Shown here piece by piece: positions 1 through 64,000 of a stretch of DNA of 64,000 nt (position 1 is its first letter; each line of letters starts with the position of its first letter). The notes below the pieces were generated by a model that was not told the origin of the DNA, did not search any database, and worked only from the letters and a program-made list of their open reading frames with translations. The translations under genes were made by a program, and so were the position numbers. Origin of the DNA: Aureococcus anophagefferens (Eukaryota > Sar > Pelagophyceae > Pelagomonadales > Pelagomonadaceae); NCBI RefSeq assembly GCF_000186865.1, contig NW_008705576.1, positions 350,478-414,477 of the forward strand. Reading direction: 5' to 3'.

Positions 1-1072
1 GCAGCGCCTCGCCGTATTTTTTCACGGCCTCGAGGAAGCGGCCGCCGCGGAACGCGTCGTCGGCGACGGCTTTCAAATCCTCGTGGGCCTTCTTCAGCGT
101 CGCGCGCCGCGCGTCGCGCCGCTTGAGCGCGGCCTCCGCTTCCGCCTTCGACGCCTCGAAGCCGTCGCGGTCGTCGCCCTCGCTCAGCATCGCCGCGCGG
201 CCGTAGTCCGCGGCGGCGTCGGCTAAGAGGTCCTCGTCCTCGACGTAGACCGACGCGCGGAGCGCGTAGCCCTCGGCGCTGTGGGGGTCCAGTTTCACGA
301 GCGCGTCCGCGTCCGCCGCGGCCTTCGCGCGGAGCTCCTTCGTGACCTTCTCCGGCGCCTCGAGCTCCGCGGACCGCTCCGCGAGCTTCAAATTCGCGTA
401 GGCGCGCCTGCGTGAGGGCGCGTGTGGCGGCGCGAGCGGCAGCGCGGACAGCGGCGGACGCCGAAAAAACGGACCGCTTGTAGAGCCGCGGCACGCCCGG
501 GTCGGCCTTGAGCGCCGCGCCGTAGAGGTCGACGGCGGCGCGCCAGTCGTCGCCGAGGAAGGCCTCGTCCGCGCGCTCCGACGCCGACTGGCTCGCGTGG
601 CGCGCGGCCGCGGCGCGCTCGGCCTCGGCCGCGCGGGCCCGCCGCGCCTTGCTCTCCTCGGACTCGTCGCCGCCGGCGTCCATGAGCGGGTCCCAGGCGG
701 CGCCGTCGACGGCGCCGCCGTCGCGGCCCGCGGACCAGGGGCTCTCGTTGACGCTCCGCGGGCTCTTGGGCGACGACGGCTCCGCGGGCGCCGCGGGCCT
801 GGGCTTCGCGACCGTCGCCGGCGCCGCCGCGGAGCCGACCTTCTCGAGGCACTTGAGCGACACCCTGCGCGGCGCTGCGTACCGTCGCGCGCGCGCGCCG
901 CGCGGACGCACCAGCCCTGGATCGGTTCGCTCAGGCGCGCGCGGTCCTTGCCGTTGACACTCTCGATGGCGTCGACGAGGACCTCGACGCCGGTCGGCAG
1001 CTGCTGGACCTCCGGGCTCTTCAAGTCCTTCCCTTCGCGCACGAGCGCGCCCTTGCCCTTGACCTTGTACAT
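1..1072 (-). CDS. TPR protein with SH3-like N-terminus (3' end outside window)
   Basis: Three exons on the minus strand: 1072-912, 864-475 and 407 to beyond base 1. The introns (911-865 and 474-408) have GT and AG ends and keep the frame across G-W-V-S and Y-K-R-R. Exon 1 starts MYKVKGKGALVREG and reads like a small beta-rich SH3-type fold ending in GWVSLKCL. A Ser/Pro/Ala linker follows, then an Arg/Ala-rich helix and at least two TPR-like helical pairs (EAFLGDDWRAAVDLYGAAL; DAFRGGRFLEAVKKYGEAL) with typical A/L/Y spacing. TPRs bind protein partners such as chaperones, but no partner can be named. The C-terminus lies beyond the window, so a J domain or other module could follow. It is divergent from the gene at 1748. 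Confidence 0.75.
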   Translation of the reverse strand, partial: MYKVKGKGALVREGKDLKSPEVQQLPTGVEVLVDAIESVNGKDRARLSEPIQGWCVRAARARDGTQRRAGCRSSASRRSAPRRRRRRSRSPGPRRPRSRRRPRARGASTRAPGPRAATAAPSTAPPGTRSWTPAATSPRRARRGGPARPRPSAPRPRATRASRRRSARTRPSSATTGAPPSTSTARRSRPTRACRGSTSGPFFRRPPLSALPLAPPHAPSRRRAYANLKLAERSAELEAPEKVTKELRAKAAADADALVKLDPHSAEGYALRASVYVEDEDLLADAAADYGRAAMLSEGDDRDGFEASKAEAEAALKRRDARRATLKKAHEDLKAVADDAFRGGRFLEAVKKYGEAL

Positions 1073-1747
1073 GGGTGGTTTGGGCTGCGGCGCCGCCGCC
1101 GCACCACAAAAGCCACGCACAGAGGTGGGCCGAGCCCGAAACTCGACTCAACGTCTATCTAACAAAATCGGATGACGCCGTAGCTTATGGGCAGCCTTCG
1201 GAGGTGCGCGGGGGTGGTCTCGCGCAGCGACCGGTGGTGGAGCTCGCCGCGTTGGGTCCGGTGGGCGCTCGGGGAGGAGCGTCCCGCTGCGCGCGTCGAT
1301 TGGGCGGCGGGGCGCCGCGCGCGAGAGCTTGCAGTGCTTGGCCGTCGGCGCGACGTCGCCCACGGGCCCGGGGGGCTGCCGCGCGCGCTCGCTTCGTTCG
1401 GATGCCTTCGGCGTGAGTCTTGGGGGGAGCTGGTGGGGTCGGCGCCCTCGATGGCTTCGGTGTGCGGGCTTCGATGTGCCCGTGTCCATTCGTTTCTCTG
1501 CATTCTGCAGCGCCTNNNNNNNNNNNNNNNNNNNNNNNNNNNNNNNNNNNNNNNNNNNNNNNNNNGATCCGAGTGCGCGCGCGATCTTTGGGTCGGAGGA
1601 AGGGGCCGGTGTGGGAACGCCAACCCCCCGGCTACGCCTCCGTCTGAGCCTCCGGGCGGGATCTTCGGGTGCGCTCCCCCTTCAATAACTAGGTCAACGT
1701 CGCAGAACGTTTGGCCCCGGTGCAGCCGGCGGCGAGAGGATGACGCT
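1073..1747. other. Intergenic, divergent promoter region with assembly gap
   Basis: 675 bases between two divergent start codons. No convincing coding frame, RNA gene or repeat was seen. Frames open across the N run are artefacts of unknown bases. Promoters for both neighbours should lie here. Confidence 0.6.
1516..1565. other. Assembly gap (50 N)
   Basis: Exactly 50 N, a placeholder length; the true size is unknown. Confidence 0.99.
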
Positions 1748-3697
1748 ATGAGCAAAGCTGCCATCCTCCTGGCGTGCCTCGCGCGCGCCGCCGGCGACGC
1801 GCCGGCGCTCCTCGGCCGTCCCGCGGACACGTCGCTGAAGAGCGTGCCGCGCTTCCCCGGGCCAGCGGCGACGGAGTGCTTCGCCGGCGAGGTCGCCGGC
1901 CGCGCCTACGCCGAGGGCAGCGGCCACGCGCTCGTCAACTTCAGCGCCTTCGTGACCTTCCGCGCCGAGGGCTGCAAGGTCAATCACCTCACGGCCTACA
2001 ACGGCAGCGCAACCGCGCCCTGGTACAGCGGGGGCTGCAGCCTCTTCAACGGCGTCGTCGCGGCGCGGCCCGCGGCCGCGTGGCCGCTGCCCCAGGTGCG
2101 CCAGCGCAGCGACAGCTTTTTGTCGAGCGGCGCCTACGACGAGCTCGAGCGCCTCGCGGCGCAGCGGCCCGTGAGCCCGGAGATGCGCGAGGCCGAGCGC
2201 CGGCTCCACGCGGCGCGGCGATCCGGGAGCCGCGCGGACTGGGGCCTCTCCGTGACGCCGGACGGCAAGGCGCTCCTCTTCGGCGTCGGCCGCCGCGACT
2301 TCCGCCACTCGACGTCGCCGGGGACGCCCCTCGGCGCCGCGCGGGGCCGCGTCGACGGCACGCTCCGCGCGCCGAAGTCGCGCGGCACGTTCTTCGACGG
2401 CCACTGGCACGACGTCCTCGTCGCGCGCGTCGTCGCCGGCGCGGCGAGCACGTTGTACGTCTACGTCGACGGCGAGCTCGCCGCGTCGGGGCCCGGGGGC
2501 CGCGCGGTGGCCTTCGAACCGTCCGCCGCGGACCGCCGGAACTTCGACTTCGACGGCGGGAGCGGCGTGGCGGCGCTCTACGACGCGCCGGCGCGCGTGC
2601 CCGTGGGCCAGCTGCTCGTCGGCTGCCTCCGGGGCGCGTCCATCGTGCCCCTGGCCTACGGCGCGGCGAAGGTCGCCGAGGCCCACGGGTCGGGCTTCTT
2701 CGCGGACGTGCTTCGGAGGGCCGCGCCGGACAAGCGGGTCCAGGCCGAGTACCCGGTCTACTACAGCGCGCACACGGACCCGGGGTCGCGCCACATGGCC
2801 GACCTGTTCCTGGCGTCCCTGGAGCGCAACGGCAACGGGGCCCGCGTCGTACCCCGCGAGGCGACGGTGACGACGGCGCAGCGGACCATGGCCGAGCGCT
2901 TCGGGACGAAAACGACCCTCGTCGCGACGGCCCTCGGCGCCCAGCCCGAGGGCACCTACGCGGCCATCACGGAGCTCGACGTGCGCTTCTTCGCGGGCGC
3001 GCCGATCGCGGACCTCGTCGACGACGCGCTCGAGCGGTGCGGCGACGGCTGCGACGGCGTCTTCCAGCGCGAGGACGACACGTCGCTCCACCGCAATTTG
3101 GGGTTCATGGTCATCAAGGTCGACCGGCGCGTGAAGAAGCTCTTCGAGCACGTGGGGCTCGCCGCGGCGACGTCCGGGCGCGTCCGCGGCGGCGTGCACC
3201 GGGGCCCGAACTTCCCCGCGGTCAAGGCCATCAAGGCGCCGACGGACCAGATGGTGCTCAACGTCGCCCTCTGGGAGCCCGAGAAGCTCTTCACGCTGGA
3301 CGACGCCTTCGTCGCGGGCGCGGCGCGGCCGATCCTGAGGACGACGGTCTTCCCGGCCGCCGAGGTCGCGACGCGCGCGTTCCTCCTGCAGCTCGCGCTC
3401 CGCTACAAGCACAAGGGGGCCTTCGCGCTCTACCACGTCAACGACTTCGGCGGCATCTCGTCGCCGGACAAGGCGCGCGACGCGAAGATGGCCGAGCTCG
3501 ACGTCATCGAGCGCGCCGTCTACAACGCGCGCCGCGCGGGCGAGGAGGAGTGCAACGCGACGGCCGCCGAGCGCGCGGGCATCGTCGCGTCCTACCTCGT
3601 CGGCCCGCGGCCGAAGAAGCGCAAGCTGCCCAAGAAGAAGCACGTCACGCTCGACCTGAAACGCGTCCGGCACTCGGGCAGGGTGAACTCGATCTAA
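1748..3697 (+). CDS. Secreted LamG-like / nucleotide-diphospho-sugar transferase-like protein
   Basis: 649 residues, no intron. The N-terminus MSKAAILLACLARAAGDAPA looks like a signal peptide, so this ATG was chosen although the frame is open upstream through the gap. About residues 215-260 (GHWHDVLVARVV, LYVYVDGELAASG) resemble a concanavalin/LamG sheet. The C-terminal half has the landmarks of the Nucleotid_trans (PF03407-type) glycosyltransferase fold: an acidic ELDVRFF strand where these enzymes have their metal-binding acidic motif, then RNLGFMVIK, then TDQMVLN. A secretory-pathway sugar transferase is the best reading; donor and acceptor are unknown. The tail is basic (PKKRKLPKKKH). The DxD motif is reduced to ELD, so activity is uncertain. 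Confidence 0.6.
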   Translation: MSKAAILLACLARAAGDAPALLGRPADTSLKSVPRFPGPAATECFAGEVAGRAYAEGSGHALVNFSAFVTFRAEGCKVNHLTAYNGSATAPWYSGGCSLFNGVVAARPAAAWPLPQVRQRSDSFLSSGAYDELERLAAQRPVSPEMREAERRLHAARRSGSRADWGLSVTPDGKALLFGVGRRDFRHSTSPGTPLGAARGRVDGTLRAPKSRGTFFDGHWHDVLVARVVAGAASTLYVYVDGELAASGPGGRAVAFEPSAADRRNFDFDGGSGVAALYDAPARVPVGQLLVGCLRGASIVPLAYGAAKVAEAHGSGFFADVLRRAAPDKRVQAEYPVYYSAHTDPGSRHMADLFLASLERNGNGARVVPREATVTTAQRTMAERFGTKTTLVATALGAQPEGTYAAITELDVRFFAGAPIADLVDDALERCGDGCDGVFQREDDTSLHRNLGFMVIKVDRRVKKLFEHVGLAAATSGRVRGGVHRGPNFPAVKAIKAPTDQMVLNVALWEPEKLFTLDDAFVAGAARPILRTTVFPAAEVATRAFLLQLALRYKHKGAFALYHVNDFGGISSPDKARDAKMAELDVIERAVYNARRAGEEECNATAAERAGIVASYLVGPRPKKRKLPKKKHVTLDLKRVRHSGRVNSI

Positions 3698-3798
3698 GAG
3701 CGCGTGTTCGGAGGATAGAGGTATTCCCCGGCCGCGGCGGATCCCAGAGTTTCAAAGGAGGGGCTTTATTCCACGCGTCTTGTCGGCGGGCAAGCGCT

Positions 3799-4179
3799 CT
3801 ACGCCTCCTCTTCCTCCTCGTCCTCATCGTCCTCCTCCTCGTCATCCTCGTCGTCCTCCTCGTCGTCGTCCTCGTCGTCGTCGGCCTCCGGGTTGTAGAT
3901 GAAGGAGGACGCGCTGCCGCTCAGGACGGACCGGCCGAGCGTGAGCGCGCGCTCGCGCTGGAGGTCGGCCTTCGCAAACCAGTTGGCCTTGCGCTGCCGG
4001 GTCTTCATCTTCGATTGGCGCTTCTTCGGCACGGCCATCATGACGACCGCCGATCGGCTCTCCGCGGGCGCGAAGGGCGTGAGGGCCGAGGTGCCGGAAA
4101 CCGAGAGGGCGTTGCCGACCGGCTGGAACGCCTGGACGGGCGCGAAGGCCGCAGCCACCAAAAGAATCGCTTTGAGCAT
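3799..4179 (-). CDS. rpl32: Plastid ribosomal protein bL32 (nuclear-encoded) with acidic tail
   Basis: 126 residues. Residues 1-17 (MLKAILLVAAAFAPVQA) form a signal peptide followed by FQP. A Phe just after the cleavage site is the hallmark of bipartite plastid targeting in secondary red plastids. After a Ser/Ala transit stretch the mature protein begins MAVPKKRQSKMKTRQRKANW, matching the conserved bL32 start. The usual zinc-binding cysteines are absent. The last ~30 residues are almost only Asp and Glu, which is not normal for bL32. The ATG is fixed by the signal peptide. Part of the 50S subunit in the plastid. Confidence 0.85.
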   Translation of the reverse strand: MLKAILLVAAAFAPVQAFQPVGNALSVSGTSALTPFAPAESRSAVVMMAVPKKRQSKMKTRQRKANWFAKADLQRERALTLGRSVLSGSASSFIYNPEADDDEDDDEEDDEDDEEEDDEDEEEEEA

Positions 4180-4587
4180 CGTCGTAAACCTGCGGGGAGC
4201 GGAGCGGGTGAGCCGAGCTGATCGGCGCGTCGAGTCGGCGGGCGAACGTCTCGCGCGGCCTCCCCGGAGCAGGCCGTGAGGCCATCGCGGGCGCGCGACC
4301 GTCGCGGCGAGCAGAAGCGCGGCGCTGACAAAATGAGGCCGCGGCAACGCCAGGGGCGTGCCGAGACCGCATTTTTTTGCACGCGCAGTTCTGACATCGT
4401 CTCGCCGTCCAGTGCGACGCTTTACCAGGTCCAAACATCCCTCTCGGACCCCACACGAACGGAGTTGAATAGGACGCAGTCATCACGTCGCCGCAGACTT
4501 GGCTGCAAGTGCGAGCGTCGTCGGCCCGTCGCCGGGGGTCGGCCGGCCGACACGACGGAACGTCGATGCGACGCATTACACTGTGCA
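4180..4587. other. Intergenic: bL32 promoter side and ABC gene 3' side
   Basis: 408 bases upstream of the bL32 start and downstream of the ABC transporter stop, both minus strand. Nothing recognisable beyond a C-rich run near 4590. Confidence 0.5.
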
Positions 4588-6601
4588 TTACTCCCCCCCC
4601 TCCTCCTCACGCCCGCTCTTCGCCTCCCAGAGGCGCGCGTATTCCGCGCAGGACGCGAGGAGCGCGTCGTGCTTGCCCTCGGCGACGACGGTGCCGTCGC
4701 GGAAGACGGCGATGTTGTCCGCGCGCGGCGCGACGGCCGCGAGGCGGTGCGCGACGACGACGGCCGTGCGCCCGGAGCCGAGCAGGGCGTCGAGGACCCG
4801 CGCCTCGGAGACCGCGTCGAGGGCCGACGTCGGCTCGTCGGCGAGGAGCACGGGCGCGTCGCGGAGGAGCGCGCGCGCCGCGAGGACCCGCTGCTTCTCG
4901 CCGCCGCTGAGCTTCGCGCCGCGCTCGCCTATCAAGAGAACGGGTGTGTCCAGAGCAAAAAGCACGCCCCGGTCGTCGGACGCCGGCGCTCGCCGACGCG
5001 CTGCCGCGGGTCGAGGTGCGCGGCGCCCGCGGCGGCCAGCGCGGCGACGGCCGCGTCCAGCGGCGCGAGCACGTTGCCGTATTTCGCGTTGTAGAGCACC
5101 GTGTCGTCGAAGAGCGCCGTGTCCTGGGCGACGAGCGCCGTCGCGCGCCGCGCGTCCGCCGCGGACAGCGCGATGCCGCCGACGGTGACGGCGCCGGCCG
5201 TCGGCGCCGCGTCGAGGCCGTTGACGAGGCGCAGCGCCGTCGACTTGCCCGACCCCGACGCGCCCACGAGAGCGTGACGCCGCCGGCCGGGGCCGTGAAC
5301 GTCGCGTTCTTCAGCGCCAGCGTGAAGCCGTCGCGCGACGCCGACACGCCCGAAAAGGCGATCTCCGGCGGCGACGGCACCGCGTGGGGCGGCGCGTCGT
5401 CCGCCGCCGCCGGCGCGTCGCGGAGCAACTTGACGACGGCGTCCGCGTCGACCAAGCCCTGCCGGATCTCCGACACCGTGTACCCCAAAAAGTTCATGGG
5501 CTGCGCGAGCTGCAGCAGGAGCGCGTTCACGGCGACGACGTCGCCGATGGAGAACGACGCCGCCGCGTCGAAGCGCCGCAGCGCGAGCCGGAGCGCGTAG
5601 TGCAGCCCGACGGCGAAGATGGCCGCCTGGCCGAGGTTCAACGCGCCGCCCAGCGCTTGGCTCGCGACGGCCTCGCGCTCCGACGCCGCGAGGACCTCGT
5701 CGAAGCGGTCCTGCTCCAGGGCCTCGTTGACGTTCGCCGCGACGCTCTCGTGGTTCGCGAGGCTGTCGACCAAGTACGCGCCCTTCTTGTTCTCCAGCGC
5801 CACGAGCGCGCGCCGCCGCCCGAGCCGGAGTTCGACGAGCGACGCCGTCCAGGCCGCGTAGGCCGCGAAGGTCGCGAGCGTCACGAGGCCGAAGCCGTGC
5901 GACCCGAAGCGCCGCCGGAGCACGCCGACGGAGAAGACGAGCTCGAGCACCGTCGGCACGACGGAAAAGACGCCGAGGAACAGCAAGCTCGCAACCCCCC
6001 GCGTCCCGCGCCCAAAGGCCACGGCGACCTCGCCCGTGGGGTGGTTCGCGTGCCAGCGCGCGTCCATGGCGTGGGCCTTGCCGAAGACGGCGGCGCCGAA
6101 CGCCCGCTGGCACCGCTGCGACACGCGGGAAAAACACAAGCTCCGCAGCTCGCCCGCCGCGGACACGCCCAACCGTCCGAGACAGTAGCTCGCGACGGCC
6201 CGCGACGCCGCGGCGGAGCCGTCGCCGCCGTCGCCGAGCGCGTCGACCGCGCGCTGCAGCGCGAAGGGCACGCGGACGTTGAGCGCCTTTTGCGCGACGA
6301 GGAACGCGAACGTGAGCGCGAAGAGCAGCTGCTGCGACGGCGTCGCGGCGACGAAGCCGCGCGTGTGCGCGAAGACCTCGCCGAGCGTCGCGCGCGGCGC
6401 CGGCGGCGCGGCCGCGCGCGCGGGGCCGGCGGCGGCGCCGTCCGTCTCCGCGGCGGCGGCGTAGTCCGTCTCCGACTCGGTCGTCGCGCCGGGCACGTCG
6501 CGCGCGCCGCGGAGCTGCGCCGCGCCCGCGACGCTGCGCGGCGCCTCGATGGCATTGGCGACGGCGACGAGCGCGAGCAGCAAGCGTCGACGCCTCTCCA
6601 T
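4588..6601 (-). CDS. ABCB7-like: ATM1/ABCB7-type ABC half-transporter
   Basis: One six-helix membrane domain followed by one ATPase domain, the ABCB half-transporter layout. The stretch [20 protein letters not shown] is the hallmark of the ATM1/ABCB7/HMT1 group, which exports glutathione-linked sulfur compounds from mitochondria for cytosolic Fe-S assembly. ATPase motifs: Walker [11 protein letters not shown]-loop [12 protein letters not shown], signature LSGGEKQRV, Walker [13 protein letters not shown] and VVAHRL. An intron at 4981-4929 (GT-AG) lies just before the signature. Two surplus bases (or one missing) near 5268-5272, between VTL and GASGSGK, break the frame and no intron fits, so this is a sequence error or a real lesion. 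The start [14 protein letters not shown] at 6601 is preferred; an in-frame ATG at 6664 is possible. Confidence 0.82.
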
Positions 6602-6709
6602 CGTCACTGCAGGCGCTGGCTCGATGCACCGACGATGCCGTCCGCCGGACAGCATCGGTCCCATCGCGTCCGGTCGACTTTACTACTGTAGTTCTATTTA
6701 GCAACGCCC

Positions 6710-8767
6710 TTAACATATCCAGGCGGTATCTGGGTTCATGCGACCGACAAAATAGAGGCTTGGCATGTCGACTGTGGCGCCATTGCCTGTGAACGGGCAG
6801 AGGACCAAGCGTGGTGCGCACAGTGCTCTTGAGAACAGCGTTGCGAGGCGGCGCGAGAGGAACAACGAAAATAGTTCATTCGCTTCGTCGTCCACCTCGA
6901 CCGAACCATTACCACCTTGGTAGTAATTGACAATGCTATCCACGCCGCGCTCCATCTCGATGTTCCGAGGGCCCGCGAGCACGTCGGGCCGAGTCGAGAC
7001 TCCGAGCGTGCGCCGCACGATTTCATCATAGCTTGCCGTCTGGTCGAGGTCCGCCGTCTGCAGGCTGATGGGATGCAGGCGACGCGGGCTCAGATCGAGA
7101 ACTTTGATGATCGCCTGCAACGCATGGACGTACCGAATAGGCGCCGGAGCAACTTCCGTCGCATCGCGTGCGGCCTGCGCTAGCACCACAAGCTCCTCCA
7201 TCCATGTCTTGTAGAGATCCAAATCGTCATCTTTTCCAACCACGCGGGACGTCGTTGAAGACGCGACACGGCGCACTCCTGCCTCGCGCGCCGCCGCTCG
7301 CATCCACGGCGCCAGCTTGTCCGTGCCGATTGTCGCGAACTCGTACGGACGAAATGGTCCCCCGTCATAGCCCAGCGACGCAAAGTCTAAATCCAGAGCT
7401 GGAGAATAGAAGTGAGGCAGCTTTTCAATCGTTTCGAGCTCTTCGAGGCTTGCAACGGGACGCTGCCGCACCACGACGCCATCCAAAGTGACGTCGATGC
7501 AAGTCACAAGACATGCACGTCCACAGTCTGGACATCTGCTATCAAAGACGTGGCAAAGCAAGCCCGATGCCCCGGTCGCAGGCAAATCGATGTCGACGTC
7601 GGACTCGACATTGCCATCGTCCTCCGACTCGTCGCCAGACTCGACGTCGTCGGCGTAGCAGACGGTCACCCGAAGATACGAGAGGGCGTCTAAGACGGCC
7701 ACGCCCGTAAGACCGTCGTAGAGGTCGGCGCGCTCCGACGCTTCGTCCTCCGACGCCTCGTTCTCCGAGAAGTCGTCCGACGCGTCCGAATCCGAGTCCA
7801 CAGGGCCCTCGCCGCTCCATATGGATGCGTGTACGTACTGGCCAAAGCCATGCTGATTTTTGACCCTGAACGTGCGATCAGAGGCCGCCGGAAGCTCTCC
7901 TGCATCGCGTAGCGCGTCGTAGCGGGCCTGGCAGACGTTGCGGAGGCAGTCGACGCGCCGGTCCACGGCAGCGATGTCGCGGAGGAGCTGAGAATCACCG
8001 CCGCGCGCGCGGGTGAGCACGGTATCGCAGAATCCGATGACCGCCGACGCGGCCGCGTCGAGCGCACCGGGTGCGAGGATCGCTGAGCTCCCTTGGAGCG
8101 CGAGGATCTGCAGCGCCCGGTGAATCGCGGACTGCGGCGTCGGCCCGTCGACCGGCGCCGCCTCGCACCACGCGAGCGACGGGCGGCTCATTGGCGCCAG
8201 CGCAGCGTGGAGGGGCTCGCGCGTGCGAGCCCAGCGATCTGGTGCCAGCGCGGGCTCATCCATCCAAGGGCTTGCGACGCATCCAGCGCACGAGCAGCCT
8301 TTCGGTCGGCGGCGCCGGCCTGCGAGTCGATCCGCGCCAGATAGAGCGATGACGGCGTCGACATCGCCCGCGTGCACGCAAAATGATCCGCGATGGATGG
8401 CGTGGATGGACGCGTCCGCGAATATCCGACGAGCGAAATCGCCCGCGGCCGCGTTCAACGCGGCCGACGCCCGCGGCGCGATCCGCGGCGGCAGAAACTC
8501 TGCAATTATATTGACGACGTCCGGGGCAAGCCGCCGCGCCAGGGGATGCGAGCCTCGCCGCACACCGCAACAACCGACGAGCATGGCATTAAACGCGCGC
8601 GGAGGAAAGGCAGGGCCGTCACGAGCCTGCGCATCGCGCATGAGCACTTCCCCGTGCGCTAGCAGCGCTTTTTCCGCTGCGTCCCATCGTTTCACGTCCA
8701 GGCTACTCAAGCTCTCGGCGTCGGAGTCGGCCATACCAGCTCGAGTCTTTTTGGATGCCGACTTCAA
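6710..8767 (-). CDS. Unrecognised 685-residue protein
   Basis: A single uninterrupted frame, hydrophilic, with acidic Asp/Ser/Glu stretches near the middle and no signal peptide or membrane helix. A segment around residues 65-100 (RRGSHPLARRLAPDVVNIIAEFLPP) loosely resembles F-box-like helices but is too weak for a call. A Cys pair (FDSRCPDCGRAC) could bind metal. Less extreme codon bias than its neighbours, with more A/T in the third position toward the C-terminus. The start may be the second Met (MADSDAESL, 8734). Divergent from the giant propeller gene, 111 bases away. No function can be assigned. Confidence 0.6.
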   Translation of the reverse strand: MKSASKKTRAGMADSDAESLSSLDVKRWDAAEKALLAHGEVLMRDAQARDGPAFPPRAFNAMLVGCCGVRRGSHPLARRLAPDVVNIIAEFLPPRIAPRASAALNAAAGDFARRIFADASIHAIHRGSFCVHAGDVDAVIALSGADRLAGRRRRPKGCSCAGCVASPWMDEPALAPDRWARTREPLHAALAPMSRPSLAWCEAAPVDGPTPQSAIHRALQILALQGSSAILAPGALDAAASAVIGFCDTVLTRARGGDSQLLRDIAAVDRRVDCLRNVCQARYDALRDAGELPAASDRTFRVKNQHGFGQYVHASIWSGEGPVDSDSDASDDFSENEASEDEASERADLYDGLTGVAVLDALSYLRVTVCYADDVESGDESEDDGNVESDVDIDLPATGASGLLCHVFDSRCPDCGRACLVTCIDVTLDGVVVRQRPVASLEELETIEKLPHFYSPALDLDFASLGYDGGPFRPYEFATIGTDKLAPWMRAAAREAGVRRVASSTTSRVVGKDDDLDLYKTWMEELVVLAQAARDATEVAPAPIRYVHALQAIIKVLDLSPRRLHPISLQTADLDQTASYDEIVRRTLGVSTRPDVLAGPRNIEMERGVDSIVNYYQGGNGSVEVDDEANELFSLFLSRRLATLFSRALCAPRLVLCPFTGNGATVDMPSLYFVGRMNPDTAWIC

Positions 8768-8878
8768 GCAAACTCAGGTCGTCCTTGCCCTCGGTTGGTT
8801 TTGGCCGACGATGGTGTCGCCCCGACCGCCCGGGCAGCCTCCGCGGCGGCGGCCGCCCCCCTCGGCGATCGGGCGGTG

Positions 8879-11800
8879 ATGCGCGTCGCCGGCCTCTGGC
8901 TGGCACTCGCCGCGGCGGCGGCGGCGGCGGCGCCCGCGGCGCTCGAGGAGCCGCGGCGGCTCTGGAGCGGCGCCTGCAGTCATATGGCGTTCTCGTCGAC
9001 GCCGCGGACCGTCGGCGCCGCGTCCGGCGCGACGGCGCTCTCCTCGGCGGACGTCGACGGCGACGCCGACGTCGACGTCGTCGCCGCGGCGCTCCTCGGC
9101 GACGCGGTGTCGTGGCACGAGAACGACGGCAGCCTGAGCTTCACCGCGCGAACGATCGCGACGCCGGACGGCCCCATGGGCGTCTTCGCCGTCGACGTCG
9201 ACGGCGACGCCGACGTGGACATCCTGGCGGCGTCGATGAACGACGACACCGTCGCCTGGTACGAGAACGACGCGTCGCAGTCGTTCTCGAAGCGCGTCGT
9301 CAGCGCGGCCGCGGACGGCGCGACGTCCGTCGCGGCCGTCGACGCGGACGGCGACGGCGACGTGGACGTCTTCGCCGCGGCGGCCGTCGACGGCACGGTG
9401 ATCTGGCACCGCAACGACGGCTCCGAGTCCTTCAGTGCGACGACGCTGTCGACGGCGGCCGCCGGCGCGTTCGACCTCGTGACGTTCGACGTCGACGACG
9501 ACGGCGACGCGGACGTGGTCGTCGCGTCCTACGCCGACGACAGCGTGCGCTTCTTCAAGAACGACGGGCCGAACTGGTTCGGCGTCTACGAGTGGCAGGA
9601 GCGCGTCGTCACGACGCTCGCGGACACCGTCTACGGCGTCGCCGCCTACGACGTCGACGGCGACGGCGACGACGACCTGCTCGCCGCGTCCACGGCCGAC
9701 GACAGCGTCCGCTGGTACGAGAACGACGGCCAGGAGTCCTTTTCGGCGCGGCTCGTCACGGCCGCGGCCGACGGCGCGTCCGCCGTCGCGGCCGCGGACG
9801 TCGACAACGACGGCGACGGCGACGTCGTCTCCGCCTGGGAGAAGGACGACGTCGTCGCCTGGCACGAGAACGACGGCTCCGAGTCCTTCGCGACGCGCTA
9901 CGTCTCCACGGCCGCCGCGCGGCCCTTCGCGCTGGAGATCCGCGACGTCGACGGCGACGCGGACGCGGACGTGCTCGCGGCGAACTACGGCGCCGACGCC
10001 GTCGAGTGGTACGTCAGCGAGTGCAGCGGGTCGATGCCCCCGACGAGCATGCCGACGAACGTGCCCACCAACGTGCCCACCGGTGCTCCCTCCGCGACGC
10101 CGTCGAATACGCCGAGTTCGACCCCGACGTCCGCGCCAACGTCGCGTCCCTCCGCGACGCCTTCCGCGAGTCCGTCGAGCGCGCCGAGCCCCGCGCCGTC
10201 CCCGTGTCCGACGGCGAGTCCCACGAATTCCCCGACGTCGGCGCCGACGTCCACGCCGACGAGCGCCCCCTCGCCTTTGCCGAGCGCCGGTCCGAGCCCT
10301 GCGCCGTCCGCGGCTCCTTCGACGCTTCCCTCCTCGCATCCCTCGTCCGTGCCGACGGCCGTCCCGACGTCCGCGCCGACGAGCGGACCTTCATTTTTCC
10401 CGAGCGCTTGCCCTTCCAGCTCGCCTTCGGCGCATCCGAGCTCGAAGCCGTCGTCGGCGCCGTCGGCCGTTCCCACGGCCGCCCCGACCTCTGCGCCTAC
10501 CGCGTGCCCGACTGGAACCCCCACGGGATCGCCCTCGAGCTCGCCGACGAGCCCGCCGAGCTCGGTGCCCACGGGCTGCCCCTCGAGCACACCCACGGCG
10601 ATGCCGGCGTCCACGCCGACGCCGCTGCCCAGCGGGGCGCCCTCATCGTCACCGTCGAGCCGTCCGTCCTCGGTTCCCTCGGCCTCGCCGAGCTCCGTGC
10701 CGTCCTCGAGCCCGTCGTCGCTCCCGTCGGCGTCTCCGTCGCCCGCGCCCTCGTCGGCGCCGTCCAGCCAGCCATCGACGCGGCCGAGCTCTGTGCCGAC
10801 GGCGGCGCCGTCGCCGCTGCCGTCCAGCGTGCCATCCGCCGTCCCGACGTCGTCGCCCAGCGGCCTGCCGTCCGCGCTGCCGTCCGTGCCGCCGACGGGC
10901 TCGCCGTCGTCTCAGCCGAGCGCCGGGCCGTCGACGGCGCCCACGGCGTGTCCGACGAGCTCCCCAAGCAGCGTCCCGACCTCACGACCAACGGCGACGC
11001 CCTCGAACACGCCGAGTTCGACCCCGACGTCCGCGCCGACGTCCGCGCCGTCCGCCGTGCCTACGATCGTGCCCACGTCGAAGCCCACGTGCCTCCACAT
11101 GGGATACAGTACGTCGGCGTCGGTCATCACGAGCACGGCGGGCGGCGTCCTCGCGCTCTATCCCCGGGACATCGACGGCGACGGCGACGCGGACGTTGTC
11201 GTCGCCGCTTCGAAAGACGACACCGTCACCTGGCTGGAGAACGACGGCTCGTCGACGTCGCCGATCTTCACGACGCGCTCCGTCGCATCGTTCGTGGACG
11301 GCGCGAAATCCGTCTTCGTCTACGACGTCGACCGCGACGGCGACCTGGACGTGCTCTCGGCCTCGACGCTCGACGACACGATCGCGTGGTACGAGAACGA
11401 CGGATCCGAGGGCTTCTCGCTGCGCGTGATCACGGCGTCTGCCGACGGCGCCTCTTCCGTCACCGCGATCGACATCGACGGCGACATGGACGTGGACGTC
11501 TTCGCGACAGCCACAAGCGACAACTCGCTCACGTGGCATCAGAACGACGGCTCGCAGTCGTTTACCGCGACCAGCCTCTCGACGTCGCTGACGGGCGCGT
11601 ACGCCGTGTACTTGGCGGATCGTCGACAGCGACAGCGACAGCGACGTGCTCGTGGCGGCATCTGGCTCCGACTCAGTGCGGTGGTTCGAGAACGGCGGAG
11701 AGAACATGTTCGGAGTCTACGAATGGACCGAGAGCGAGATCAGCGCCTCCGCGGACTACGCGGTTTGTGTTTACGCGTACGACGTGGACGGCGACGGCGA

Positions 11801-14800
11801 CATGGACGTGCTATCGGCGTCGTACAACGACGACACGGTCGCGTGGTACGAGAACGACGGGTCCGACTTTGGCCGACGGCGTGTGGTCAGTGACGGCTCT
11901 CGACGTGGACGGCGACGGCGATGGCGACGTGTTCTCGGCGTCGGAGAACGACGACTCAGTGGTCTGGTACGAGAACGACGGCTCCGCGTCATTCGCGCGA
12001 AACGTGCTCTCCTCGACGACGGAGCGCGCGGTCGACGTCGACACGATGGACGTGGACGGCGACGTGGACATGGACGTGATCACGGCCTCGTTCGGTGACA
12101 ACGCAATCGCATGGCACGCCAGCGAGTGCAGCGCGTCGTTCCCGCCGACCGGAGTGCCGACCGCGTCCCCGACGAGCATTCCGACCTCGAACCCCTCTTC
12201 GAGTCCCTCGACCTCGCCGACATCGGCGCCGACATCCGCGCCGACGAGCATGCCCTCGGCTCTACCGAGCGCTGGTCCGAGCCCTTCGCCGTCCGCGGCT
12301 CCTTCGACGCTTCCCTCCTCGCATCCCTCGTCCGTGCCGACGGCCGTCCCGACGTCCGCGCCGACGAGCGGGCCTTCATTTCTCCCGAGCGCTTGCCCTT
12401 CCAGCGCTCCTTCGGCGCATCCGAGCTCGAAGCCGTCATCAGCGCCATCGGCCGTGCCCACGGCCGCTCCGACCTCTGCGCCTACCGCGTGCCCATCTGG
12501 AACCCCCACGGGATCGCCCTCGAACTCGCCGACGAGCCCCCCGAGCTCGGTGCCCACGGGCTGCCCCTCGAGCACACCCACGGCGATACCGGCGTCCACA
12601 CCGACGCCGCTGCCCAGCGGGGCGCCCTCATCGTCACCGTCGAGCCGTCCGTCCTCGGTTCCCTCGGCCTCGCCGAGCTCCGTGCCGTCGTCGAGCCCGT
12701 CGTCGCTACCGTCGGCGTCTCCGTCGCCCGCGCCCTCGTCGGCGCCGTCCAGCCAGCCATCGACGCGGCCGAGCTCCGTGCCAACGGCGGCGCCGTCGCC
12801 GATGCCGTCCAGCGTGCCATCCGCCGTCCCGACGTCGTCGCCCAGCGGCCTGCCGTCCGCGCTGCCGTCCGTGCCGCCGACGGGCTCGCCGTCGTCTCAG
12901 CCGAGCGCCGGCCCGTCGACGGCGCCCACGGCGTGTCCGACGAGCTCCCCAAGCAGCGTCCCGACCTCACGACCAACGGCGACGCCCTCGAACACGCCGA
13001 GTTCGACCCCGACGTCCGCGCCGACGTCCGCGCCGTCCGCCGTGCCTACAGATCGTGCCCACGTCGAAGCCCACGTGCCGCTACATCGGCTTTAGCGAGA
13101 GCTCTTCCTCAATTTCGTCCTCCGCGAGCGGCGTGACATCTTTATTTCCAGTGGACATCGACGGAGATACGGACTCGGACATCGTCGCGAGTCTTTACAA
13201 GACGGACGTTATCGCGTGGTACGAAACCGTCGGGTCCTCAACGTTCACTTCGCGCTCTGTAACGTCATCGGTGGATNNNNNNNNNNNNNNNNNNNNNNNN
13301 NNNNNNNNNNNNNNNNNNNNNNNNNNACATGTTCGGAGTCTCGAGTGGACCGAGAGCGAGATCAGCGCCTCCGCGGACTACGCGGTTTGTGTTTACGCGT
13401 ACGACGTCGACGGCGACGGCGACATGGACGTGCTGTCGGCGTCGTACAACGACGACACGGTCGCGTGGTACGAGAACGACGGGTCGCAGTCCTTCGCAAA
13501 GCGGATCGTGTCGACGCTGGCGGACGGCGTTTGGTCGGTAACGGCTCTCGACGTGGACGGCGACGGCGATGGCGACGTGTTCTCGGCGTCGGAGAACGAC
13601 GACTCAGTGGTCTGGTACGAGAACGACGGCTCCGCGTCATTCGCGCGAAACGTGCTCTCCTCGACGACGGAGCGCGCGGTCGACGTCGACACGATGGACG
13701 TGGACGGCGACGTGGACATGGACGTCATCACGGCATCGTTCGGAGACAACGCAATCGCATGGCACGCCTCTGAGTGCAGTGGGTCGATCCCACCGACTGG
13801 ATTGCCAACGGGCGCGCCTACTTCGGTGCCGTCGTCGTGTCCCTCTTCGAGTCCCTCGAATCAACCGACATCGGCGCCGACGTCCACGCCGACGAGCGCC
13901 CCGTCGCCTTTGCCGAGCGCCGGTCCGAGCCCTTCGCCGTCCGCGGCTCCTTCGACGCTTCCCTCCTCGCATCCCTCGTCCGTGCCGACGGCCGTCCCGA
14001 CGTCCGCGCCGACGAGCGGGCCTTCATTTCTCCCGAGCGCTTGCCCTTCCAGCTCGCCTTCGGCGCATCCGAGCTCGAAGCCGTCATCGGCGCCGTCGGC
14101 CGTGCCCACGGCCGCTCCGACCTCTGCGCCTACCGCGTGCCCGACTGGAACTCCCACGGGATCGCCCTCGAGCTCGCCGACGAGCCCGCCGAGCTCGGTG
14201 CCCACGGGCTGCCCCTCGAGCACACCGACGGCGATACCCGCGTCCACGCCGACGCCGCTGCCCAGCGGATCGCCCTCGTCGTCACCGTCGAGCCGTCCGT
14301 CCTCGGTTCCCTCGGCCTCGCCGAGCTCCGTGCCGTCCTCCAGCCCGTCGTCGCTACCGTCGGCGTCTCCGTCGCCCGCGCCCTCGTCGGCGCCGTCCAG
14401 CCAGCCATCGACGCGGCCGAGCTCCGCGCCGACGGCGGCGCCGTCGCCGATGCCGTCCAGCGTGCCCTCCGCCGTCCCGACGTCGTCGCCCAGCGGCCTG
14501 CCGTCCGCGCTGCCGTCCGTGCCGCCGACGGGCTCGCCGTCGTCCAATCCGAGCGCCGGCCCATCGACGGCGCCCACGGCGTGTCCGACGAGCTCCCCAA
14601 GCAGCGTCCCAACTTCCGGGCCCACCGCGCCGCCCTCGAATACGCCCAGCACGTCGCCGTCGCCCGTGCCGACGGTGCCTCCGACGTCCGAGCCTTCGTC
14701 GCTCCCGACGTTTCCTCCGACGTGCGCCCACATGGCCTACAACGTGCAGAGCTCGGTCATTTCTTCGTCCGCGAGCGGCGTGACGTCTTTATTTCCGGTG

Positions 14801-17800
14801 GACATCGACGGGGATGCGGACTCGGACATCGTCGCGAGCCTGTTCAAGACGGACGCGATCGCGTGGTACGAAAACGTCGGCTCGTCGACCTTTACGTCGC
14901 GCTCCGTCGCGTCGTCGGTGGACGGTGCCAAGGATGTGTTCGTGTACGACGTCGACCGCGACGGCGACTTGGACGTGCTCTCTGCGTCCGGCCTCGACGA
15001 CACGATCGCGTGGTACGAGAACGACGGATCCGAGGGTTTCACGCCGCGCGTGATCACGGCGTCCGCGGATAGCGCCACGTCCGTGTCCGCGGTCGACGTC
15101 GACGGCGACGCGGACGTGGACGTCCTTGCGACGGCTGCGGTCGACAACTCGCTCACGTGGTACCAGAACGACGGCTCCCAGTCCTTTACCGCGAGCAGCC
15201 TGTCGACGTCGCTGACGGGCGCGTACGCCGTGTTCTTGGCGGACGTCGACGGCGACGGCGACAGCGACGTGCTCGTCACGGCGGTCGGTATCGATTCGGT
15301 GCGCTGGTTCGAAAACGGCGGCGAGAACATGTTCGGGGTCTACGAGTGGACCGAGCGCGAGATCAGCGCCTCCGCGGACTACGCCGTGTGCGTGTACGCG
15401 CTCGATCTCGACGGAGACGGCGACGTGGACGCGCTGTCGGCGTCGTACAACGACGACACGGTCGCGTGGTACGAGAACGACGGGTCGCAGTCGTTCGCGG
15501 AGCGGATCGTGTCGACGTTGGCCGACGGCGTGTGGTCGGTGACGGCGCTGGACGTGGACGGCGACGGCGACGCGGACGTGTTCTCGGCGTCGGAGAACGA
15601 CGACTCGGTGGTGTGGTACGAGAACGACGGCTCCGCGTCGTTCGCGCGACGGGTGCTGTCTTCGACGACCGAGCGCGCGGTCGACGTGGACACGATGGAC
15701 GTGGACGGCGACGTTGACATGGACGTGATCACCGCGTCGTTCGGAGACAACGCGATCGCGTGGCACGCGAGCGAATGCGGCGGGACGCATCTGCCTTCTG
15801 GGGTTCCCACGGGTGTGCCGACGGCTGTACCGAGCTCGAGTCCAAGCAACGCGCCTTCGAGCGTCCCGACGAGCCCTCCGACATCCGTCCCGACCGCGCT
15901 GCCCACGGCCAGCCCGTCCTTCCCTCCGACGAGCGCTCCCAGCCCGCTGCCGTCGACGACGCCGTCCACGGTGCCCACGCCCGTGCCCAGCGAGGAGCTC
16001 GTCTGCGCGCACATGGTCTTCGCGACGACGGGCGCGAGTTCGATCGCGACGAACGTCCAGGGCGTCACGAGCGTCGCGGCCGTCGACGTGGACCTCGACG
16101 GCGACCTCGACGTCGTCACGGGCGCCTACATCGACGACGCCGTCGCCTGGCACGAGAACGACGGCGCCCAGGGCTTCAGCCGGCGCGCCGTCTTCGGCTC
16201 CGCGGACGGCGTCTACTCCGTCTTCGCGGTCGACGTCGACGGCGACGGGGACGTCGACGCGCTGTCGGCCGACGCGCTGGCGAGTACCCGCGTCTTTTTT
16301 CCGAGATGTGAGAGATGATCGGAGCCTTCTCTCTCTAGCTCATTAGGCGACACACCTCGCCTACCCTCTTAGGCGAACACGGTGGCCTGGTACGAGAACG
16401 ACGGGAGCCAGTCCTTCTCGCGGCGTCTGTTGACGACGACGGCGACGGTCGCGGCGTCGGTCGCGGCCGTCGACGTCGAGGGCGACGGCGACGTCGACGT
16501 CTTCTCCGCGGCGCTCGTCGACGACGCCGTCGTCTGGCACGAGAACGACGGGTCCCAGTCCTTCACGGACGTCGTCCTCTCGACGCAGTGCGACGGCGCG
16601 CGCGAGCGTCCGGCGAAAGGTTCTCCGTCTCACCCCCCTCGTAGGCGCGTTCGACCTCTACCTCGCGGATGTCGACGACGACGGCGACGCGGACGTGCTC
16701 GCGGCGTCCATGCTCGACGACACGGTGCGCTGGTTCGAGAACCACGGCGAGGACATCTTCGGCGTCTTCGAGTGGAGCGCGCACGTCGTCGCGACGACGG
16801 CGGACTCGGTCTTCTCCGTCTTCGCCATCGACGTCGACGGCGACGTCGACACGGACCTGCTGTCCGCGTCCTTCGACGACGACGCGGTCGCGTGGTACGA
16901 CAACGACGGCGGCCAGTCCTACGTCGCGCGCCTCGTCTCGACGCGGGCCGACGGCGCCTGGGCCGTGACGGCCCTCGACGTCGACGGCGACAACGACGTC
17001 GACGTGTTTTCCGCGTCGGAGAACGACGACTCGGTGGTGTGGTACGAGAACGACGGCTCCGCGTCGTTCACCGCGCGCGTGCTGACGTCGACGGCGTCGC
17101 GGCCCGTCGCCGTGAGGGGAGCGGACGTCGACGGCGACGGCGACAACGACCTCATGTACGCGGACTACGAGGCGGACTTCGTGGGGTGGATCGAGTGAGG
17201 AATTTCGTCTTTTTTTTTGTCATTTTTTTGTCATTTTTTTTTTTCGTAGGTCGCGGTGCTCGTCGACGGTGCTGCCGTCGCCGATTCCGAGCGGGGTGCC
17301 GACATCGGTCCCTTCATCGGTTCCGTCGTCGAGTCCATCGTCTCCGCCTTCTAGCGTGCCCAGCTCGGTGCCTAGTGCCAGTCCATCTTCCCTGCCGAGC
17401 GGCGTGCCGACCGCCGCGCCTACTTCGGTGCCGTCGTCGTGTCCCTCTTCGAGTCCCAGCAATGTGCCCACGGCGGTTCCGAGCTCAGTCCCGACTGGTT
17501 GTCCATCCGCGATGCCCTCGAACGGGCCCTCAAGCGCACCTACGAGCGTTCCTAGCAGCCTGCCATCGTCGCTACCGAGCGCCGGTCCTAGTAGCTCGCC
17601 GTCGGCAACCCCATCGATGAATCCCTCCTCGCATCCCTCGGCCGTGCCCACCGCCGCGCCGACGTCCGCGCCTACGAGCACTCCGAGCGGATCGCCTTCG
17701 GCACCACCTTCAAATGTACCCTCGCCGGTTCCTAGTGCGGTTCCTAGCCCTCTCCCCTCTTCGGCGCCCTCATCAGTGCCCACCGGGCTTCCCAGCGTGT

Positions 17801-20800
17801 CGCCATCAACCGTGCCGACCGCGGTGCCCACGGCTCCTCCGTCGAGCTCTCCGTCGAGTTGTCCCACCGCGACGCCCTCGACGTTGCCATCTGAGGTGCC
17901 CACTGCAGTGCCCAGCAGCGTGCCTACCGCCGCTCCTTCGGCGTCGCCCAGTCTCGTTCCTTCGAACGCTCCCACGGCCTGTCCTTCGGTCTCGCCCTCG
18001 TTTTCTCCCAGCGCAAGTCCTAGCGGCGCGCCTTCGGCCCATCCGAGTTCGAAGCCCTCGTCGGTGCCCTCGGCAGTGCCTTCGGCCGTCCCCAGCTCTG
18101 CGCCCACAGCTTGTCCTTCGGGAACTCCTTCGGCGACGCCATCGAACGCGCCGACCTCAATTCCCAGCTCCGTACCGACCGTCACGCCCTCGAACGCGCC
18201 GACTTCGACGCCGACGTCGGTGCCGAGCGCGACTCCGAGCGGGTCGCCCTCGTCGCCGCCGTCGAGCGCTCCCACATCGACGCCTACGGCGCCACCAACG
18301 TCGAGCCCGTCGTCGCCACCGTCAAGCGCTCCAACGGCGGCTCCTACGCCTGTTCCGAGCTCGCCCCCGACCTCGACGCCGTCCGCGTCTCCGACGGCGT
18401 CGCCGACGGCCGCGCCGACATCATCGCCGACGTCGAATCCCACGGCCGCGCCCACGGCGTCGCCGACGTCCTCACCCACGGCGTGTCCCACGGCCGCGCC
18501 AACGGCTGTCCCCTCGACAGCTCCAACGCCCTCGCCCACGGCCTGCCCCACCGCGACGCCGAGCGCGTCGCCGACGGCCGTCCCGACGGGGTTGCCCACG
18601 AGCGCGCCTTCACCGAGTCCGTCGTCGTCTCCGTCGCATGTTCCGACCGCCGTGCCCAGTTCCGTACCGACAGCGCTTCCGTCGAGTTGTCCTAGCGCTG
18701 GTCCCAGCTCGTCGCCATCTGCGGCTCCCTCGACGCTTCCGAGTGGAATTCCGTCTGCGATACCGACGCCCCCGCCCAGCGCCGTACCGACGTCGACACC
18801 GTCAAACGCCCCGACGGGATCGCCCACGAGCTCTCCGACCGCGATTCCGTCGCCATTGCCGACGAATTGTCCCACGTCGAACCCTTCGGCGACTCCGTCG
18901 TCGAATCCGAGCCCCGTGCCGACGGCCCAGCCGACCGCGTCACCGACCGCGTCTCCGACGGGCGCGCCGACGTCGACGCCAACGTCGGCGCCCACGGCCA
19001 CGCCCACAGCGCCTCCCACAGCGTGTCCGACTGCCACTCCCACGTCGAATCCCACGGCCGCTCCTACGCCTACGCCCACGTCGTCGCCCACGGCTACGCC
19101 TACGAACGAGCCCACTTCGTGTCCGACGGCGAATCCGTCACCGGCGCCGACGGCCGTGCCGACGTCCGCGCCGACCAGCACGCCGTCGTCGCTGCCGAGC
19201 GCGGGACCGAGCAGCGCTCCGTCATCGCATCCGAGCTCGAATCCTTCCGCGGGGCCCACGGGATCGCCCTCCAGCGTTCCGAGCAGTGCGCCGACGGCCG
19301 CGCCGACGGGCTCGCCCACGAGCGCGCCGACGTCTTCGCCTACGTCTTCGCCGACGACGGTGCCCACGGGCTCGCCCACGAGCGCGCCGACGGCGACGCC
19401 GTCCTCGAATCCGAGCCCTGCGCCCACGGCATCGCCCACGGCGATGCCCACGACGTGTCCGACGGCCGCGCCGACCTCGTCTCCCACCTCGTCGCCCACG
19501 GCGACGCCGTCCGGGTTGCCCACGGCTTGTCCGACATCTGTGCCGTCGAGCGCTCCGAGCTCCGCGCCATCTTCAACGCCGACGGCTTCTCCCACGACGC
19601 CACCAAGTCCTGTACCGACTTCTCAGCCCTCCGTGGTCCCGACATCGGTTCCCACGGCCATTCCTCGAGCGGTCCCGACGCCGGTCCCGACGTCGATACC
19701 CACTGGAGTGCCCACTTCTGTCCCGACGCAACGGCCTTTCGCCGCGCCGACCGAGCTGCCGACATCCACTCCGACGGCAGTTCCCTCGCCAGCGCCCTCG
19801 CCGGTGCCGACGACGCCACCGTCTCCTACTCCTACGACGCCGCCGAGCTCACAGCCTTCGCCTGTACCCAGCACTCCTCCGAGCCCGACGCCGACGACTC
19901 CGCCGTCGCCCGCGCCCACGTCCGTGCCCACGGGCATCCCGACGCCGGCGCCGAGCGCGACGCCGACGTCCTCGCCCACGGGGAGGCCATCGCCCGCGCC
20001 GTCGCCCGTGCCCAGCGCGACGCCTACCAACGCGCCTACGGGCACGCCCACGGCGACTCCCACGTCTACACCCACGAGCAGGCCTACCAGCGCGCCTACG
20101 GGCACTCCGACCGCGGCGCCGACGAATCTTCCGACGAGCAGGCCCACGAGTACGCCTACAGGCACGCCCACGGGCACGCCAACTGGACGGCCCTCAAGCG
20201 CTCCGTCACCTCTGCCGACGCCGACGCCCACGAGCTTGCCAAGCCCGATCCCGAGCCCGCTCCCGAGCCCGCTCCCGAGTCCTCTTCCGAGTCCTCTTCC
20301 ATCGAGTCTTCCCTCGCCGGCTCCTTCAGCGCTTCCCAGCGCCCTGCCATCGAGCGTCCCGACGACCATGCCCACGCCGAGCCCCACAGTGCTTCCGAGC
20401 AGCATGCCTTCACCGGTCCCGACGACGCCGCCGTCATCAGTCCCGACAACCCCGCCGACGAGCGTCCCCACGGCCTGCCCCTCACTCGCACCAACTTGGT
20501 CCCAGCCCCCGTCTGCGGAGACGCCGTCGCCGTCGATCTCGCCCTACCCGAGCCCAGCCCCCACGCGGAACGAGATCACGGTGCGCCTCGCGCTCGAGGT
20601 CGAGGCGAACGCGACATCCGGGGCTGCGTACCGGCCCGCGTCGAATACGCACTTGTTTTCCCGAGAAATCGCCGTCGACGAGTCGGGCCGCGTGCGCGTC
20701 TACGCGCTCGAGCGCGACGGCGCGCTCCACGGCTCAAAACAAACTAATCCACAGGTACTGCGCCGACTTCGACGCGCTCGGCGCGGCCGCGTACTTCGAG

Positions 20801-22913
20801 CCGGAGTACGCTTCGGCGATCGGCACGCCGCAGTCGTCGGTCCAGGTCACCTGCGACCCGAACGCGACGACGGACCGGCGCCGGCTCGACGACCACGCGC
20901 TGGTCCACTTCGTCATCGACGCGGCGCTCTTCGCGGAGCACTTCGTGAACCGGAGCGCGGGCGAGTCGACGCGCGACGCGGGCGCCAAGGTCGCCGCGCG
21001 CGTCGCGGACGCCGTGCGCAACGGCACGCTGCGCCAGGCTGTGTGGAAATCAAATCTTCAGCCCACTTCAATGTGCGCGTATTCGAAAGCTTTGACACGA
21101 AAACTTTCGCTGTGCTTCGAGAACTCGATGAGAGCAATCGATCGGTCCAAAAGTCAGCCGAATAGACTTCGATTTGACCGAGCTCGAGAATTTCAAAGTT
21201 TGGTCGGGACGTCCCAAACCAGCGGCTGATTTCCACGCAGGCGCCAGGCCGTCAAGATCCGCATCTACGAGGCCGCGGGCCTCGCGCCGACGGCGGCGCC
21301 GACGGCCGAGCCCTGCGAGGACGGCCTCGACGCGGCGACGTGCGCGGGCTTCGTCGCCGTGAGCCCCGGCACCTGCGAGACGTCGCTCGTCGGCGTCTGC
21401 GACTGGACCTGCGGCCGCTGCGAGCCGCCGACGGCGCCGCCGACGTCGTGCTACGACGCGGTGGGGCCCGAGCTCTGCGCGACGTACGCGGCGGAGCACC
21501 CGGACGCGTGCGGCGCCAGCCTCGCGGGCGTCTGCGACCGCACCTGCGGGGTGTGCGACGACGGCGCGGCGGCGCGGCGCGCCCTGGTTTCGGAAGATCG
21601 ACGACGCCTCGCGACGACGACGACGACCAACGCGAGCGACCTGCTGCTCGACTACGTGGACCGCGGCGTCGACAAGAAGATCGCCTTCGTGCTCATCACG
21701 GAGACGCTCGAACCCTCGGCCACGCCCTCGCTGCCGCCCACGCCGCTCAACAGCACCCCGCCGACCGCCGCCCCCGTCGTGCCCGGCGACGACGACGCGC
21801 AGACCCTGCTCGAGTGGGCGCTCACGCCTCTGGGCGTCGCGGCGCTCGTCTTCGCGGCGCTCGCGGCGGGCTGCGTGGAACTCAAATCCTCAACCCGACT
21901 TCAATGTGCGCGTATCGAACGGTTTGGACCAGGCTCTTCCGAGAGCAATGGATTCGTCCAAAAATCAGCCGAATCGACGTCGATTTGACCGAGCTCGAGA
22001 GTTCTGAAGTTTGGTGGGGACCCCCCAAAACCAGCGCTTGATTTCCACACAGGCCGCGGGCCTCGCCGTCGGCGGCGGCGCGTCGCTGGGCTTCGGCCTC
22101 TGGAACGCGGCGAAGGAGCGCGCGTCCCTGGGGCGCCTCGACCCCGTCGTCAACGTCGTCCACGCGACGCCGCGACGGCGGGACCGCGAGGCCGCGGTGC
22201 CCGCGCCGCTGCCCGCGTGGAAGCGGCGCCTCTTTCCCAACTTGTCGCCGCGCGTGTCGCCCCGGACGTCGCCGCCGGGCGGCCAGACCGTCGAGGTGCA
22301 GCCGCGGACGCCGCCGCCCCGCGGGTCGCCGCGGACGCCGCCGCGGCGCCAGTCGTCCGCGGAGATCTCCGACGCGGAGGCGGGCACGCCGCCGCCGCGG
22401 CCCTCGAAGGTCTTCCCGGAGGCGGCGGCCCACCGGCCCCCCGGGTCCGCGCGCGTCGTGCCCGAGTTGCCCGAGGACCGGCGCCGCGGCGGCCCGGGCG
22501 CGCGGCTGCCCCGGCGGCCGCACAAGGGGCCGTCCGCGCTCATGCACGACGACGACCTCCGGAAGCACCCGCTCCCGAAGGTCCTCGTCGCGAAGCGCCA
22601 CCCGAAGAGCGACGACGACGAGCGGCCGCCGGAGTACGCGGGGCCGCCGCGCCGCGCGCGGCGCCGCGAGCCGCCGCCGCGCCCGGAGACCGAGAGCGAC
22701 GACGACGACCGGCGGCCCGAGTACCGCCGGCACCGGCGCCGGCGCGACTCGGACGACGACTATGACAGCGACCGCCGGCCGCGGCGCGGCAGCCGCCGGC
22801 CGCGGCGCGACGGCACCAGCGACAGCGACGACGACGACGACCGGCCCGCGTACCGCCGCGAACGGCGCCGGAGGAGCCGCCGCGACAGCGACAGCGACGC
22901 CAACGGGCTCTGA
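8879..22913 (+). CDS. Giant type I surface protein: five FG-GAP/VCBS propellers on Ser/Pro stalks
   Basis: Signal peptide MRVAGLWLALAAAAAAAA, then five propeller modules and five Ser/Thr/Pro tracts (listed separately). The C-terminal part has two ShK-like six-Cys motifs (21310-21560), a membrane helix (LGVAALVFAALAAG) and a basic/acidic tail. Inferred exons: 8879-16279, 16373-16607, 16645-17194, 17250-20681, 20755-21042, 21241-21874, 22053-22913. Phases agree at each join, and the 17194/17250 join restores the Cys closing module 5 (WIES-R-C). The 16608-16644 intron is only 37 nt and least certain. Introner elements form the last two introns. Within 8879-16279 the frame is broken near 11621, 11864, 13050 and 13339 and by a gap. 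Propellers with DxDxDG-type loops bind calcium in integrin-alpha-like proteins; adhesion or cell-covering is inferred. Confidence 0.75.
8972..10023 (+). repeat. Propeller module 1 (seven FG-GAP/VCBS blades)
   Basis: Starts at CSHMAF and ends at WYVSEC. Seven blades, each with a DVDGDxDxD calcium loop followed by W-[HY]-E-N-D-G. Intact frame. The flanking cysteines could close the propeller by a disulfide; that is inference. Confidence 0.85.
10035..11091 (+). repeat. Ser/Thr/Pro tract 1
   Basis: A four-residue period (x-P-[ST]-[SAGT]) for about 350 codons. The DNA is nearly the same as tracts 2 and 3, showing recent duplication. Such tracts are usually extended and O-glycosylated. Confidence 0.85.
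11091..12130 (+). repeat. Propeller module 2, frame-damaged copy
   Basis: Seven blades recognisable from CLHMGY to WHASEC. Compared with module 4 it has one extra T near 11621 and a 26-bp loss near 11864 in blade 5, with the short repeat GTC at the break. The frame moves twice. Confidence 0.8.
12143..13075 (+). repeat. Ser/Thr/Pro tract 2
   Basis: Near-copy of tract 1 and tract 3. It is read in a different frame from module 1 because of the module 2 lesions. One extra base near 13050 (CCTACAGATCG against CCTACGATCG in tract 1) returns the frame to that of module 1. Confidence 0.8.
13075..13780 (+). repeat. Propeller module 3, collapsed by assembly gap
   Basis: Blade 1 and blades 5-7 are present; blades 2-4 fall in the N gap. 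Compared with module 4, the gap stands for about 404 bp rather than 50. One base is missing near 13339 (GTCTCGAGTGG). Confidence 0.8.
13277..13326. other. Assembly gap (50 N) inside module 3
   Basis: 50-N placeholder. Alignment with module 4 (14923-15326) predicts about 404 missing bases coding blades 2-4. Confidence 0.95.
13788..14727 (+). repeat. Ser/Thr/Pro tract 3
   Basis: Third near-identical tract. Landmark GACGCTTCCC occurs at 10321, 12306 and 13954 in tracts 1-3. Same four-residue period. Confidence 0.85.
14727..15780 (+). repeat. Propeller module 4 (intact seven blades)
   Basis: CAHMAY to WHASEC, all seven blades in frame. Used here as the reference copy for modules 2 and 3, to which its DNA is very close. 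Confidence 0.85.
15787..16005 (+). repeat. Ser/Thr/Pro tract 4 (short)
   Basis: About 70 residues of x-P-[ST] repeats, shorter and different in DNA from tracts 1-3. Confidence 0.8.
16005..17194 (+). repeat. Propeller module 5, split by introns
   Basis: CAHMVF through seven blades. Blade 2 is split by the intron at 16280-16372 and the blade 3/4 boundary by a possible intron at 16608-16644. The closing Cys comes from the next exon. Confidence 0.75.
16280..16372 (+). other. Intron with GC-AG ends
   Basis: Joining 16279 to 16373 gives ADAL-ANTVAWYEN, which restores the blade sequence. The donor reads G|GCGAGT, the usual form of GC donors; no GT donor keeps the frame. The acceptor is CTCTTAG. 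Confidence 0.7.
17195..17249 (+). other. Intron with GT-AG ends and long T tract
   Basis: GTGAGG donor, T-rich body and TTCGTAG acceptor. The in-frame TGA directly after WIE lies inside the donor. Splicing restores the conserved closing cysteine and links module 5 to the long Ser/Pro stalk. Confidence 0.8.
17265..20560 (+). repeat. Ser/Thr/Pro tract 5 (long stalk, ~1,100 residues)
   Basis: An uninterrupted x-P-[ST]-[SAGT] series in one frame, ending at PAPTRNEITVRL. More diverged internally than tracts 1-3. It would form a very long, probably O-glycosylated stalk between the propellers and the membrane-proximal region. Confidence 0.85.
21039..21240 (+). mobile_element. Introner element 1 (family A), acts as intron 21043-21240
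   Basis: 202 bp with inverted ends CTGTGTGGAAATC / GATTTCCACGCAG. 8-bp target duplication GCGCCAGG at 21031-21038 and 21241-21248. Splicing CTGT|GTGG to CAG| gives ...RQAV-RQAVKI, in frame. The body carries the 18-base core shared with other copies (TCAGCCGA part near 21160). Confidence 0.92.
21871..22052 (+). mobile_element. Introner element 2 (family A), intron 21875-22052
   Basis: 182 bp, ends CTGCGTGGAACTC / GATTTCCACACAG. Target duplication GCGGCGGG / GCCGCGGG with one mismatch. Splicing CTGC|GTGG to CAG| gives ...LAAGC-AAGLAV in frame, inside the membrane helix. Same orientation as element 1. Confidence 0.9.
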
Positions 22914-23162
22914 GAGAGAGCCCGCCACCACCACCATCTTCCTGTGTAATGTGTTTTGTATCATCCGGCTCGTTTTTGCCACTCGCCCTTGGAGGGCGTC
23001 GTTTTGCCACACGGCACACCGAGGCCAAGTTGGCAGGCATCGCAGACCGCAACGAGCCGTGCGAGCAGCGATCTGCAAAAAGCGACAAAAGGAAGAAGCT
23101 GGTAGAGCGCGGCCCTCGAAGAGAGAAGCGAACGCGGGACGGCCAAACATCGACTAAGAAAC

Positions 23163-24020
23163 ATGTCCGCATCCTCCATCAAGCAGCTCGTCGTCGACCT
23201 CCAAAAGGCTTCGGCGCCGACGACGATCAACGACATCCTGAAAGCGCTGACGGCGGCCAAGGTCACGGTGGCCATGCTCCACGAGTTCAAGTGCGGCGCC
23301 GTCGTGTCGAAGCTGCGCAAGCACGAGGACGCCGGCGTGTCGGCGTCGGCCAAGGCCCTCATCAAGAAGTGGAAGGAGCTCGCGGCGGCCGCCGGCGTGC
23401 CGTCGACGCCGCGCGCCTCCGGCTCGAGCCCGCGCGAGGGCCAGGCGTCGTCGACCGCCGAGACCGCGGCGGGCTTCGAGGTCGCGGACCTCGGCGATGC
23501 CGTGCGCCAGAGCTCGCGGAAGAAGCTCCTCGAGGTGCTCTCCGAGGGCGGCGCGCCCGCGGGCGCCGCGCGCGCGGCCGAGGCCGTCGAGCGCGAGATG
23601 CACGGGCGCTGGGCGAACCTCGCCGACGCCAACGTGAAGCGCGACTACGTCGCGAAGCTGCGCCAGCTCAGCTTCAACCTCAAGAAGAACCCGGACCTCC
23701 GCGCGCGCGTCGCCGGCGGCGGCGTCACGCCCGCGGAGCTCTGCTCCATGTCCGTCGACGAGCTCGCGACGCAGGAGGTCCAGGCCGAGCGCAAGAAGAT
23801 GGCCGAGTTCCAGCACGACGCCCGCTCCCTCGACTGGGACAAGAAGAACCGCGACCGCGTCGACGCGTCCATCGGCATCGACAACAAGAAGACCATGTAC
23901 CCCTGCGGCAAGTGCAAGTCGACGAAGGTCTCCAACTACGAGAAGCAGACGCGCTCCGGCGACGAGCCCATGACCCAGTTCTTCGAGTGCGCCGACTGCG
24001 GCAACCGGTGGCGCTTCTAA
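23163..24020 (+). CDS. TFIIS: Transcription elongation factor TFIIS
   Basis: 285 residues, no intron, start in AAGAAACATG. Residues ~1-80 form the helical TFIIS N-terminal (LW) domain ending KALIKKWKEL. A linker is followed by the central polymerase-binding domain (~115-235) with REKMHGRW-like and KKNPDLR helices. The C-terminal zinc ribbon has CGKC and CADC pairs around RSGDEPMTQFFEC; the Asp-Glu of this loop enters the RNA polymerase II active site to stimulate RNA cleavage and rescue arrested enzyme. Full length for the family. Acts in the nucleus. Confidence 0.95.
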   Translation: MSASSIKQLVVDLQKASAPTTINDILKALTAAKVTVAMLHEFKCGAVVSKLRKHEDAGVSASAKALIKKWKELAAAAGVPSTPRASGSSPREGQASSTAETAAGFEVADLGDAVRQSSRKKLLEVLSEGGAPAGAARAAEAVEREMHGRWANLADANVKRDYVAKLRQLSFNLKKNPDLRARVAGGGVTPAELCSMSVDELATQEVQAERKKMAEFQHDARSLDWDKKNRDRVDASIGIDNKKTMYPCGKCKSTKVSNYEKQTRSGDEPMTQFFECADCGNRWRF

Positions 24021-24543
24021 GCCCCGCGGGCGAGCCTAACACGGAGCGCGGTTCGTTTCGTCCGTCGGCGGCGGCGGGCCTGACTACGGCCGAGGGGCTT
24101 CGAAGCGCCTATAGGAGCACCGGTGGGATTCGACGGCGCTTCAACTTAACAGGTTAACATATCCCGCCGGCGGGACATGTTAAACGCCTCTTCAACTTGG
24201 ACTTCACCGTGAAACCTTGTACTTCAACAGGGACCTCAACACATCCGCTTGCCCTTCAAAAGGGACCTCAACACCGCCGCTCACGCCTCGCCGGGGACCT
24301 CTGACGCGCCGCCCACGCCTTAGAGGGCGCGACCCGCCCCATGCCACGTGCAAGCCCTCCTCAATAGCTCAATCACTTATGCGCACCGGAATTGCGACAA
24401 GCGTGCAAAAAAATGCGCTTTCACGCCGTCGACATCGGGCGCATGCTCGTCCTACGACGGGCTGCGGCCGAGCATCACTGCCCACCCCCCCCCCCCCCCG
24501 ACGTACCCCCCGATTCCCCCCGTAAGCTCCGTCTCGCCCGCCG
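24021..24543. other. Intergenic with short degenerate repeats and a C run
   Basis: Convergent 3' flanks of TFIIS and a membrane protein gene. Contains a 30-bp palindrome (separate entry), several copies of a degenerate GGGACCTCAAC-like unit at 24230-24300, and a C run near 24487-24500. No coding frame is supported. Confidence 0.55.
24154..24183. repeat. 30-bp near-perfect palindrome
   Basis: TTAACATATCCCGCC on the left mirrors the right half with one A/G difference and no spacer. It could form a hairpin in the 3' flank of TFIIS. The left part TAACATATCC also occurs at 6711 and near 38595, beside other gene ends. Confidence 0.7.
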
Positions 24544-25422
24544 CTACCAGGCGTAGGTCCCCGAGAGGAGCGCGGCGAAGGGGATCGTCGTCGCCGAGGC
24601 GCCGAAGATGACGAGGGAGTCGAGGACCCAGAGGTTGATGACCCAGAAGAAGAAGAAGAGGAGGCCCACGTCCGCGGCGAAGTACGCGGCGAACGTCGCG
24701 GCCGTCGACGCCCACGTCGCGTCCGGCGCGGCGGCGTGGGGCGTCGCGACGACGTTGACGTAGGCGACGAGGATGAGCGCGATGCAGAGGGTCGCCCAGT
24801 TGAAGACGGCCGTCACGCGGTTCGCGACGGCGTGCTCGTCGCTCCAGCCGTCGTCGGCGATGGTGATCTCGCCGCGGCTCGTCTTCGTCTGCATCTCGCG
24901 CGCGACCGCAAAGGCCGCGGCCGCGTAGCCGACCTCGAGGACGCGGTAGACGAGGCGGTGCGCGCCGAGGGTCGAGGGCGCCATGCGCTCCGCGGCCTCC
25001 GCGAGGCCCGCCGCGACGTCGCGGAGCGCGGCGGCGCCTCGAGCGTGGTCGACGCGCTCGGCCCGCGTCGAGTAGATCTGGTCCCCGGGGAGGTCGTGGC
25101 AGATCGCGCGGTCCATCGCGATGATGAAGAGCAGGGAGAGCGAGTTCATGAAGATGTTGATGGGTCCGTCGGCGAGGCCGATGAGCTGCGACGCCGTCTG
25201 GAAGAAGTCGACGGCGAGCGAGAGCCGCGAGAGGACGAGGACGTAGGCCATCGCCCAGCGCGGCGCGAAGGCCCAGCTGGTGGTGGTGGTGGCGGCGGCG
25301 GCGGCGCCTCGGCGCGACGGGACGTATCGAAGGACGCAGGTCCCGAGCGCGACCTCCCTGACCTCCTCCATGACACTTGGAGGTCCACGAGACGCAGTCG
25401 CGGTGCGCCGATTCGTCATCAT
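24544..25422 (-). CDS. Multi-pass membrane protein, family not recognised
   Basis: 292 residues in one frame. About six hydrophobic helices: AMAYVLVLSRLSLAV, FMNSLSLLFIIAM, TAVFNWATLCIALILVAYV, FAAYFAADVGLLFFFFWVINLW and VIFGASATTIPFAALL, plus a weaker one near residue 165. The N-terminus is polar with an Ala/Thr run. A charged loop after helix 2 carries RAERVDHARG. No signal peptide, no transporter signature. Divergent from the FMN reductase gene, 239 bases away. The start could be the Met at VMEEVREV. Function unknown. Confidence 0.6.
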   Translation of the reverse strand: MMTNRRTATASRGPPSVMEEVREVALGTCVLRYVPSRRGAAAAATTTTSWAFAPRWAMAYVLVLSRLSLAVDFFQTASQLIGLADGPINIFMNSLSLLFIIAMDRAICHDLPGDQIYSTRAERVDHARGAAALRDVAAGLAEAAERMAPSTLGAHRLVYRVLEVGYAAAAFAVAREMQTKTSRGEITIADDGWSDEHAVANRVTAVFNWATLCIALILVAYVNVVATPHAAAPDATWASTAATFAAYFAADVGLLFFFFWVINLWVLDSLVIFGASATTIPFAALLSGTYAW

Positions 25423-25661
25423 CTGAGTCGATTCTTTGGCGGCCCATCGACCGTGGCAGTAGTGCTGTTCAATAATTTATTTCCACGGCATTAATTAATA
25501 GTACTTTTCCTGACTCAAAGGTTGAGTCAACTCCGGCGACTTCAATCTGAGATAAATTGACTTCAATTTGAACCCAAGGAAAGCGGCGGCGCTTGCAGGC
25601 CGCGCAGCACTGCACTGCCGCACCCACAACCATCGTTGCTCACGCGCGCCGCGAAGCAGCA

Positions 25662-26336
25662 ATGGCCGGCACGCTCGCGGAGTTCGTGCGCAACATGAAG
25701 AAGCCAACGTTCGTGCTCATGTGCGGGTCGAGCCGCAAGGGGTCCCACAACGCGAAGCTATTGGAGTCCGTGCGGTCGCGCCTGGCCGCCGAGGACGCCG
25801 CCTGCGAAGTCGTGGACCTGGACGCGCTGCAGCTCCCGATCTACAGCCAGGACCTGGAAACGGCGTCGATGCCGCGCGCCGCCGTGGAGCTCAAGGAGAA
25901 GCTCGTCGCGGCGACGGGATTCGTCATCGCGTGCCCCGAGTACAACGGCATGCCGACGCCCCTGCTCCTGAACGCGATCACCTGGGCGACGCGCGGCGAA
26001 GGCGGCATGTACGCGGGGTTCCAGAACAAGTGCGCGAGCGTCGTCGCGACGTCGCCGGGCCCCATGGGCGGCTTGCGCATGGTCCGGACGATGCACACGA
26101 TGCTGCAGGACATGGGCGCGGTCGTCATCACGCCGGCCGTCGCGCTCGGCGGCGCGGGCAAGATCTTCGACGACAGCGGCGCGCTCGTCGACGCGCGGTC
26201 CGCGGGCAAGGTCGACGCGCTCTGCGGCCAGCTCATGCACTTCGCGCGCTTCCAGGCGAACCGCGACAAGGACGACTGCATCGTCCGACTGATCAACGAG
26301 CAGAAGGTCATGGGCGAGTACGGGTCGACGGAGTAG
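25662..26336 (+). CDS. NAD(P)H-dependent FMN reductase-like flavoprotein
   Basis: 224 residues with a flavodoxin-like fold. GSSRKGSHNAKL near the N-terminus is the FMN phosphate loop, and PEYNGMPTPLLLNAITW is the family's second FMN-contacting motif. The stretch TSPGPMGGLRMVRTMHTML is typical of the FMN_red/NQR group, which transfers electrons from NAD(P)H through FMN to quinones, chromate or azo compounds; the natural substrate is unknown. The start MAGTLAEFV was preferred over an upstream in-frame ATG (25593) because homologous sequence begins soon after it. No clear targeting signal. Confidence 0.85.
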   Translation: MAGTLAEFVRNMKKPTFVLMCGSSRKGSHNAKLLESVRSRLAAEDAACEVVDLDALQLPIYSQDLETASMPRAAVELKEKLVAATGFVIACPEYNGMPTPLLLNAITWATRGEGGMYAGFQNKCASVVATSPGPMGGLRMVRTMHTMLQDMGAVVITPAVALGGAGKIFDDSGALVDARSAGKVDALCGQLMHFARFQANRDKDDCIVRLINEQKVMGEYGSTE

Positions 26337-26532
26337 GGAAGACGCTCGATGTCGGTAAAGTTGGGCCCACGTGACGCGCCAGGGCGCGTCGACCGCGCCA
26401 GGGCGGCGGCGCGTCGACCGCGCCGGGTTTGATGATAGCGTCCCACCGTAGGAAGCGGCGCGGCTCATGAACACGCACGCCAAAGCGCGCCGGCGACCGC
26501 GGGCGGCTCAAACGTCCCATGAACCCACACAC

Positions 26533-27528
26533 TTACGCGGCGCGGATCGTGATCGTCTGCTTGCCCGCCCACGATTCGCCCGCGGCGAGCGACACGGGCC
26601 CGCGGTCGCGCGCGACCGCGGGCTCGACGCAGAGCATGTAGTGGTAGCCGTCGTCGTCGAAGTCCGGCCCGCGCGTCGGCCCGCGCTTGCCCTCGACCCA
26701 GGGGTTGAAGACGACCGTGTCGCGGTAGGTCGCCGTCTGCTCGAGGTCGTAGACTTCGCCCCCGGCGACCGTCAGCGTCAGCGGCCGCCCCCGCGTCTCG
26801 TGGTAGATGCGGTCGACGAAGCCCGCGGCCGGCGGCCGCGACCCGCAGGACGCGATGCTCGCCTGCTCGACGGCGATGGAATCCTCGTCCTCGACGCGGT
26901 CCTCGGCGGCGACCTTGTCGTAGTAGGCGACGCCCCGCAGCCCCGCGAGCCGCACGTCGCGCACGTCGTCGAAGCGCAGGTACGTGTGGAGGCACGTCGT
27001 GAACTCGAAGGGCGTCAGCGCCTTGACCCCGAGCTCGAGCCCGAGGAACGGCGAGCCGTCGTCGTTTCGGCCCACCGACACGGTATAGAGCAATTCGAAC
27101 GCGGGGTCCCAGCCCATGGTCTCGTCGCTCGTCAGGGCGTCGTGGCCGCCGCCGGGCACGCCGTATTTGCGCAGCGCGAAGGTCGCCGTCGCGCAGTCGT
27201 CGCGGCCCTCGCCGCCGATGCGCGTCCACCGGAGCGTCCGCGCGAAGCCGTGCAGCGGCAGCGGGCCCTGGTCCGCGAACTGCGGGAAGGCGACGGGCAC
27301 GCCGCCGCGGATCGGGCCGCTCTCGTCGAGGCGGCTCAGGGAGCTCATCCAGAGCCGCTCGCGGCCCGCCGTGCGCCAGCTCGTCACGGTGGCGCCGTAG
27401 TAGGCGACGTCGACGGCGTCGTCGCCGAACTCGACCGTGAAGACCTCGAGCTGCGGCTTCTTGCGCGAGCCGAGCAGCGCGTTGACGGGCTCGCGCGAGC
27501 CCAGGAGGTTGCTGATGTCGTCGATCAT
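26533..27528 (-). CDS. Glucose-6-phosphate 1-epimerase-like (YeaD family)
   Basis: 331 residues, aldose-1-epimerase superfamily. Signatures of the hexose-6-phosphate group: YYGATVTSW and RGGVPVAFPQFADQGPLPLHGFAR, the catalytic region with His; TCLHTYLRFDDV with a second His; FNPWVEGK; and CVEPAVA with the catalytic Glu. The enzyme interconverts alpha and beta anomers of glucose 6-phosphate in the cytosol, feeding glycolysis and polysaccharide synthesis. Start MIDDISNLLGSREP fits the family; the frame is open further upstream. Divergent from the gene at 27679. Confidence 0.88.
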   Translation of the reverse strand: MIDDISNLLGSREPVNALLGSRKKPQLEVFTVEFGDDAVDVAYYGATVTSWRTAGRERLWMSSLSRLDESGPIRGGVPVAFPQFADQGPLPLHGFARTLRWTRIGGEGRDDCATATFALRKYGVPGGGHDALTSDETMGWDPAFELLYTVSVGRNDDGSPFLGLELGVKALTPFEFTTCLHTYLRFDDVRDVRLAGLRGVAYYDKVAAEDRVEDEDSIAVEQASIASCGSRPPAAGFVDRIYHETRGRPLTLTVAGGEVYDLEQTATYRDTVVFNPWVEGKRGPTRGPDFDDDGYHYMLCVEPAVARDRGPVSLAAGESWAGKQTITIRAA

Positions 27529-27678
27529 GGTTCTCCGACGCAGCCGCCGCAGACGAGGAGAGAGCGCCGAGCTGCCACAGACTTCCACAGCTCGCCGAGA
27601 ACGCAGGCTGCTGTGCACTGCCTGGATACGGCCTTTCGAACCAGCCAATCAGAGGCTGCCCACGCTGAGCGACACACG

Positions 27679-28666
27679 ATGAGAATGCCCATGCTGCCCC
27701 GCGACGACGACAAGCTCACGGTGCTCTGGCACGACGCGCTGAGCGTCGTCGCCAGCGTCCTGTGGCCGTGACGATTTTCGAGTGATTTAGGGGTGGGAAA
27801 ACAATCGTCCGTGACGATTTTCGAGTGATTTAGGGGTGGGAAAACAATCGTCACCGTCATGCTGGTAGGTTGTCGCCGTCGTCAACCTGTCCGCGCTCGT
27901 CGTCCTCCTCGCCAAGGTCAGGGCCGACGACGCCTACGGCAAATGGATGAAATACCTCGCCGTCCCCTGGGTCTGGGAGTGCGCCTGGCGCTCCGTGTTC
28001 CCCGCGCTCTACCTGCAGCGCTACGCCTGGTACGACAGCCCGCTCAACAGCATCCTTGTGGACCGCTGCTTCGCCTGCGTCGGCGAGCTGTGCTGGACGC
28101 TGCAGATCGCGATCGCGCTGCGGCGCCAGGGCGACGACCGCTTCGTCGCGCTCGCGAGCGTCTTCGCCGTCGTGACCTACGTCGTCGCCGAGGGCGCGTC
28201 CTTCTACAACGTCGCCACGACGAACGAGTGGTGGGCCGCGGCGGAGGTCGGCCTCGACGCCGTCGCGGTCCTGCCGCTCGCGCCGGCCGCGCTCTCGCTC
28301 CTGTGGCGCGGCGCGGGCTCGCGGGGGTCGGCCGCGTTCCTCTGGGTCCTCGTCCTCGGCGTCGTGGCCCAGTGCTACTTCAACTTCTTCGTGGACGTGC
28401 CCATGTACCTGGCGCGCTACGAGGCTGACGAAGCCGCCGGCAAGGCGTACTTCGCGTTCGTCCCGGGCCTCGAGGACGCGTGGAAGACGCGCGTCGTCGC
28501 GCGGACCTACGCGGCGTGGCACGCGGACATGTTCTGGATGACGGCCTACTTCACGCTCGCCTGCTGGTCCGGGCTCCTGCTCATGCTCGCGCCCAAGCCC
28601 GAACGCGACCTCTTCCCGAAGAAGGACGTGCGCGTGCAGCCGCTCCTGCCGCCGGAGTCGGCCTAG
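27679..28666 (+). CDS. Multi-pass membrane protein, family not recognised
   Basis: Exon 1 starts MRMPMLPRDDDKLTVLW. Exon 2 runs from 27869 (VVAVVNLSALVVLLAKVR) to 28666. The acceptor GCTGGTAG|GTT is clear. The donor is not: GT at 27768 directly follows the exon but gives the wrong phase, while GT at 27757 keeps the frame. About seven hydrophobic helices follow, with motifs WVWECAWRSVFPALY, NFFVDVPMYLARY and WHADMFWMTAYF. Trp/His/Asp-rich loops between helices suggest an enzyme or pigment-like pocket, but no family was recognised. Most of the intron is a duplicated 43-bp unit. Confidence 0.6.
27767..27852 (+). repeat. 43-bp unit in two exact tandem copies, within an intron
   Basis: Copies 27767-27809 and 27810-27852 begin CGTGACGATTTTCGAG and end ACAATCGTC. 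Each copy brings a GTGACG donor-like start and in-frame stops. The intron therefore grew from about 58 to 101 bases by duplication. Confidence 0.85.
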
Positions 28667-28696
28667 AAAGGTTCGCTGACATCCTAAAATAGAGTG

Positions 28697-30673
28697 TTAC
28701 GAGAAGAAGCGCGCGCCCGAGGACACGTTGTAGCCCGCGGGCCGGAAGTCGTAGCCCAACGCCGCGCAGTGCTCGTAGGCGAAGTTGTCGTACATGTAGG
28801 GCAGCGCGTCGTTCTCCGGCGCGCTGAACTCGTAGAAGTCGAGGTTCGTGTAGGGGTCCGGCTCGCCCGCGGCTCCCGTGAAGTTGCCGAAGGGCAGGTC
28901 GTCGTCGACGCCGTGGCCCGGGCACGTGCCCCTGACGCAGACGGGCATGGCGTCGTCGGCGTCGACGGCGGACCAGTCGCACACGAGGCCCGTGTCGCTC
29001 GGCGGCGTGATGAACGTCGTCCCTCCCGCCATGTTGTGCTCGTAGCGCCAGTCCTGCACGAAGGTCTTGGAGCCCGTCGTCGCCAGGAGCCGCCGGTAGT
29101 GGACGAGGCGCTCCGCCGTCGTGTGGATGGGCCAGAAGAGCGGGTCCGCGGGCGCCGCGGACGTGAACATGTCGCCGACGTTCTGCGGGTCGCAGAGCGC
29201 CCTGACGACGGTGCGCCAGACGTCGGCCTCCTGGCGCTCCGACATGTCCTTGACGCGCCATTTGCCGTCGGCGTAGTAGAACTGGGGCTTGAGCGCCTGG
29301 GCGAGCCAGTGCGTGAGGTCCGTCTCGTTCGTGAGGAACGCGTAGGCGTCAAAGTCCGCGGCGTCGACGTCGACGCCGCACTTGCATCGGCAGTCCGCCT
29401 CCGTGACGCCCTCCTTGGACGACGCGCAGGTCGACGGCGCGGGCGAGCGCACGTAGCCCTTGCGCCAGAGCCACTTGGAGAAGAGGAGCACGTCGGACGG
29501 GAACGTGATCGTCTCCGCCCAGAAGGCGTCGACCCAGGACGTCGCGTTCGTGGACCACTGGCCGCCGACCATGATGTGCACGGGCCCGTGGGCGGCGCCG
29601 TTCATGATCTGGAGCACCTCCGCGAGCGTCGGCGACGTGAAGGCGCGGTGCCAGACGTCGCAGCCCGGGAAGTTCGCGAACGACGGCTTCCCGAACAACT
29701 CCTTGGACCGAGTGACAAAGGGGTCGCTGATCGAGTTCCAGGGGCTCCGCAGGAGGCCGTAGGCGTTCGTGCACCTTTCGTCCGTCGGGTCCGGCGAGGT
29801 CGGCACGGCCGTGTAGGCCCAGCGGCCCGACGTGACGTAGTGCTGCGAGCTCAGATTCGTCATCGCGCCGAACCACCGCCGCGTGAAGATCTCCGACTGG
29901 TCCCACCACATGGACCCCGGCGTCGCGTCGATGGTCGCGGCGTCGACCGTGTAGTCCCAGTAGGGCACGGCGACGCGGGCGTCGATGGCCTGGAGCGACT
30001 GCTCCAATTCCAACGTAAACGCGACGTGGTGGTTCAGGATGCCCGCGTCGTCGTGCCAGTGGTCGCAGGACCGGTCCGCGGCGCCGTAGAGGTGTTTTTT
30101 CACGAGGTACGTCGACGACCGGAATTTCGACCCGTAGCGGCGCTTGCCGTCGGCGTCGGACGCGTGGTAGACGACGTGCAACGCGCCTAAAAAGCCCTCG
30201 CGGTCCGCGTCGCCCAGGGCCCGGATCTCCCGCCGCACGTACTTGACCATGACCGTGAAGTCGTGGCTGTCGCCGCCGGCGCCGACGCGCACGCCGTGGC
30301 GGCCCGTGCGCGAGAAGGTGTGCAGCGCGCGCGTCGCGTCGGATCCCCCGTTCGGTCGCTCGCCCTCGACGGCCCAGGCCGTCGCGGCGGCGCCGTCGAG
30401 CTCGAGCACCGTCGCGCGGTGCGGCTCGGCGACGTGGGGCCAGGGGTAGAGCGAGTCCGCGCCGACGTAGTCGGACCGGTCCTCGCGCCGCACGGCCAGC
30501 GTCGGCGGCGCCGCGGCGCTGGGCGGCGCCGCGGCGAACCAGCGCGCGACGACGTCGTCGACGTCGAAGACGCTCGCGGCGACGAGGATGGCCAGGCCCA
30601 GGACCGGCGCCACCCAGGCCGCGGCCCGCCGGCCGGCGCTCCCGGGGAGCCGCTCGTAGGGGCTGCCCATCAT
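28697..30673 (-). CDS. Membrane-anchored tyrosinase-like copper oxidase
   Basis: 658 residues. A hydrophobic segment near residues 22-40 (AAAWVAPVLGLAILVAAS) is a signal anchor, putting the enzyme in the lumen or outside. The tyrosinase core has CuA ligands in HDDAGILNHHVAFTLELE and CuB ligands in AHGPVHIMVGGQW plus DPLFWPIHTTAERL. Tyrosinases oxidise phenols to quinones using a coupled dicopper site; catechol oxidase or a hemocyanin-like role is also possible. A Cys-rich insert (CASSKEGVTEADCRCKCG) lies between the two copper regions. Start chosen at MMGSPYERL; the frame extends 40 codons upstream without similarity. Confidence 0.85.
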   Translation of the reverse strand: MMGSPYERLPGSAGRRAAAWVAPVLGLAILVAASVFDVDDVVARWFAAAPPSAAAPPTLAVRREDRSDYVGADSLYPWPHVAEPHRATVLELDGAAATAWAVEGERPNGGSDATRALHTFSRTGRHGVRVGAGGDSHDFTVMVKYVRREIRALGDADREGFLGALHVVYHASDADGKRRYGSKFRSSTYLVKKHLYGAADRSCDHWHDDAGILNHHVAFTLELEQSLQAIDARVAVPYWDYTVDAATIDATPGSMWWDQSEIFTRRWFGAMTNLSSQHYVTSGRWAYTAVPTSPDPTDERCTNAYGLLRSPWNSISDPFVTRSKELFGKPSFANFPGCDVWHRAFTSPTLAEVLQIMNGAAHGPVHIMVGGQWSTNATSWVDAFWAETITFPSDVLLFSKWLWRKGYVRSPAPSTCASSKEGVTEADCRCKCGVDVDAADFDAYAFLTNETDLTHWLAQALKPQFYYADGKWRVKDMSERQEADVWRTVVRALCDPQNVGDMFTSAAPADPLFWPIHTTAERLVHYRRLLATTGSKTFVQDWRYEHNMAGGTTFITPPSDTGLVCDWSAVDADDAMPVCVRGTCPGHGVDDDLPFGNFTGAAGEPDPYTNLDFYEFSAPENDALPYMYDNFAYEHCAALGYDFRPAGYNVSSGARFFS

Positions 30674-30709
30674 CCAATTAAATCCAATCGCTTCAGATAT
30701 AAGGTTGAC

Positions 30710-30863
30710 GATGCACTTTAGGTCAGACGTCGCCCTCTTACGCGTAGTCGTCGTAGTCGCCGTAGCCGCCGCCGTCGTAGCCGAACGATGCACTTAAGGT
30801 CAGACGTCGCCCTCTTACGCGTAGTCGTCGTAGTCGTCGTAGCCGCCGCCGTCGTAGCCGCCC
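30710..30863. repeat. 77-bp tandem duplication at the 3' end of the MFS gene
   Basis: Copies 30710-30786 and 30787-30863 begin GATGCACTT and include the MFS stop codon and the last YDD-rich codons (in the minus-strand gene). Only a few bases differ. The outer copy is an orphan gene tail. Confidence 0.85.
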
Positions 30864-32378
30864 TCGTCGTAGTCGTACTCGCGGAGGTTCAGGCTCCGGA
30901 GGGCGATGCCGCCGCCGCCGTCGTCGCCGGCCCCGCCGATGCGGAAGCTTTCGTCGTCGTCGTCCTCCTCCTCCTCCTCGGACCGGCGCGGCGGCGGCGG
31001 CGCGGCGCCCGTCGTCGTCGTCGTCGAGCGTGGACGAGAACGCGATCGCCGCCACGGCGAACATGGCCGCGAAGGCGAGGAACGTCTTGTGGAAGCCGAA
31101 GCGCTTCACGGCGACGCCGCCGAGCGCCGCGCCGAGGCCGCTGCCGCCCGTGAACGCCGCCGAGAACAGGCCCTGCGCCAGCGTCTCCCAGGTCGCCGGC
31201 AGCAGCTCCCTGGCGCACGACACGCCCGACGTGTAGAACAGGGCGAAGGTGACGCCGTGGAGCGGCTCCACGAGCAGCACCAGGGCGGGCCGCCCCGCGA
31301 AGGCGTCCAACAGCGCGTAGGACGCGCAGCGCACCGCGTAGAGCGCCAGCACCGTCACGATCAGCGTCCGCGACCCGTAGGCCCGCAGCAGGTCGTCGGC
31401 GTAGTGCAGGCACGGCACCTCGACCACACACTCGACCATGAGCGCGACGCCGCAGAGGAACGGCGTGCCGCCCAACCGCCGCGTGACGTAGACGAACAAA
31501 AAGTTCATGACGAACCCGAAGCCCGCGCCCACCGTCGCGACGCACGCGAGGAAGACGACGACGGGCCGCCGCGCGAGCGCGCCGCGGAGCGCGTCGTCGC
31601 GCCGCCAGGGCGGGTCGTCGGCCTCGTCGTCGTCCTTGAGGACGTCGAAGGGGTTGAGCGAATCCGCCGGCGTGTCCAGGACCGTCGCGGGCGACCGCGT
31701 CGACAGCTCGCCGTCCGACGCCTCCTCGTCGTCGTCGTCGTCGCCGACGATGGAGAAGGGGTTGACGACCGTCTCGTCCTCCACGGCCGCGTAGCCCGGC
31801 TTCGCGTCGGGTTTCGACGCGGACTCGACCAGACGACGCGCGCACGCGGCCATCGCGATCGACAGACACACCGAAACGGCGACGTTGGGCCCGAAGCCGA
31901 AGCGGTCGAACGCGATGCCGCCCAGCGGCGCGATGCCGCCCCAGGCGATGGACCCGAAGAGCCGCGCCTTGCCGAAGTCGCCGCCGCCGTTTTCCTCCAA
32001 ACTCCGCAGGACGCCCGCGTCGACGAAGGGCGTGATCGGCGCCTCGAAGACGGCCCGCAGGACGGCCACGCCCAGGACCGCCGCGCCCGTCGACGACGTC
32101 GCCGCGCATACGAGGAGCACGGTCAAGGCCTGCCAGCCGAGCCACGCGCCGCCGAACGCGAATCTCCGGCTCTTCCAGCGGTCCGCGCCGTAGGCCCAGA
32201 GCGGCGCGGCGACCACGGACGTCACTCGACAGGCGCCCATGAGCGCGCCGAGCGCCGCGTCCGACTCGTATCGGCTCAAGAACAGCGGCAGGAACGGCCA
32301 GACGAGGCACTGCGACGCGTAGTGGAAGAAGTAGACGCCGTTCTCGCGCGTCGCGAGCGCCGCGAGCCGCGGGTCCAT
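30815..32378 (-). CDS. MFS transporter (MFS_1-like)
   Basis: Twelve-helix major facilitator. The N-terminus NGVYFFHYASQCLVWPFLPLFL and PLWAYGADRWKSRRF (the loop 2-3 MFS motif) are typical of the MFS_1_like/LacY-related group. A long acidic cytoplasmic loop joins the two six-helix halves. The real C-terminus appears to be the acidic SEEEEEDDDDESFRIGG followed by Gly/Tyr/Asp repeats ending YDDYDDYA at 30815. It is one frame away from the body, so a one-base break lies near 30975-31020 in GAC/CCG repeats. Substrate unknown. The start ATG is one base after the stop of the COX16 gene. Confidence 0.78.
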
Positions 32379-32379
32379 G

Positions 32380-32631
32380 CTAGTCGCCGCGCGGGATGCG
32401 CTTGATGATGAGCTCCGCCGCCGACGGGCCGCCGTCGCCGTGGAGCTTGCGCTCGATCTTCGCGTGCTCCTCGGCGAGGGCGAAGGCCTTGACGGACCGC
32501 GACTTCGTCTTCAGGTCGCGGGCTTCCACCGTGCCCTTGGTGAACTGGGACAGCACGTAGGACCCGCCGGCGACGAAGGCGATGAGGGGCGCGCCGGCGA
32601 AGACGAACTGGCGGGCCGTGGGCGGGGGCAT
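32380..32631 (-). CDS. COX16: COX16-like cytochrome c oxidase assembly factor
   Basis: 83 residues. One membrane helix (VFAGAPLIAFVAGGSYVLSQF) is followed by TKGTVEARDLKTKSRSV and ALAEEHAKIERKL. This matches the COX16 pattern of a helix ending GSxxLSxF, then a basic stretch and an EEH-xK-KL helix. COX16 sits in the mitochondrial inner membrane and helps assemble COX1/COX2. The length is typical for short COX16 proteins. Its TAG is followed after one base by the ATG of the MFS transporter on the same strand. Confidence 0.75.
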   Translation of the reverse strand: MPPPTARQFVFAGAPLIAFVAGGSYVLSQFTKGTVEARDLKTKSRSVKAFALAEEHAKIERKLHGDGGPSAAELIIKRIPRGD

Positions 32632-32776
32632 CAAGTGGTGCTGCTGGCCGCCTTGCTGGTGATGGGAGAGCTGCTCGCGGCGCTTGAAGCTTCAACTGAG
32701 GCTCAACTTGAGGGCAACAATCATGATAATCAGTGTGGTCCTCGGCCTCGCGGAGGGCCGGCGCGACTTCCAGGAA

Positions 32777-33793
32777 CTAGAGGAAGTCGCTTAGCTTCCA
32801 GCGCCACCGGTCCTCCGCGCGGATGGAGTTGGACCCGTGGAGGCCGCCGGGGAGCGGCCAGTCGCCCTGCGCGCTGAGCGTGCAGTAGAAGAGCACGCGC
32901 CGCTTGTTCGACGTGTTGCCGAGCCCCGCGTGGAGGCACCGCGAGTCGAAGATGGCGACGTCGCCGGCCGCGAGCTTGCTCCGCTGCGCGGGCCGCGACG
33001 CGATGTACCTCTCCTGGTCGCTCCGCCGCACGTTCCACAGCGCGTGGTCGGTGTGGGTAGAAGGAAGAAAGAGCGTGTGGCCCATGTCGTCCTCGACGTC
33101 CTGGAGCGCCATGAAGAAGGTGTAGAGCGGCGCCATGGACGCGTCGGGGTACTGGGGGCAGGGCAGCACGATCGTGTCCGCGTGGATGCACTGCCGCGGG
33201 CTCCCGGGGTCCGCGACGAGGCAGGAGATCTCGTGGAGCGTCGCGTCCGTCCCCACGAGGGGCTCGAGCAACGGCCGGAGGTTCGCCGCCATCTCGGCGA
33301 GGGCGGCTCTCACGAGGGGCTCGTCGACGGGCAGGTACATGTCCTGCCGTTGCCCGAACAGGCCGTCCTGGCCCCGGCAGTTGACGCCGCCGAAGCGCGC
33401 GTCGAAGGGCACGTCGCCCGCGCTCACCTCGGCCTTGGCGCGCTCGCTCTCGCCGTCGATCCACGCGCGCAGCGAAACGCAGGTCTCCCGCGACAGCGCG
33501 CCGCGGAGGCCGACGGCGCCCTCGCGCTCGACCAGCTTGGCGAGCACGCCGCCCTTCTCCCGCATCGTCGCCGTCGGGCAGACCGTGAGCGCCTTCAAGC
33601 CCTTCTCCTTGCCCACGAGGGACGTGCCCTCCTTGATGGCGAGCGCCTCCGCATTCTTCGCGGCGATGCCGTCCTGGAGCTTGTCGAAGAGGCCGCCCGT
33701 GCGCCCGGACGTCGCGCCCTTGTTCACGACCGCCGAGAGGGCGTGCGTGCGGGCGACGACGAGGGCCGCGAGGGCCAGGAAGGCGCGGCGCAT
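32777..33793 (-). CDS. PhyH-like 2-oxoglutarate/Fe(II) dioxygenase, targeted
   Basis: 338 residues. Signal-type N-terminus MRRAFLALAALVVARTHALS; this ATG is chosen because the frame upstream is polar. The jelly-roll core has the iron triad His-x-Asp in QCIHADTIVLP and the distal His in DSRCLHAGLGNTS, with Arg at KRRVLFY for 2-oxoglutarate. LPSTHTDHALW between them is typical of phytanoyl-CoA hydroxylase-type enzymes. Substrate unknown. The THALS cleavage region resembles that of the oxygenase at 60841, so both may go to the same compartment. Divergent from the TPR gene at 34030. Confidence 0.82.
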   Translation of the reverse strand: MRRAFLALAALVVARTHALSAVVNKGATSGRTGGLFDKLQDGIAAKNAEALAIKEGTSLVGKEKGLKALTVCPTATMREKGGVLAKLVEREGAVGLRGALSRETCVSLRAWIDGESERAKAEVSAGDVPFDARFGGVNCRGQDGLFGQRQDMYLPVDEPLVRAALAEMAANLRPLLEPLVGTDATLHEISCLVADPGSPRQCIHADTIVLPCPQYPDASMAPLYTFFMALQDVEDDMGHTLFLPSTHTDHALWNVRRSDQERYIASRPAQRSKLAAGDVAIFDSRCLHAGLGNTSNKRRVLFYCTLSAQGDWPLPGGLHGSNSIRAEDRWRWKLSDFL

Positions 33794-33922
33794 GGCTGCA
33801 AGCGGCGCGACGACGCGGTGGGTTGCCACTGAGCACAGCCGCCGCTGCTCGTGTGTGCTCGCTTGCTGCTCGTGCGGCAGCTTGACTTCACGCTCAACCT
33901 TGAGCAAGGAGTCGATGTGCGA

Positions 33923-34005
33923 GCCACCGAGACGCTGGGCAGCCCTCTGATCGCCACCGAGACGCTGGGCAGCCCTCTGATCGCCACCGAGACAGCCCTC
34001 TGCTC
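33923..34005 (+). repeat. 30-bp tandem repeat in a shared promoter
   Basis: Two exact units, GCCACCGAGACGCTGGGCAG... at 33923 and 33953, and a shortened third from 33983, just upstream of the TPR gene start at 34030. Confidence 0.8.
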
Positions 34006-34029
34006 GCGCGCCGGACGCGTGACGCAGCC

Positions 34030-35845
34030 ATGCCCGTGGACTACAGCAACTGGGACGCCTTCGAGGACAGCGACGCCAGCGACAGCGAGGACGAGCCCAT
34101 GACCGAGGCGGAGATCCGCGCCGAGAGCGACCGCGTCGCCCGCGAGTCCGTCGAGGCCAACGAGATGCTCAAGCTGCGCTACCCGAACGGCACGGACGAC
34201 GACGTCGAGTTCCCGCCGAAGCACCTCGACGAGGAGACGCGGAAGAAGCTCATGGAGATGCAGCCCGGCGGCGAGAAGGTGCTGCAGGCCGCGCGCGACT
34301 TCAAGAAGAAGCTCAAGGCGGACCGCGAGGCGGGCAACGACCCGCGCACGGCCGCCGAGCGCTTCGCCCGGCAGGAGCCGCCCCGGGCGCAGACGCAGCC
34401 CGCGACCTGGGCGGAGCGCGTCGCGTCGGCGACGGAGACCAAGGCGCACGCGAATTCCATGTTCACGGAGGGCACCGCGGGCGAGGCGCTGCCCGGCTAC
34501 CTCGCGGCGATCTGGCTCCTCAAGGCGGGCGCGACGCCCTACCCGGCGGCGCTCCGCAAGGCGTCGGGCCTGCTCAAGCCGAACCCGCCGCGCGGCGCGG
34601 CCGCGGCGGCGCTCCTCGGCGACGGCGCCGACGACGAGCCCGTCGTCGAGGAGGTGCCCGCGGAGGCGCCATTGGTCGAGGAGGTGGAGCGAGACGGCGG
34701 TCCGGACGAAGACGGCGCGCCGACGCCGCCGGCTGTGTGGAATTCAACCACTGGTTTGGGTGGTCCTGACCAAACTTGAGAATTCTCTAGCTCGGTCAAA
34801 TCGAAGTCGATTCGGCTGATTTTTGGACGAATCGATTGCTCTCGTCGAGTTCTCGAAGCACAGCAGAAAATCTTGCGTCTAAACTGTCGCGTACGCTCAC
34901 ATTGAAGTCGGGTTGAAGATTTGAATTCCACACAGGCCGCCGGCGAACCCCGACCTCGAGTGGGACTCGGACGAGGAGTCGAGCGTCGCGGGCGACGTCG
35001 AGCGGCCGCCCTTCGAGCCCGCGCCCGCCGTGGGGCCGCCCGACGCCGCGGCCCTGCGGCTGAGCCTCCACCTGAACGTCGCGCTGGCGGCGCTGAAGCT
35101 CGAGGACTACGCGCTCGCCGAGGCGGCCTGCGGGTACGTCCTGGACCGCGACGAGGGCCACGTCAAGGCGACGTACCGCCTGGCCATGGCCTGCGAGGGC
35201 CAGGGCCGCTTCAAGCGCGCGCTCAAGCTCCTGACGCGCGTCTGCAAGCGGGACCCAAAGAACGCGGACGCGCGCGACGCGCGGAAGAAGGTCAAGGCGC
35301 GCCTCGAGGACCTCCGCTGGCAGTACGGCGACTGGCTCGAGACGGAGAACAAGAAGCTCTACAAGGACCAGAAGGACTGGCAGCCGCCGCCGACCTACGA
35401 GGGCAAGGTCATCCCGCCCCAGGGCCTCTACAAGCGCACGTACTACCTGCACCCGCTCGCGAAGCGCGTCCTCGTGCTGACGGGCCTGGCGACGGTGTCC
35501 CTCGTCTGCTACGCCTGCTGGGGCACGCTCGGCCCCTTCGTCGCGTCCCTGCGCGCCGGCGCGCGGCCCTGGGCGGCCGCGCGGCTCCGCGAGCTCCGCG
35601 CGCTCGCGCCCGTCGCGGCGGCCGCCGCGAAGCGCGGCGTCCTGGCCCTCTTCGACGCGGGCACGTGGACGCGAAAGGCCCTCGCGTCCGGCGCGTCGTC
35701 CGCGGCGCGGTCCTTCGCCGGCGCCGCCGTCGAGGGCGCGCGCGCGGCCGCGCGCGGCGCCGCGGCGGCCGTCCGCGGCCTCGGCGCGTTCCTCTTCAGC
35801 CGCCCGGGCTATCGCAAGAAGGCGCGGCGCGCGGCGTCGTCGTAA
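34030..35845 (+). CDS. TPR protein with C-terminal membrane helix
   Basis: 538 residues from exons 34030-34736 and 34936-35845, joined across introner element 3. The N-terminal half is acidic and low in structure (DAFEDSDASDSEDEP). A helical stretch (TKAHANSMFTEGTAGEALPGYLAAIWLLKAG) reads as the first TPR. The second exon has two to three clear TPRs (LSLHLNVALAALKLEDYALA; VKATYRLAMACEGQGRFKRA). One membrane helix (VLVLTGLATVSLVCYACW) follows, then an Ala/Arg-rich amphipathic tail. The layout resembles FKBP/AIP-type or tail-region-anchored chaperone adaptors, without the catalytic domain. Phases (707 + 910 nt) agree with splicing. Confidence 0.82.
34733..34935 (+). mobile_element. Introner element 3 (family A, inverted), intron 34737-34935
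   Basis: 203 bp, ends CTGTGTGGAATTC / GAATTCCACACAG, perfect target duplication GCCGCCGG at 34725-34732 and 34936-34943. Body is reversed relative to elements 1, 2 and 4 with respect to the host transcript. Splicing gives ...PPAV-PPANPD in frame. Confidence 0.93.
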
Positions 35846-35897
35846 AAAAAGAGGGCGTGCTACAAAAAGGGGGGGGGGGGGCGCGGACGGCGCGCGC

Positions 35898-37002
35898 CTA
35901 GGGCTCGGGCTCGATGATGATCTCCTCGTCCTGGCTCTCGTCGAGGGCGACGACTCTCCGCTTCGCCTTGGCCTCGACGGCGTCGCGCTCCATGTGCTCG
36001 AACTTGTCGTCGGCCCAGGTCTGCATCTTCGAGAGCTGGGACGACATGCGCATGAGCTGCGTCTCCAAGGAACGCACCGACGTGCGGTGCGCGGACTTCT
36101 CCTCCGCGAGGAGGCGCTCGAGGCGCCGCACCTCGGCCGCCGACGACCGCGCGCCGGCGTCGGCGGAGCCCCCCTTCCGGTCGCCGATGACGCTCCAGGC
36201 CGTCGTTTTGGTGGTCGCGGACGGCGGGACCCACCCGAAGTCGCTGTCGTCGTCGCTGCGCTCGGCCTCGACGACGCCCGACGCGTCCTCGCCGTGGGAG
36301 AAGGGCGACGGCGCCCGCGACGACGGCGCGCGGTGGTCGTCGCCCAAAGACCCGCCCTCGAGCTCCTCGAGGCGCGACCGGAGCTGCGCGTTCTCGTGCT
36401 CCATCGCGCGCCGCTGCCGCTGCATGTAGCACGCCTTCGCGTCGGACCACTCCACGAGCGCCGCGGCCTGGCCCAGGGCCCGCGCGAGCTGCGTCTCCAG
36501 GGACCGCGACTGCTCGCGGGACGTGGACAGGGCCCGCTGCTCCGCGGACTCGTCCGGGATCGGCGTCGCGTGCACCGGCGGCGACGCCGCGTAGAGCAGG
36601 GCGCGTCGCCGCCGACGGGGCTCGGCGGGTCCAGGGGGGCGGCGAGGTCCTCGCCCCGGAGGCGCTCGTCGAGCGCCGAGATGCGCGCGGCGGACGCGAG
36701 CGCCGCGGCGACCTCGGGCGCGATCGCCGACGCGAGCGGCACGCCGCTGTTCAACCGCATGAGCGTCTTCGTCTTCTCGAACTCGCGCTCCCGCTCGAAG
36801 GTCACGGTCGTCAGGTCGCAGAGGCCCCCGATGGCCTCCTCGCCGGGGTAGCGCTCCTCGGCCGACGGCCGCCGGGGGGGGCGGCCCTCGACCCGCCCTT
36901 CCCGCCGCTCGACGCGGCCGACGACGCGCGCGGCCGGCCGCGGCCGTCCCCGCTGGGCCGCCGGGGCGTCGTCGGCGGCTTCGCGTCGAGCGGGGTCGTC
37001 AT
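35898..37002 (-). CDS. Coiled-coil protein, unrecognised, with two frame breaks
   Basis: Reads MTTPLDAKPPTTPRR, a Pro/Arg/Ser-rich head, then AEERYPGEEAIGGLCDLTTVTFERER, then heptad-rich helices (SLETQLARAL, SAAEVRRLERLLAEEKSAHR, SLETQLMRMSSQLSKM) to EEIIIEPEP. One base is out of step at the G run near 36871-36878 and one is missing near 36601, where an added G gives GGDAALLYAASPP. No splice sites fit at either place, so sequence error at G/C runs is likely. The long coiled coil suggests a scaffold or cytoskeletal role. No family recognised. Confidence 0.6.
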
Positions 37003-37223
37003 CCTTTTTCCCGGGGGGTCGGGCCGGGGGCGAAGGTCGTGAGGTTCAGCCCCGCGACCAGCTCGAGGCAGCCCGGGCATTCATCCACGATCGGCAAATT
37101 CGCGACTATATCCATTGGGTGCAGTGATCAACTACGGCCTGCTGTGGCAAGCGCTCGCGGCTCGTTGCGCCGCTGATCCGCGCGCGCCGCCGGAGTCCGA
37201 CCTCGCCGGTCTCGTCCGCGGCC

Positions 37224-37691
37224 ATGGACGCCGTCGCGACCTCCGCGATGGACAGCGACGACGTGAAGCAGACGCCCTACGTGAAGCTCATCAGGTGCGC
37301 GACCGCCGGCCCGCGGACCGAACCCCAACGAGCGCGCGCGCGCCGAGCCGTCCGCGCCCCCCCCGCAGCGCCGAGGGCCACGAGTTCTGGGTCGACCGCA
37401 AGTGCGCGAACACGTCGGGCACGATCAAGGCCATGCTCTCCGGTCCGCGCGGCCCGCGTCCCGCGCGCGCCGCGCGCCGCCCGCGACGCGCCGCGCGCCG
37501 CAGGCCAGTTCACGGAGAGCTCCGGCGAGATCAAGTTCCCGGAGATCTCGACGCCCATCCTCGAGAAGGTCATCCAGTACTTTTACTACAAACTCCGCTA
37601 CACGAACAGCCAGGTCCGCATCCCGGAGTTCCAGATCGACCCCGAGATGGCGCTCGAGCTGCTGATGGCGAGCAACTTCCTGGACTGTTGA
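37224..37691 (+). CDS. ELOC: Elongin C
   Basis: 110 residues from three exons: 37224-37294, 37369-37442 and 37504-37691. Introns are 74 and 61 bases with GT-AG ends. The product follows the Elongin C pattern closely: [43 protein letters not shown] and the invariant end [13 protein letters not shown]. Elongin C has the SKP1/BTB fold and links substrate receptors with BC boxes to Cullin 2/5 ubiquitin ligases through Elongin B; it also joins the Elongin A transcription complex. Full length, so functional. Confidence 0.95.
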
Positions 37692-38232
37692 TCGGGGATG
37701 TGTCGTAATATGCTGCTTACACCACGAGCGCGACGGAGGCGTCCGGCGCGATGGAGGCGGCGGACGTCGTCCGGGATCGCCGGGGCGGGCGCCGCGGCTC
37801 GCAGGGCCGTCTCGATGAGGGAGAAGCCCGGCGAATCGCCGCCGTCGGCGCCCTCGGCACCATCAAACACGCCAAAGTCGGATCATGTAAAAACCTCGGG
37901 CTGCCGCGTGCAGATGCTAATACTACCCTAGTTACCGAGTTAACTACATGTACATGTACTACGAAGTACTAGTAAAAAGTAATCAAACGTCATGGCCTCA
38001 AGATTCGCACTCGCCGGATGCCATCTTAACTGACAGCGCCCGCCCGATCGCTCCGACCTCTGTGGCACGACGACACGGCCTGACATCCAGCACGCTCCGA
38101 GCCGCGCAACCGCCCGCCCGCCTGCACGCGCGCCGGAGCCCGGCCGCGACCCGCCGCGCAGCCTCGGGGCAGCCGCGGGGCAGCCTCGGGCCCGCTCGGA
38201 TCCGCATCTTTCCCGGCCTTCGAATCTCCGCG
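37692..38232. other. Intergenic, less GC-rich
   Basis: 541 bases between Elongin C and a small gene. Includes an AT-rich patch (37930-37990) with TACATGTACATGTA and GTACTAGTA palindromic stretches. No supported coding frame. Confidence 0.5.
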
Positions 38233-38586
38233 ATGGGCTTCACCTCGGAGCGCATCCGCGTGCACCGCCTCGACGTCCCGTCGAGCGCCGAGCGCGGCGG
38301 CGCCTCGTCCTCGTCGCCGCCGATCCACATCCCCAAGAGCACCTTCGTCGACGAGGACGCCGAGGCCGACGCGGCGCCGGATTCCTTCACCGAGTACCGC
38401 GAATACGCGTTCTGGCGCCGCATGTCCAAGGACGGCCGCGACCTCCCATCGCCGGAGGCGCGGCCGGACCGCGCGCGACGGCGGTCGCGGAGCGACCCGG
38501 CGCACCGCGTCGCATTCTTCGACGACGGCGCCGCGGCGAACGCCGGCGGCGACGCCAACCTCATGTTCTCCCTCGACGAGTTCTGA
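38233..38586 (+). CDS. Small hypothetical protein
   Basis: 117 residues from MGFTSERIRVHRLDVP to a C-terminal NLMFSLDEF. Ser-rich and charged, with a TEYREYAFWRRMSKDGRDLP helix and a basic RARRRSRSDP patch. The frame is open upstream to 37948 but that part is Arg/Pro/Ala-rich and less protein-like. No signal peptide. No family recognised. Codon use is similar to its neighbours. It may be a short regulatory protein, but nothing in the sequence shows how it acts. Confidence 0.45.
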   Translation: MGFTSERIRVHRLDVPSSAERGGASSSSPPIHIPKSTFVDEDAEADAAPDSFTEYREYAFWRRMSKDGRDLPSPEARPDRARRRSRSDPAHRVAFFDDGAAANAGGDANLMFSLDEF

Positions 38587-39187
38587 GCTAACATATCCAG
38601 CGAGCCCGTCCACGCGCGTGCGCGCGTCTCCCGCGAGACGGCGCCTTCTCCTCGAGCGCGCGCCCCGCCGCGCGGTGTCCGCGAGGATCCGCGCGCGGGC
38701 CGCCGCCGCGCCGCGCGGAGGTCCGCTCCGAAGCCTCCGCCGCCGGCGAACCCCCGACTTTAATAAACTGTTTAGTGTGCTCCCTTGCAGAACGTTCTCC
38801 GCTGTTGGCTCTTTCTTTGGCTCGAGGTCGGCTTGGGCGCGCGGCGCAGCGCCGAACCCGGCGAATCGGCGAACCGCATCAGAGCCAGTCATTCGGACAC
38901 TTTGTCCTGTCTACGTGGAAATTGAAAAACCAGAAGATGCGAGAAAAAACTGCCAGTTCAAGGTCCAGTTCACCTTCAACGTAGCTCTCGCCGAATTAAT
39001 TACCGCAAGAACCTGAGCTCGAGCTCGGCCTCGCACTCTTGTGCAAGCACCTCGCGGTGCCTCGCGCCGCGTCGACGCTCGCACCACCTCGCAAGAACCC
39101 TGCGCTCGACTGTCGGCCTCGTGTTTGGGTTGTGCAAGCACCTCGCGGTGCCTCGCGCCGCGTCGACGCTCGCACCACCTCGCTGCC
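38587..39187. other. Intergenic with duplicated upstream block
   Basis: 601 bases without a supported gene. The first part begins with TAACATATCCAG, also present at other gene ends. The last ~150 bases carry a 52-bp direct duplication. Confidence 0.5.
39041..39183 (+). repeat. 52-bp direct repeat upstream of HAD gene
   Basis: Copies at 39041-39092 and 39132-39183 (GTGCAAGCACCTCGCGGTGC...) are identical. The second ends five bases before the start codon of the HAD gene, so a duplicated leader is likely. Confidence 0.85.
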
Positions 39188-40153
39188 ATGCGCGCGCTCG
39201 CGAGGCGCTGCGCGGCGCTGCTCGTTTTGAAGCGCGGCCTCGCGCTCTCGCCGCGCACGCTCATCACCTTCGACGTCGATTCGACCCTCGTCAAGGGTAG
39301 CAGCGCCCAGGCCGAGGCGTCGGCGCACGCGCGGTCCTTCGCCGTCGCCACGGGCGCCGTCTTCGGCGACGGCGCGCCGACGGGCCTGCCCGCGGCGGTC
39401 CTGGACGCGGCGGAGTACCACGGCAGCACCGACGGGCTCATCGCGCTGCGCCTCGCCAGGAAGGCGCTCGGCGTCGCGCCGGCGGACGCCGCGCCGCGGC
39501 TGCCGGAGGTCTTCGCGGCCATGTACGACTCCGTGGCGGGCGTCGACGACGAGGCCTTCGCCGTGGGCATCGAGCCGCTGCCCGGCGTCGTCGTGACCCT
39601 GACGGCGCTCGCGTCCGACCCGCGCGTCGTCTGCGGCCTCGTGACGGGCAACGTCGAGGCCATCGCGCGGAAGAAGATGCGGGCGACGGGCCTCCTCGCG
39701 CTCGGCGCGCTGGCGCCCCCGGACCCGGAGCAGGTCGCCGGCGGCGGCCTCGCGGCGGCCGAGGCCGAGTCGGCGTTCCTCGGCGGCTTCGGCAGCGACT
39801 TCTGCTCGGGCGACATCGACGACGCCGACCGGAACCACCTCGACCGCGGCGAGCAGATCGCCATCGCCTGGCGCCGCGCGCGGCGGGCGCACCCGAGCCT
39901 CGAGCGCCTCGTCCACGTCGGCGACGCGCCCGCGGACGTCCTCGCGGCCAGGGCCTGCGCGCTCGAGGGGCTGCTCGACGGCGACGACGGGCCGGGCGTC
40001 GTCGGCTGCGTCGCGGTCGGCACGGGCAAATACGCGCCGGAGCATCTGGCGGACCTCGCGGGCGACGCCGTCGACGGCGTCTGGGACCCCGTCGTGCTGG
40101 CGGACGGCCTCGCGGACCTTCGCTTCCTCGCGGTCGCACGCCGAGGGATCTAA
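39188..40153 (+). CDS. HAD-superfamily hydrolase (phosphatase-like)
   Basis: 321 residues. HAD motif I is ITFDVDSTLVKG, with the nucleophile Asp and the acid/base Asp two residues later. Motif II is GLVTGNVEAI. Motif III is probably the Lys/Arg of ARKKMRATG. Motif IV is VHVGDAPADVLAA. A helical cap lies between motifs I and II. The N-terminus (MRALARRCAALLVLKRGLAL) is basic and hydrophobic and could be a mitochondrial or plastid presequence. Resembles phosphoglycolate phosphatase-type enzymes; substrate unknown. Confidence 0.82.
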   Translation: MRALARRCAALLVLKRGLALSPRTLITFDVDSTLVKGSSAQAEASAHARSFAVATGAVFGDGAPTGLPAAVLDAAEYHGSTDGLIALRLARKALGVAPADAAPRLPEVFAAMYDSVAGVDDEAFAVGIEPLPGVVVTLTALASDPRVVCGLVTGNVEAIARKKMRATGLLALGALAPPDPEQVAGGGLAAAEAESAFLGGFGSDFCSGDIDDADRNHLDRGEQIAIAWRRARRAHPSLERLVHVGDAPADVLAARACALEGLLDGDDGPGVVGCVAVGTGKYAPEHLADLAGDAVDGVWDPVVLADGLADLRFLAVARRGI

Positions 40154-40157
40154 ACGC

Positions 40158-40339
40158 TTGCGCTTTTTTTGTTTGTTTCATGACGCCAACATAAAGTCCA
40201 AAGTCCACTGTTGAACATATGCGCTTTTTACAGGGCTGCACTGCAAGGCCCACAAGATTGCGCTTTTTTTATTTGTTTCATGACGCCAACACTGGCATCC
40301 GCTTTAACGCGGCATCTTGCACTGCAAGGCCCACAAGAT
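40158..40339. repeat. Interleaved direct repeats between genes
   Basis: A CGC-T7-rich unit with TTTGTTTCATGACGCCAAC occurs at about 40158 and 40258. A second unit, TGCACTGCAAGGCCCACAAG, occurs at 40237 and 40318. The two families overlap in a 290-base intergenic stretch. Confidence 0.75.
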
Positions 40340-40441
40340 GCAGCCGCGCCGAGGTGGCATCAGCTCGACCACCGCAGAGGCCGCCGTCGACGCCTAGCGC
40401 CGCCGCCAGGAGCGCCTCCAGGCCGAGAACCGCAGAGCGCC

Positions 40442-41461
40442 ATGCCGCTCGCGCTGCGCGCCGCGCTCGTCTTCGGCGCCGCGCTCGCCATGGCGCCGCG
40501 GTCCGCCGGCCCGCCGAAGCGGCCGAAGAGCGCGCCGCGCCGCATCACGAGCGACAGCGTCAAGACGACGGGGCTCTCGTTGAAGACGCAGCTGTCCCTC
40601 GTGCGCGCCGTCAAGAAGAAGGGCGACGCGCCCCCGCGGGAGCGGCGCAGGGTCAACAAGGCCGGCGCAGGGAAAAAGGCGGAGAACGTCACCGCCCCGC
40701 CGCCGGCGCTGTACGAGAAGACGTCGCTCTTCGTCGACGGTTATAATGCTATTTTTGGCGACAAAGACCTGGACGCAACGTCGCGGGGCCCCGGCGGCCT
40801 CGACGGCGCCCGCGAGCGCCTGATCCGCGGCTGCGACGTGCTCTGCGAGTCGCGGAACTGGGAGGGCACGGTGTGCTTCGACGCGCATTCCACGGACGAC
40901 GAGTTGACGGAGGAGCGCGTCTCTCCGCGCCTCACGGTCGTCTACACGGCGGAGCGGCAGACGGCCGACGCCTACCTCGAGGCCGCGGCGGCCGCGCGGA
41001 AGCCGCTCGGCGCCGGCGCGACGGTCGTCGCGTCGAACGACGGCATGGTCCGCCTCATGGCGACGGCCCAGCAGGCGTCGACGATGCGCGTCGACGCGCT
41101 CATGGACGCCGTCGCCGGCGCGGACCGGGCCCTGGCGAGCCGCATGGGCGCCATCCGCGCGGCGAACGCGCTGGGGGGGGGAGGCGACGGCGAGTACGAC
41201 GCGCTCCGGGATCTGGCGGACCGCCACGCGTCCGAGGAGGGGCGCGCGCGCGACGCGCGCGAGGGCGCCCTCCGCGCGGACGTGTCGGCGCTGCTGGCGC
41301 GCGTCGCGGCGGGCGACGGCGCCGCGCGCGCCGCGCTCGGCGACCTCGAGCGCGGCATGCGGCCGCGGGCGCGAAAAGCGTTCGACGGCGAGAAGCGGCT
41401 GCTGGGGCTGCTGGACCTGCTGCGGGACGGCTGGTGGGTCGACGACCTAAAAACGGATTAG
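40442..41461 (+). CDS. NYN/YacP-like PIN-fold ribonuclease
   Basis: 339 residues. A short hydrophobic start (MPLALRAALVFGAALAMAP) is followed by a basic stretch, as in an organelle presequence. The core has the YacP/Rae1 NYN motifs: LFVDGYNAIFGD with catalytic Asp, LDGARERLIRGCDVL, GTVCFDAHST and VVYTAERQTADAYLE, then ATVVASNDGMVR with a late Asp. Bacterial Rae1 cuts mRNA at the ribosome; a plastid RNA-decay role is inferred. A helical tail follows. Its stop codon overlaps the stop of the convergent myotubularin gene by four bases. Confidence 0.78.
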   Translation: MPLALRAALVFGAALAMAPRSAGPPKRPKSAPRRITSDSVKTTGLSLKTQLSLVRAVKKKGDAPPRERRRVNKAGAGKKAENVTAPPPALYEKTSLFVDGYNAIFGDKDLDATSRGPGGLDGARERLIRGCDVLCESRNWEGTVCFDAHSTDDELTEERVSPRLTVVYTAERQTADAYLEAAAAARKPLGAGATVVASNDGMVRLMATAQQASTMRVDALMDAVAGADRALASRMGAIRAANALGGGGDGEYDALRDLADRHASEEGRARDAREGALRADVSALLARVAAGDGAARAALGDLERGMRPRARKAFDGEKRLLGLLDLLRDGWWVDDLKTD

Positions 41462-44400
41462 TAGTACGTCGTCGGCGCCCGGGGCGGCATGGCCGTGTTG
41501 TCGAAGCGGCGGAAGTACGCGTCGAAGAAGACGACGTTCTTGGGCTGGAGGCTCGGGATGAGCGGCGGGCCCTCGTCCTCGTCGTAGGCGCCGTTGAGGA
41601 ATTTCGCCCGGTGCTCGTGGAAGTACCACCAGAGCGGCGCCGTCGCCGCGTGGATCTTCTTGCGGTCGCGCTTGACGAAGCAGTTGTCGAGGAACGTGCC
41701 GTAGCGGCACGCGAAGAGCTGGTCCAGCAGCGCCACGAGCAGGTCCGCCGTGAACTCGAAGCGCGCCGGGAACTGGTGGAGCAGCTGGACCATGGCGTCG
41801 GCGAAGAGCAGGAACACGGGCGACCGCTGGTCCTCGCCGCTCTCGTCCGTGTGGCCGCACCGCTCGTCGAACTTGTGCCCGAAATCGGCCCACTCCTTCT
41901 GCACCAGCGCCAGAAAGCCGTCCATGGTCCGGAACCGCGCCTCGAGCATGACCATGGCCAGCACGGTGATCTGGGGCGTGCGGTCCCAGCCGTCGGAGCA
42001 GTGCACGAGCACGGCGCACCGCTCGTAGTGCACGAGGTCGACGGTCTTCGCCGCGGACGCGAGGATCGCGTGGACCATGCTCAGCCACTTCGTCCCCTCG
42101 AGCTTCCCGAGCCAGGTCGCGCCGCCGTCGTAGGCGGTGTTGCCGCCGGAGCCGTCGCGGCAGAGCGCCTGGAGCGAACTGAGCGCGTCGCGCGCGGCGT
42201 GGATGTTCGCGATGTTGCCGTAGAACAGTTCCACGTTCTCGTAGTAGCGCGCGAGCTCCGTGCCGCCGCCCATGACCCGGTTGCCCTGGGCGGCGACCTT
42301 GGACCGCGCGTCGACGATGACCATGCGCTTGCCGTGGCACAATCGCCGGAGCTCGTCCAAGTAGCGCTCGTCGTCCGCGGACCGCTTGTTCTGCACGCCC
42401 GGCTTGGGCTGCGCGGACCGCGAGATCGTCGCGCCGTTGGTCGGGTCCGGGTGGGCCCAGACGACGGCGGGGAGCCGCCCCTTGGAGCGGTACGCGGCGA
42501 CGCGGCGGAGCTCGAGGTCCGACATCGACGCCGGGACCACCAGATCCGGCGGGTACGTGTCGCAGAGCGCCAGGTTGTTCTCGCCCTGGGTCACGAGGCG
42601 CAGACCCCGCCGCGGGTACTCGGCGATCACGTAGGGCCGTAGCACGTAGTCGACGTACTCGGTCACGAGCGTGTACGCGTGCATGCGCGGGAGCCGCGAA
42701 TTTCCGGGAAACTCCGCGCCCTCCGTCTCCGGCGCCTCCTCGTCGCTGTCGTCGCCCCAGGCGTTGTTCGTTCCCGCGGCGCGCACGCCGGCGAAGTGGG
42801 CCTTGGCGAAGGCGTCGGGGGCCTTGGAGAAGGCCAGCGCGTGCACCGCGCGCGCGACGCGCAGCGCGTCGCCGCCGAGGCGCTCCGCGACGGAGAACTT
42901 GCGCCGCTGGCCGTCCTTGCACGCAAAAGCCAGCGTGCTCGCGGCCCCCGGCAGCTGGCCGAGGTCGCAGCGCAGGAGCGCGCGACAGGGCATCTCCCAG
43001 TCGTCCGAGTCTTTTCGCGCGAACGACGGCCGGACGCCGACGCCGATGGGGTGGAAGACGACGCGGTAGGACGTCGCGTAGAGCTCGCCGGAGAGCGTCA
43101 TGCCCGACAGCGCGCCCGACCGCCGCGGGTCGTCGACGACCCAGTCCTGGTAGGAGCACGCGCACTTGCCGAAGACGACCTCGCCCGCGAGCAGCGGCAG
43201 CTCGTAGCCGTCGGCGGCCACGGGCGACGCCGGCAGCGGGTCGAGGCGCGCGGGCGCGCCGCCGGGCAGGTCGCCGTGGTGCGGCGGCGCCGGGTGGCCG
43301 CCCGCGACGGACGACACCGCGTCGCGCGCGGACGGGAACCTGTGTGGAATTCAACCGCTGGTTTGGGTGGTCCTGACCAAACTTCAGAATTCTCTAGCTC
43401 GGTCACATCGAAGTCGATTCGGCTGATTTTTGGACGAATCGATTGATCTCGTCGAGTTCTCGAAGCACAGCCAAAGAGTACGGCGCAATCAGTTCGATTA
43501 CGCGCACATTGAAGTCGGGTTGAAGATTTGATTTCCACACGGACGGGAACGGCTCGACGGCGGACGCGACGGCGGACACGAACTGCGACAGGTTGCTCTG
43601 CGACTTGGGCTTGGGTCCGCCGCCCGGGGGCGCATTGTTGGCCGCGGGCGGCGGCGGCGGCGCGTTGGCCCCGGCGGCGGCCGCGCGCTTCGCGCGGTCC
43701 TCCGCGGCGTCGGCCGCGAGCTCGTGCGCCGACGCGTTGCGGAAGGCGACGAGCACGGGCCGCCCGACGGCCTTGAGGATCGTCACGGCGTCCGCGAGCG
43801 TCGCGCCGCGCGGCAGCGCCCGCCCGTTGACGGCGAGGAGCGTGTCGCCCACGCGCGGCTTCGGCGCCGCGACACGCTCCGCCGACGAAAAGTTCGAGAT
43901 GACGAGCCCCCGGGCCTTCCGCGTGAGGAGGATGCCCAGCGGGCCCGGCCCGAAGGACACGACGTCGACGCCGACCTCCGCGGCGGCGCAGTGCGGGTCC
44001 AGCACGTGGGCCGCGAGCTCCACCAAGTTGCGCTCGCCGCGGACGCACGACGCCTCCAATATCGCCGCGTACAACCGCCGCATGTCCGCGTCGTCGTCGA
44101 TCTGGAACGCGAGGAGCGGCGCCCGGCAGCGCACGAGCAGCACGCAGAGCGCCGCGGCGGCCATGCCCTCGGGCCGCTCCTCCTCGAGGAGCGCGCGCCA
44201 GACGCCCGCGGCGTCCGACTCTGGAAGCGCCGAAGCGAACAGCGAGTCGAAGAACGCGGCGCGCAGCACGCCCCGGTCCACGGCGCCGACGGCGCCGACG
44301 AGCTCGGGGTCGACGCGCGGGAGCAGCTCGCCGAGGCACCGGTCGAAGAGCCCGTCCTGGCCGCCCGCGAGGCCCTGGAGCCGCCGCGTCGCGGACCGGA

Positions 44401-45171
44401 GCATCGCCTGGGCAGGACAAGAGAGATTCAACGTCGCTTCAACGTGAGTGTTCCGCGCGCGCGCGTTCCGGGGAAAGCATTCACGCTTCGAGACCGTTCC
44501 AAGAGATGATCGCTCGTCCAAAAATCAGCCGAAACGAGTGGAAAACGGCCGAGAAAGGAGCCTTTGAAGTTGGGAATTTCGCTCTCTTGTCCTGCCCGGA
44601 GCATCGCCAGCGCCTGGCTCTCGCAGCTCGGCCGCCCCGCCTCCAGCGCCCGGCGCGCCGCGGACCCCGGCGGCGCCGCGAGGCACAGGGCCAGCGCGGC
44701 GACGGCCAGCGCGTCCTCGAAGCCGTCGGCGTCGTACGCGCCCGCGACGGCGCGCGCGGCCGCGCGGCCGCCCGCGGTGCCCGCGAGCGCGCCGAGCGCG
44801 CTGCCGGGCCGCGCGCCGTCGAAGCGCGCGGCGCTCTCGTCGTCCTCGCCGCAGGGCACGACGTCGACGAGGTCCGCGCCCGCGACGCCCAGCAGGTCGA
44901 GCCACTGCGTCGCGAGCGCGTCGGGCGCCGGCGCGGCGGCCGGCGGCGCCGCCGGCGGCGGCGCCGCGGCGGCCGGGGCGGCCTCGTCGTCGGAGCTGTC
45001 GCCCATGAGCCGCGTCCCGCCGCCCAGCGCCTTGCGCAGCATCGTGTCCGGGCTCTCGACGCGCGGCGGCGGGGGCGGCGGCGTGCGCTTGGCCGACGGC
45101 GGCAGCGGCGGCGGCGGCGTCCGCACCTGGAACAGCGGGTCCGGGTCGTCCTCGAGGCTGATGTCCTCCAT
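41458..45171 (-). CDS. PDZ-myotubularin phosphoinositide 3-phosphatase
   Basis: 1,108 residues from exons 45171-44596, 44407-43539 and 43339-41458, joined across introner elements 5 and 4. The Pro-rich N-terminus is followed by helical repeats, a TBC-like stretch (LPESDAAGVWRALLEEE), a PDZ domain (FGPGPLGILLTRKARG, GDTLLAVNGRALP), a PH-GRAM region (SGELYATSYRVVF) and a myotubularin phosphatase. The active site HCSDGWDR (~928-935) keeps the CX5R loop with Asp, so catalysis is expected: removal of the 3-phosphate from PI3P and PI(3,5)P2 on endosomal membranes. PDZ on myotubularin is unusual, as PDZ-binding tails are more common. Divergent from the gene at 45348. Confidence 0.9.
43340..43542 (-). 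mobile_element. Introner element 4 (family A), intron 43538-43340 of the minus-strand gene
   Basis: 203 bp. Read on the host strand it begins CCGTGTGGAAATC (CTGT changed to CCGT) and ends GAATTCCACACAG. Target duplication GTTCCCGT on both sides. Splicing after CCGT gives ...FPSV-FPSARD in frame. Closely similar to element 3 but in the other orientation relative to transcription. Confidence 0.92.
44408..44599 (-). mobile_element. Introner element 5 (family B), intron 44595-44408 with GC donor
   Basis: 192 bp. On the host strand it begins CCGGGCAGGACAAGAGAG and ends CTCTCTTGTCCTGCCCAG. Target duplication GCGATGCT on both sides. The only frame-keeping splice is CCGG|GCAGGA to CCCAG|, a GC-AG intron, giving ...AMLR-AMLRSA. 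Confidence 0.9.
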
Positions 45172-45347
45172 GGTGTTTTTCCTTGCTGTGGCGGCGCCGA
45201 CGGGCGCGTCGCCGGCACGGGCGCTGCTGCGGCGCGACGGCGACGTGCGTCTCGCAGAGCCTCACGATTCGCGTCTTGCCGCAGAGAGCGGTGCGTCCGA
45301 CGCCAGTGGCACCGCCGCGCCGGCGCGCACCGAGCGCCGCGTCGACG

Positions 45348-46958
45348 ATGTCGGAGCTGCTCCGCCGGCACACGTCGACGCGCATGGTGGCGACGACGCT
45401 GGACAGCCTCGAGCGCACGTCGCGCGACGCGGCGCAGGCCGCGGAGAAGGCTCTGGACGCCGTCATCGAGGAGGCCGGCGCGCTCACCTTCTTCGGCCTG
45501 ACGCAGGTGTCGGACAGCGCCGCGCGCAAGTTCGTCGAGTTCGGGCTGTGGACGCGCGGCCACGGCGGCTTCCCGGCGACGTTCGGCCGCAAGGTCGTCG
45601 TCTACGGGGCTTTGGGAGCGCTCGGCGCGTCGCTGCTGTATCGCCTCGGCGCCGTCGACGGCGCGCTGCGGCGATTGGCCGAGCGCGCGTGCAGCGACGC
45701 CCTGGGCACGCGGGTGACGATCCGGTCCCTGTGCTGCGCGCTGGCGCGCGGCGAGGTCACGGTCCGCGGGCTCCGGGTCGACGCGTGGCCGCGCGGCGAC
45801 GACGACGCGGCGCCGCCGCCGGGCCCCGCGCTGAGCGTCGGGTCGTTCACGGTCGGCTGGAGCTCGTCGCTGGTCGCGCGCGCCTTCCGGCGGCGCGACG
45901 AGGCCGCGGCGCCGTTCCGTCTGGACGCGCTCGAGGTCGAGGCCGTCGACCTGCGCCTGCACCGCGAGGCCGACGGCGCGCTGAACTGGGCGTCGGCCCA
46001 CGCGGCCGTGCGCGCGCGGCGCGCGTCGTCCCACGTGCTCGAGCTCCACACGACGTCGAGCTCCGAGGAGACGTCCGACGACGACGCGCCGCCCGTGTCG
46101 CGGTTCCTGCTTCCTTTGGAGGACTCGTCGTCCGAGGGCGAGCCGAGCGACGCGGAGACGAAGAGCCCGCGGCCCGGCGCCTACGGCGCGCGCTGGTGGC
46201 GCAAGCGCGACGTCGACCGCATCGCCCAGGCCTGCGGCGCGTCCTACGCGGCGACGAAGAAGGCGTTGGAGCGCACGGCGCGCCGCGTCGCGCCGCCCGA
46301 CGGCGCGGTCCGCGAGGCGACGCGCGCGCTGCGCCGCGCCAAGGCCCGGGCCGTGGCCCGGGCCGACGCCTTCGAGCGCTGGGCCTGCGACCACGCCAAG
46401 GACGTGCTCCGCCACGTCGTCGTGAATCTGGCGCACAACCTGTCCGCGAGGGCGCACCACCCCGTGCCCCGGGCGGCGCCCGCGTCCGACGACGACGAGC
46501 CGCCGCCGGCCGCCGACGCGGCGCCGGAGCCGGACCGCGCGCTCTTCGTCGTCGGGTCCATCGGCGTGCGCGACTTCACGCTCGAGCTCTACGACTGCCC
46601 CGTGACGCTGGACCGGTGCTTCGTCGGCGAGGCGGACCTCGTCCTGGACGACGCGATCCTCGAGCAGTACGGCGCGCGGCCGCGGGGCGACTGCCGCGCG
46701 TTCACGGCGCCGGAGATCGGCCTCGCCTTCGCGGAGAAGCTCATCGAGACGCTGCTCGTGGACCACCCGACGCTCGCGCTGAACCTCGCGGCGGCCCTGA
46801 GCCGGGACCTCGTCGCGCGGAAGTCGAACGCGTCCCGGCCGCTCAAGCGGCGCTTCCTCGCGCACCGCCGCGCGGCGAAGAAGCGCAAGAAGCGCGAGGC
46901 CGCGGACGCCGGCGGGGACGCGCCCAAGGGGTGGCTCGCCTGGCTGCGGGGCGCCTAG
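45348..46958 (+). CDS. AsmA/bridge-like protein N-terminal-type domain
   Basis: 536 residues. An amphipathic N-terminus is followed by a hydrophobic segment (VVVYGALGALGASLLYRLG) and then LAERACSDALGTRVTIRSLCCALARGEVTVRGLRVDAWP. That is the pattern that opens AsmA/TamB and bridge-like lipid-transfer proteins, where a membrane anchor precedes the first repeat of a beta-groove. Acidic Ser/Asp/Glu linkers and basic helices follow, with a second beta-rich segment (FVVGSIGVRDFTLELYDCPV). A lipid-handling role is inferred and weak. The start could be the upstream in-frame codon but MSELLRRH fits best. Confidence 0.55.
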   Translation: MSELLRRHTSTRMVATTLDSLERTSRDAAQAAEKALDAVIEEAGALTFFGLTQVSDSAARKFVEFGLWTRGHGGFPATFGRKVVVYGALGALGASLLYRLGAVDGALRRLAERACSDALGTRVTIRSLCCALARGEVTVRGLRVDAWPRGDDDAAPPPGPALSVGSFTVGWSSSLVARAFRRRDEAAAPFRLDALEVEAVDLRLHREADGALNWASAHAAVRARRASSHVLELHTTSSSEETSDDDAPPVSRFLLPLEDSSSEGEPSDAETKSPRPGAYGARWWRKRDVDRIAQACGASYAATKKALERTARRVAPPDGAVREATRALRRAKARAVARADAFERWACDHAKDVLRHVVVNLAHNLSARAHHPVPRAAPASDDDEPPPAADAAPEPDRALFVVGSIGVRDFTLELYDCPVTLDRCFVGEADLVLDDAILEQYGARPRGDCRAFTAPEIGLAFAEKLIETLLVDHPTLALNLAAALSRDLVARKSNASRPLKRRFLAHRRAAKKRKKREAADAGGDAPKGWLAWLRGA

Positions 46959-47011
46959 GCCGCCGGTGCTAACGCGCTCTTACGCGGGGCGTCCTCCGCG
47001 CCGCCTCCCGT

Positions 47012-47929
47012 CTAGCAGGTCCCGCGCTCGGGCTCGACGAAGACGAGGTCGCCCCGCTTCGTGCGGCCGTGGTCGACGTAGGCCGCGCGGTGGGAGCTCT
47101 CCCACTCGCCCATGCCGTGGTCGCCGGAGGGCCCGCCGTGGATGCCCGGGTCGGGCCGCACGGTGACGGCCACCTTCTCGACGTACTCGTCGGCGTACTC
47201 CGTGGCGCGCCAGGGCGCGCCGGGCAGCTTGTCCGGGAAGTCGCAGCCCCAGCTGCCGCGCTTGGGCTCGTCGACCTTGGGCCCAAGGAAGTGCGCGGCG
47301 TACGTCGACCGGTACTCCTGCGTCCACGGCCGCGGGATCTCGCGGACGTCCTCGCCGGGGTGGGGCTTGGCGTTCCGGGGGTGGGCGACGTAGTCGCACT
47401 CGTAGGTCGTCTTGCCCGTGAGGCAGCCGTCGGGCGCGCGGTCGGGGACCTCGGAGGGCAGCGCGTCGCGCGGCGGCAGCGCCTTCGGCGTGAAGTGCGA
47501 CCGGTACGTCGTGCGGTAGCACCAGGCGCTCATGTCCGGCAGGGGCTCGCCCTCGAGCTCCAAATCGCCCGCCGGGCCCCGGGGGGCGCGCGCGGGGTGC
47601 GCGACGTAGTCGCGCCGGTAGACCGTCAACCCGTCGAAGATGGAGCCGAGCTCCTTCAGCGAGAGCCGGCGCCCGGCGGGGTCCACGAGGATGATGACGT
47701 CGCGGTCGCGGACGATGCCGTACTGGGCCTCGTTCGTGATGCGCACGTTCGGCGACGACGCCGGGATGTGCCCGTCGGCGCCGGAGTCGAGGTACATCTC
47801 GCAGTAGCAGCCCATGGCCTGGTGGCAGCGCCGCTGGAGCTCGCCGAACGTCGCCGGCAGGGCCATGGCCTCGCGCCGCGCCGCGTCGCCGTAGACCATC
47901 TTCGGGACCTTCCCGTGCATCGACGACAT
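47012..47929 (-). CDS. Tyr-repeat protein with PB1-like N-terminus, unrecognised
   Basis: 305 residues. The first ~100 residues contain ATFGELQRRC and VRDRDVIILVDPAG, which look like a small ubiquitin/PB1-type fold. The rest has about six units with spaced aromatic residues: YRRDYVAHP, YRTTYRSHF, YECDYVAHP, YRSTYAAHF, YADEYVEK and HRAAYVDH. Such Y-x-x-x-[YF]-x-x-H units resemble those of microtubule-associated SAXO/MN-repeat proteins; that link is an inference. Start MSSMHGKVPKM. Divergent from the U-box gene. Confidence 0.55.
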   Translation of the reverse strand: MSSMHGKVPKMVYGDAARREAMALPATFGELQRRCHQAMGCYCEMYLDSGADGHIPASSPNVRITNEAQYGIVRDRDVIILVDPAGRRLSLKELGSIFDGLTVYRRDYVAHPARAPRGPAGDLELEGEPLPDMSAWCYRTTYRSHFTPKALPPRDALPSEVPDRAPDGCLTGKTTYECDYVAHPRNAKPHPGEDVREIPRPWTQEYRSTYAAHFLGPKVDEPKRGSWGCDFPDKLPGAPWRATEYADEYVEKVAVTVRPDPGIHGGPSGDHGMGEWESSHRAAYVDHGRTKRGDLVFVEPERGTC

Positions 47930-48083
47930 GGCGGACGACGACGATAGGCCGTGCCGTGCCCCGCAATGATGAAACGGCGCTGCGCTGCCGAGGCACATTG
48001 AGGTTCATATATTCCGCGACGGTGCTGCCACAAAACATCGGGGTCAAGCCGCTACGCGCGCCGCGCCGCAGCGGCGGGAGACC

Positions 48084-49614
48084 ATGCCGTACGACTCGGG
48101 ATCGCCGCCACCGTCGGCGGGCGCCGACGAGGGGGGACGCGTCGTCCAGCTCCAGCAGGGCCAGGCGCGCTCCGCAGCGCCGCGCGACCGCGCGACCGCC
48201 GCAGCGATGGCACCCCCCGCGCGCAGGAGCTCCGCGACGAGTTCACGTGCCCGATCACGCGGCAGCTCATGCGCGCGCGTCGCCCGGCGCCCGCGGCGCG
48301 CGCGCGCGGCTGGCCGCGAGCGACCGCGCGACTTCCGCAGGTGCCGGTCATCGCCGCGGACGGCCACACCTACGACCGGTCGGCCATCGAGCGCTGGCTG
48401 CTCCACCACGACAACTCGCCCAAGACCGGCGAGCGCCTCGAGCACCGCATGCTCGTGCCGAACCACAACCTAAAAAGACTCGTCGACGACCTCGTCCTCG
48501 AGGGCGGCGCGGGCCTGTACAGCTCCGCGGAGGGCGGCGCGACGCCCTCGTGCGACGCGCGCGAGGAGCGCAAGACCTTCGAGACGGCCGACGACGGCAT
48601 GCCGAGGCCGCCGTCGAGCGCCGGGCGGCCCGGCGGCCGCCGCGCGGAGCTCGCGTCCGAGCCCGTGTTGCTGCTCCAGTGCCTCGGGCCGCCCGCAGGG
48701 CAGCAAAAGAGAGCGAAATTCCCAACTTCAAAGGCTCATATCTCGGCCATTTTCCACTCGTTTTGGCTAATTCTTGGACGAGCGATCATCTCTCGGAACG
48801 GTCTCGAAGCGTGGATGCTTTTTCCGGAACGCGCGCGCGCGGAACACTCACGTTGAAGCGACGTTGAATCACCCTTTTGCTGCCCAGGCCGCCCGAGTCC
48901 GAGTGGAACGGCCGGTCCTTCGAGGTGTCGAAGAACGGCGTCGTCGGCGGCCGTAGGAGGCCGTCGGCGAGCGGCGGCGCGCCCGACGACGGCGGCGGCA
49001 TCGGCGACCGCGACTTCATGCCGTTCGCCGACTCGACGGTGTCGCGGCGCCACTTCGAGATCGGCCACGACGGCGGCCGCTTCGCCGTGCGCGACCTGGG
49101 CTCGGCGTCGGGCACGTTCCGGCGGCTCCGCAACGGCGCCGAGGCGCCCCTCACGCTCGGCGCCATGGCCATGATCGGCAAGCACCAGCTCTGCGTCGTC
49201 TCCGACTCCGCCGGCGCCGCCGGCGCCGGCGAGGCCGCGCTCGGCCTCGAGTGCTTCGCGCCCGACGGGAGCCCGCTCCAGGGCAAGATCTTCAAGATCA
49301 CGGACAAGGGCGCGACGCTCGGGCGGCGGACGACCAACGCCGTGGCCTTCTCCCACGTCGTCGACGGCGAGGCCGTCGGCGTCGACAGCTCCGTCTCCGC
49401 CGAGCACGCGCGCGTCGTCTTCGCCGGCGGCGGCTTCCGCCTCGCGGACGGCACGTCCGCGGGCAAGTCGTCGACGAACGGCACCTGGATCCGCCTGAGC
49501 GGGCTCCACGAGAAGAGCGACCGCTGCGACCTCGAGAGCGGCGACGAGCTCCTCATCGGGACGATCCGCTTCCACGTCACGGCGACGCACACCGTCGTCG
49601 AGCGGCCCCTCTAA
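48084..49614 (+). CDS. U-box protein with two FHA domains (putative E3 ligase)
   Basis: The U-box starts ELRDEFTCPITRQLM, is split by a probable GC-AG intron (48275-48340) and continues VPVIAADGHTYDRSAIERWL to LVPNHNLKRLV. Exon 48341-48699 joins 48888-49614 across introner element 6. Two FHA-type beta sandwiches follow: one with STVSRRHFEI and DLGSASGTF, one with GATLGRRTTNAV, SAEHARVVF and SSTNGTWIRLS. FHA domains bind phosphothreonine, so the protein may ubiquitinate phosphorylated targets. The N-terminus is uncertain: ATG 48084 needs one more base in the C run near 48210 or another intron to reach the U-box frame. Confidence 0.78.
48696..48887 (+). mobile_element. Introner element 6 (family B), intron 48700-48887 with GC donor
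   Basis: 192 bp, begins CAGGGCAGCAAAAGAGAG and ends CACCCTTTTGCTGCCCAG. Perfect target duplication GCCGCCCG at 48688-48695 and 48888-48895. Splicing CAGG|GCAGCA to CCCAG| gives ...GPPAG-PPESEW in frame. Body closely similar to element 5 in the same orientation. Confidence 0.92.
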
Positions 49615-49627
49615 TGAACATGCTTGG

Positions 49628-51006
49628 TTAGCGCGAGGCCGCTTCCTTGGCCGCGGCCTTGCAGGCCTTCTTGTGGCCCGGCCACGCGAGCGCCTGGCAC
49701 TCGCCGCCGCAGTAGGCCGCGCGCTTGCAGCGCGCGCACTGCCGGAGCTTCCGGAAGTCCTTGCCGCAGTGGTCGCAGGTCGTCAGGGCCTTGGCGCCGA
49801 CCGCGGCCTGGCCCCGGGGGCCGTAGGCGCCCATGTCGCGCTCGCCCGCGCGGCGGATCGCCATGCCCTCCTCGCCGACGGTCGGCACCATGAGCTTGTC
49901 GACCTCGCGGTCCGGCCCGGCGTCGCGCCGGACCTGCTTCCGCAGCGCCGCGTGGTGGTCCAGGAAGCCGTCGAGCACGTTCTTGTAGGAGGACTCGCCG
50001 TAGACGCAGGGGTCCATGGAGATGGGCTTCAGCGCCTGCACGTACGCGCGCGCCTCGGCCTTGAGGCGCCGCATGCGCAGGAGGTCCACGTAGCCCGGCG
50101 CCGAGATCAGGCACCCCGCGTGCTCGATGCGCGACGTCGCGGAGACGATGTCGTTGCCCCGCGCGTCCGCGCGGACCAGCGCGGCGAGGAAGTGGTCCGC
50201 GGCCTCGGCGTGGCCGTCCGCGCGCCCCGACTGGACGCGCTCCTGCGCGACCCAGCCGAGGTTCCAGTGGCCCCGCGCGTCGTCGCCGTCGAAATCGACC
50301 TGGCGCCGCGCGAGCGCCTCGACGGCGTTGAGGAGCTCGGCGGTCGTCGGCGCCCGCGCGCCGGGCGCGCCGCCGCGGTCGCCCTCGGGCGACCGGTAGA
50401 GCCGCCGGTTGACCTTGACGCCGAACGTCGCGACGGCGAAGCGGACGTCGCGCGCCGTCACGCCCGCGAAGGGCCCCTCGACGCTGCCGCCGTCCGCCGC
50501 GGCCGCGGCGTCGAGGGCGGACAGGTCCACGCTGCCGGCGTCCAGGTGCGCGAGCAGCTCGTGGCAGACGCGGCGCCCGTTCGCGCGCACGGCGCCGTCG
50601 TAGTTGTTGCTGATGTAGACGCCGCACGCGAGCGCGATAAAGACCGCGGGGTCCAGCCGGCAGAGGCACATCTCGCCGGTGAACGCAAAGTCCTCCGTGA
50701 CGTGGAAGAACGCCTCGGGCAGGCGCAGCGCCTGGAGCGTGTGGCCCATGGCGCCGATGCGGCTGTCGGAGAGGACCATCGCGCGCAGGAGGGCGGCGAA
50801 GGCCTGGGTCCGCATCGCCTCCCCTCGTCGGACCGCATGTCGGCCATCATCGCCAGCACGCCGGCGCGCTTCGAGCACTCCGCGGCGAGCCGAAAGTCCC
50901 GGGGGAAGGGGCGGTCGTCCTCCCAGGCGAGGATCGCGGCGAAGGGATCGGGCTGCTGGCTCATCAGCGCTTCCATGAGCCGGGCTTCGTTCCGCTCGCG
51001 GGCCAT
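49628..51006 (-). CDS. MYND zinc-finger protein
   Basis: Starts MARERNEARLMEALMSQQ at 51006. The first ~60 codons and the rest are in different frames; one added G in the G run near 50824 gives SDEGEAMRTQAF, so a one-base sequence error is likely. The long middle is helical (ALLRAMVLSDSRIGAMGHTL; a possible TPR-like stretch at ALARRQVDFDGDDARGHWNLGW). The C-terminus has a full MYND finger: CDHCGKDFRKLRQCARCK, then YCGGECQALAWPGHKKAC. MYND fingers bind Pro-rich partners. No SET domain, so not a methyltransferase. Function unknown. Confidence 0.75.
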
Positions 51007-51223
51007 GGCTTTGAATGGACGTGTCCGCGGGGTTGGCGTGGCGACGCGGTCGGAGGTTGCGCGGGGCGGCGGCTGGACGCGCGCGGGCGAGCTGCCCAGA
51101 CTGTGAGAGTAGAGTGAGAGCTACAAAAAATGCTCAAGATCGACCTCGTGAGGTTTGGAGCAGCCCGCAACGCGATAACATGGTCTGCTAGTAAGAGGAG
51201 ATTGTCCCCACGCCATCGCGACA

Positions 51224-52732
51224 ATGGGCTGCTGCACCTGGGATGTGGGAGAGGCCGAGAACCCGGACATCCGGGGCTACCTGCTGAACAACGTGGGCCG
51301 CGGCCTGCTCTTCATCAGCCAGCTCTTCCTGTTCAACGCCATGCTCAGTTTCGCCAACGACGCCGCGGGCTGCACGACGGGCGGCACGGGCTGCGAGGAC
51401 GACGACGACGACGACGCGGTCGCGTTCGTCAACGGCACGGCGATCTTCGGCGACGACGACGACGACGACGCCTGCGGGCGCATCCTGGGCCTCAAGCCCG
51501 TGACGTTGGTCGTGCAGGTCATGGCGCTGGGCTCGCTCGTCTCCGCGACGTTCATGCCCGTCGTGGGCTCCGTCGTCGACCACAGCCCGCACCGGCGGCG
51601 CCTGGGCATCGCGGGCCTCGTCGTCGCCTGGCTCTGCTCCCTCGCGCAGACGGGCATCGCGGCGGCGTCGTGGCTCTTCCTGCTGCTGCTCCAGGGCTCC
51701 GTCGCCTCGGCCGCGTACCTCACGAACGTCGTCTGCGCCATGGCCTACATGCCGGAGCTCACGGACGACCTCGACGGCCACATGCAGCGCATCAACGCCA
51801 AGGCGCGCGTCCTCGAGCTCGCGAGCATGCTCGTCTTCATGAGCCTCGTCGCGACGGTCGAGGGCTCCGACTCCGTCGGCGTGCGGGACACGGCGCGCTT
51901 CGCCCAGGCGCTGAGCTGCCTCGTCGGCGGCCCCATCGCCCTCGCGAGCTGGCGCTACCTGACGCCGCGGCCGACGGCGCACGCGGTGCCCGAGGGCGCG
52001 TCGCTGCTCACCGCGGGCTTTTTGAAGGTGCGGGAGACGGCGTCCATGCTCGCGGCGGACTTCCCCCAGCTCTACCGCTTCCTCCTGGCCTTCGCGGTCA
52101 TGGAGGCGGGCACGTCGTCCATCATCGGCCTCGTCGTCGTCTACGTGTCGCAGCAGCTCTGCCTCGAGGTCGGGCCCGTGCTCACGCTCGCGATCCTCTT
52201 CACGATCCCCGGCGCGCTCTTGAGCCGGAAGCTCGCCGCGGGCGGCCGCGCCAAGGAGGCCCTCTTCGGGAACTGCCTGTCCTTCGCGGTGCTCATCGCC
52301 GCGATCCCGGCGTGCCTCTACGACAACTCGCACGCGCCGCTCGTGCCGCTCTTCTCCGCGACGCTGGGCCTCGCGGTCGGCTTCATGTACCCGGCGCAGC
52401 GCAACGTCGTCGCCGTGCTCATCCCCGGCGGCCTCGAGGGCCGGGTCATGGGCATCTACCAGTTCGCGTCCATCTCGCTCGGATGGGCGCCGCCCCTCAT
52501 CTTCGGCCTCGTCTACGAGGCGACGGGCTCCATGCGCATGGCCATCGTCACGCCGGCCTTCTTCCACGGCGCCGCGGCCGTCTTCCTGCAGTGGGGCGTC
52601 GACATGACCACGGGGGGCGACCGCGTCACCGCGACGCTCCACAAGCGGCGCCGGTCGACGTCCGGCGGCGACCTCGTCGGCAAGAACCGGGCCCAGGTCG
52701 AGCCCGTCCTGTCGGATAAGGAGGCCACCTAG
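51224..52732 (+). CDS. Atg22-like vacuolar effluxer (MFS)
   Basis: 502 residues with about 11-12 membrane helices. The MFS loop motif appears as VVGSVVDHSPHRRRLG after helix 3. AYLTNVVCAMAYMPEL, with a long loop following, and PAQRNVVAVLIPGGLEGRVMGIYQF in the C-terminal half fit the Atg22-like family, which releases amino acids from the vacuole. Two runs of Asp lie in the first lumenal loop, coded by GAC repeats. A polar tail follows the last helix. No intron. Convergent with the GLTP gene, two bases between stop codons. Confidence 0.8.
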   Translation: MGCCTWDVGEAENPDIRGYLLNNVGRGLLFISQLFLFNAMLSFANDAAGCTTGGTGCEDDDDDDAVAFVNGTAIFGDDDDDDACGRILGLKPVTLVVQVMALGSLVSATFMPVVGSVVDHSPHRRRLGIAGLVVAWLCSLAQTGIAAASWLFLLLLQGSVASAAYLTNVVCAMAYMPELTDDLDGHMQRINAKARVLELASMLVFMSLVATVEGSDSVGVRDTARFAQALSCLVGGPIALASWRYLTPRPTAHAVPEGASLLTAGFLKVRETASMLAADFPQLYRFLLAFAVMEAGTSSIIGLVVVYVSQQLCLEVGPVLTLAILFTIPGALLSRKLAAGGRAKEALFGNCLSFAVLIAAIPACLYDNSHAPLVPLFSATLGLAVGFMYPAQRNVVAVLIPGGLEGRVMGIYQFASISLGWAPPLIFGLVYEATGSMRMAIVTPAFFHGAAAVFLQWGVDMTTGGDRVTATLHKRRRSTSGGDLVGKNRAQVEPVLSDKEAT

Positions 52733-52734
52733 CG

Positions 52735-53523
52735 TTACCAGAGCGCGGGCGTCGCGAGCCAGGCCGCCTCGGCGAACGCGCGCGGCGGCGGCGGCGGCGC
52801 GGCGGCGACGTCGGCGCAGAGGTCCCCCGCGCCCGTGCGGCACGCGCCCTCGCCGCCGAAGCGCAGCGGCGGCTTGAGCCAGCCCCGCCCGTCGAAGTAC
52901 GCGTCGAGCGACCGCCGCGCGGGCGCCGACGCGTCGAGCCACCGCCGCAGCGTCGGCGCGACGTCGCCGAAGGCCGCGCCGCCGTAGATGGCGACGAAGG
53001 CGTCGCGCGACGGGACGATGCGGAACAGGATCTTCGCGATCGCGCGGTGCGCGGCGGAGTTGTAGGGCGCCGTGACGGCTTCGTACGCGTCCAGCGAGCA
53101 GCGGTAGAGCGACGCGTCGCCGTCGTCCAGCAGGTTCTCGAAGGTGCCGGCGATCTGCTGGAAGATGCGGTTCGTCCAGAAGAGCGCGCGCGCCGCGCTG
53201 TCGGGATGCGTGATGTCGGCGTCGGCGAGCGGCAGGCGCCCGACGTCGCTCGCGTCCGTCGCGCCGAGGCGTTCCAACTTGCGCACGTTGCCCAGCAGAT
53301 CCTTCCGCGCCACATGGCCGAAGAAGGACCCGTAGGCGTCGAAGGCGGGCATCAACGCCTCCGCGGCGCGCATGAGCGGCTCGGCAGCGACGCCCGACGG
53401 GACGGCGCCGCGCCGCAGGGCGCACCGGTCGAAGTTCTCGGCGCTCGAGACGAGGGCTTGGAGGGCCGGGGTATTTTCGGGCTCGGCGGCGCGGGCGACG
53501 AGGAGGGCGAGGAGGAGGCGCAT
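52735..53523 (-). CDS. Glycolipid transfer protein (GLTP)-fold, with signal peptide
   Basis: 262 residues. N-terminus MRLLLALLVARAAEPENTPA is a signal peptide, unusual because GLTPs are cytosolic. The GLTP fold is shown by FDAYGSFFGHVARKDLLGNVRKLERL (the Asp/Asn/Lys headgroup site), ARALFWTNRIFQQIAGTFENLL, and AYEAVTAPYNSAAHRAIAKILFRIVPSRDAF. The Trp of the headgroup pocket may be the one in ALFWTNR. Such proteins move sphingolipids or ceramide phosphate between membranes; here inside the secretory pathway or plastid route by inference. Divergent from 53648 with 124 bases between starts. Confidence 0.78.
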   Translation of the reverse strand: MRLLLALLVARAAEPENTPALQALVSSAENFDRCALRRGAVPSGVAAEPLMRAAEALMPAFDAYGSFFGHVARKDLLGNVRKLERLGATDASDVGRLPLADADITHPDSAARALFWTNRIFQQIAGTFENLLDDGDASLYRCSLDAYEAVTAPYNSAAHRAIAKILFRIVPSRDAFVAIYGGAAFGDVAPTLRRWLDASAPARRSLDAYFDGRGWLKPPLRFGGEGACRTGAGDLCADVAAAPPPPPRAFAEAAWLATPALW

Positions 53524-53647
53524 GTTGAGCACGCGTCGAGGCGAGGGACGACGAGTTGCGGCACGCGTCGAGCGCTCGAGTCTCGAGCGGTTGTGGCAGC
53601 GCCGCAGCGCTCGCTGAAACAGCTCGGAGCTCGACAGCCTCTCCAAA

Positions 53648-55036
53648 ATGGCGCCCACCAACCTCCGCGCCCAGCTGCGCAACGAGCCGCTGGGCTGGCT
53701 CATGGAGGAGCTCTGCGTCAACACACCGCCCGCGCCGACGACCGGCGACGACCGGGCCCTCCTGGGCCGCATCGCCGGCCTGCGCAAGCGCGTCGAGGCC
53801 CTCGAGAAGAAGCGCGGCGCCGGCGCGAGCGCCGGCGCGCGGCGCGCCGTCGCCGACGCGCGGGCCAGCGCGTCCACCGTCTGCACCAAGTGGGTCGGCG
53901 CGAATTATTATGGTAAGCCCATGCGGTCGCGCGCGGCTGAGCTCGGCTGCGACGTGCGGCAGATGACGAAGACGATGCTCGTCGAGAACAAGCAGTGGCG
54001 CGGCGACGACCCCTTCGCGCGGGAGAACGCGAAGCACTACCTCGTCGTCGTCCAGTACGCGGCGGCCTACGACGCGCAGCGCATGCGTTCGGCGCTCTCC
54101 GCGAGGACGGGCCTCTCGAAGAACCAGTTCAACTTCCGCGTCGCCGACGAGGCGACGATGGCGGCGCTGTCGGGCTTCGAGCACAACGCCGTGACGCCCT
54201 TCGGGATGGCGGAAAAGCGCGTGCCCGTGGTGCTCGCGTCCGCGGCGCGCGACGCGCCGGGCGGGTTTATTTGGATGGGCGCGGGGCACACGGATCTGAA
54301 GCTCGGCGTGACCGTCGCCGACTTCCTGAAGCGCTTCGACCCCCTGGTCCTCGACGTCTCCGCGCCGCGCGACGAGCGCGAGTGGGACGCGGCGCCCGGC
54401 GGCGACGCGGCGCGAGGCGAGAAGGAGAAGAAGGAGAAGGCGCCTCCGAAGGAGAAGAAGGACAAGGCGCCGGCGCCCAAGGGCGGCAAGACGCCCAAGG
54501 CCGCGGAATTCGCCGACCACGGCGACGACGACGACACGGCCGCGTCCCGCCTGGCCCTGGTCGTGGGCCGCATCGTCGAGGCCTGGCCGCATCCCGAGAG
54601 CGACAAGCTCTTCTGCGAGAAGATCGACTGCGGCGAGGCCTTCGGGGGCGTGCGGTCCATCGCGTCGGGCCTCCAGGCCTTCTACAAGGTCGAGGACCTG
54701 AAGGACCGCCTCGTCTTAGTCATCGCGAATCTGAAGGCCAAGAAGCTCGGCGGCTTCCCGTCCCAGGGCATGGTGTTGTGCGCGTCGAACGCGGCCCACG
54801 ACCGGGTCGTCTTCGTGGACCCGCCGGCGGACGCCCGGCCCGGCGACCGCGTCGCCCTCGAGGGCCTCGACAACCCGCCCGCGTCCGACGCGCAGACGGA
54901 CAAGAAGAAGCTGTTCCTCAAGGCCCAGCCCCACTTCACGACCAAGGGCGGCGTCGCCTACTACAAGGGCAAGGCGTTCGCCGTCGGCGGCGCCAACTGC
55001 ACGGCGCCCGCGGAGGACGGGTGGGCGATCTCGTGA
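53648..55036 (+). CDS. YbaK-type editing domain fused to EMAPII tRNA-binding domain
   Basis: 462 residues, no intron. After an N-terminal helix (RIAGLRKRVEALEKKR), residues ~75-230 form a YbaK/ProX aminoacyl-tRNA deacylase-like fold (STVCTKWVGANYYGKPMRS, KHYLVVVQYAAAYD, GMAEKRVPVVLAS). A Lys/Glu/Pro linker (EKKEKAPPKEKKDK) follows, then an EMAPII/Arc1p-type OB domain (LALVVGRIVEAWPHPESDKLF, SGLQAFYKVEDLKDRLVLV, NLKAKKLGGFPSQGMVLCAS). YbaK proteins hydrolyse mischarged tRNA and EMAPII domains bind tRNA, so a trans-editing factor is inferred. The basic linker may add tRNA affinity. Confidence 0.88.
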   Translation: MAPTNLRAQLRNEPLGWLMEELCVNTPPAPTTGDDRALLGRIAGLRKRVEALEKKRGAGASAGARRAVADARASASTVCTKWVGANYYGKPMRSRAAELGCDVRQMTKTMLVENKQWRGDDPFARENAKHYLVVVQYAAAYDAQRMRSALSARTGLSKNQFNFRVADEATMAALSGFEHNAVTPFGMAEKRVPVVLASAARDAPGGFIWMGAGHTDLKLGVTVADFLKRFDPLVLDVSAPRDEREWDAAPGGDAARGEKEKKEKAPPKEKKDKAPAPKGGKTPKAAEFADHGDDDDTAASRLALVVGRIVEAWPHPESDKLFCEKIDCGEAFGGVRSIASGLQAFYKVEDLKDRLVLVIANLKAKKLGGFPSQGMVLCASNAAHDRVVFVDPPADARPGDRVALEGLDNPPASDAQTDKKKLFLKAQPHFTTKGGVAYYKGKAFAVGGANCTAPAEDGWAIS

Positions 55037-55216
55037 GAGGAGTAAAACATAAGCAACACACGGTTAACTAATGGTCAACATGAACTCAGCCGGCACTTCA
55101 ACATCGGACGAAATGTCTTGGCGGGATCGATCGTTCGAACGAGCGTCTGGTGCTCTCTGAGTGAGCGCCAGTTGGCCCGCCGCGCGCGTCCTCTCGCCCC
55201 CCGCAACGCCGCGACG

Positions 55217-56671
55217 ATGATCGTGTCGAACCGGCGCCAGCAGGCGACGCCGCGGACGCCGGCCGTGGTGTCGCGCCACGTGCTCGTGTCGCTCTACGAG
55301 CGGCCGCCGCAGACGGAGCTGACGCTGGACGAGTTCGAGATCTACGCCGTGGACCGGCTGAAGATCCTGCGGACCATCGACGCGCTGAAGCAGAAGGGCT
55401 TCAAGCCCCGCGAGCTCGAGGCGGAGCTCGCGCCGGTGCTCGCGCAGGCGCTGCCGCTCCGGGGCTCGGCGGAGCACGTCAAGGCCGACGAGCGCAAGGA
55501 CCAGGTGAGCCACTTCATCCTGCGCCTGGGCTACAGCCGCACGGAGGAGATGCGGCGCTGGTTCCTGACCCAGGAGTGCGCCCTCTTCAAGCACCGCCTC
55601 GGCACGCTCAGCGGCCCGCAGCTCGGCCTCTTCCTCGCGGCGAACGGTCTGAAGTTCGAGGAGGTGTCCGACGCGGACGTCGACGCGCGGTCCGTCGCGC
55701 TCTCGAAGATCTCGAAGACGGGCGACGGCGGCGCCGCGGGCTACTACCGCGTGCCCTTCGTCGAGGCCATCGACCTCATCGGCCGCCGCGAGGTCTACCT
55801 CGAGAAAGGCTACGCGTACGTGCCCGCGGCGAAGCTCCACGCGATCGTCGTCGCGCGCTTCCGCAGTGCCCTGTCCCGGTCCCTCGCCAAGGCGTCGTCG
55901 TCCCTCGCCGCCGCCGCCGGCGACCCGCGCCTGAGCCCGCTGCTCAACAACATCGAGAAGCACGACCTGTCGAACGGCAAGGATTTAGAGGACGACGACG
56001 TCGAGGGCATCCACCCGGAGCAGATCGACGCGCTCGCGAAGCAGTCCATGCCCCTCTGCATGCAGCAGCTCCACGGCGCCCTCAAGCGCGACCACAAGCT
56101 CAAGCACTGGGGCCGGCAGCAGTACGGCCTCTTCCTGAAGGCCGCGGGCCTTTCGATGGAGGACCAGCTCCGCTTCTTCCAGGCCGAGTTCACGAAGATC
56201 ATGACCGTCGACGCCTTCTCCAAGGAGTACGCCTACAACATCCGCCACCGCTACGGCAAGGAGGGCAAGCGCACGGAGTACAGTCCCTACGGCTGCTACA
56301 AGCTCATCATGGACATGGCGCCCGGCCCCGGCGAGTACCACGGCTGCCCCTACAAGCACTACGACGACGACCACCTCGCGTCCATCCTCGGCGCCATGGA
56401 CATCTCGCGCGAGTCGTCCCAGGCCATCCTCGGCCAGGCCAAGTCGAAGAACTACCAGCTCGCGTGCCAGAAGCACTTCGAGGTCACGCACCCCAAGGCC
56501 GCGGGCGTCGCCGCGCGGCCCGACGGCGTCGGCAACCACCCCAACGCCTGGTTCAAGGCGAGCCGCATCTACCACAAGGAGGTCCACGAGGCCAAGAACC
56601 CGGACGCGGTCAAGCAGGTCGAGCCCGCCGCGGCGCCCGCGGCCGCGCCCGCGGTGCTCCTCGCGAACTAG
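55217..56671 (+). CDS. PRIM2: DNA primase large subunit
   Basis: 484 residues. The four iron-sulfur cysteines are at residues 281 (MPLCMQQL), 360 (YGCYKLIM), 377 (GCPYKHYD) and 417 (LACQKHFEVTH). The spacing of 79, 17 and 40 is almost that of human PRIM2. N-terminal domain motifs SLYERPPQTELTLDEFEIYAVDRLKIL and DQVSHFILRLGYSRTEEMRRWFLTQE are also present. The protein positions primase and hands the RNA primer to polymerase alpha in the nucleus. ATG MIVSNRRQ chosen; an upstream in-frame ATG at 55118 adds 33 residues without similarity. Confidence 0.95.
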   Translation: MIVSNRRQQATPRTPAVVSRHVLVSLYERPPQTELTLDEFEIYAVDRLKILRTIDALKQKGFKPRELEAELAPVLAQALPLRGSAEHVKADERKDQVSHFILRLGYSRTEEMRRWFLTQECALFKHRLGTLSGPQLGLFLAANGLKFEEVSDADVDARSVALSKISKTGDGGAAGYYRVPFVEAIDLIGRREVYLEKGYAYVPAAKLHAIVVARFRSALSRSLAKASSSLAAAAGDPRLSPLLNNIEKHDLSNGKDLEDDDVEGIHPEQIDALAKQSMPLCMQQLHGALKRDHKLKHWGRQQYGLFLKAAGLSMEDQLRFFQAEFTKIMTVDAFSKEYAYNIRHRYGKEGKRTEYSPYGCYKLIMDMAPGPGEYHGCPYKHYDDDHLASILGAMDISRESSQAILGQAKSKNYQLACQKHFEVTHPKAAGVAARPDGVGNHPNAWFKASRIYHKEVHEAKNPDAVKQVEPAAAPAAAPAVLLAN

Positions 56672-56807
56672 GCCAAGCCCCCTAAGTCGCACGTTCGAAC
56701 TACTCGTGCTGCGCGCCTACCGGGGAGTCGCACCAGCGCCGGGACGCGCGTTAAGGTCGTCCCCGCGCCACACACAGCCGGAACTTCGGCGGCCCGGAAG
56801 GCCCCCC

Positions 56808-58124
56808 CTAGTTCCCCGTCTTGAGCTTCTTGATCTGGGCCTCGTAGTCGGTCGCCTCCTTGATGCACTCGTCGTCGTCGACGGGCGTGTAGATGAGCGT
56901 GCGGTCGCGGTCGTGGAGCTCGATCTGGTAGGGCGCGAGGAACTCGGGCCCGAACTCGGGCTCGCGGTAGGGCCGCGCGATGATCGTGCCGCGGCACCAG
57001 TCGCCGCGGCGGTTCGCCATGACCTCGTCGCCGACCTTGAAGCGGAGCTTGGCCTCGTAGGCCGCGTAGTTCTCGGGCGTCGCGAGGCAGGCGAGGAAGC
57101 CCGCCTTGAGCGCCGCGTGGTCCAAATTCTTGCCGATGAGCGTGAGCTTCGTCGACCGCGCCTCGTTCGGCGCCCAGGGCTCGATGAAGTGGCCGTTGTA
57201 GATCATGTGGACCGCGTGGAAGGCGTAGCGGCAGGGGAGGCCCACGGCGTCGAGCACGCCCTTCATGCGGAACAGGTCCGCGCCCTTGGTCCGCATCAAG
57301 CCGTCGAGCCAGTTGTTGTAGAGCCCCAAGTCCACCGCGGAGCCGGGGCTCGGCAGGTCGATGCCCAGGGACGTCACGGAGGCGTCGTGCTCGTGCTCGC
57401 CGTCCGTGTTGAGGAACTCGGGGTCCATGTCCAGCGTCCGCTTCAAATCGAACGCGCCGATGTTCAGCACCTGGTCCGGCGACACCTTGCTCTGCTCGCA
57501 GCGGACGATGGGCGCGAACTTGTTGATGGCCCGGAGCCGCGCCGCCACGGCCTTGCGCTCGCCCTCGTCGGGCACGAGGTCCATCTTGTTGAGGATGAGG
57601 CGATCCGCGAACGCGACCTGCTCGACGGCCTCGTTCTCCGCGCCCTCGGGCTTCTCCTCGTCGAGGTGCTGGACGATGTGCTTGACGTCGACGAGGGTCA
57701 CGATGCCGTCGAGCTTCGCGAACTGCTTGATCTCCTCCTCGACGAAGAAGGTCTGGGCCACGGGCGCCGGGTCCGCCATGCCCGTGGTCTCGATGACGAT
57801 GCCGTCGAGCGGGTTGAAGTCGTGCTTGAGCTTGAGCTTCTTGAGCACGACGGCGAGGTCCGCGCGCACCGTGCAGCAGATGCAGCCGTTCATCATCTCG
57901 ATGAGCTCCTCGCCCTCGACCTGCTGCTTCATGTTCTGCTTCAGGAGATGCTCGTCGATGCCGACGTCGCCGAACTCGTTCTCGATGACGGCGATGCGCT
58001 TGCCGTGCTGCGCCGTGAGGATGTGGTTCAGCAGCGTCGTCTTCCCGCTGCCGAGGAAGCCCGTCAGGATCGTCACGGGCACCTTCTCCGGGCTCCGCAC
58101 GCCACTGAGGAAGGGGTCGGCCAT
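56808..58124 (-). CDS. CobW/ZNG1-type metallochaperone GTPase with C-terminal extension
   Basis: 438 residues. Walker A GFLGSGKTT at 22-30, the metal-binding CICC at 81-84, ETTGMADPAP (Walker B region) and the guanine motif LNKMD. The CobW C-terminal domain follows (LPCRYAFHAVHMIYN). The last ~80 residues (FKVGDEVMANRRGDWCRGTII, PYQIELHDRDRTLIYTP) look like an added Tudor/SH3-type barrel. ZNG1 proteins deliver zinc to client enzymes such as methionine aminopeptidase, using GTP. Most introns absent. Divergent from the SET gene at 58354. Confidence 0.9.
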   Translation of the reverse strand: MADPFLSGVRSPEKVPVTILTGFLGSGKTTLLNHILTAQHGKRIAVIENEFGDVGIDEHLLKQNMKQQVEGEELIEMMNGCICCTVRADLAVVLKKLKLKHDFNPLDGIVIETTGMADPAPVAQTFFVEEEIKQFAKLDGIVTLVDVKHIVQHLDEEKPEGAENEAVEQVAFADRLILNKMDLVPDEGERKAVAARLRAINKFAPIVRCEQSKVSPDQVLNIGAFDLKRTLDMDPEFLNTDGEHEHDASVTSLGIDLPSPGSAVDLGLYNNWLDGLMRTKGADLFRMKGVLDAVGLPCRYAFHAVHMIYNGHFIEPWAPNEARSTKLTLIGKNLDHAALKAGFLACLATPENYAAYEAKLRFKVGDEVMANRRGDWCRGTIIARPYREPEFGPEFLAPYQIELHDRDRTLIYTPVDDDECIKEATDYEAQIKKLKTGN

Positions 58125-58353
58125 GGCTGGTGCGCGCGGTTCCGTGCGCGCGGTGGACGGCGCGCGCGACTGTGGCAGTTGTGAGGCGACTACTGCGAGC
58201 TCGCTTGAGTGGCTCGTCGACTGGGCGCGCGGCTGTCGCGTTATCCAGACGGCTTCGCAGGATGGCTATAGGGGCGCGCGGCTTCGGCCCGAAGTGCACG
58301 ATGCCTCGACGTTGAGGCCCGTCGGTTGACGCTCGCACAAAACGCTGCCCGCC

Positions 58354-59811
58354 ATGGCGTCGCTCGCGGAGTCCACGCAGCCCGCAGACGACGCTCAATC
58401 GCTCACACACCCCACGGAAGGCGCACCACTCGCCAAGGCGGACGAAAACATTGAAAACGCGCAGTCGCCGGAGGACATGCACACCAAAACCACCGAGCCA
58501 GACGAAGGACCCGCCACCAAGACCACCGAGCCAGAGGAAAGACCCGACGCCGCGGCGAAGAAGCGCGCGAAGAACAAGGCCAAGAAGGCGCGCCAGAAGG
58601 CCAAGGCCAAGGCGCCGGCGCACCGCTACGTCGACGCGACGGAGCGCCGGGCGTCCGGCCCCGGCCGCGGCATGGGGCTCTTCGCGACGTCGGCCGCGCG
58701 GCCCGGCGACGTCGTGTCGCGCGCCGTGCCCGCGCTGTCGACGATCTTCGACGCGCACGCCGCGACCGTCTGCGGCTTCTGCTTCCGCGCCGGCGGCGCG
58801 CCCGAGGAGCGGAGCGTAACCCTAGCGAAGAAGGACGGCCGCGTCGGCGTCTTCGTCAACGAGAGCGTCGTCGACTCCGAGACGCGCGCCGTCGTCGCCG
58901 CGCTCTCCAAGGACGGCCCGAACGCCGGCGCGGATCTGCGCGACGGCGACGTCATCGTCGCCGTCGACGGCGCGCCGCTCGCCGGCGGCGCGGGCGCGCG
59001 GGAGAAATGCCTCGCGGCGCTCGCCGCGGCCGGCGACGCGCCCGAAGTCGCGATCCGCCGCCCCGCGCTCCGCGCCTGCCGCGGCTGCGGCCGCTTCGCC
59101 GTCTGCCGCGGCTGCGACGACCGGGGCCGCCGCGCGTGGCACGAGCACGAGTGCGCCGCGTTCCGATCCCTGCCGGCGTCGGCGACCAGGGGCGAGACGT
59201 CGCCCCTGCGCATGATGCTCCGCTACCGCGCCATCGCCGCGGCCGGCGACTGGTGCGCGCCCTGCGACGGCGGCGGGCCCAAGGAGCCCCTCGCGCTCGT
59301 CGAGACGTTGCAGGCCTCCGCGGACGTCGTCCCGCCGGCGCAGCGCGCGGCGCTCTCCAAGGTCGCCGGGATCCCGGAACCCGCCGTGGCCCAGATCATC
59401 GGCCAGATCCGCGGCAACGCCGGGGCCATCTTCCGCGGCGGCGCCAAGGTGGGCTGCGCGCTGGGCGTCCACATGGGCTACACGAACCACGACTGCGACC
59501 CGAACTGCGCGGCCACGGTCGACGACGACGGCTACGTCGCGCTCTCGGCGCTGAAAGCTATTGATGTGGGCGCCGAGCTCACGATCTCCTACGTCGACGC
59601 GGGCCTGCCGCGCGAGGAGCGGCGGCACATCCTGAAATCCCACTACGAGTTCGACTGCGCGTGCGCGCGCTGCTCTTCGGAGGCGCGGGACGCGCTCCGC
59701 GCGCGCGCGCGGACCCGCGGCAAGGACCACTACGCGAACACGTCCAAGCTCGCCCGCGACGCCTACCTCCACAGCTCCCGCTCCAAGGGCGGGAAGAGCA
59801 CGGGTGTGTAG
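58354..59811 (+). CDS. SMYD-like SET/MYND methyltransferase with PDZ insert in the MYND finger
   Basis: 485 residues. The N-terminus has two TKTTEP repeats and a Lys/Ala run. The SET N-part GRGMGLFATSAARPGDVV is followed by MYND ligands C140-x2-C143. A ~98-residue insert with a PDZ core (GRVGVFVNES, ADLRDGDVIVAVDGAPLAGG) follows, then the remaining ligands C242, C245, C250, C253, His and Cys (WHEHEC). The SET C-part NHDCDPNC and ELTISYVD is followed by post-SET CACARC. Likely a protein lysine methyltransferase using S-adenosylmethionine; the target is unknown. The short SMYD C-terminal helical domain seems missing. Confidence 0.85.
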   Translation: MASLAESTQPADDAQSLTHPTEGAPLAKADENIENAQSPEDMHTKTTEPDEGPATKTTEPEERPDAAAKKRAKNKAKKARQKAKAKAPAHRYVDATERRASGPGRGMGLFATSAARPGDVVSRAVPALSTIFDAHAATVCGFCFRAGGAPEERSVTLAKKDGRVGVFVNESVVDSETRAVVAALSKDGPNAGADLRDGDVIVAVDGAPLAGGAGAREKCLAALAAAGDAPEVAIRRPALRACRGCGRFAVCRGCDDRGRRAWHEHECAAFRSLPASATRGETSPLRMMLRYRAIAAAGDWCAPCDGGGPKEPLALVETLQASADVVPPAQRAALSKVAGIPEPAVAQIIGQIRGNAGAIFRGGAKVGCALGVHMGYTNHDCDPNCAATVDDDGYVALSALKAIDVGAELTISYVDAGLPREERRHILKSHYEFDCACARCSSEARDALRARARTRGKDHYANTSKLARDAYLHSSRSKGGKSTGV

Positions 59812-59838
59812 GGGCGTTTGTGCTTTTAGCGATGCGTC

Positions 59839-60672
59839 CTAGAGGTGGGCCCCGATGACGCCGCGGATGACGTCCCGGACGTCGGCTCGGCTCCGCAGTT
59901 CGTCCGGGACGCAGGCGCGAAGCAGCGCGGCGACGACCAGCGCGGCCTTGCGCTTGGCGTGATCGCCCGCATCGCGCACGACCGACAGCTCGTCGACGGT
60001 CACGCGGCCGCGCCGCGCGAGCTCGACGAGCGCCTCGAGGCCGACGGTCGCTGCGATCGCGACAGCGTTGGCGTCGGAGTTCCACGCGAGACTGTCCAGC
60101 GCCCGCGCGGCCTCCGCTTTGGCCTCCGCGCTCCCGTCGCGCAGGAGCTCGACGAGCGGCGCGATGCCGCCCGCGCCGGCGATCAGGACCTGGTTGTCGC
60201 CGTTGTCGCAGCCGAGGTTGCGCAGCGCCCACGCGGCCTCCAATTTGGCGTCCGCGCTCCCGTCACGGACGAGCTGGACGAGCGGCGGGATGCCGCCGGC
60301 CTCGGCGATCAGGACCCGGATGGCGTCGTTGCACGAGAGGTTGCACAGCGCACACGCGGCCTCCTCTTTAGCGTCCGCGCTCCCGTCGCGCAGGAGATCG
60401 ACGAGCAGCGGGATGGCGCCGGCCTCGGCGATCAGGACCCGGTTGTCGTCGTTGCACGCGAGGTTGCGCAGCGCCCACGCGGCGTCCGCAATGGCCTCCG
60501 CGCTCCCGTCGCGCAGGAGCTCGACGAGCAGCGGGATGCCGCCGGCCTCGGCGATCGCGACATCGTTGGCATCGTTGTCGCACGCGAGGTTGCCCAGCGC
60601 CTCCGCCGCCGCCGTCTTCGCTGCGTCGTCGCCCTCGCGCAAGGCGAGGACCAGCCCCTCGATCTCCGCCAT
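59839..60672 (-). CDS. Armadillo-repeat protein
   Basis: 277 residues. Five clear ARM repeats of about 42 residues, each with [GA]-I-[PA]-L-L-V-x-L-L-R-D-G-S and A-A-x-A-L-x-N-L. A sixth, degenerate helix pair ends the protein. The first unit starts directly at MAEIEGLVLALREG, so this ATG is fixed. The repeats are very similar in DNA, showing recent internal duplication. ARM superhelices bind extended peptides; the partner is unknown. It resembles plant and algal ARM-only or vacuolar Vac8-like proteins but lacks a lipid-anchor site. Confidence 0.85.
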   Translation of the reverse strand: MAEIEGLVLALREGDDAAKTAAAEALGNLACDNDANDVAIAEAGGIPLLVELLRDGSAEAIADAAWALRNLACNDDNRVLIAEAGAIPLLVDLLRDGSADAKEEAACALCNLSCNDAIRVLIAEAGGIPPLVQLVRDGSADAKLEAAWALRNLGCDNGDNQVLIAGAGGIAPLVELLRDGSAEAKAEAARALDSLAWNSDANAVAIAATVGLEALVELARRGRVTVDELSVVRDAGDHAKRKAALVVAALLRACVPDELRSRADVRDVIRGVIGAHL

Positions 60673-60740
60673 GCTTGACCCCTTGACAAAACGCCGATGT
60701 TTCCCACTGCTTGCACATTCAACAAGTAGTAGGCAGAGCC

Positions 60741-60848
60741 GATGCGCACGTGAGAAGCAACGCAAGGCAGTGATCGCAGTCATGGCACGGTCGATGCGCA
60801 CGTGAGAAGCGACGCAAGACAGTAGTCGCCGCATCCAGCCATGGCACG
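60741..60848 (+). repeat. Direct duplication of leader and start codon
   Basis: Copies 60741-60789 and 60793-60848 both run GATGCGCACGTGAGAAGC... to ATGGCACG, with a few differences. The first copy's ATG (60782) opens a seven-codon upstream frame ending TGA before the real start at 60841. Confidence 0.75.
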
Positions 60849-61758
60849 CACCGCAGGCCTCATGATGCTGGCCGCCTGCCTCGTCTCGCAAACGCACGCC
60901 TTGAGCATCGCGACGCTCCGGTCGTCGCTGCGCGCCGATCCGACGGCGGCGCAGGACTGGAAGGCGCTCGGCAAGCTCCTGTCCGACGCCGGCGAATTCG
61001 CCGAGGCGGACCTCGTCTTCCGCGCGGGCGCGGCGCGCTGCCCGGAGTGCGACGAGCTGCAGCACTTTGAGCGCGTCGCCGCGACGTTCCGCGGCGACGA
61101 CGACGGCGAGCCCGTCGCGTGCCGCGCGGCCGACTTTATGTCCTTCGACGTGCCCGAGCCGCCCGCCGGGCTCGACTCCGGCCGCCGCGTCGTCCACGCG
61201 TCCAAACGGCCGCTCGTGGACAAACGCGCGTGCGCGGAGCTCGTCGCGGGCGCCGAGGCCGCCGCGGCCGCGCGCGGCTGGACGACGGACCGACACGCGC
61301 ACGCCCCGACGTGCGACGTCCCGGCGCACGACCTGCCGCCGGCGGCCGCGGCCGTCGCGCGCGCCGTCGTGCGCCGGATCCTCTTTCCCTGCGCGACGAC
61401 GCTCTTTCCGCGACTGGTGGACGCCGCGCGGCCGCCCGTCGTCCGCGACTGCTTCGTCATCCGCTACGACGCGGACGGCGACGCGCCGGGCTTCGCGTCG
61501 CTGAAACCGCACGTCGACGAGTCGCTCGTGTCCTTCACCGTGCCGCTCAACGAGCGGGACGAGTACGACGACGGCGGCCTCTTCGTGGCGCCGACGGGCG
61601 ACCTCATCAACGGCGACGCGGGGTCCGTGCTCTGCTTCTACGGCGGCGTGCCCCACGGCGGCTACCCGATCTCGCGGGGCACGCGGCGCGTGCTCACGGC
61701 GTTCCTCGTCGCCGACGCGAACGCGTCCGGCAAGCCCCCGGGCTACGCGCTGCCCTAA
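60841..61758 (+). CDS. 2OG-Fe(II) oxygenase, prolyl-4-hydroxylase-like, targeted
   Basis: 305 residues. Signal peptide MARTAGLMMLAACLVSQTHA, then a short TPR-like helix pair (LRADPTAAQDWKALGKLLSDAGEFAEADLVFRAG). The catalytic region has RYDADG, HVDESLVSFTVPLN (His-x-Asp), DDGGLFVAP, PHGGYPI (distal His) and RGTRRVLTAFL (Arg for 2-oxoglutarate). The family hydroxylates proline or lysine side chains, so a secretory-pathway protein hydroxylase is plausible. Its N-terminus resembles that of the dioxygenase at 32777. The stop is one base from the stop of the convergent neighbour. Confidence 0.85.
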   Translation: MARTAGLMMLAACLVSQTHALSIATLRSSLRADPTAAQDWKALGKLLSDAGEFAEADLVFRAGAARCPECDELQHFERVAATFRGDDDGEPVACRAADFMSFDVPEPPAGLDSGRRVVHASKRPLVDKRACAELVAGAEAAAAARGWTTDRHAHAPTCDVPAHDLPPAAAAVARAVVRRILFPCATTLFPRLVDAARPPVVRDCFVIRYDADGDAPGFASLKPHVDESLVSFTVPLNERDEYDDGGLFVAPTGDLINGDAGSVLCFYGGVPHGGYPISRGTRRVLTAFLVADANASGKPPGYALP

Positions 61759-61759
61759 G

Positions 61760-63706
61760 TTAGCCGGCCCAGGCGCTCGACGTCTTGACCTTCTCCGCGA
61801 GGGCGTTGACCTTGTCCTGGAGCGCCGTCGCCGCGGCCGCGTCCGTGAGCTCGCCCGCGGAGAAGACCGCGCCGTTCATGCCCTTGCCGCCCGTCTCCAT
61901 GCCCTCCAGCAGGAGCTCGTAGGCGGCCTTGATCTCAAGGAAGCGCTCGTGGGCGGCCTCGCGGTCGTCGGGGTGCTTGTCCGGGTGGTACTGGAGCGAC
62001 CGCTTGTGGTAGGCCTTTTTGATCTCGCCCGCGGTCGACAGCTTCCGCTCGGGGAGGCCGAGGACGCGGTAGAGCGCGGCGAAGCCGTCGACGCCCGTCT
62101 TCTCGCGGAGCATGGCCGTCCACTCCTCCTTGCGCTTCGCCCGCTTCTTCTCGTAGCCCTGCTTGCGCCGCGCCTTCTTCTCCGCCTCCGCGGCGTTGCC
62201 GAGCGCGGCCGTGAACAGCGGGCACTCGTGCTTCCGGTGTCCGATCTCGTGGCAGTACTGGCACTTGGCCATGGGGCAGTCCCGCTTGCTGTGGCCCCAC
62301 TGCTTGCAGATGTAGCAGTGGGCCCGCGAGTTGATGTTGAGCAGCTCGCCCTCGTCGTCGCTGTCGTCCTCGAGCCGCTTCCGCTTCGATTGGCCGAAGT
62401 CGCCCGCGGCGCGCTCGGCCCTCGCGCGCTCCGTCGTGGAGATGAGGTCCTTCGCCGCCGCGGCCTCGGCCTCGGCCGTGAAGGCGTCGAGGGGGTCGAG
62501 GAGCGCCGCCGCGGCCTCCTTGGCGCGCGCCGCCGCGTCGGCGAACTGCGCGTTCGTCGGCTCGAGCGTCTCGGCCATCGCGAGCGACACGGACGCCTCC
62601 CGGACCTTCCCCAGCGCAAAGTAGGCTGAACCGAGGCGGAAGTGGCCCCAGGGCCAGTCGCCCTTGAGGGCGACGCAGGCCTTGGCGTGGCGCGCGGCCT
62701 CCTCGAGGTTGCCGACGCCGCCGACGCGGACGAGCGCGCCCGCGAGGTTCGCGCGCGTCTGGGCGACCCTGGGCTCCGCCGCGACGCTCGCGCGGAGCGC
62801 CGCGACGGCGCGCTCGAGCGTCGCCGCGCCCGTCTCCGGCGCCGGCGGCGGCTTGGGCGCCTCGGGCCGCGGCGCGAGCGCCTGGCAGACGGCCGCGCAG
62901 AGCGCCGCGGGCGTTCGCCGCTTCGACCCGCGGCATTCGACGGACGCGGACAGCTCCCGCCCCTCGAAGCGCCGCCCGTCCATGGACGCCGCGCAGGCCG
63001 CGGCGCCCCGGTTCTCGTCGTAGTAGCAGCGCACGCCGTCGCCGCCTAAGACGACGCGCCGCAGGTTGCCGAAGCCGCCGCACGCGTCCTCGAAGTCGCC
63101 GACGACCTCGACCTTGCTCAGGTCGTCGAGGTCGCCCGCGTCCGCGACGGCGTTGGCGAGCACGCAGCAGGGGTCGTCCTCGGGCGCCTCGCGGAAGTCG
63201 CAACAGCAGCGGCGGCCGTCGAAGGCCGCGCCGTCGAGCGCGACGGCCGCGGCCTGCGCCCCCGGCAACGTCGCGAAGGCGACGAGCACGCCGGCGCCGG
63301 CCGGTAAGGCGTCGAGGACGCGGCCGTACTCGCCGCACTCGACGCCGACGGCGCGCGCGACGTCGCCGCCGCCGGGCAGGCCCGAGAAGTGGAGCGCGAC
63401 GGGCGCGTCCATGTTCTCGTAGGTCGCCGCCGCGGATCGCTCGACGCCGTTGCACGCGAAGCGGTAGCCGCAGGCCGCGGCGCCGGCGCCGTCCTCGAAG
63501 TAGACGCGCACCGTGCGGTCGGCGCCGGCGCCCGGCGCGAGGCGCACGTCGAGGACGCGCCCGAAGATCGACGCCGCGCCGGCGCAGCGCTCCTCGAAGG
63601 CCGCGACGGCGTCCGGGGCGTCCTGCCACGCGCCCGTCGCCGCGAGCGTGAGCACGCAGCACGGCGCCGAGGCGACGACGGACGACGCCGCCGACGCGAG
63701 GTCCAT
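61760..63706 (-). CDS. RRM-like, TPR, CCHC zinc-knuckle and J-domain protein
   Basis: 648 residues. The first ~280 residues hold two or three RRM/UHM-like sheets (GRVLDVRLAPG, VRVYFEDGAGAAAC, VRCYYDENRGAAAC). TPR-like helices follow (ETGAATLERAVAALRA; WGHFRLGSAYFALGKVREAS). Two CCHC knuckles come next (CYICKQWGHSKRDCP, CQYCHEIGHRKHECP) after an acidic patch. The J domain at ~545-615 has YRVLGLPERKLST and the HPD motif in YHPDKHPDD, which recruits and stimulates Hsp70. RNA binding plus Hsp70 recruitment suggests a role on RNPs, possibly splicing. Start MDLASAASSVV; last helices have no known domain. Confidence 0.82.
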   Translation of the reverse strand: MDLASAASSVVASAPCCVLTLAATGAWQDAPDAVAAFEERCAGAASIFGRVLDVRLAPGAGADRTVRVYFEDGAGAAACGYRFACNGVERSAAATYENMDAPVALHFSGLPGGGDVARAVGVECGEYGRVLDALPAGAGVLVAFATLPGAQAAAVALDGAAFDGRRCCCDFREAPEDDPCCVLANAVADAGDLDDLSKVEVVGDFEDACGGFGNLRRVVLGGDGVRCYYDENRGAAACAASMDGRRFEGRELSASVECRGSKRRTPAALCAAVCQALAPRPEAPKPPPAPETGAATLERAVAALRASVAAEPRVAQTRANLAGALVRVGGVGNLEEAARHAKACVALKGDWPWGHFRLGSAYFALGKVREASVSLAMAETLEPTNAQFADAAARAKEAAAALLDPLDAFTAEAEAAAAKDLISTTERARAERAAGDFGQSKRKRLEDDSDDEGELLNINSRAHCYICKQWGHSKRDCPMAKCQYCHEIGHRKHECPLFTAALGNAAEAEKKARRKQGYEKKRAKRKEEWTAMLREKTGVDGFAALYRVLGLPERKLSTAGEIKKAYHKRSLQYHPDKHPDDREAAHERFLEIKAAYELLLEGMETGGKGMNGAVFSAGELTDAAAATALQDKVNALAEKVKTSSAWAG

Positions 63707-64000
63707 CGTTGCGCGTCGCGGCTGTGGACCGAGGCGGGCTCAACACGGCACGACTTCAGGATGGCCGGTTCCTCGAGGTTCGAAGGTGCACACCCGCGCG
63801 ACGGCCTGGGCAGGAGGGATCAATCGCCGAGGTCCACGCGACGTTCTCGCATGAAGGCCGGTCTCGCCGCCGTCTTCTCGCGTCTGGGGGAACCGCGAAT
63901 AGGCTCTGGGCACCTGGCCTGGGGACGGCAACTTGGGGTGCAACCAAGCAAATTTCTACTCGATTTCTCCACAGCCAAGCAATCGAACACGTCGCGTGTT
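63707..64000. other. Window end, upstream flank
   Basis: 294 bases upstream of the J-domain gene. Short frames here have no support. The neighbouring gene lies outside the window. Confidence 0.5.

Follow-up and report, generated by a model that had tools for sequence, protein, structure and literature searches.

The window examined here, a 64,000-nucleotide stretch of the Aureococcus anophagefferens genome (C16:350478–414477 of a 49.05-Mb, 86-contig assembly), holds six introners at a density of ~1 per 10 kb (Table 1). Copies 1 and 2 lie in one plus-strand frame and copies 4 and 5 in one minus-strand frame with a myotubularin domain; compared with A. anophagefferens proteins, two of the window proteins reach local identities of 94% (P0005) and 90% (P0011). 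At the lowest coordinate of each element in Table 1, a preliminary description made from the letters of the window had placed an introner element of the Aureococcus kind; an element was found at every one of these positions, and the identification is supported.

All six elements, 182–203 bp long, have terminal inverted repeats and are flanked by an 8-bp target-site duplication (TSD). The duplication had been described for all six copies, and this stands, except that the match is exact in only five of them, copy 2 having one mismatch (GCGGCGGG/GCCGCGGG). Copies 1–4 (182–203 bp) belong to a family, F1, with ends of the type CTGTGTGGAA...TTCCACACAG, and copies 5 and 6 (192 bp) to a family, F2, whose ends in transcript orientation are of the type CAGGGCAG...CTGCCCAG. 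Read in that orientation, every copy ends in CAG, where the end of the intron had indeed been put, and element bases 5–6 are GT or GC in every copy. These are real introners of a known kind, most likely with a known mechanism.

Table 1. Introners of the window and one empty target. For introners, the location is that of the intron predicted when splicing adds 0 nt (+0), from the first base of the upstream TSD copy (TSD1) to the end of the element.
Feature	Location	Strand	TSD1	Element	TSD2	Remarks
Introner 1 (F1)	21031..21240	+	21031-21038, GCGCCAGG	21039-21240	21241-21248	Predicted donor GC at 21031
Introner 2 (F1)	21863..22052	+	21863-21870, GCGGCGGG	21871-22052	22053-22060, GCCGCGGG, one mismatch	
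Introner 3 (F1)	34725..34935	+	34725-34732, GCCGCCGG	34733-34935	34936-34943	TPR-domain gene
Introner 4 (F1)	43340..43550	-	43543-43550, transcript sense GTTCCCGT	43340-43542	43332-43339	Myotubularin-domain gene
Introner 5 (F2)	44408..44607	-	44600-44607, transcript sense GCGATGCT	44408-44599	44400-44407	Myotubularin-domain gene that also hosts introner 4
Introner 6 (F2)	48688..48887	+	48688-48695, GCCGCCCG	48696-48887	48888-48895	U-box/FHA gene
Empty target GTGTCGCG	49039..49046	+				F2 introner at this target in another allele (protein P0017)

The preliminary description had drawn a 12-nt rule from these copies, by which the reading frame survives only with an intron that runs from element base 5 to the terminal CAG, so that 8 bp of duplication plus four element bases are retained and each insertion costs four codons without ever shifting the frame. 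The arithmetic is right: such a splice is frame-neutral in all six copies, an open frame crosses all six junctions, and the six predicted footprints (RQAV-RQAV, AAGC-AAG, PPAV-PPA, FPSV-FPS, AMLR-AMLR and PPAG-PP) are all obtained. The word ‘only’ does not hold, however, as an intron running from TSD base 1 (GC or GT) to the terminal CAG adds 0 nt and is equally frame-neutral in six out of six; hence the sequence does not impose a cost of four codons, and evidence from the whole genome, given below, opposes it. Other frame-neutral registers that begin with GC or GT (GY) occur at +3 in three copies, +6 in one and +15 in one, but the only ones common to all six are +0 and +12. Because 0 and 12 are both multiples of three and GY stands at both, frame cannot decide the donor. 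A coincidence of frame is the best reading of the 12-nt footprint, and the rule itself is already known, being in print for another Aureococcus genome (4 + 8 = 12 bp).

Copies for a wider comparison came from the window, a 200-kb contiguous sample and stretches round the places returned by three genome searches. A first look gave 1738, 2071 and 1674 candidates for the three queries, with 40 scored per query, and the places used were all 39 others from query 1, all 39 from query 2 and 29 of 39 from query 3. The 134 clusters found were reduced to 114 copies with clear ends. Twelve clusters had no boundary pair: seven were cut by a locus edge, one in the 200-kb sample (C1) was partial, and four were full-length copies without a matching TSD (L004, L057, L085 and L086), which were left out. 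Seven further copies with poor boundaries were removed, among them L088 and C1:44735, an older copy lacking CAG at its 3′ end, as was L083, whose boundary was offset. By eye, six of the uncounted copies (L004, L057, L083, L085, L086 and L088) have GC or GT 8 or 9 nt upstream of the element. Among the full-length copies without a matching TSD (L057, L085 and L086 around 251–453; L004 at 1501–1703), the flanks of L057 and L085/L086 look nearly inverted rather than direct. L085 and L086 represent almost the same site on two contigs, sharing 685 of 703 bases.

With the three genome queries, many similar short copies were found within genes. The downstream frame agrees with the +0 intron in 112 of the 114 copies, an agreement that holds for +12 too; against +0 stand one confident mismatch (L003) and one weak one (L005:140, an 80-bp F1 copy with altered ends). 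An exact pattern for F1 relatives of 80–88 bp found none. The copies are partly non-independent, the same junction peptide being present in L039 and L043, and the boundary choice gave a bonus to CAG or CTG ends, so that the terminal CAG of 114 out of 114 copies is partly selected. A generic scan for TSDs with inverted repeats gave 426 hits, mostly chance-like in this G+C-rich DNA, and was not used for any count.

The start of the TSD is strongly constrained. When the copies are turned to their inferred coding strand, TSD1 opens with G in all 114, followed by C or T in 113 and by A in the other, whereas the far TSD end, its last two bases read as the reverse complement, is GY in only 27; the background frequency of GY in upstream exon sequence is 0.204. 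F2 has unlike ends, and each could therefore be counted across the whole genome with an exact pattern. At exact F2 3′ ends, CAG is followed by GY in 437 cases, by GR in seven (six GA, one GG) and by a non-G base in none. At exact F2 5′ ends, GY stands at −8 in 401 of 419; the 18 others (five GR, 13 non-G) speak against +0.

Two of these 18 exceptions are the two ends of a single longer element (C1:618576–619054, L020) of 479 bp and 58% G+C, in which both ends are CAGGGCAGCAAAAGGGCGCGA and mirror-symmetric. It is without a terminal CAG acceptor, no 8-bp TSD was seen around it, and it has the F2 end but little else in common with F2, of which it is possibly a relative or ancestor type.

The ends of F1, on the other hand, are symmetric, and base-5 GT and the terminal CAG are therefore generally present on both strands. 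It follows that a +12 rule would be strand-blind and leave the TSD start free, whereas a donor in the TSD would require GY on the coding strand. To infer the coding strand, we scored codon usage in the flanks with a model whose training set was F2 copies, their orientation being taken from the CAG end. This model was correct for all 44 F2 copies in cross-validation, as against 15 to 27 when the labels were permuted (five trials), and for all four pieces of a tyrosinase-domain gene (Pfam); it replaced an earlier codon model, trained on long ORFs, that was poor at telling strands. Of the 70 F1 copies, the 17 in which both TSD ends are GY are uninformative. In all of the remaining 53, which have GY at only one TSD end, it lies on the coding strand. 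The opposite end of the element shows a constraint as well: the base adjoining the end is other than T in 17 of 70 F1 copies at the 5′ end and in none of the 70 at the 3′ end, and every one of the 70 F1 3′ ends retains the terminal CAG, a figure partly selected by the CAG/CTG bonus and by the removal of the older copy without CAG. The acceptor end thus has a polarity that matches that of GY.

It is very probable, in our judgement, that the six window copies are non-autonomous DNA transposons (introners) spliced from TSD base 1 to the terminal CAG with 0 nt added. Insertion would duplicate 8 bp of the gene; the element would bring the 3′ splice site, its terminal CAG, and the 5′ splice site would be gene-derived, namely the dinucleotide (GC or GT, rarely GA) with which the upstream TSD copy begins. 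The intron would then be TSD1 and the element together, so that a 203-bp F1 copy would yield 211 nt and a 192-bp F2 copy 200 nt. Removal of the intron would leave TSD2 alone, that is, the pre-insertion sequence with 0 nt added in any codon phase. The sequence constraints at the two ends suggest that one splice site is carried by the element and that the other comes from the TSD, and we infer that the spliceosome cuts at TSD base 1 in the six genes.

The reading behind the 12-nt rule puts both splice sites inside the element, the donor at base 5 and the acceptor at the terminal CAG, so that the TSD and 4 nt (four codons) would be kept. It accommodates the frame in the window and the GT or GC found at element bases 5–6 in all 114 copies, and a +12 case is in print for family 4 of an Aureococcus sp. 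(PMC9860276). It does not explain the GY at the TSD start or its coding-strand specificity, however, both of which a TSD-derived donor would predict and which point to the TSD rather than to element base 5. Moreover, the two ends of F1 conserve bases 5–6 to the same degree (68 GT and two GC at the 5′ end, n = 70; 69 T and one C at the mirror position), and so these bases give no sign of donor-side selection. The printed case comes from a study that began from annotated introns and excluded genus-level TARA genomes from its RNA-seq analysis. With introners lying within conserved protein motifs, and with no tetrapeptide at either introner site of P0010 (see below), we consider it very unlikely that the donor is at base 5.

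Alternatively, the GY at the TSD start might reflect a target preference of the transposase and be silent on splicing, which would suit a dinucleotide that is nearly universal in the copies examined. A preference at the DNA level is blind to the coding strand, however, and neither the 53 one-ended F1 copies nor the base changes adjoining the element, which are confined to the GY end, are what it would give; we regard it as very improbable, although a target preference could act beside a splicing filter. There is, finally, a small chance that both GYs matter, the one at base 5 serving as a fail-safe donor when the GY of the TSD fails. It lies 12 nt downstream and in frame and its use would leave a duplicated tetrapeptide, the published +12 case would be such a fallback, and the combined length of the TSD and the 4 nt would have been tuned to be divisible by three.

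Conserved proteins interrupted by introners bear on the same question. A +12 splice would add four residues, so introners should avoid conserved cores, yet some do not. One splits FNFE^GGCYAK of an ATP-dependent phosphoenolpyruvate carboxykinase (PEPCK; motif EGGCYAK), whose +0 product, aligned to solved PEPCK chains, shows no gap at the junction. Another lies within a Cys-loop (Pfam Neur_chan_LBD), a loop that is usually 13 residues long and has 13 here only without an insert, and a third lies in the myosin stretch LVEN^VRVRRAG. Four extra residues in such motifs should be harmful. Ten junctions were picked by eye, and at every one of them +0 gave the best Pfam family a higher score than +12 did, but two secondary families of fragment 5 (ResIII and DEAD) scored higher for +12; this comparison reflects the pre-insertion state and is by itself no proof of the product made. 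The same applies to orthologues. Alignment to orthologues that lack the element had been proposed as a check, and such orthologues do lack the tetrapeptides, but this is expected under +0 and +12 alike; homologues P0001 and P0004, which are without the tetrapeptide, were for this reason rejected as support for +0.

Two homologous proteins bear on the gene of introner 6. In P0017 (1,318-nt contig), an upstream intron is translated and an F2 introner has entered after STVSRR: 58 of 61 residues match the TSD GTGTCGCG plus the F2 element of L108, as against at most 21 in the other two frames, and this TSD starts with GT. The contig looks unspliced. P0017 is continuous across the site of introner 6, with no element there. 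P0010 (1,385-nt contig, cluster of 49) is without the upstream intron present in P0017, equals P0017 over 170 of 170 exonic residues, and has STVSRRHFEI and QCLGPPESEW, i.e. no insert and no tetrapeptide at either introner site. Its contig appears to be spliced and transcript-like, with a product exactly restored, although the transcript behind it may derive from an allele without the element. As the window has introner 6 and an empty target at 49039–49046, and P0017 the reverse, the elements look recent, and insertions probably differ between alleles. One gene model goes against +0: NCBI’s P0005 keeps 6 nt at site 4, which is neither +0 nor +12. This protein is also unlike other homologues just upstream of site 5, where the TSD donor is GC, and we read it as a poor witness for splice position.

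Donor strength is of limited help. Beyond GY, the TSD donors barely resemble the textbook consensus, which counts against +0. For F1, the mean number of consensus matches out of nine is 3.3 for the TSD donor and 2.2 for the base-5 donor; for F2, the two score alike (3.07 and 3.09), so donor strength gives no support for +0 in that family. A search for U1 snRNA (RF00003) gave no match here and none in controls either, and is uninformative. The phase of the F1 introns is 2 in 37 of 68, a departure from the exon GY supply (chi-square 12.0); that of F2 is 0 in 24 of 44, with a much smaller departure (chi-square 4.4).

An 8-bp TSD is a trait of the hAT superfamily of DNA transposons. The window elements share it, and the F2 5′ end starts CAGGG as in that superfamily, but the F2 3′ end is CCCAG and not the mirror CCCTG; a search for the hAT transposase domain (PF05699) found no match in the genome and none in control genomes, and is likewise uninformative. 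Huff, Zilberman and Roy are said to have described, in Nature 538:533 of 2016, transposons that carry one splice site and take the other from duplicated gene sequence, with perfect splicing. Their A. anophagefferens introners are, like those here, reportedly short non-autonomous DNA transposons in genes, with terminal inverted repeats, a TSD and one carried site, and no difference from that description was found. Splicing there reportedly restores the coding sequence exactly, as predicted for the introners here and as P0010 compared with P0017 would fit; insertion between nucleosomes is another trait reported for them. PMC9612004 and PMC10228655 partly restate the mechanism. According to PMC9481584, the characteristic introner length in A. 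anophagefferens is ~210 bp and the intron-length peak of Pelagomonas calceolata is near 210 bp; the commonest F1 length gives an intron of 211 nt under +0 and 199 nt under +12.

According to Gozashti et al. (2022; PMC9860276), most introner families leave mRNA length unchanged, and the legend of Fig. 2F has the Aureococcus sp. introners carry both splice sites and add 12 bp (four of introner, eight of TSD). As described there, family 4 of Aureococcus sp. TARA_AOS_82_MAG_00129 resembles the window families in its 8-bp TSD, its terminal 3′ splice site and the four element bases before a possible inner donor, hence the same 4 + 8 geometry. It differs in being described with both sites and +12 bp, whereas the evidence for the window families favours a TSD donor and 0 bp, and in its example intron of 77 bp, whereas most here would be 200–211. 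The introners of Symbiodinium microadriaticum (Fig. 2B of the same source) are alike in inverted repeats, TSD, a carried 3′ site and a 5′ site from the TSD, though their TSD is 4 bp and not 8 bp.

In families of this geometry a wrong donor can look right, since the 8 bp of the TSD and the 4 nt add up to a number divisible by three, and frame arithmetic misleads. Symmetric inverted repeats provide an RNA-free test of the donor position, namely whether the TSD constraint follows the coding strand, and this test could be used on further introner families whose ends are symmetric, the published +12 case among them.

The window has other repeated features. A large region at 8644–21162 is rich in repeats, and its long ORFs contain FG-GAP-like and PT repeats. 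Of two assembly gaps of 50 N each (1516–1565 and 13277–13326), the second lies within this region. Two tandem 76-nt copies, 97% alike and spaced at 77 nt, occupy 30708–30860, at the end of a minus-strand ORF with a tyrosinase domain (28700–30793).
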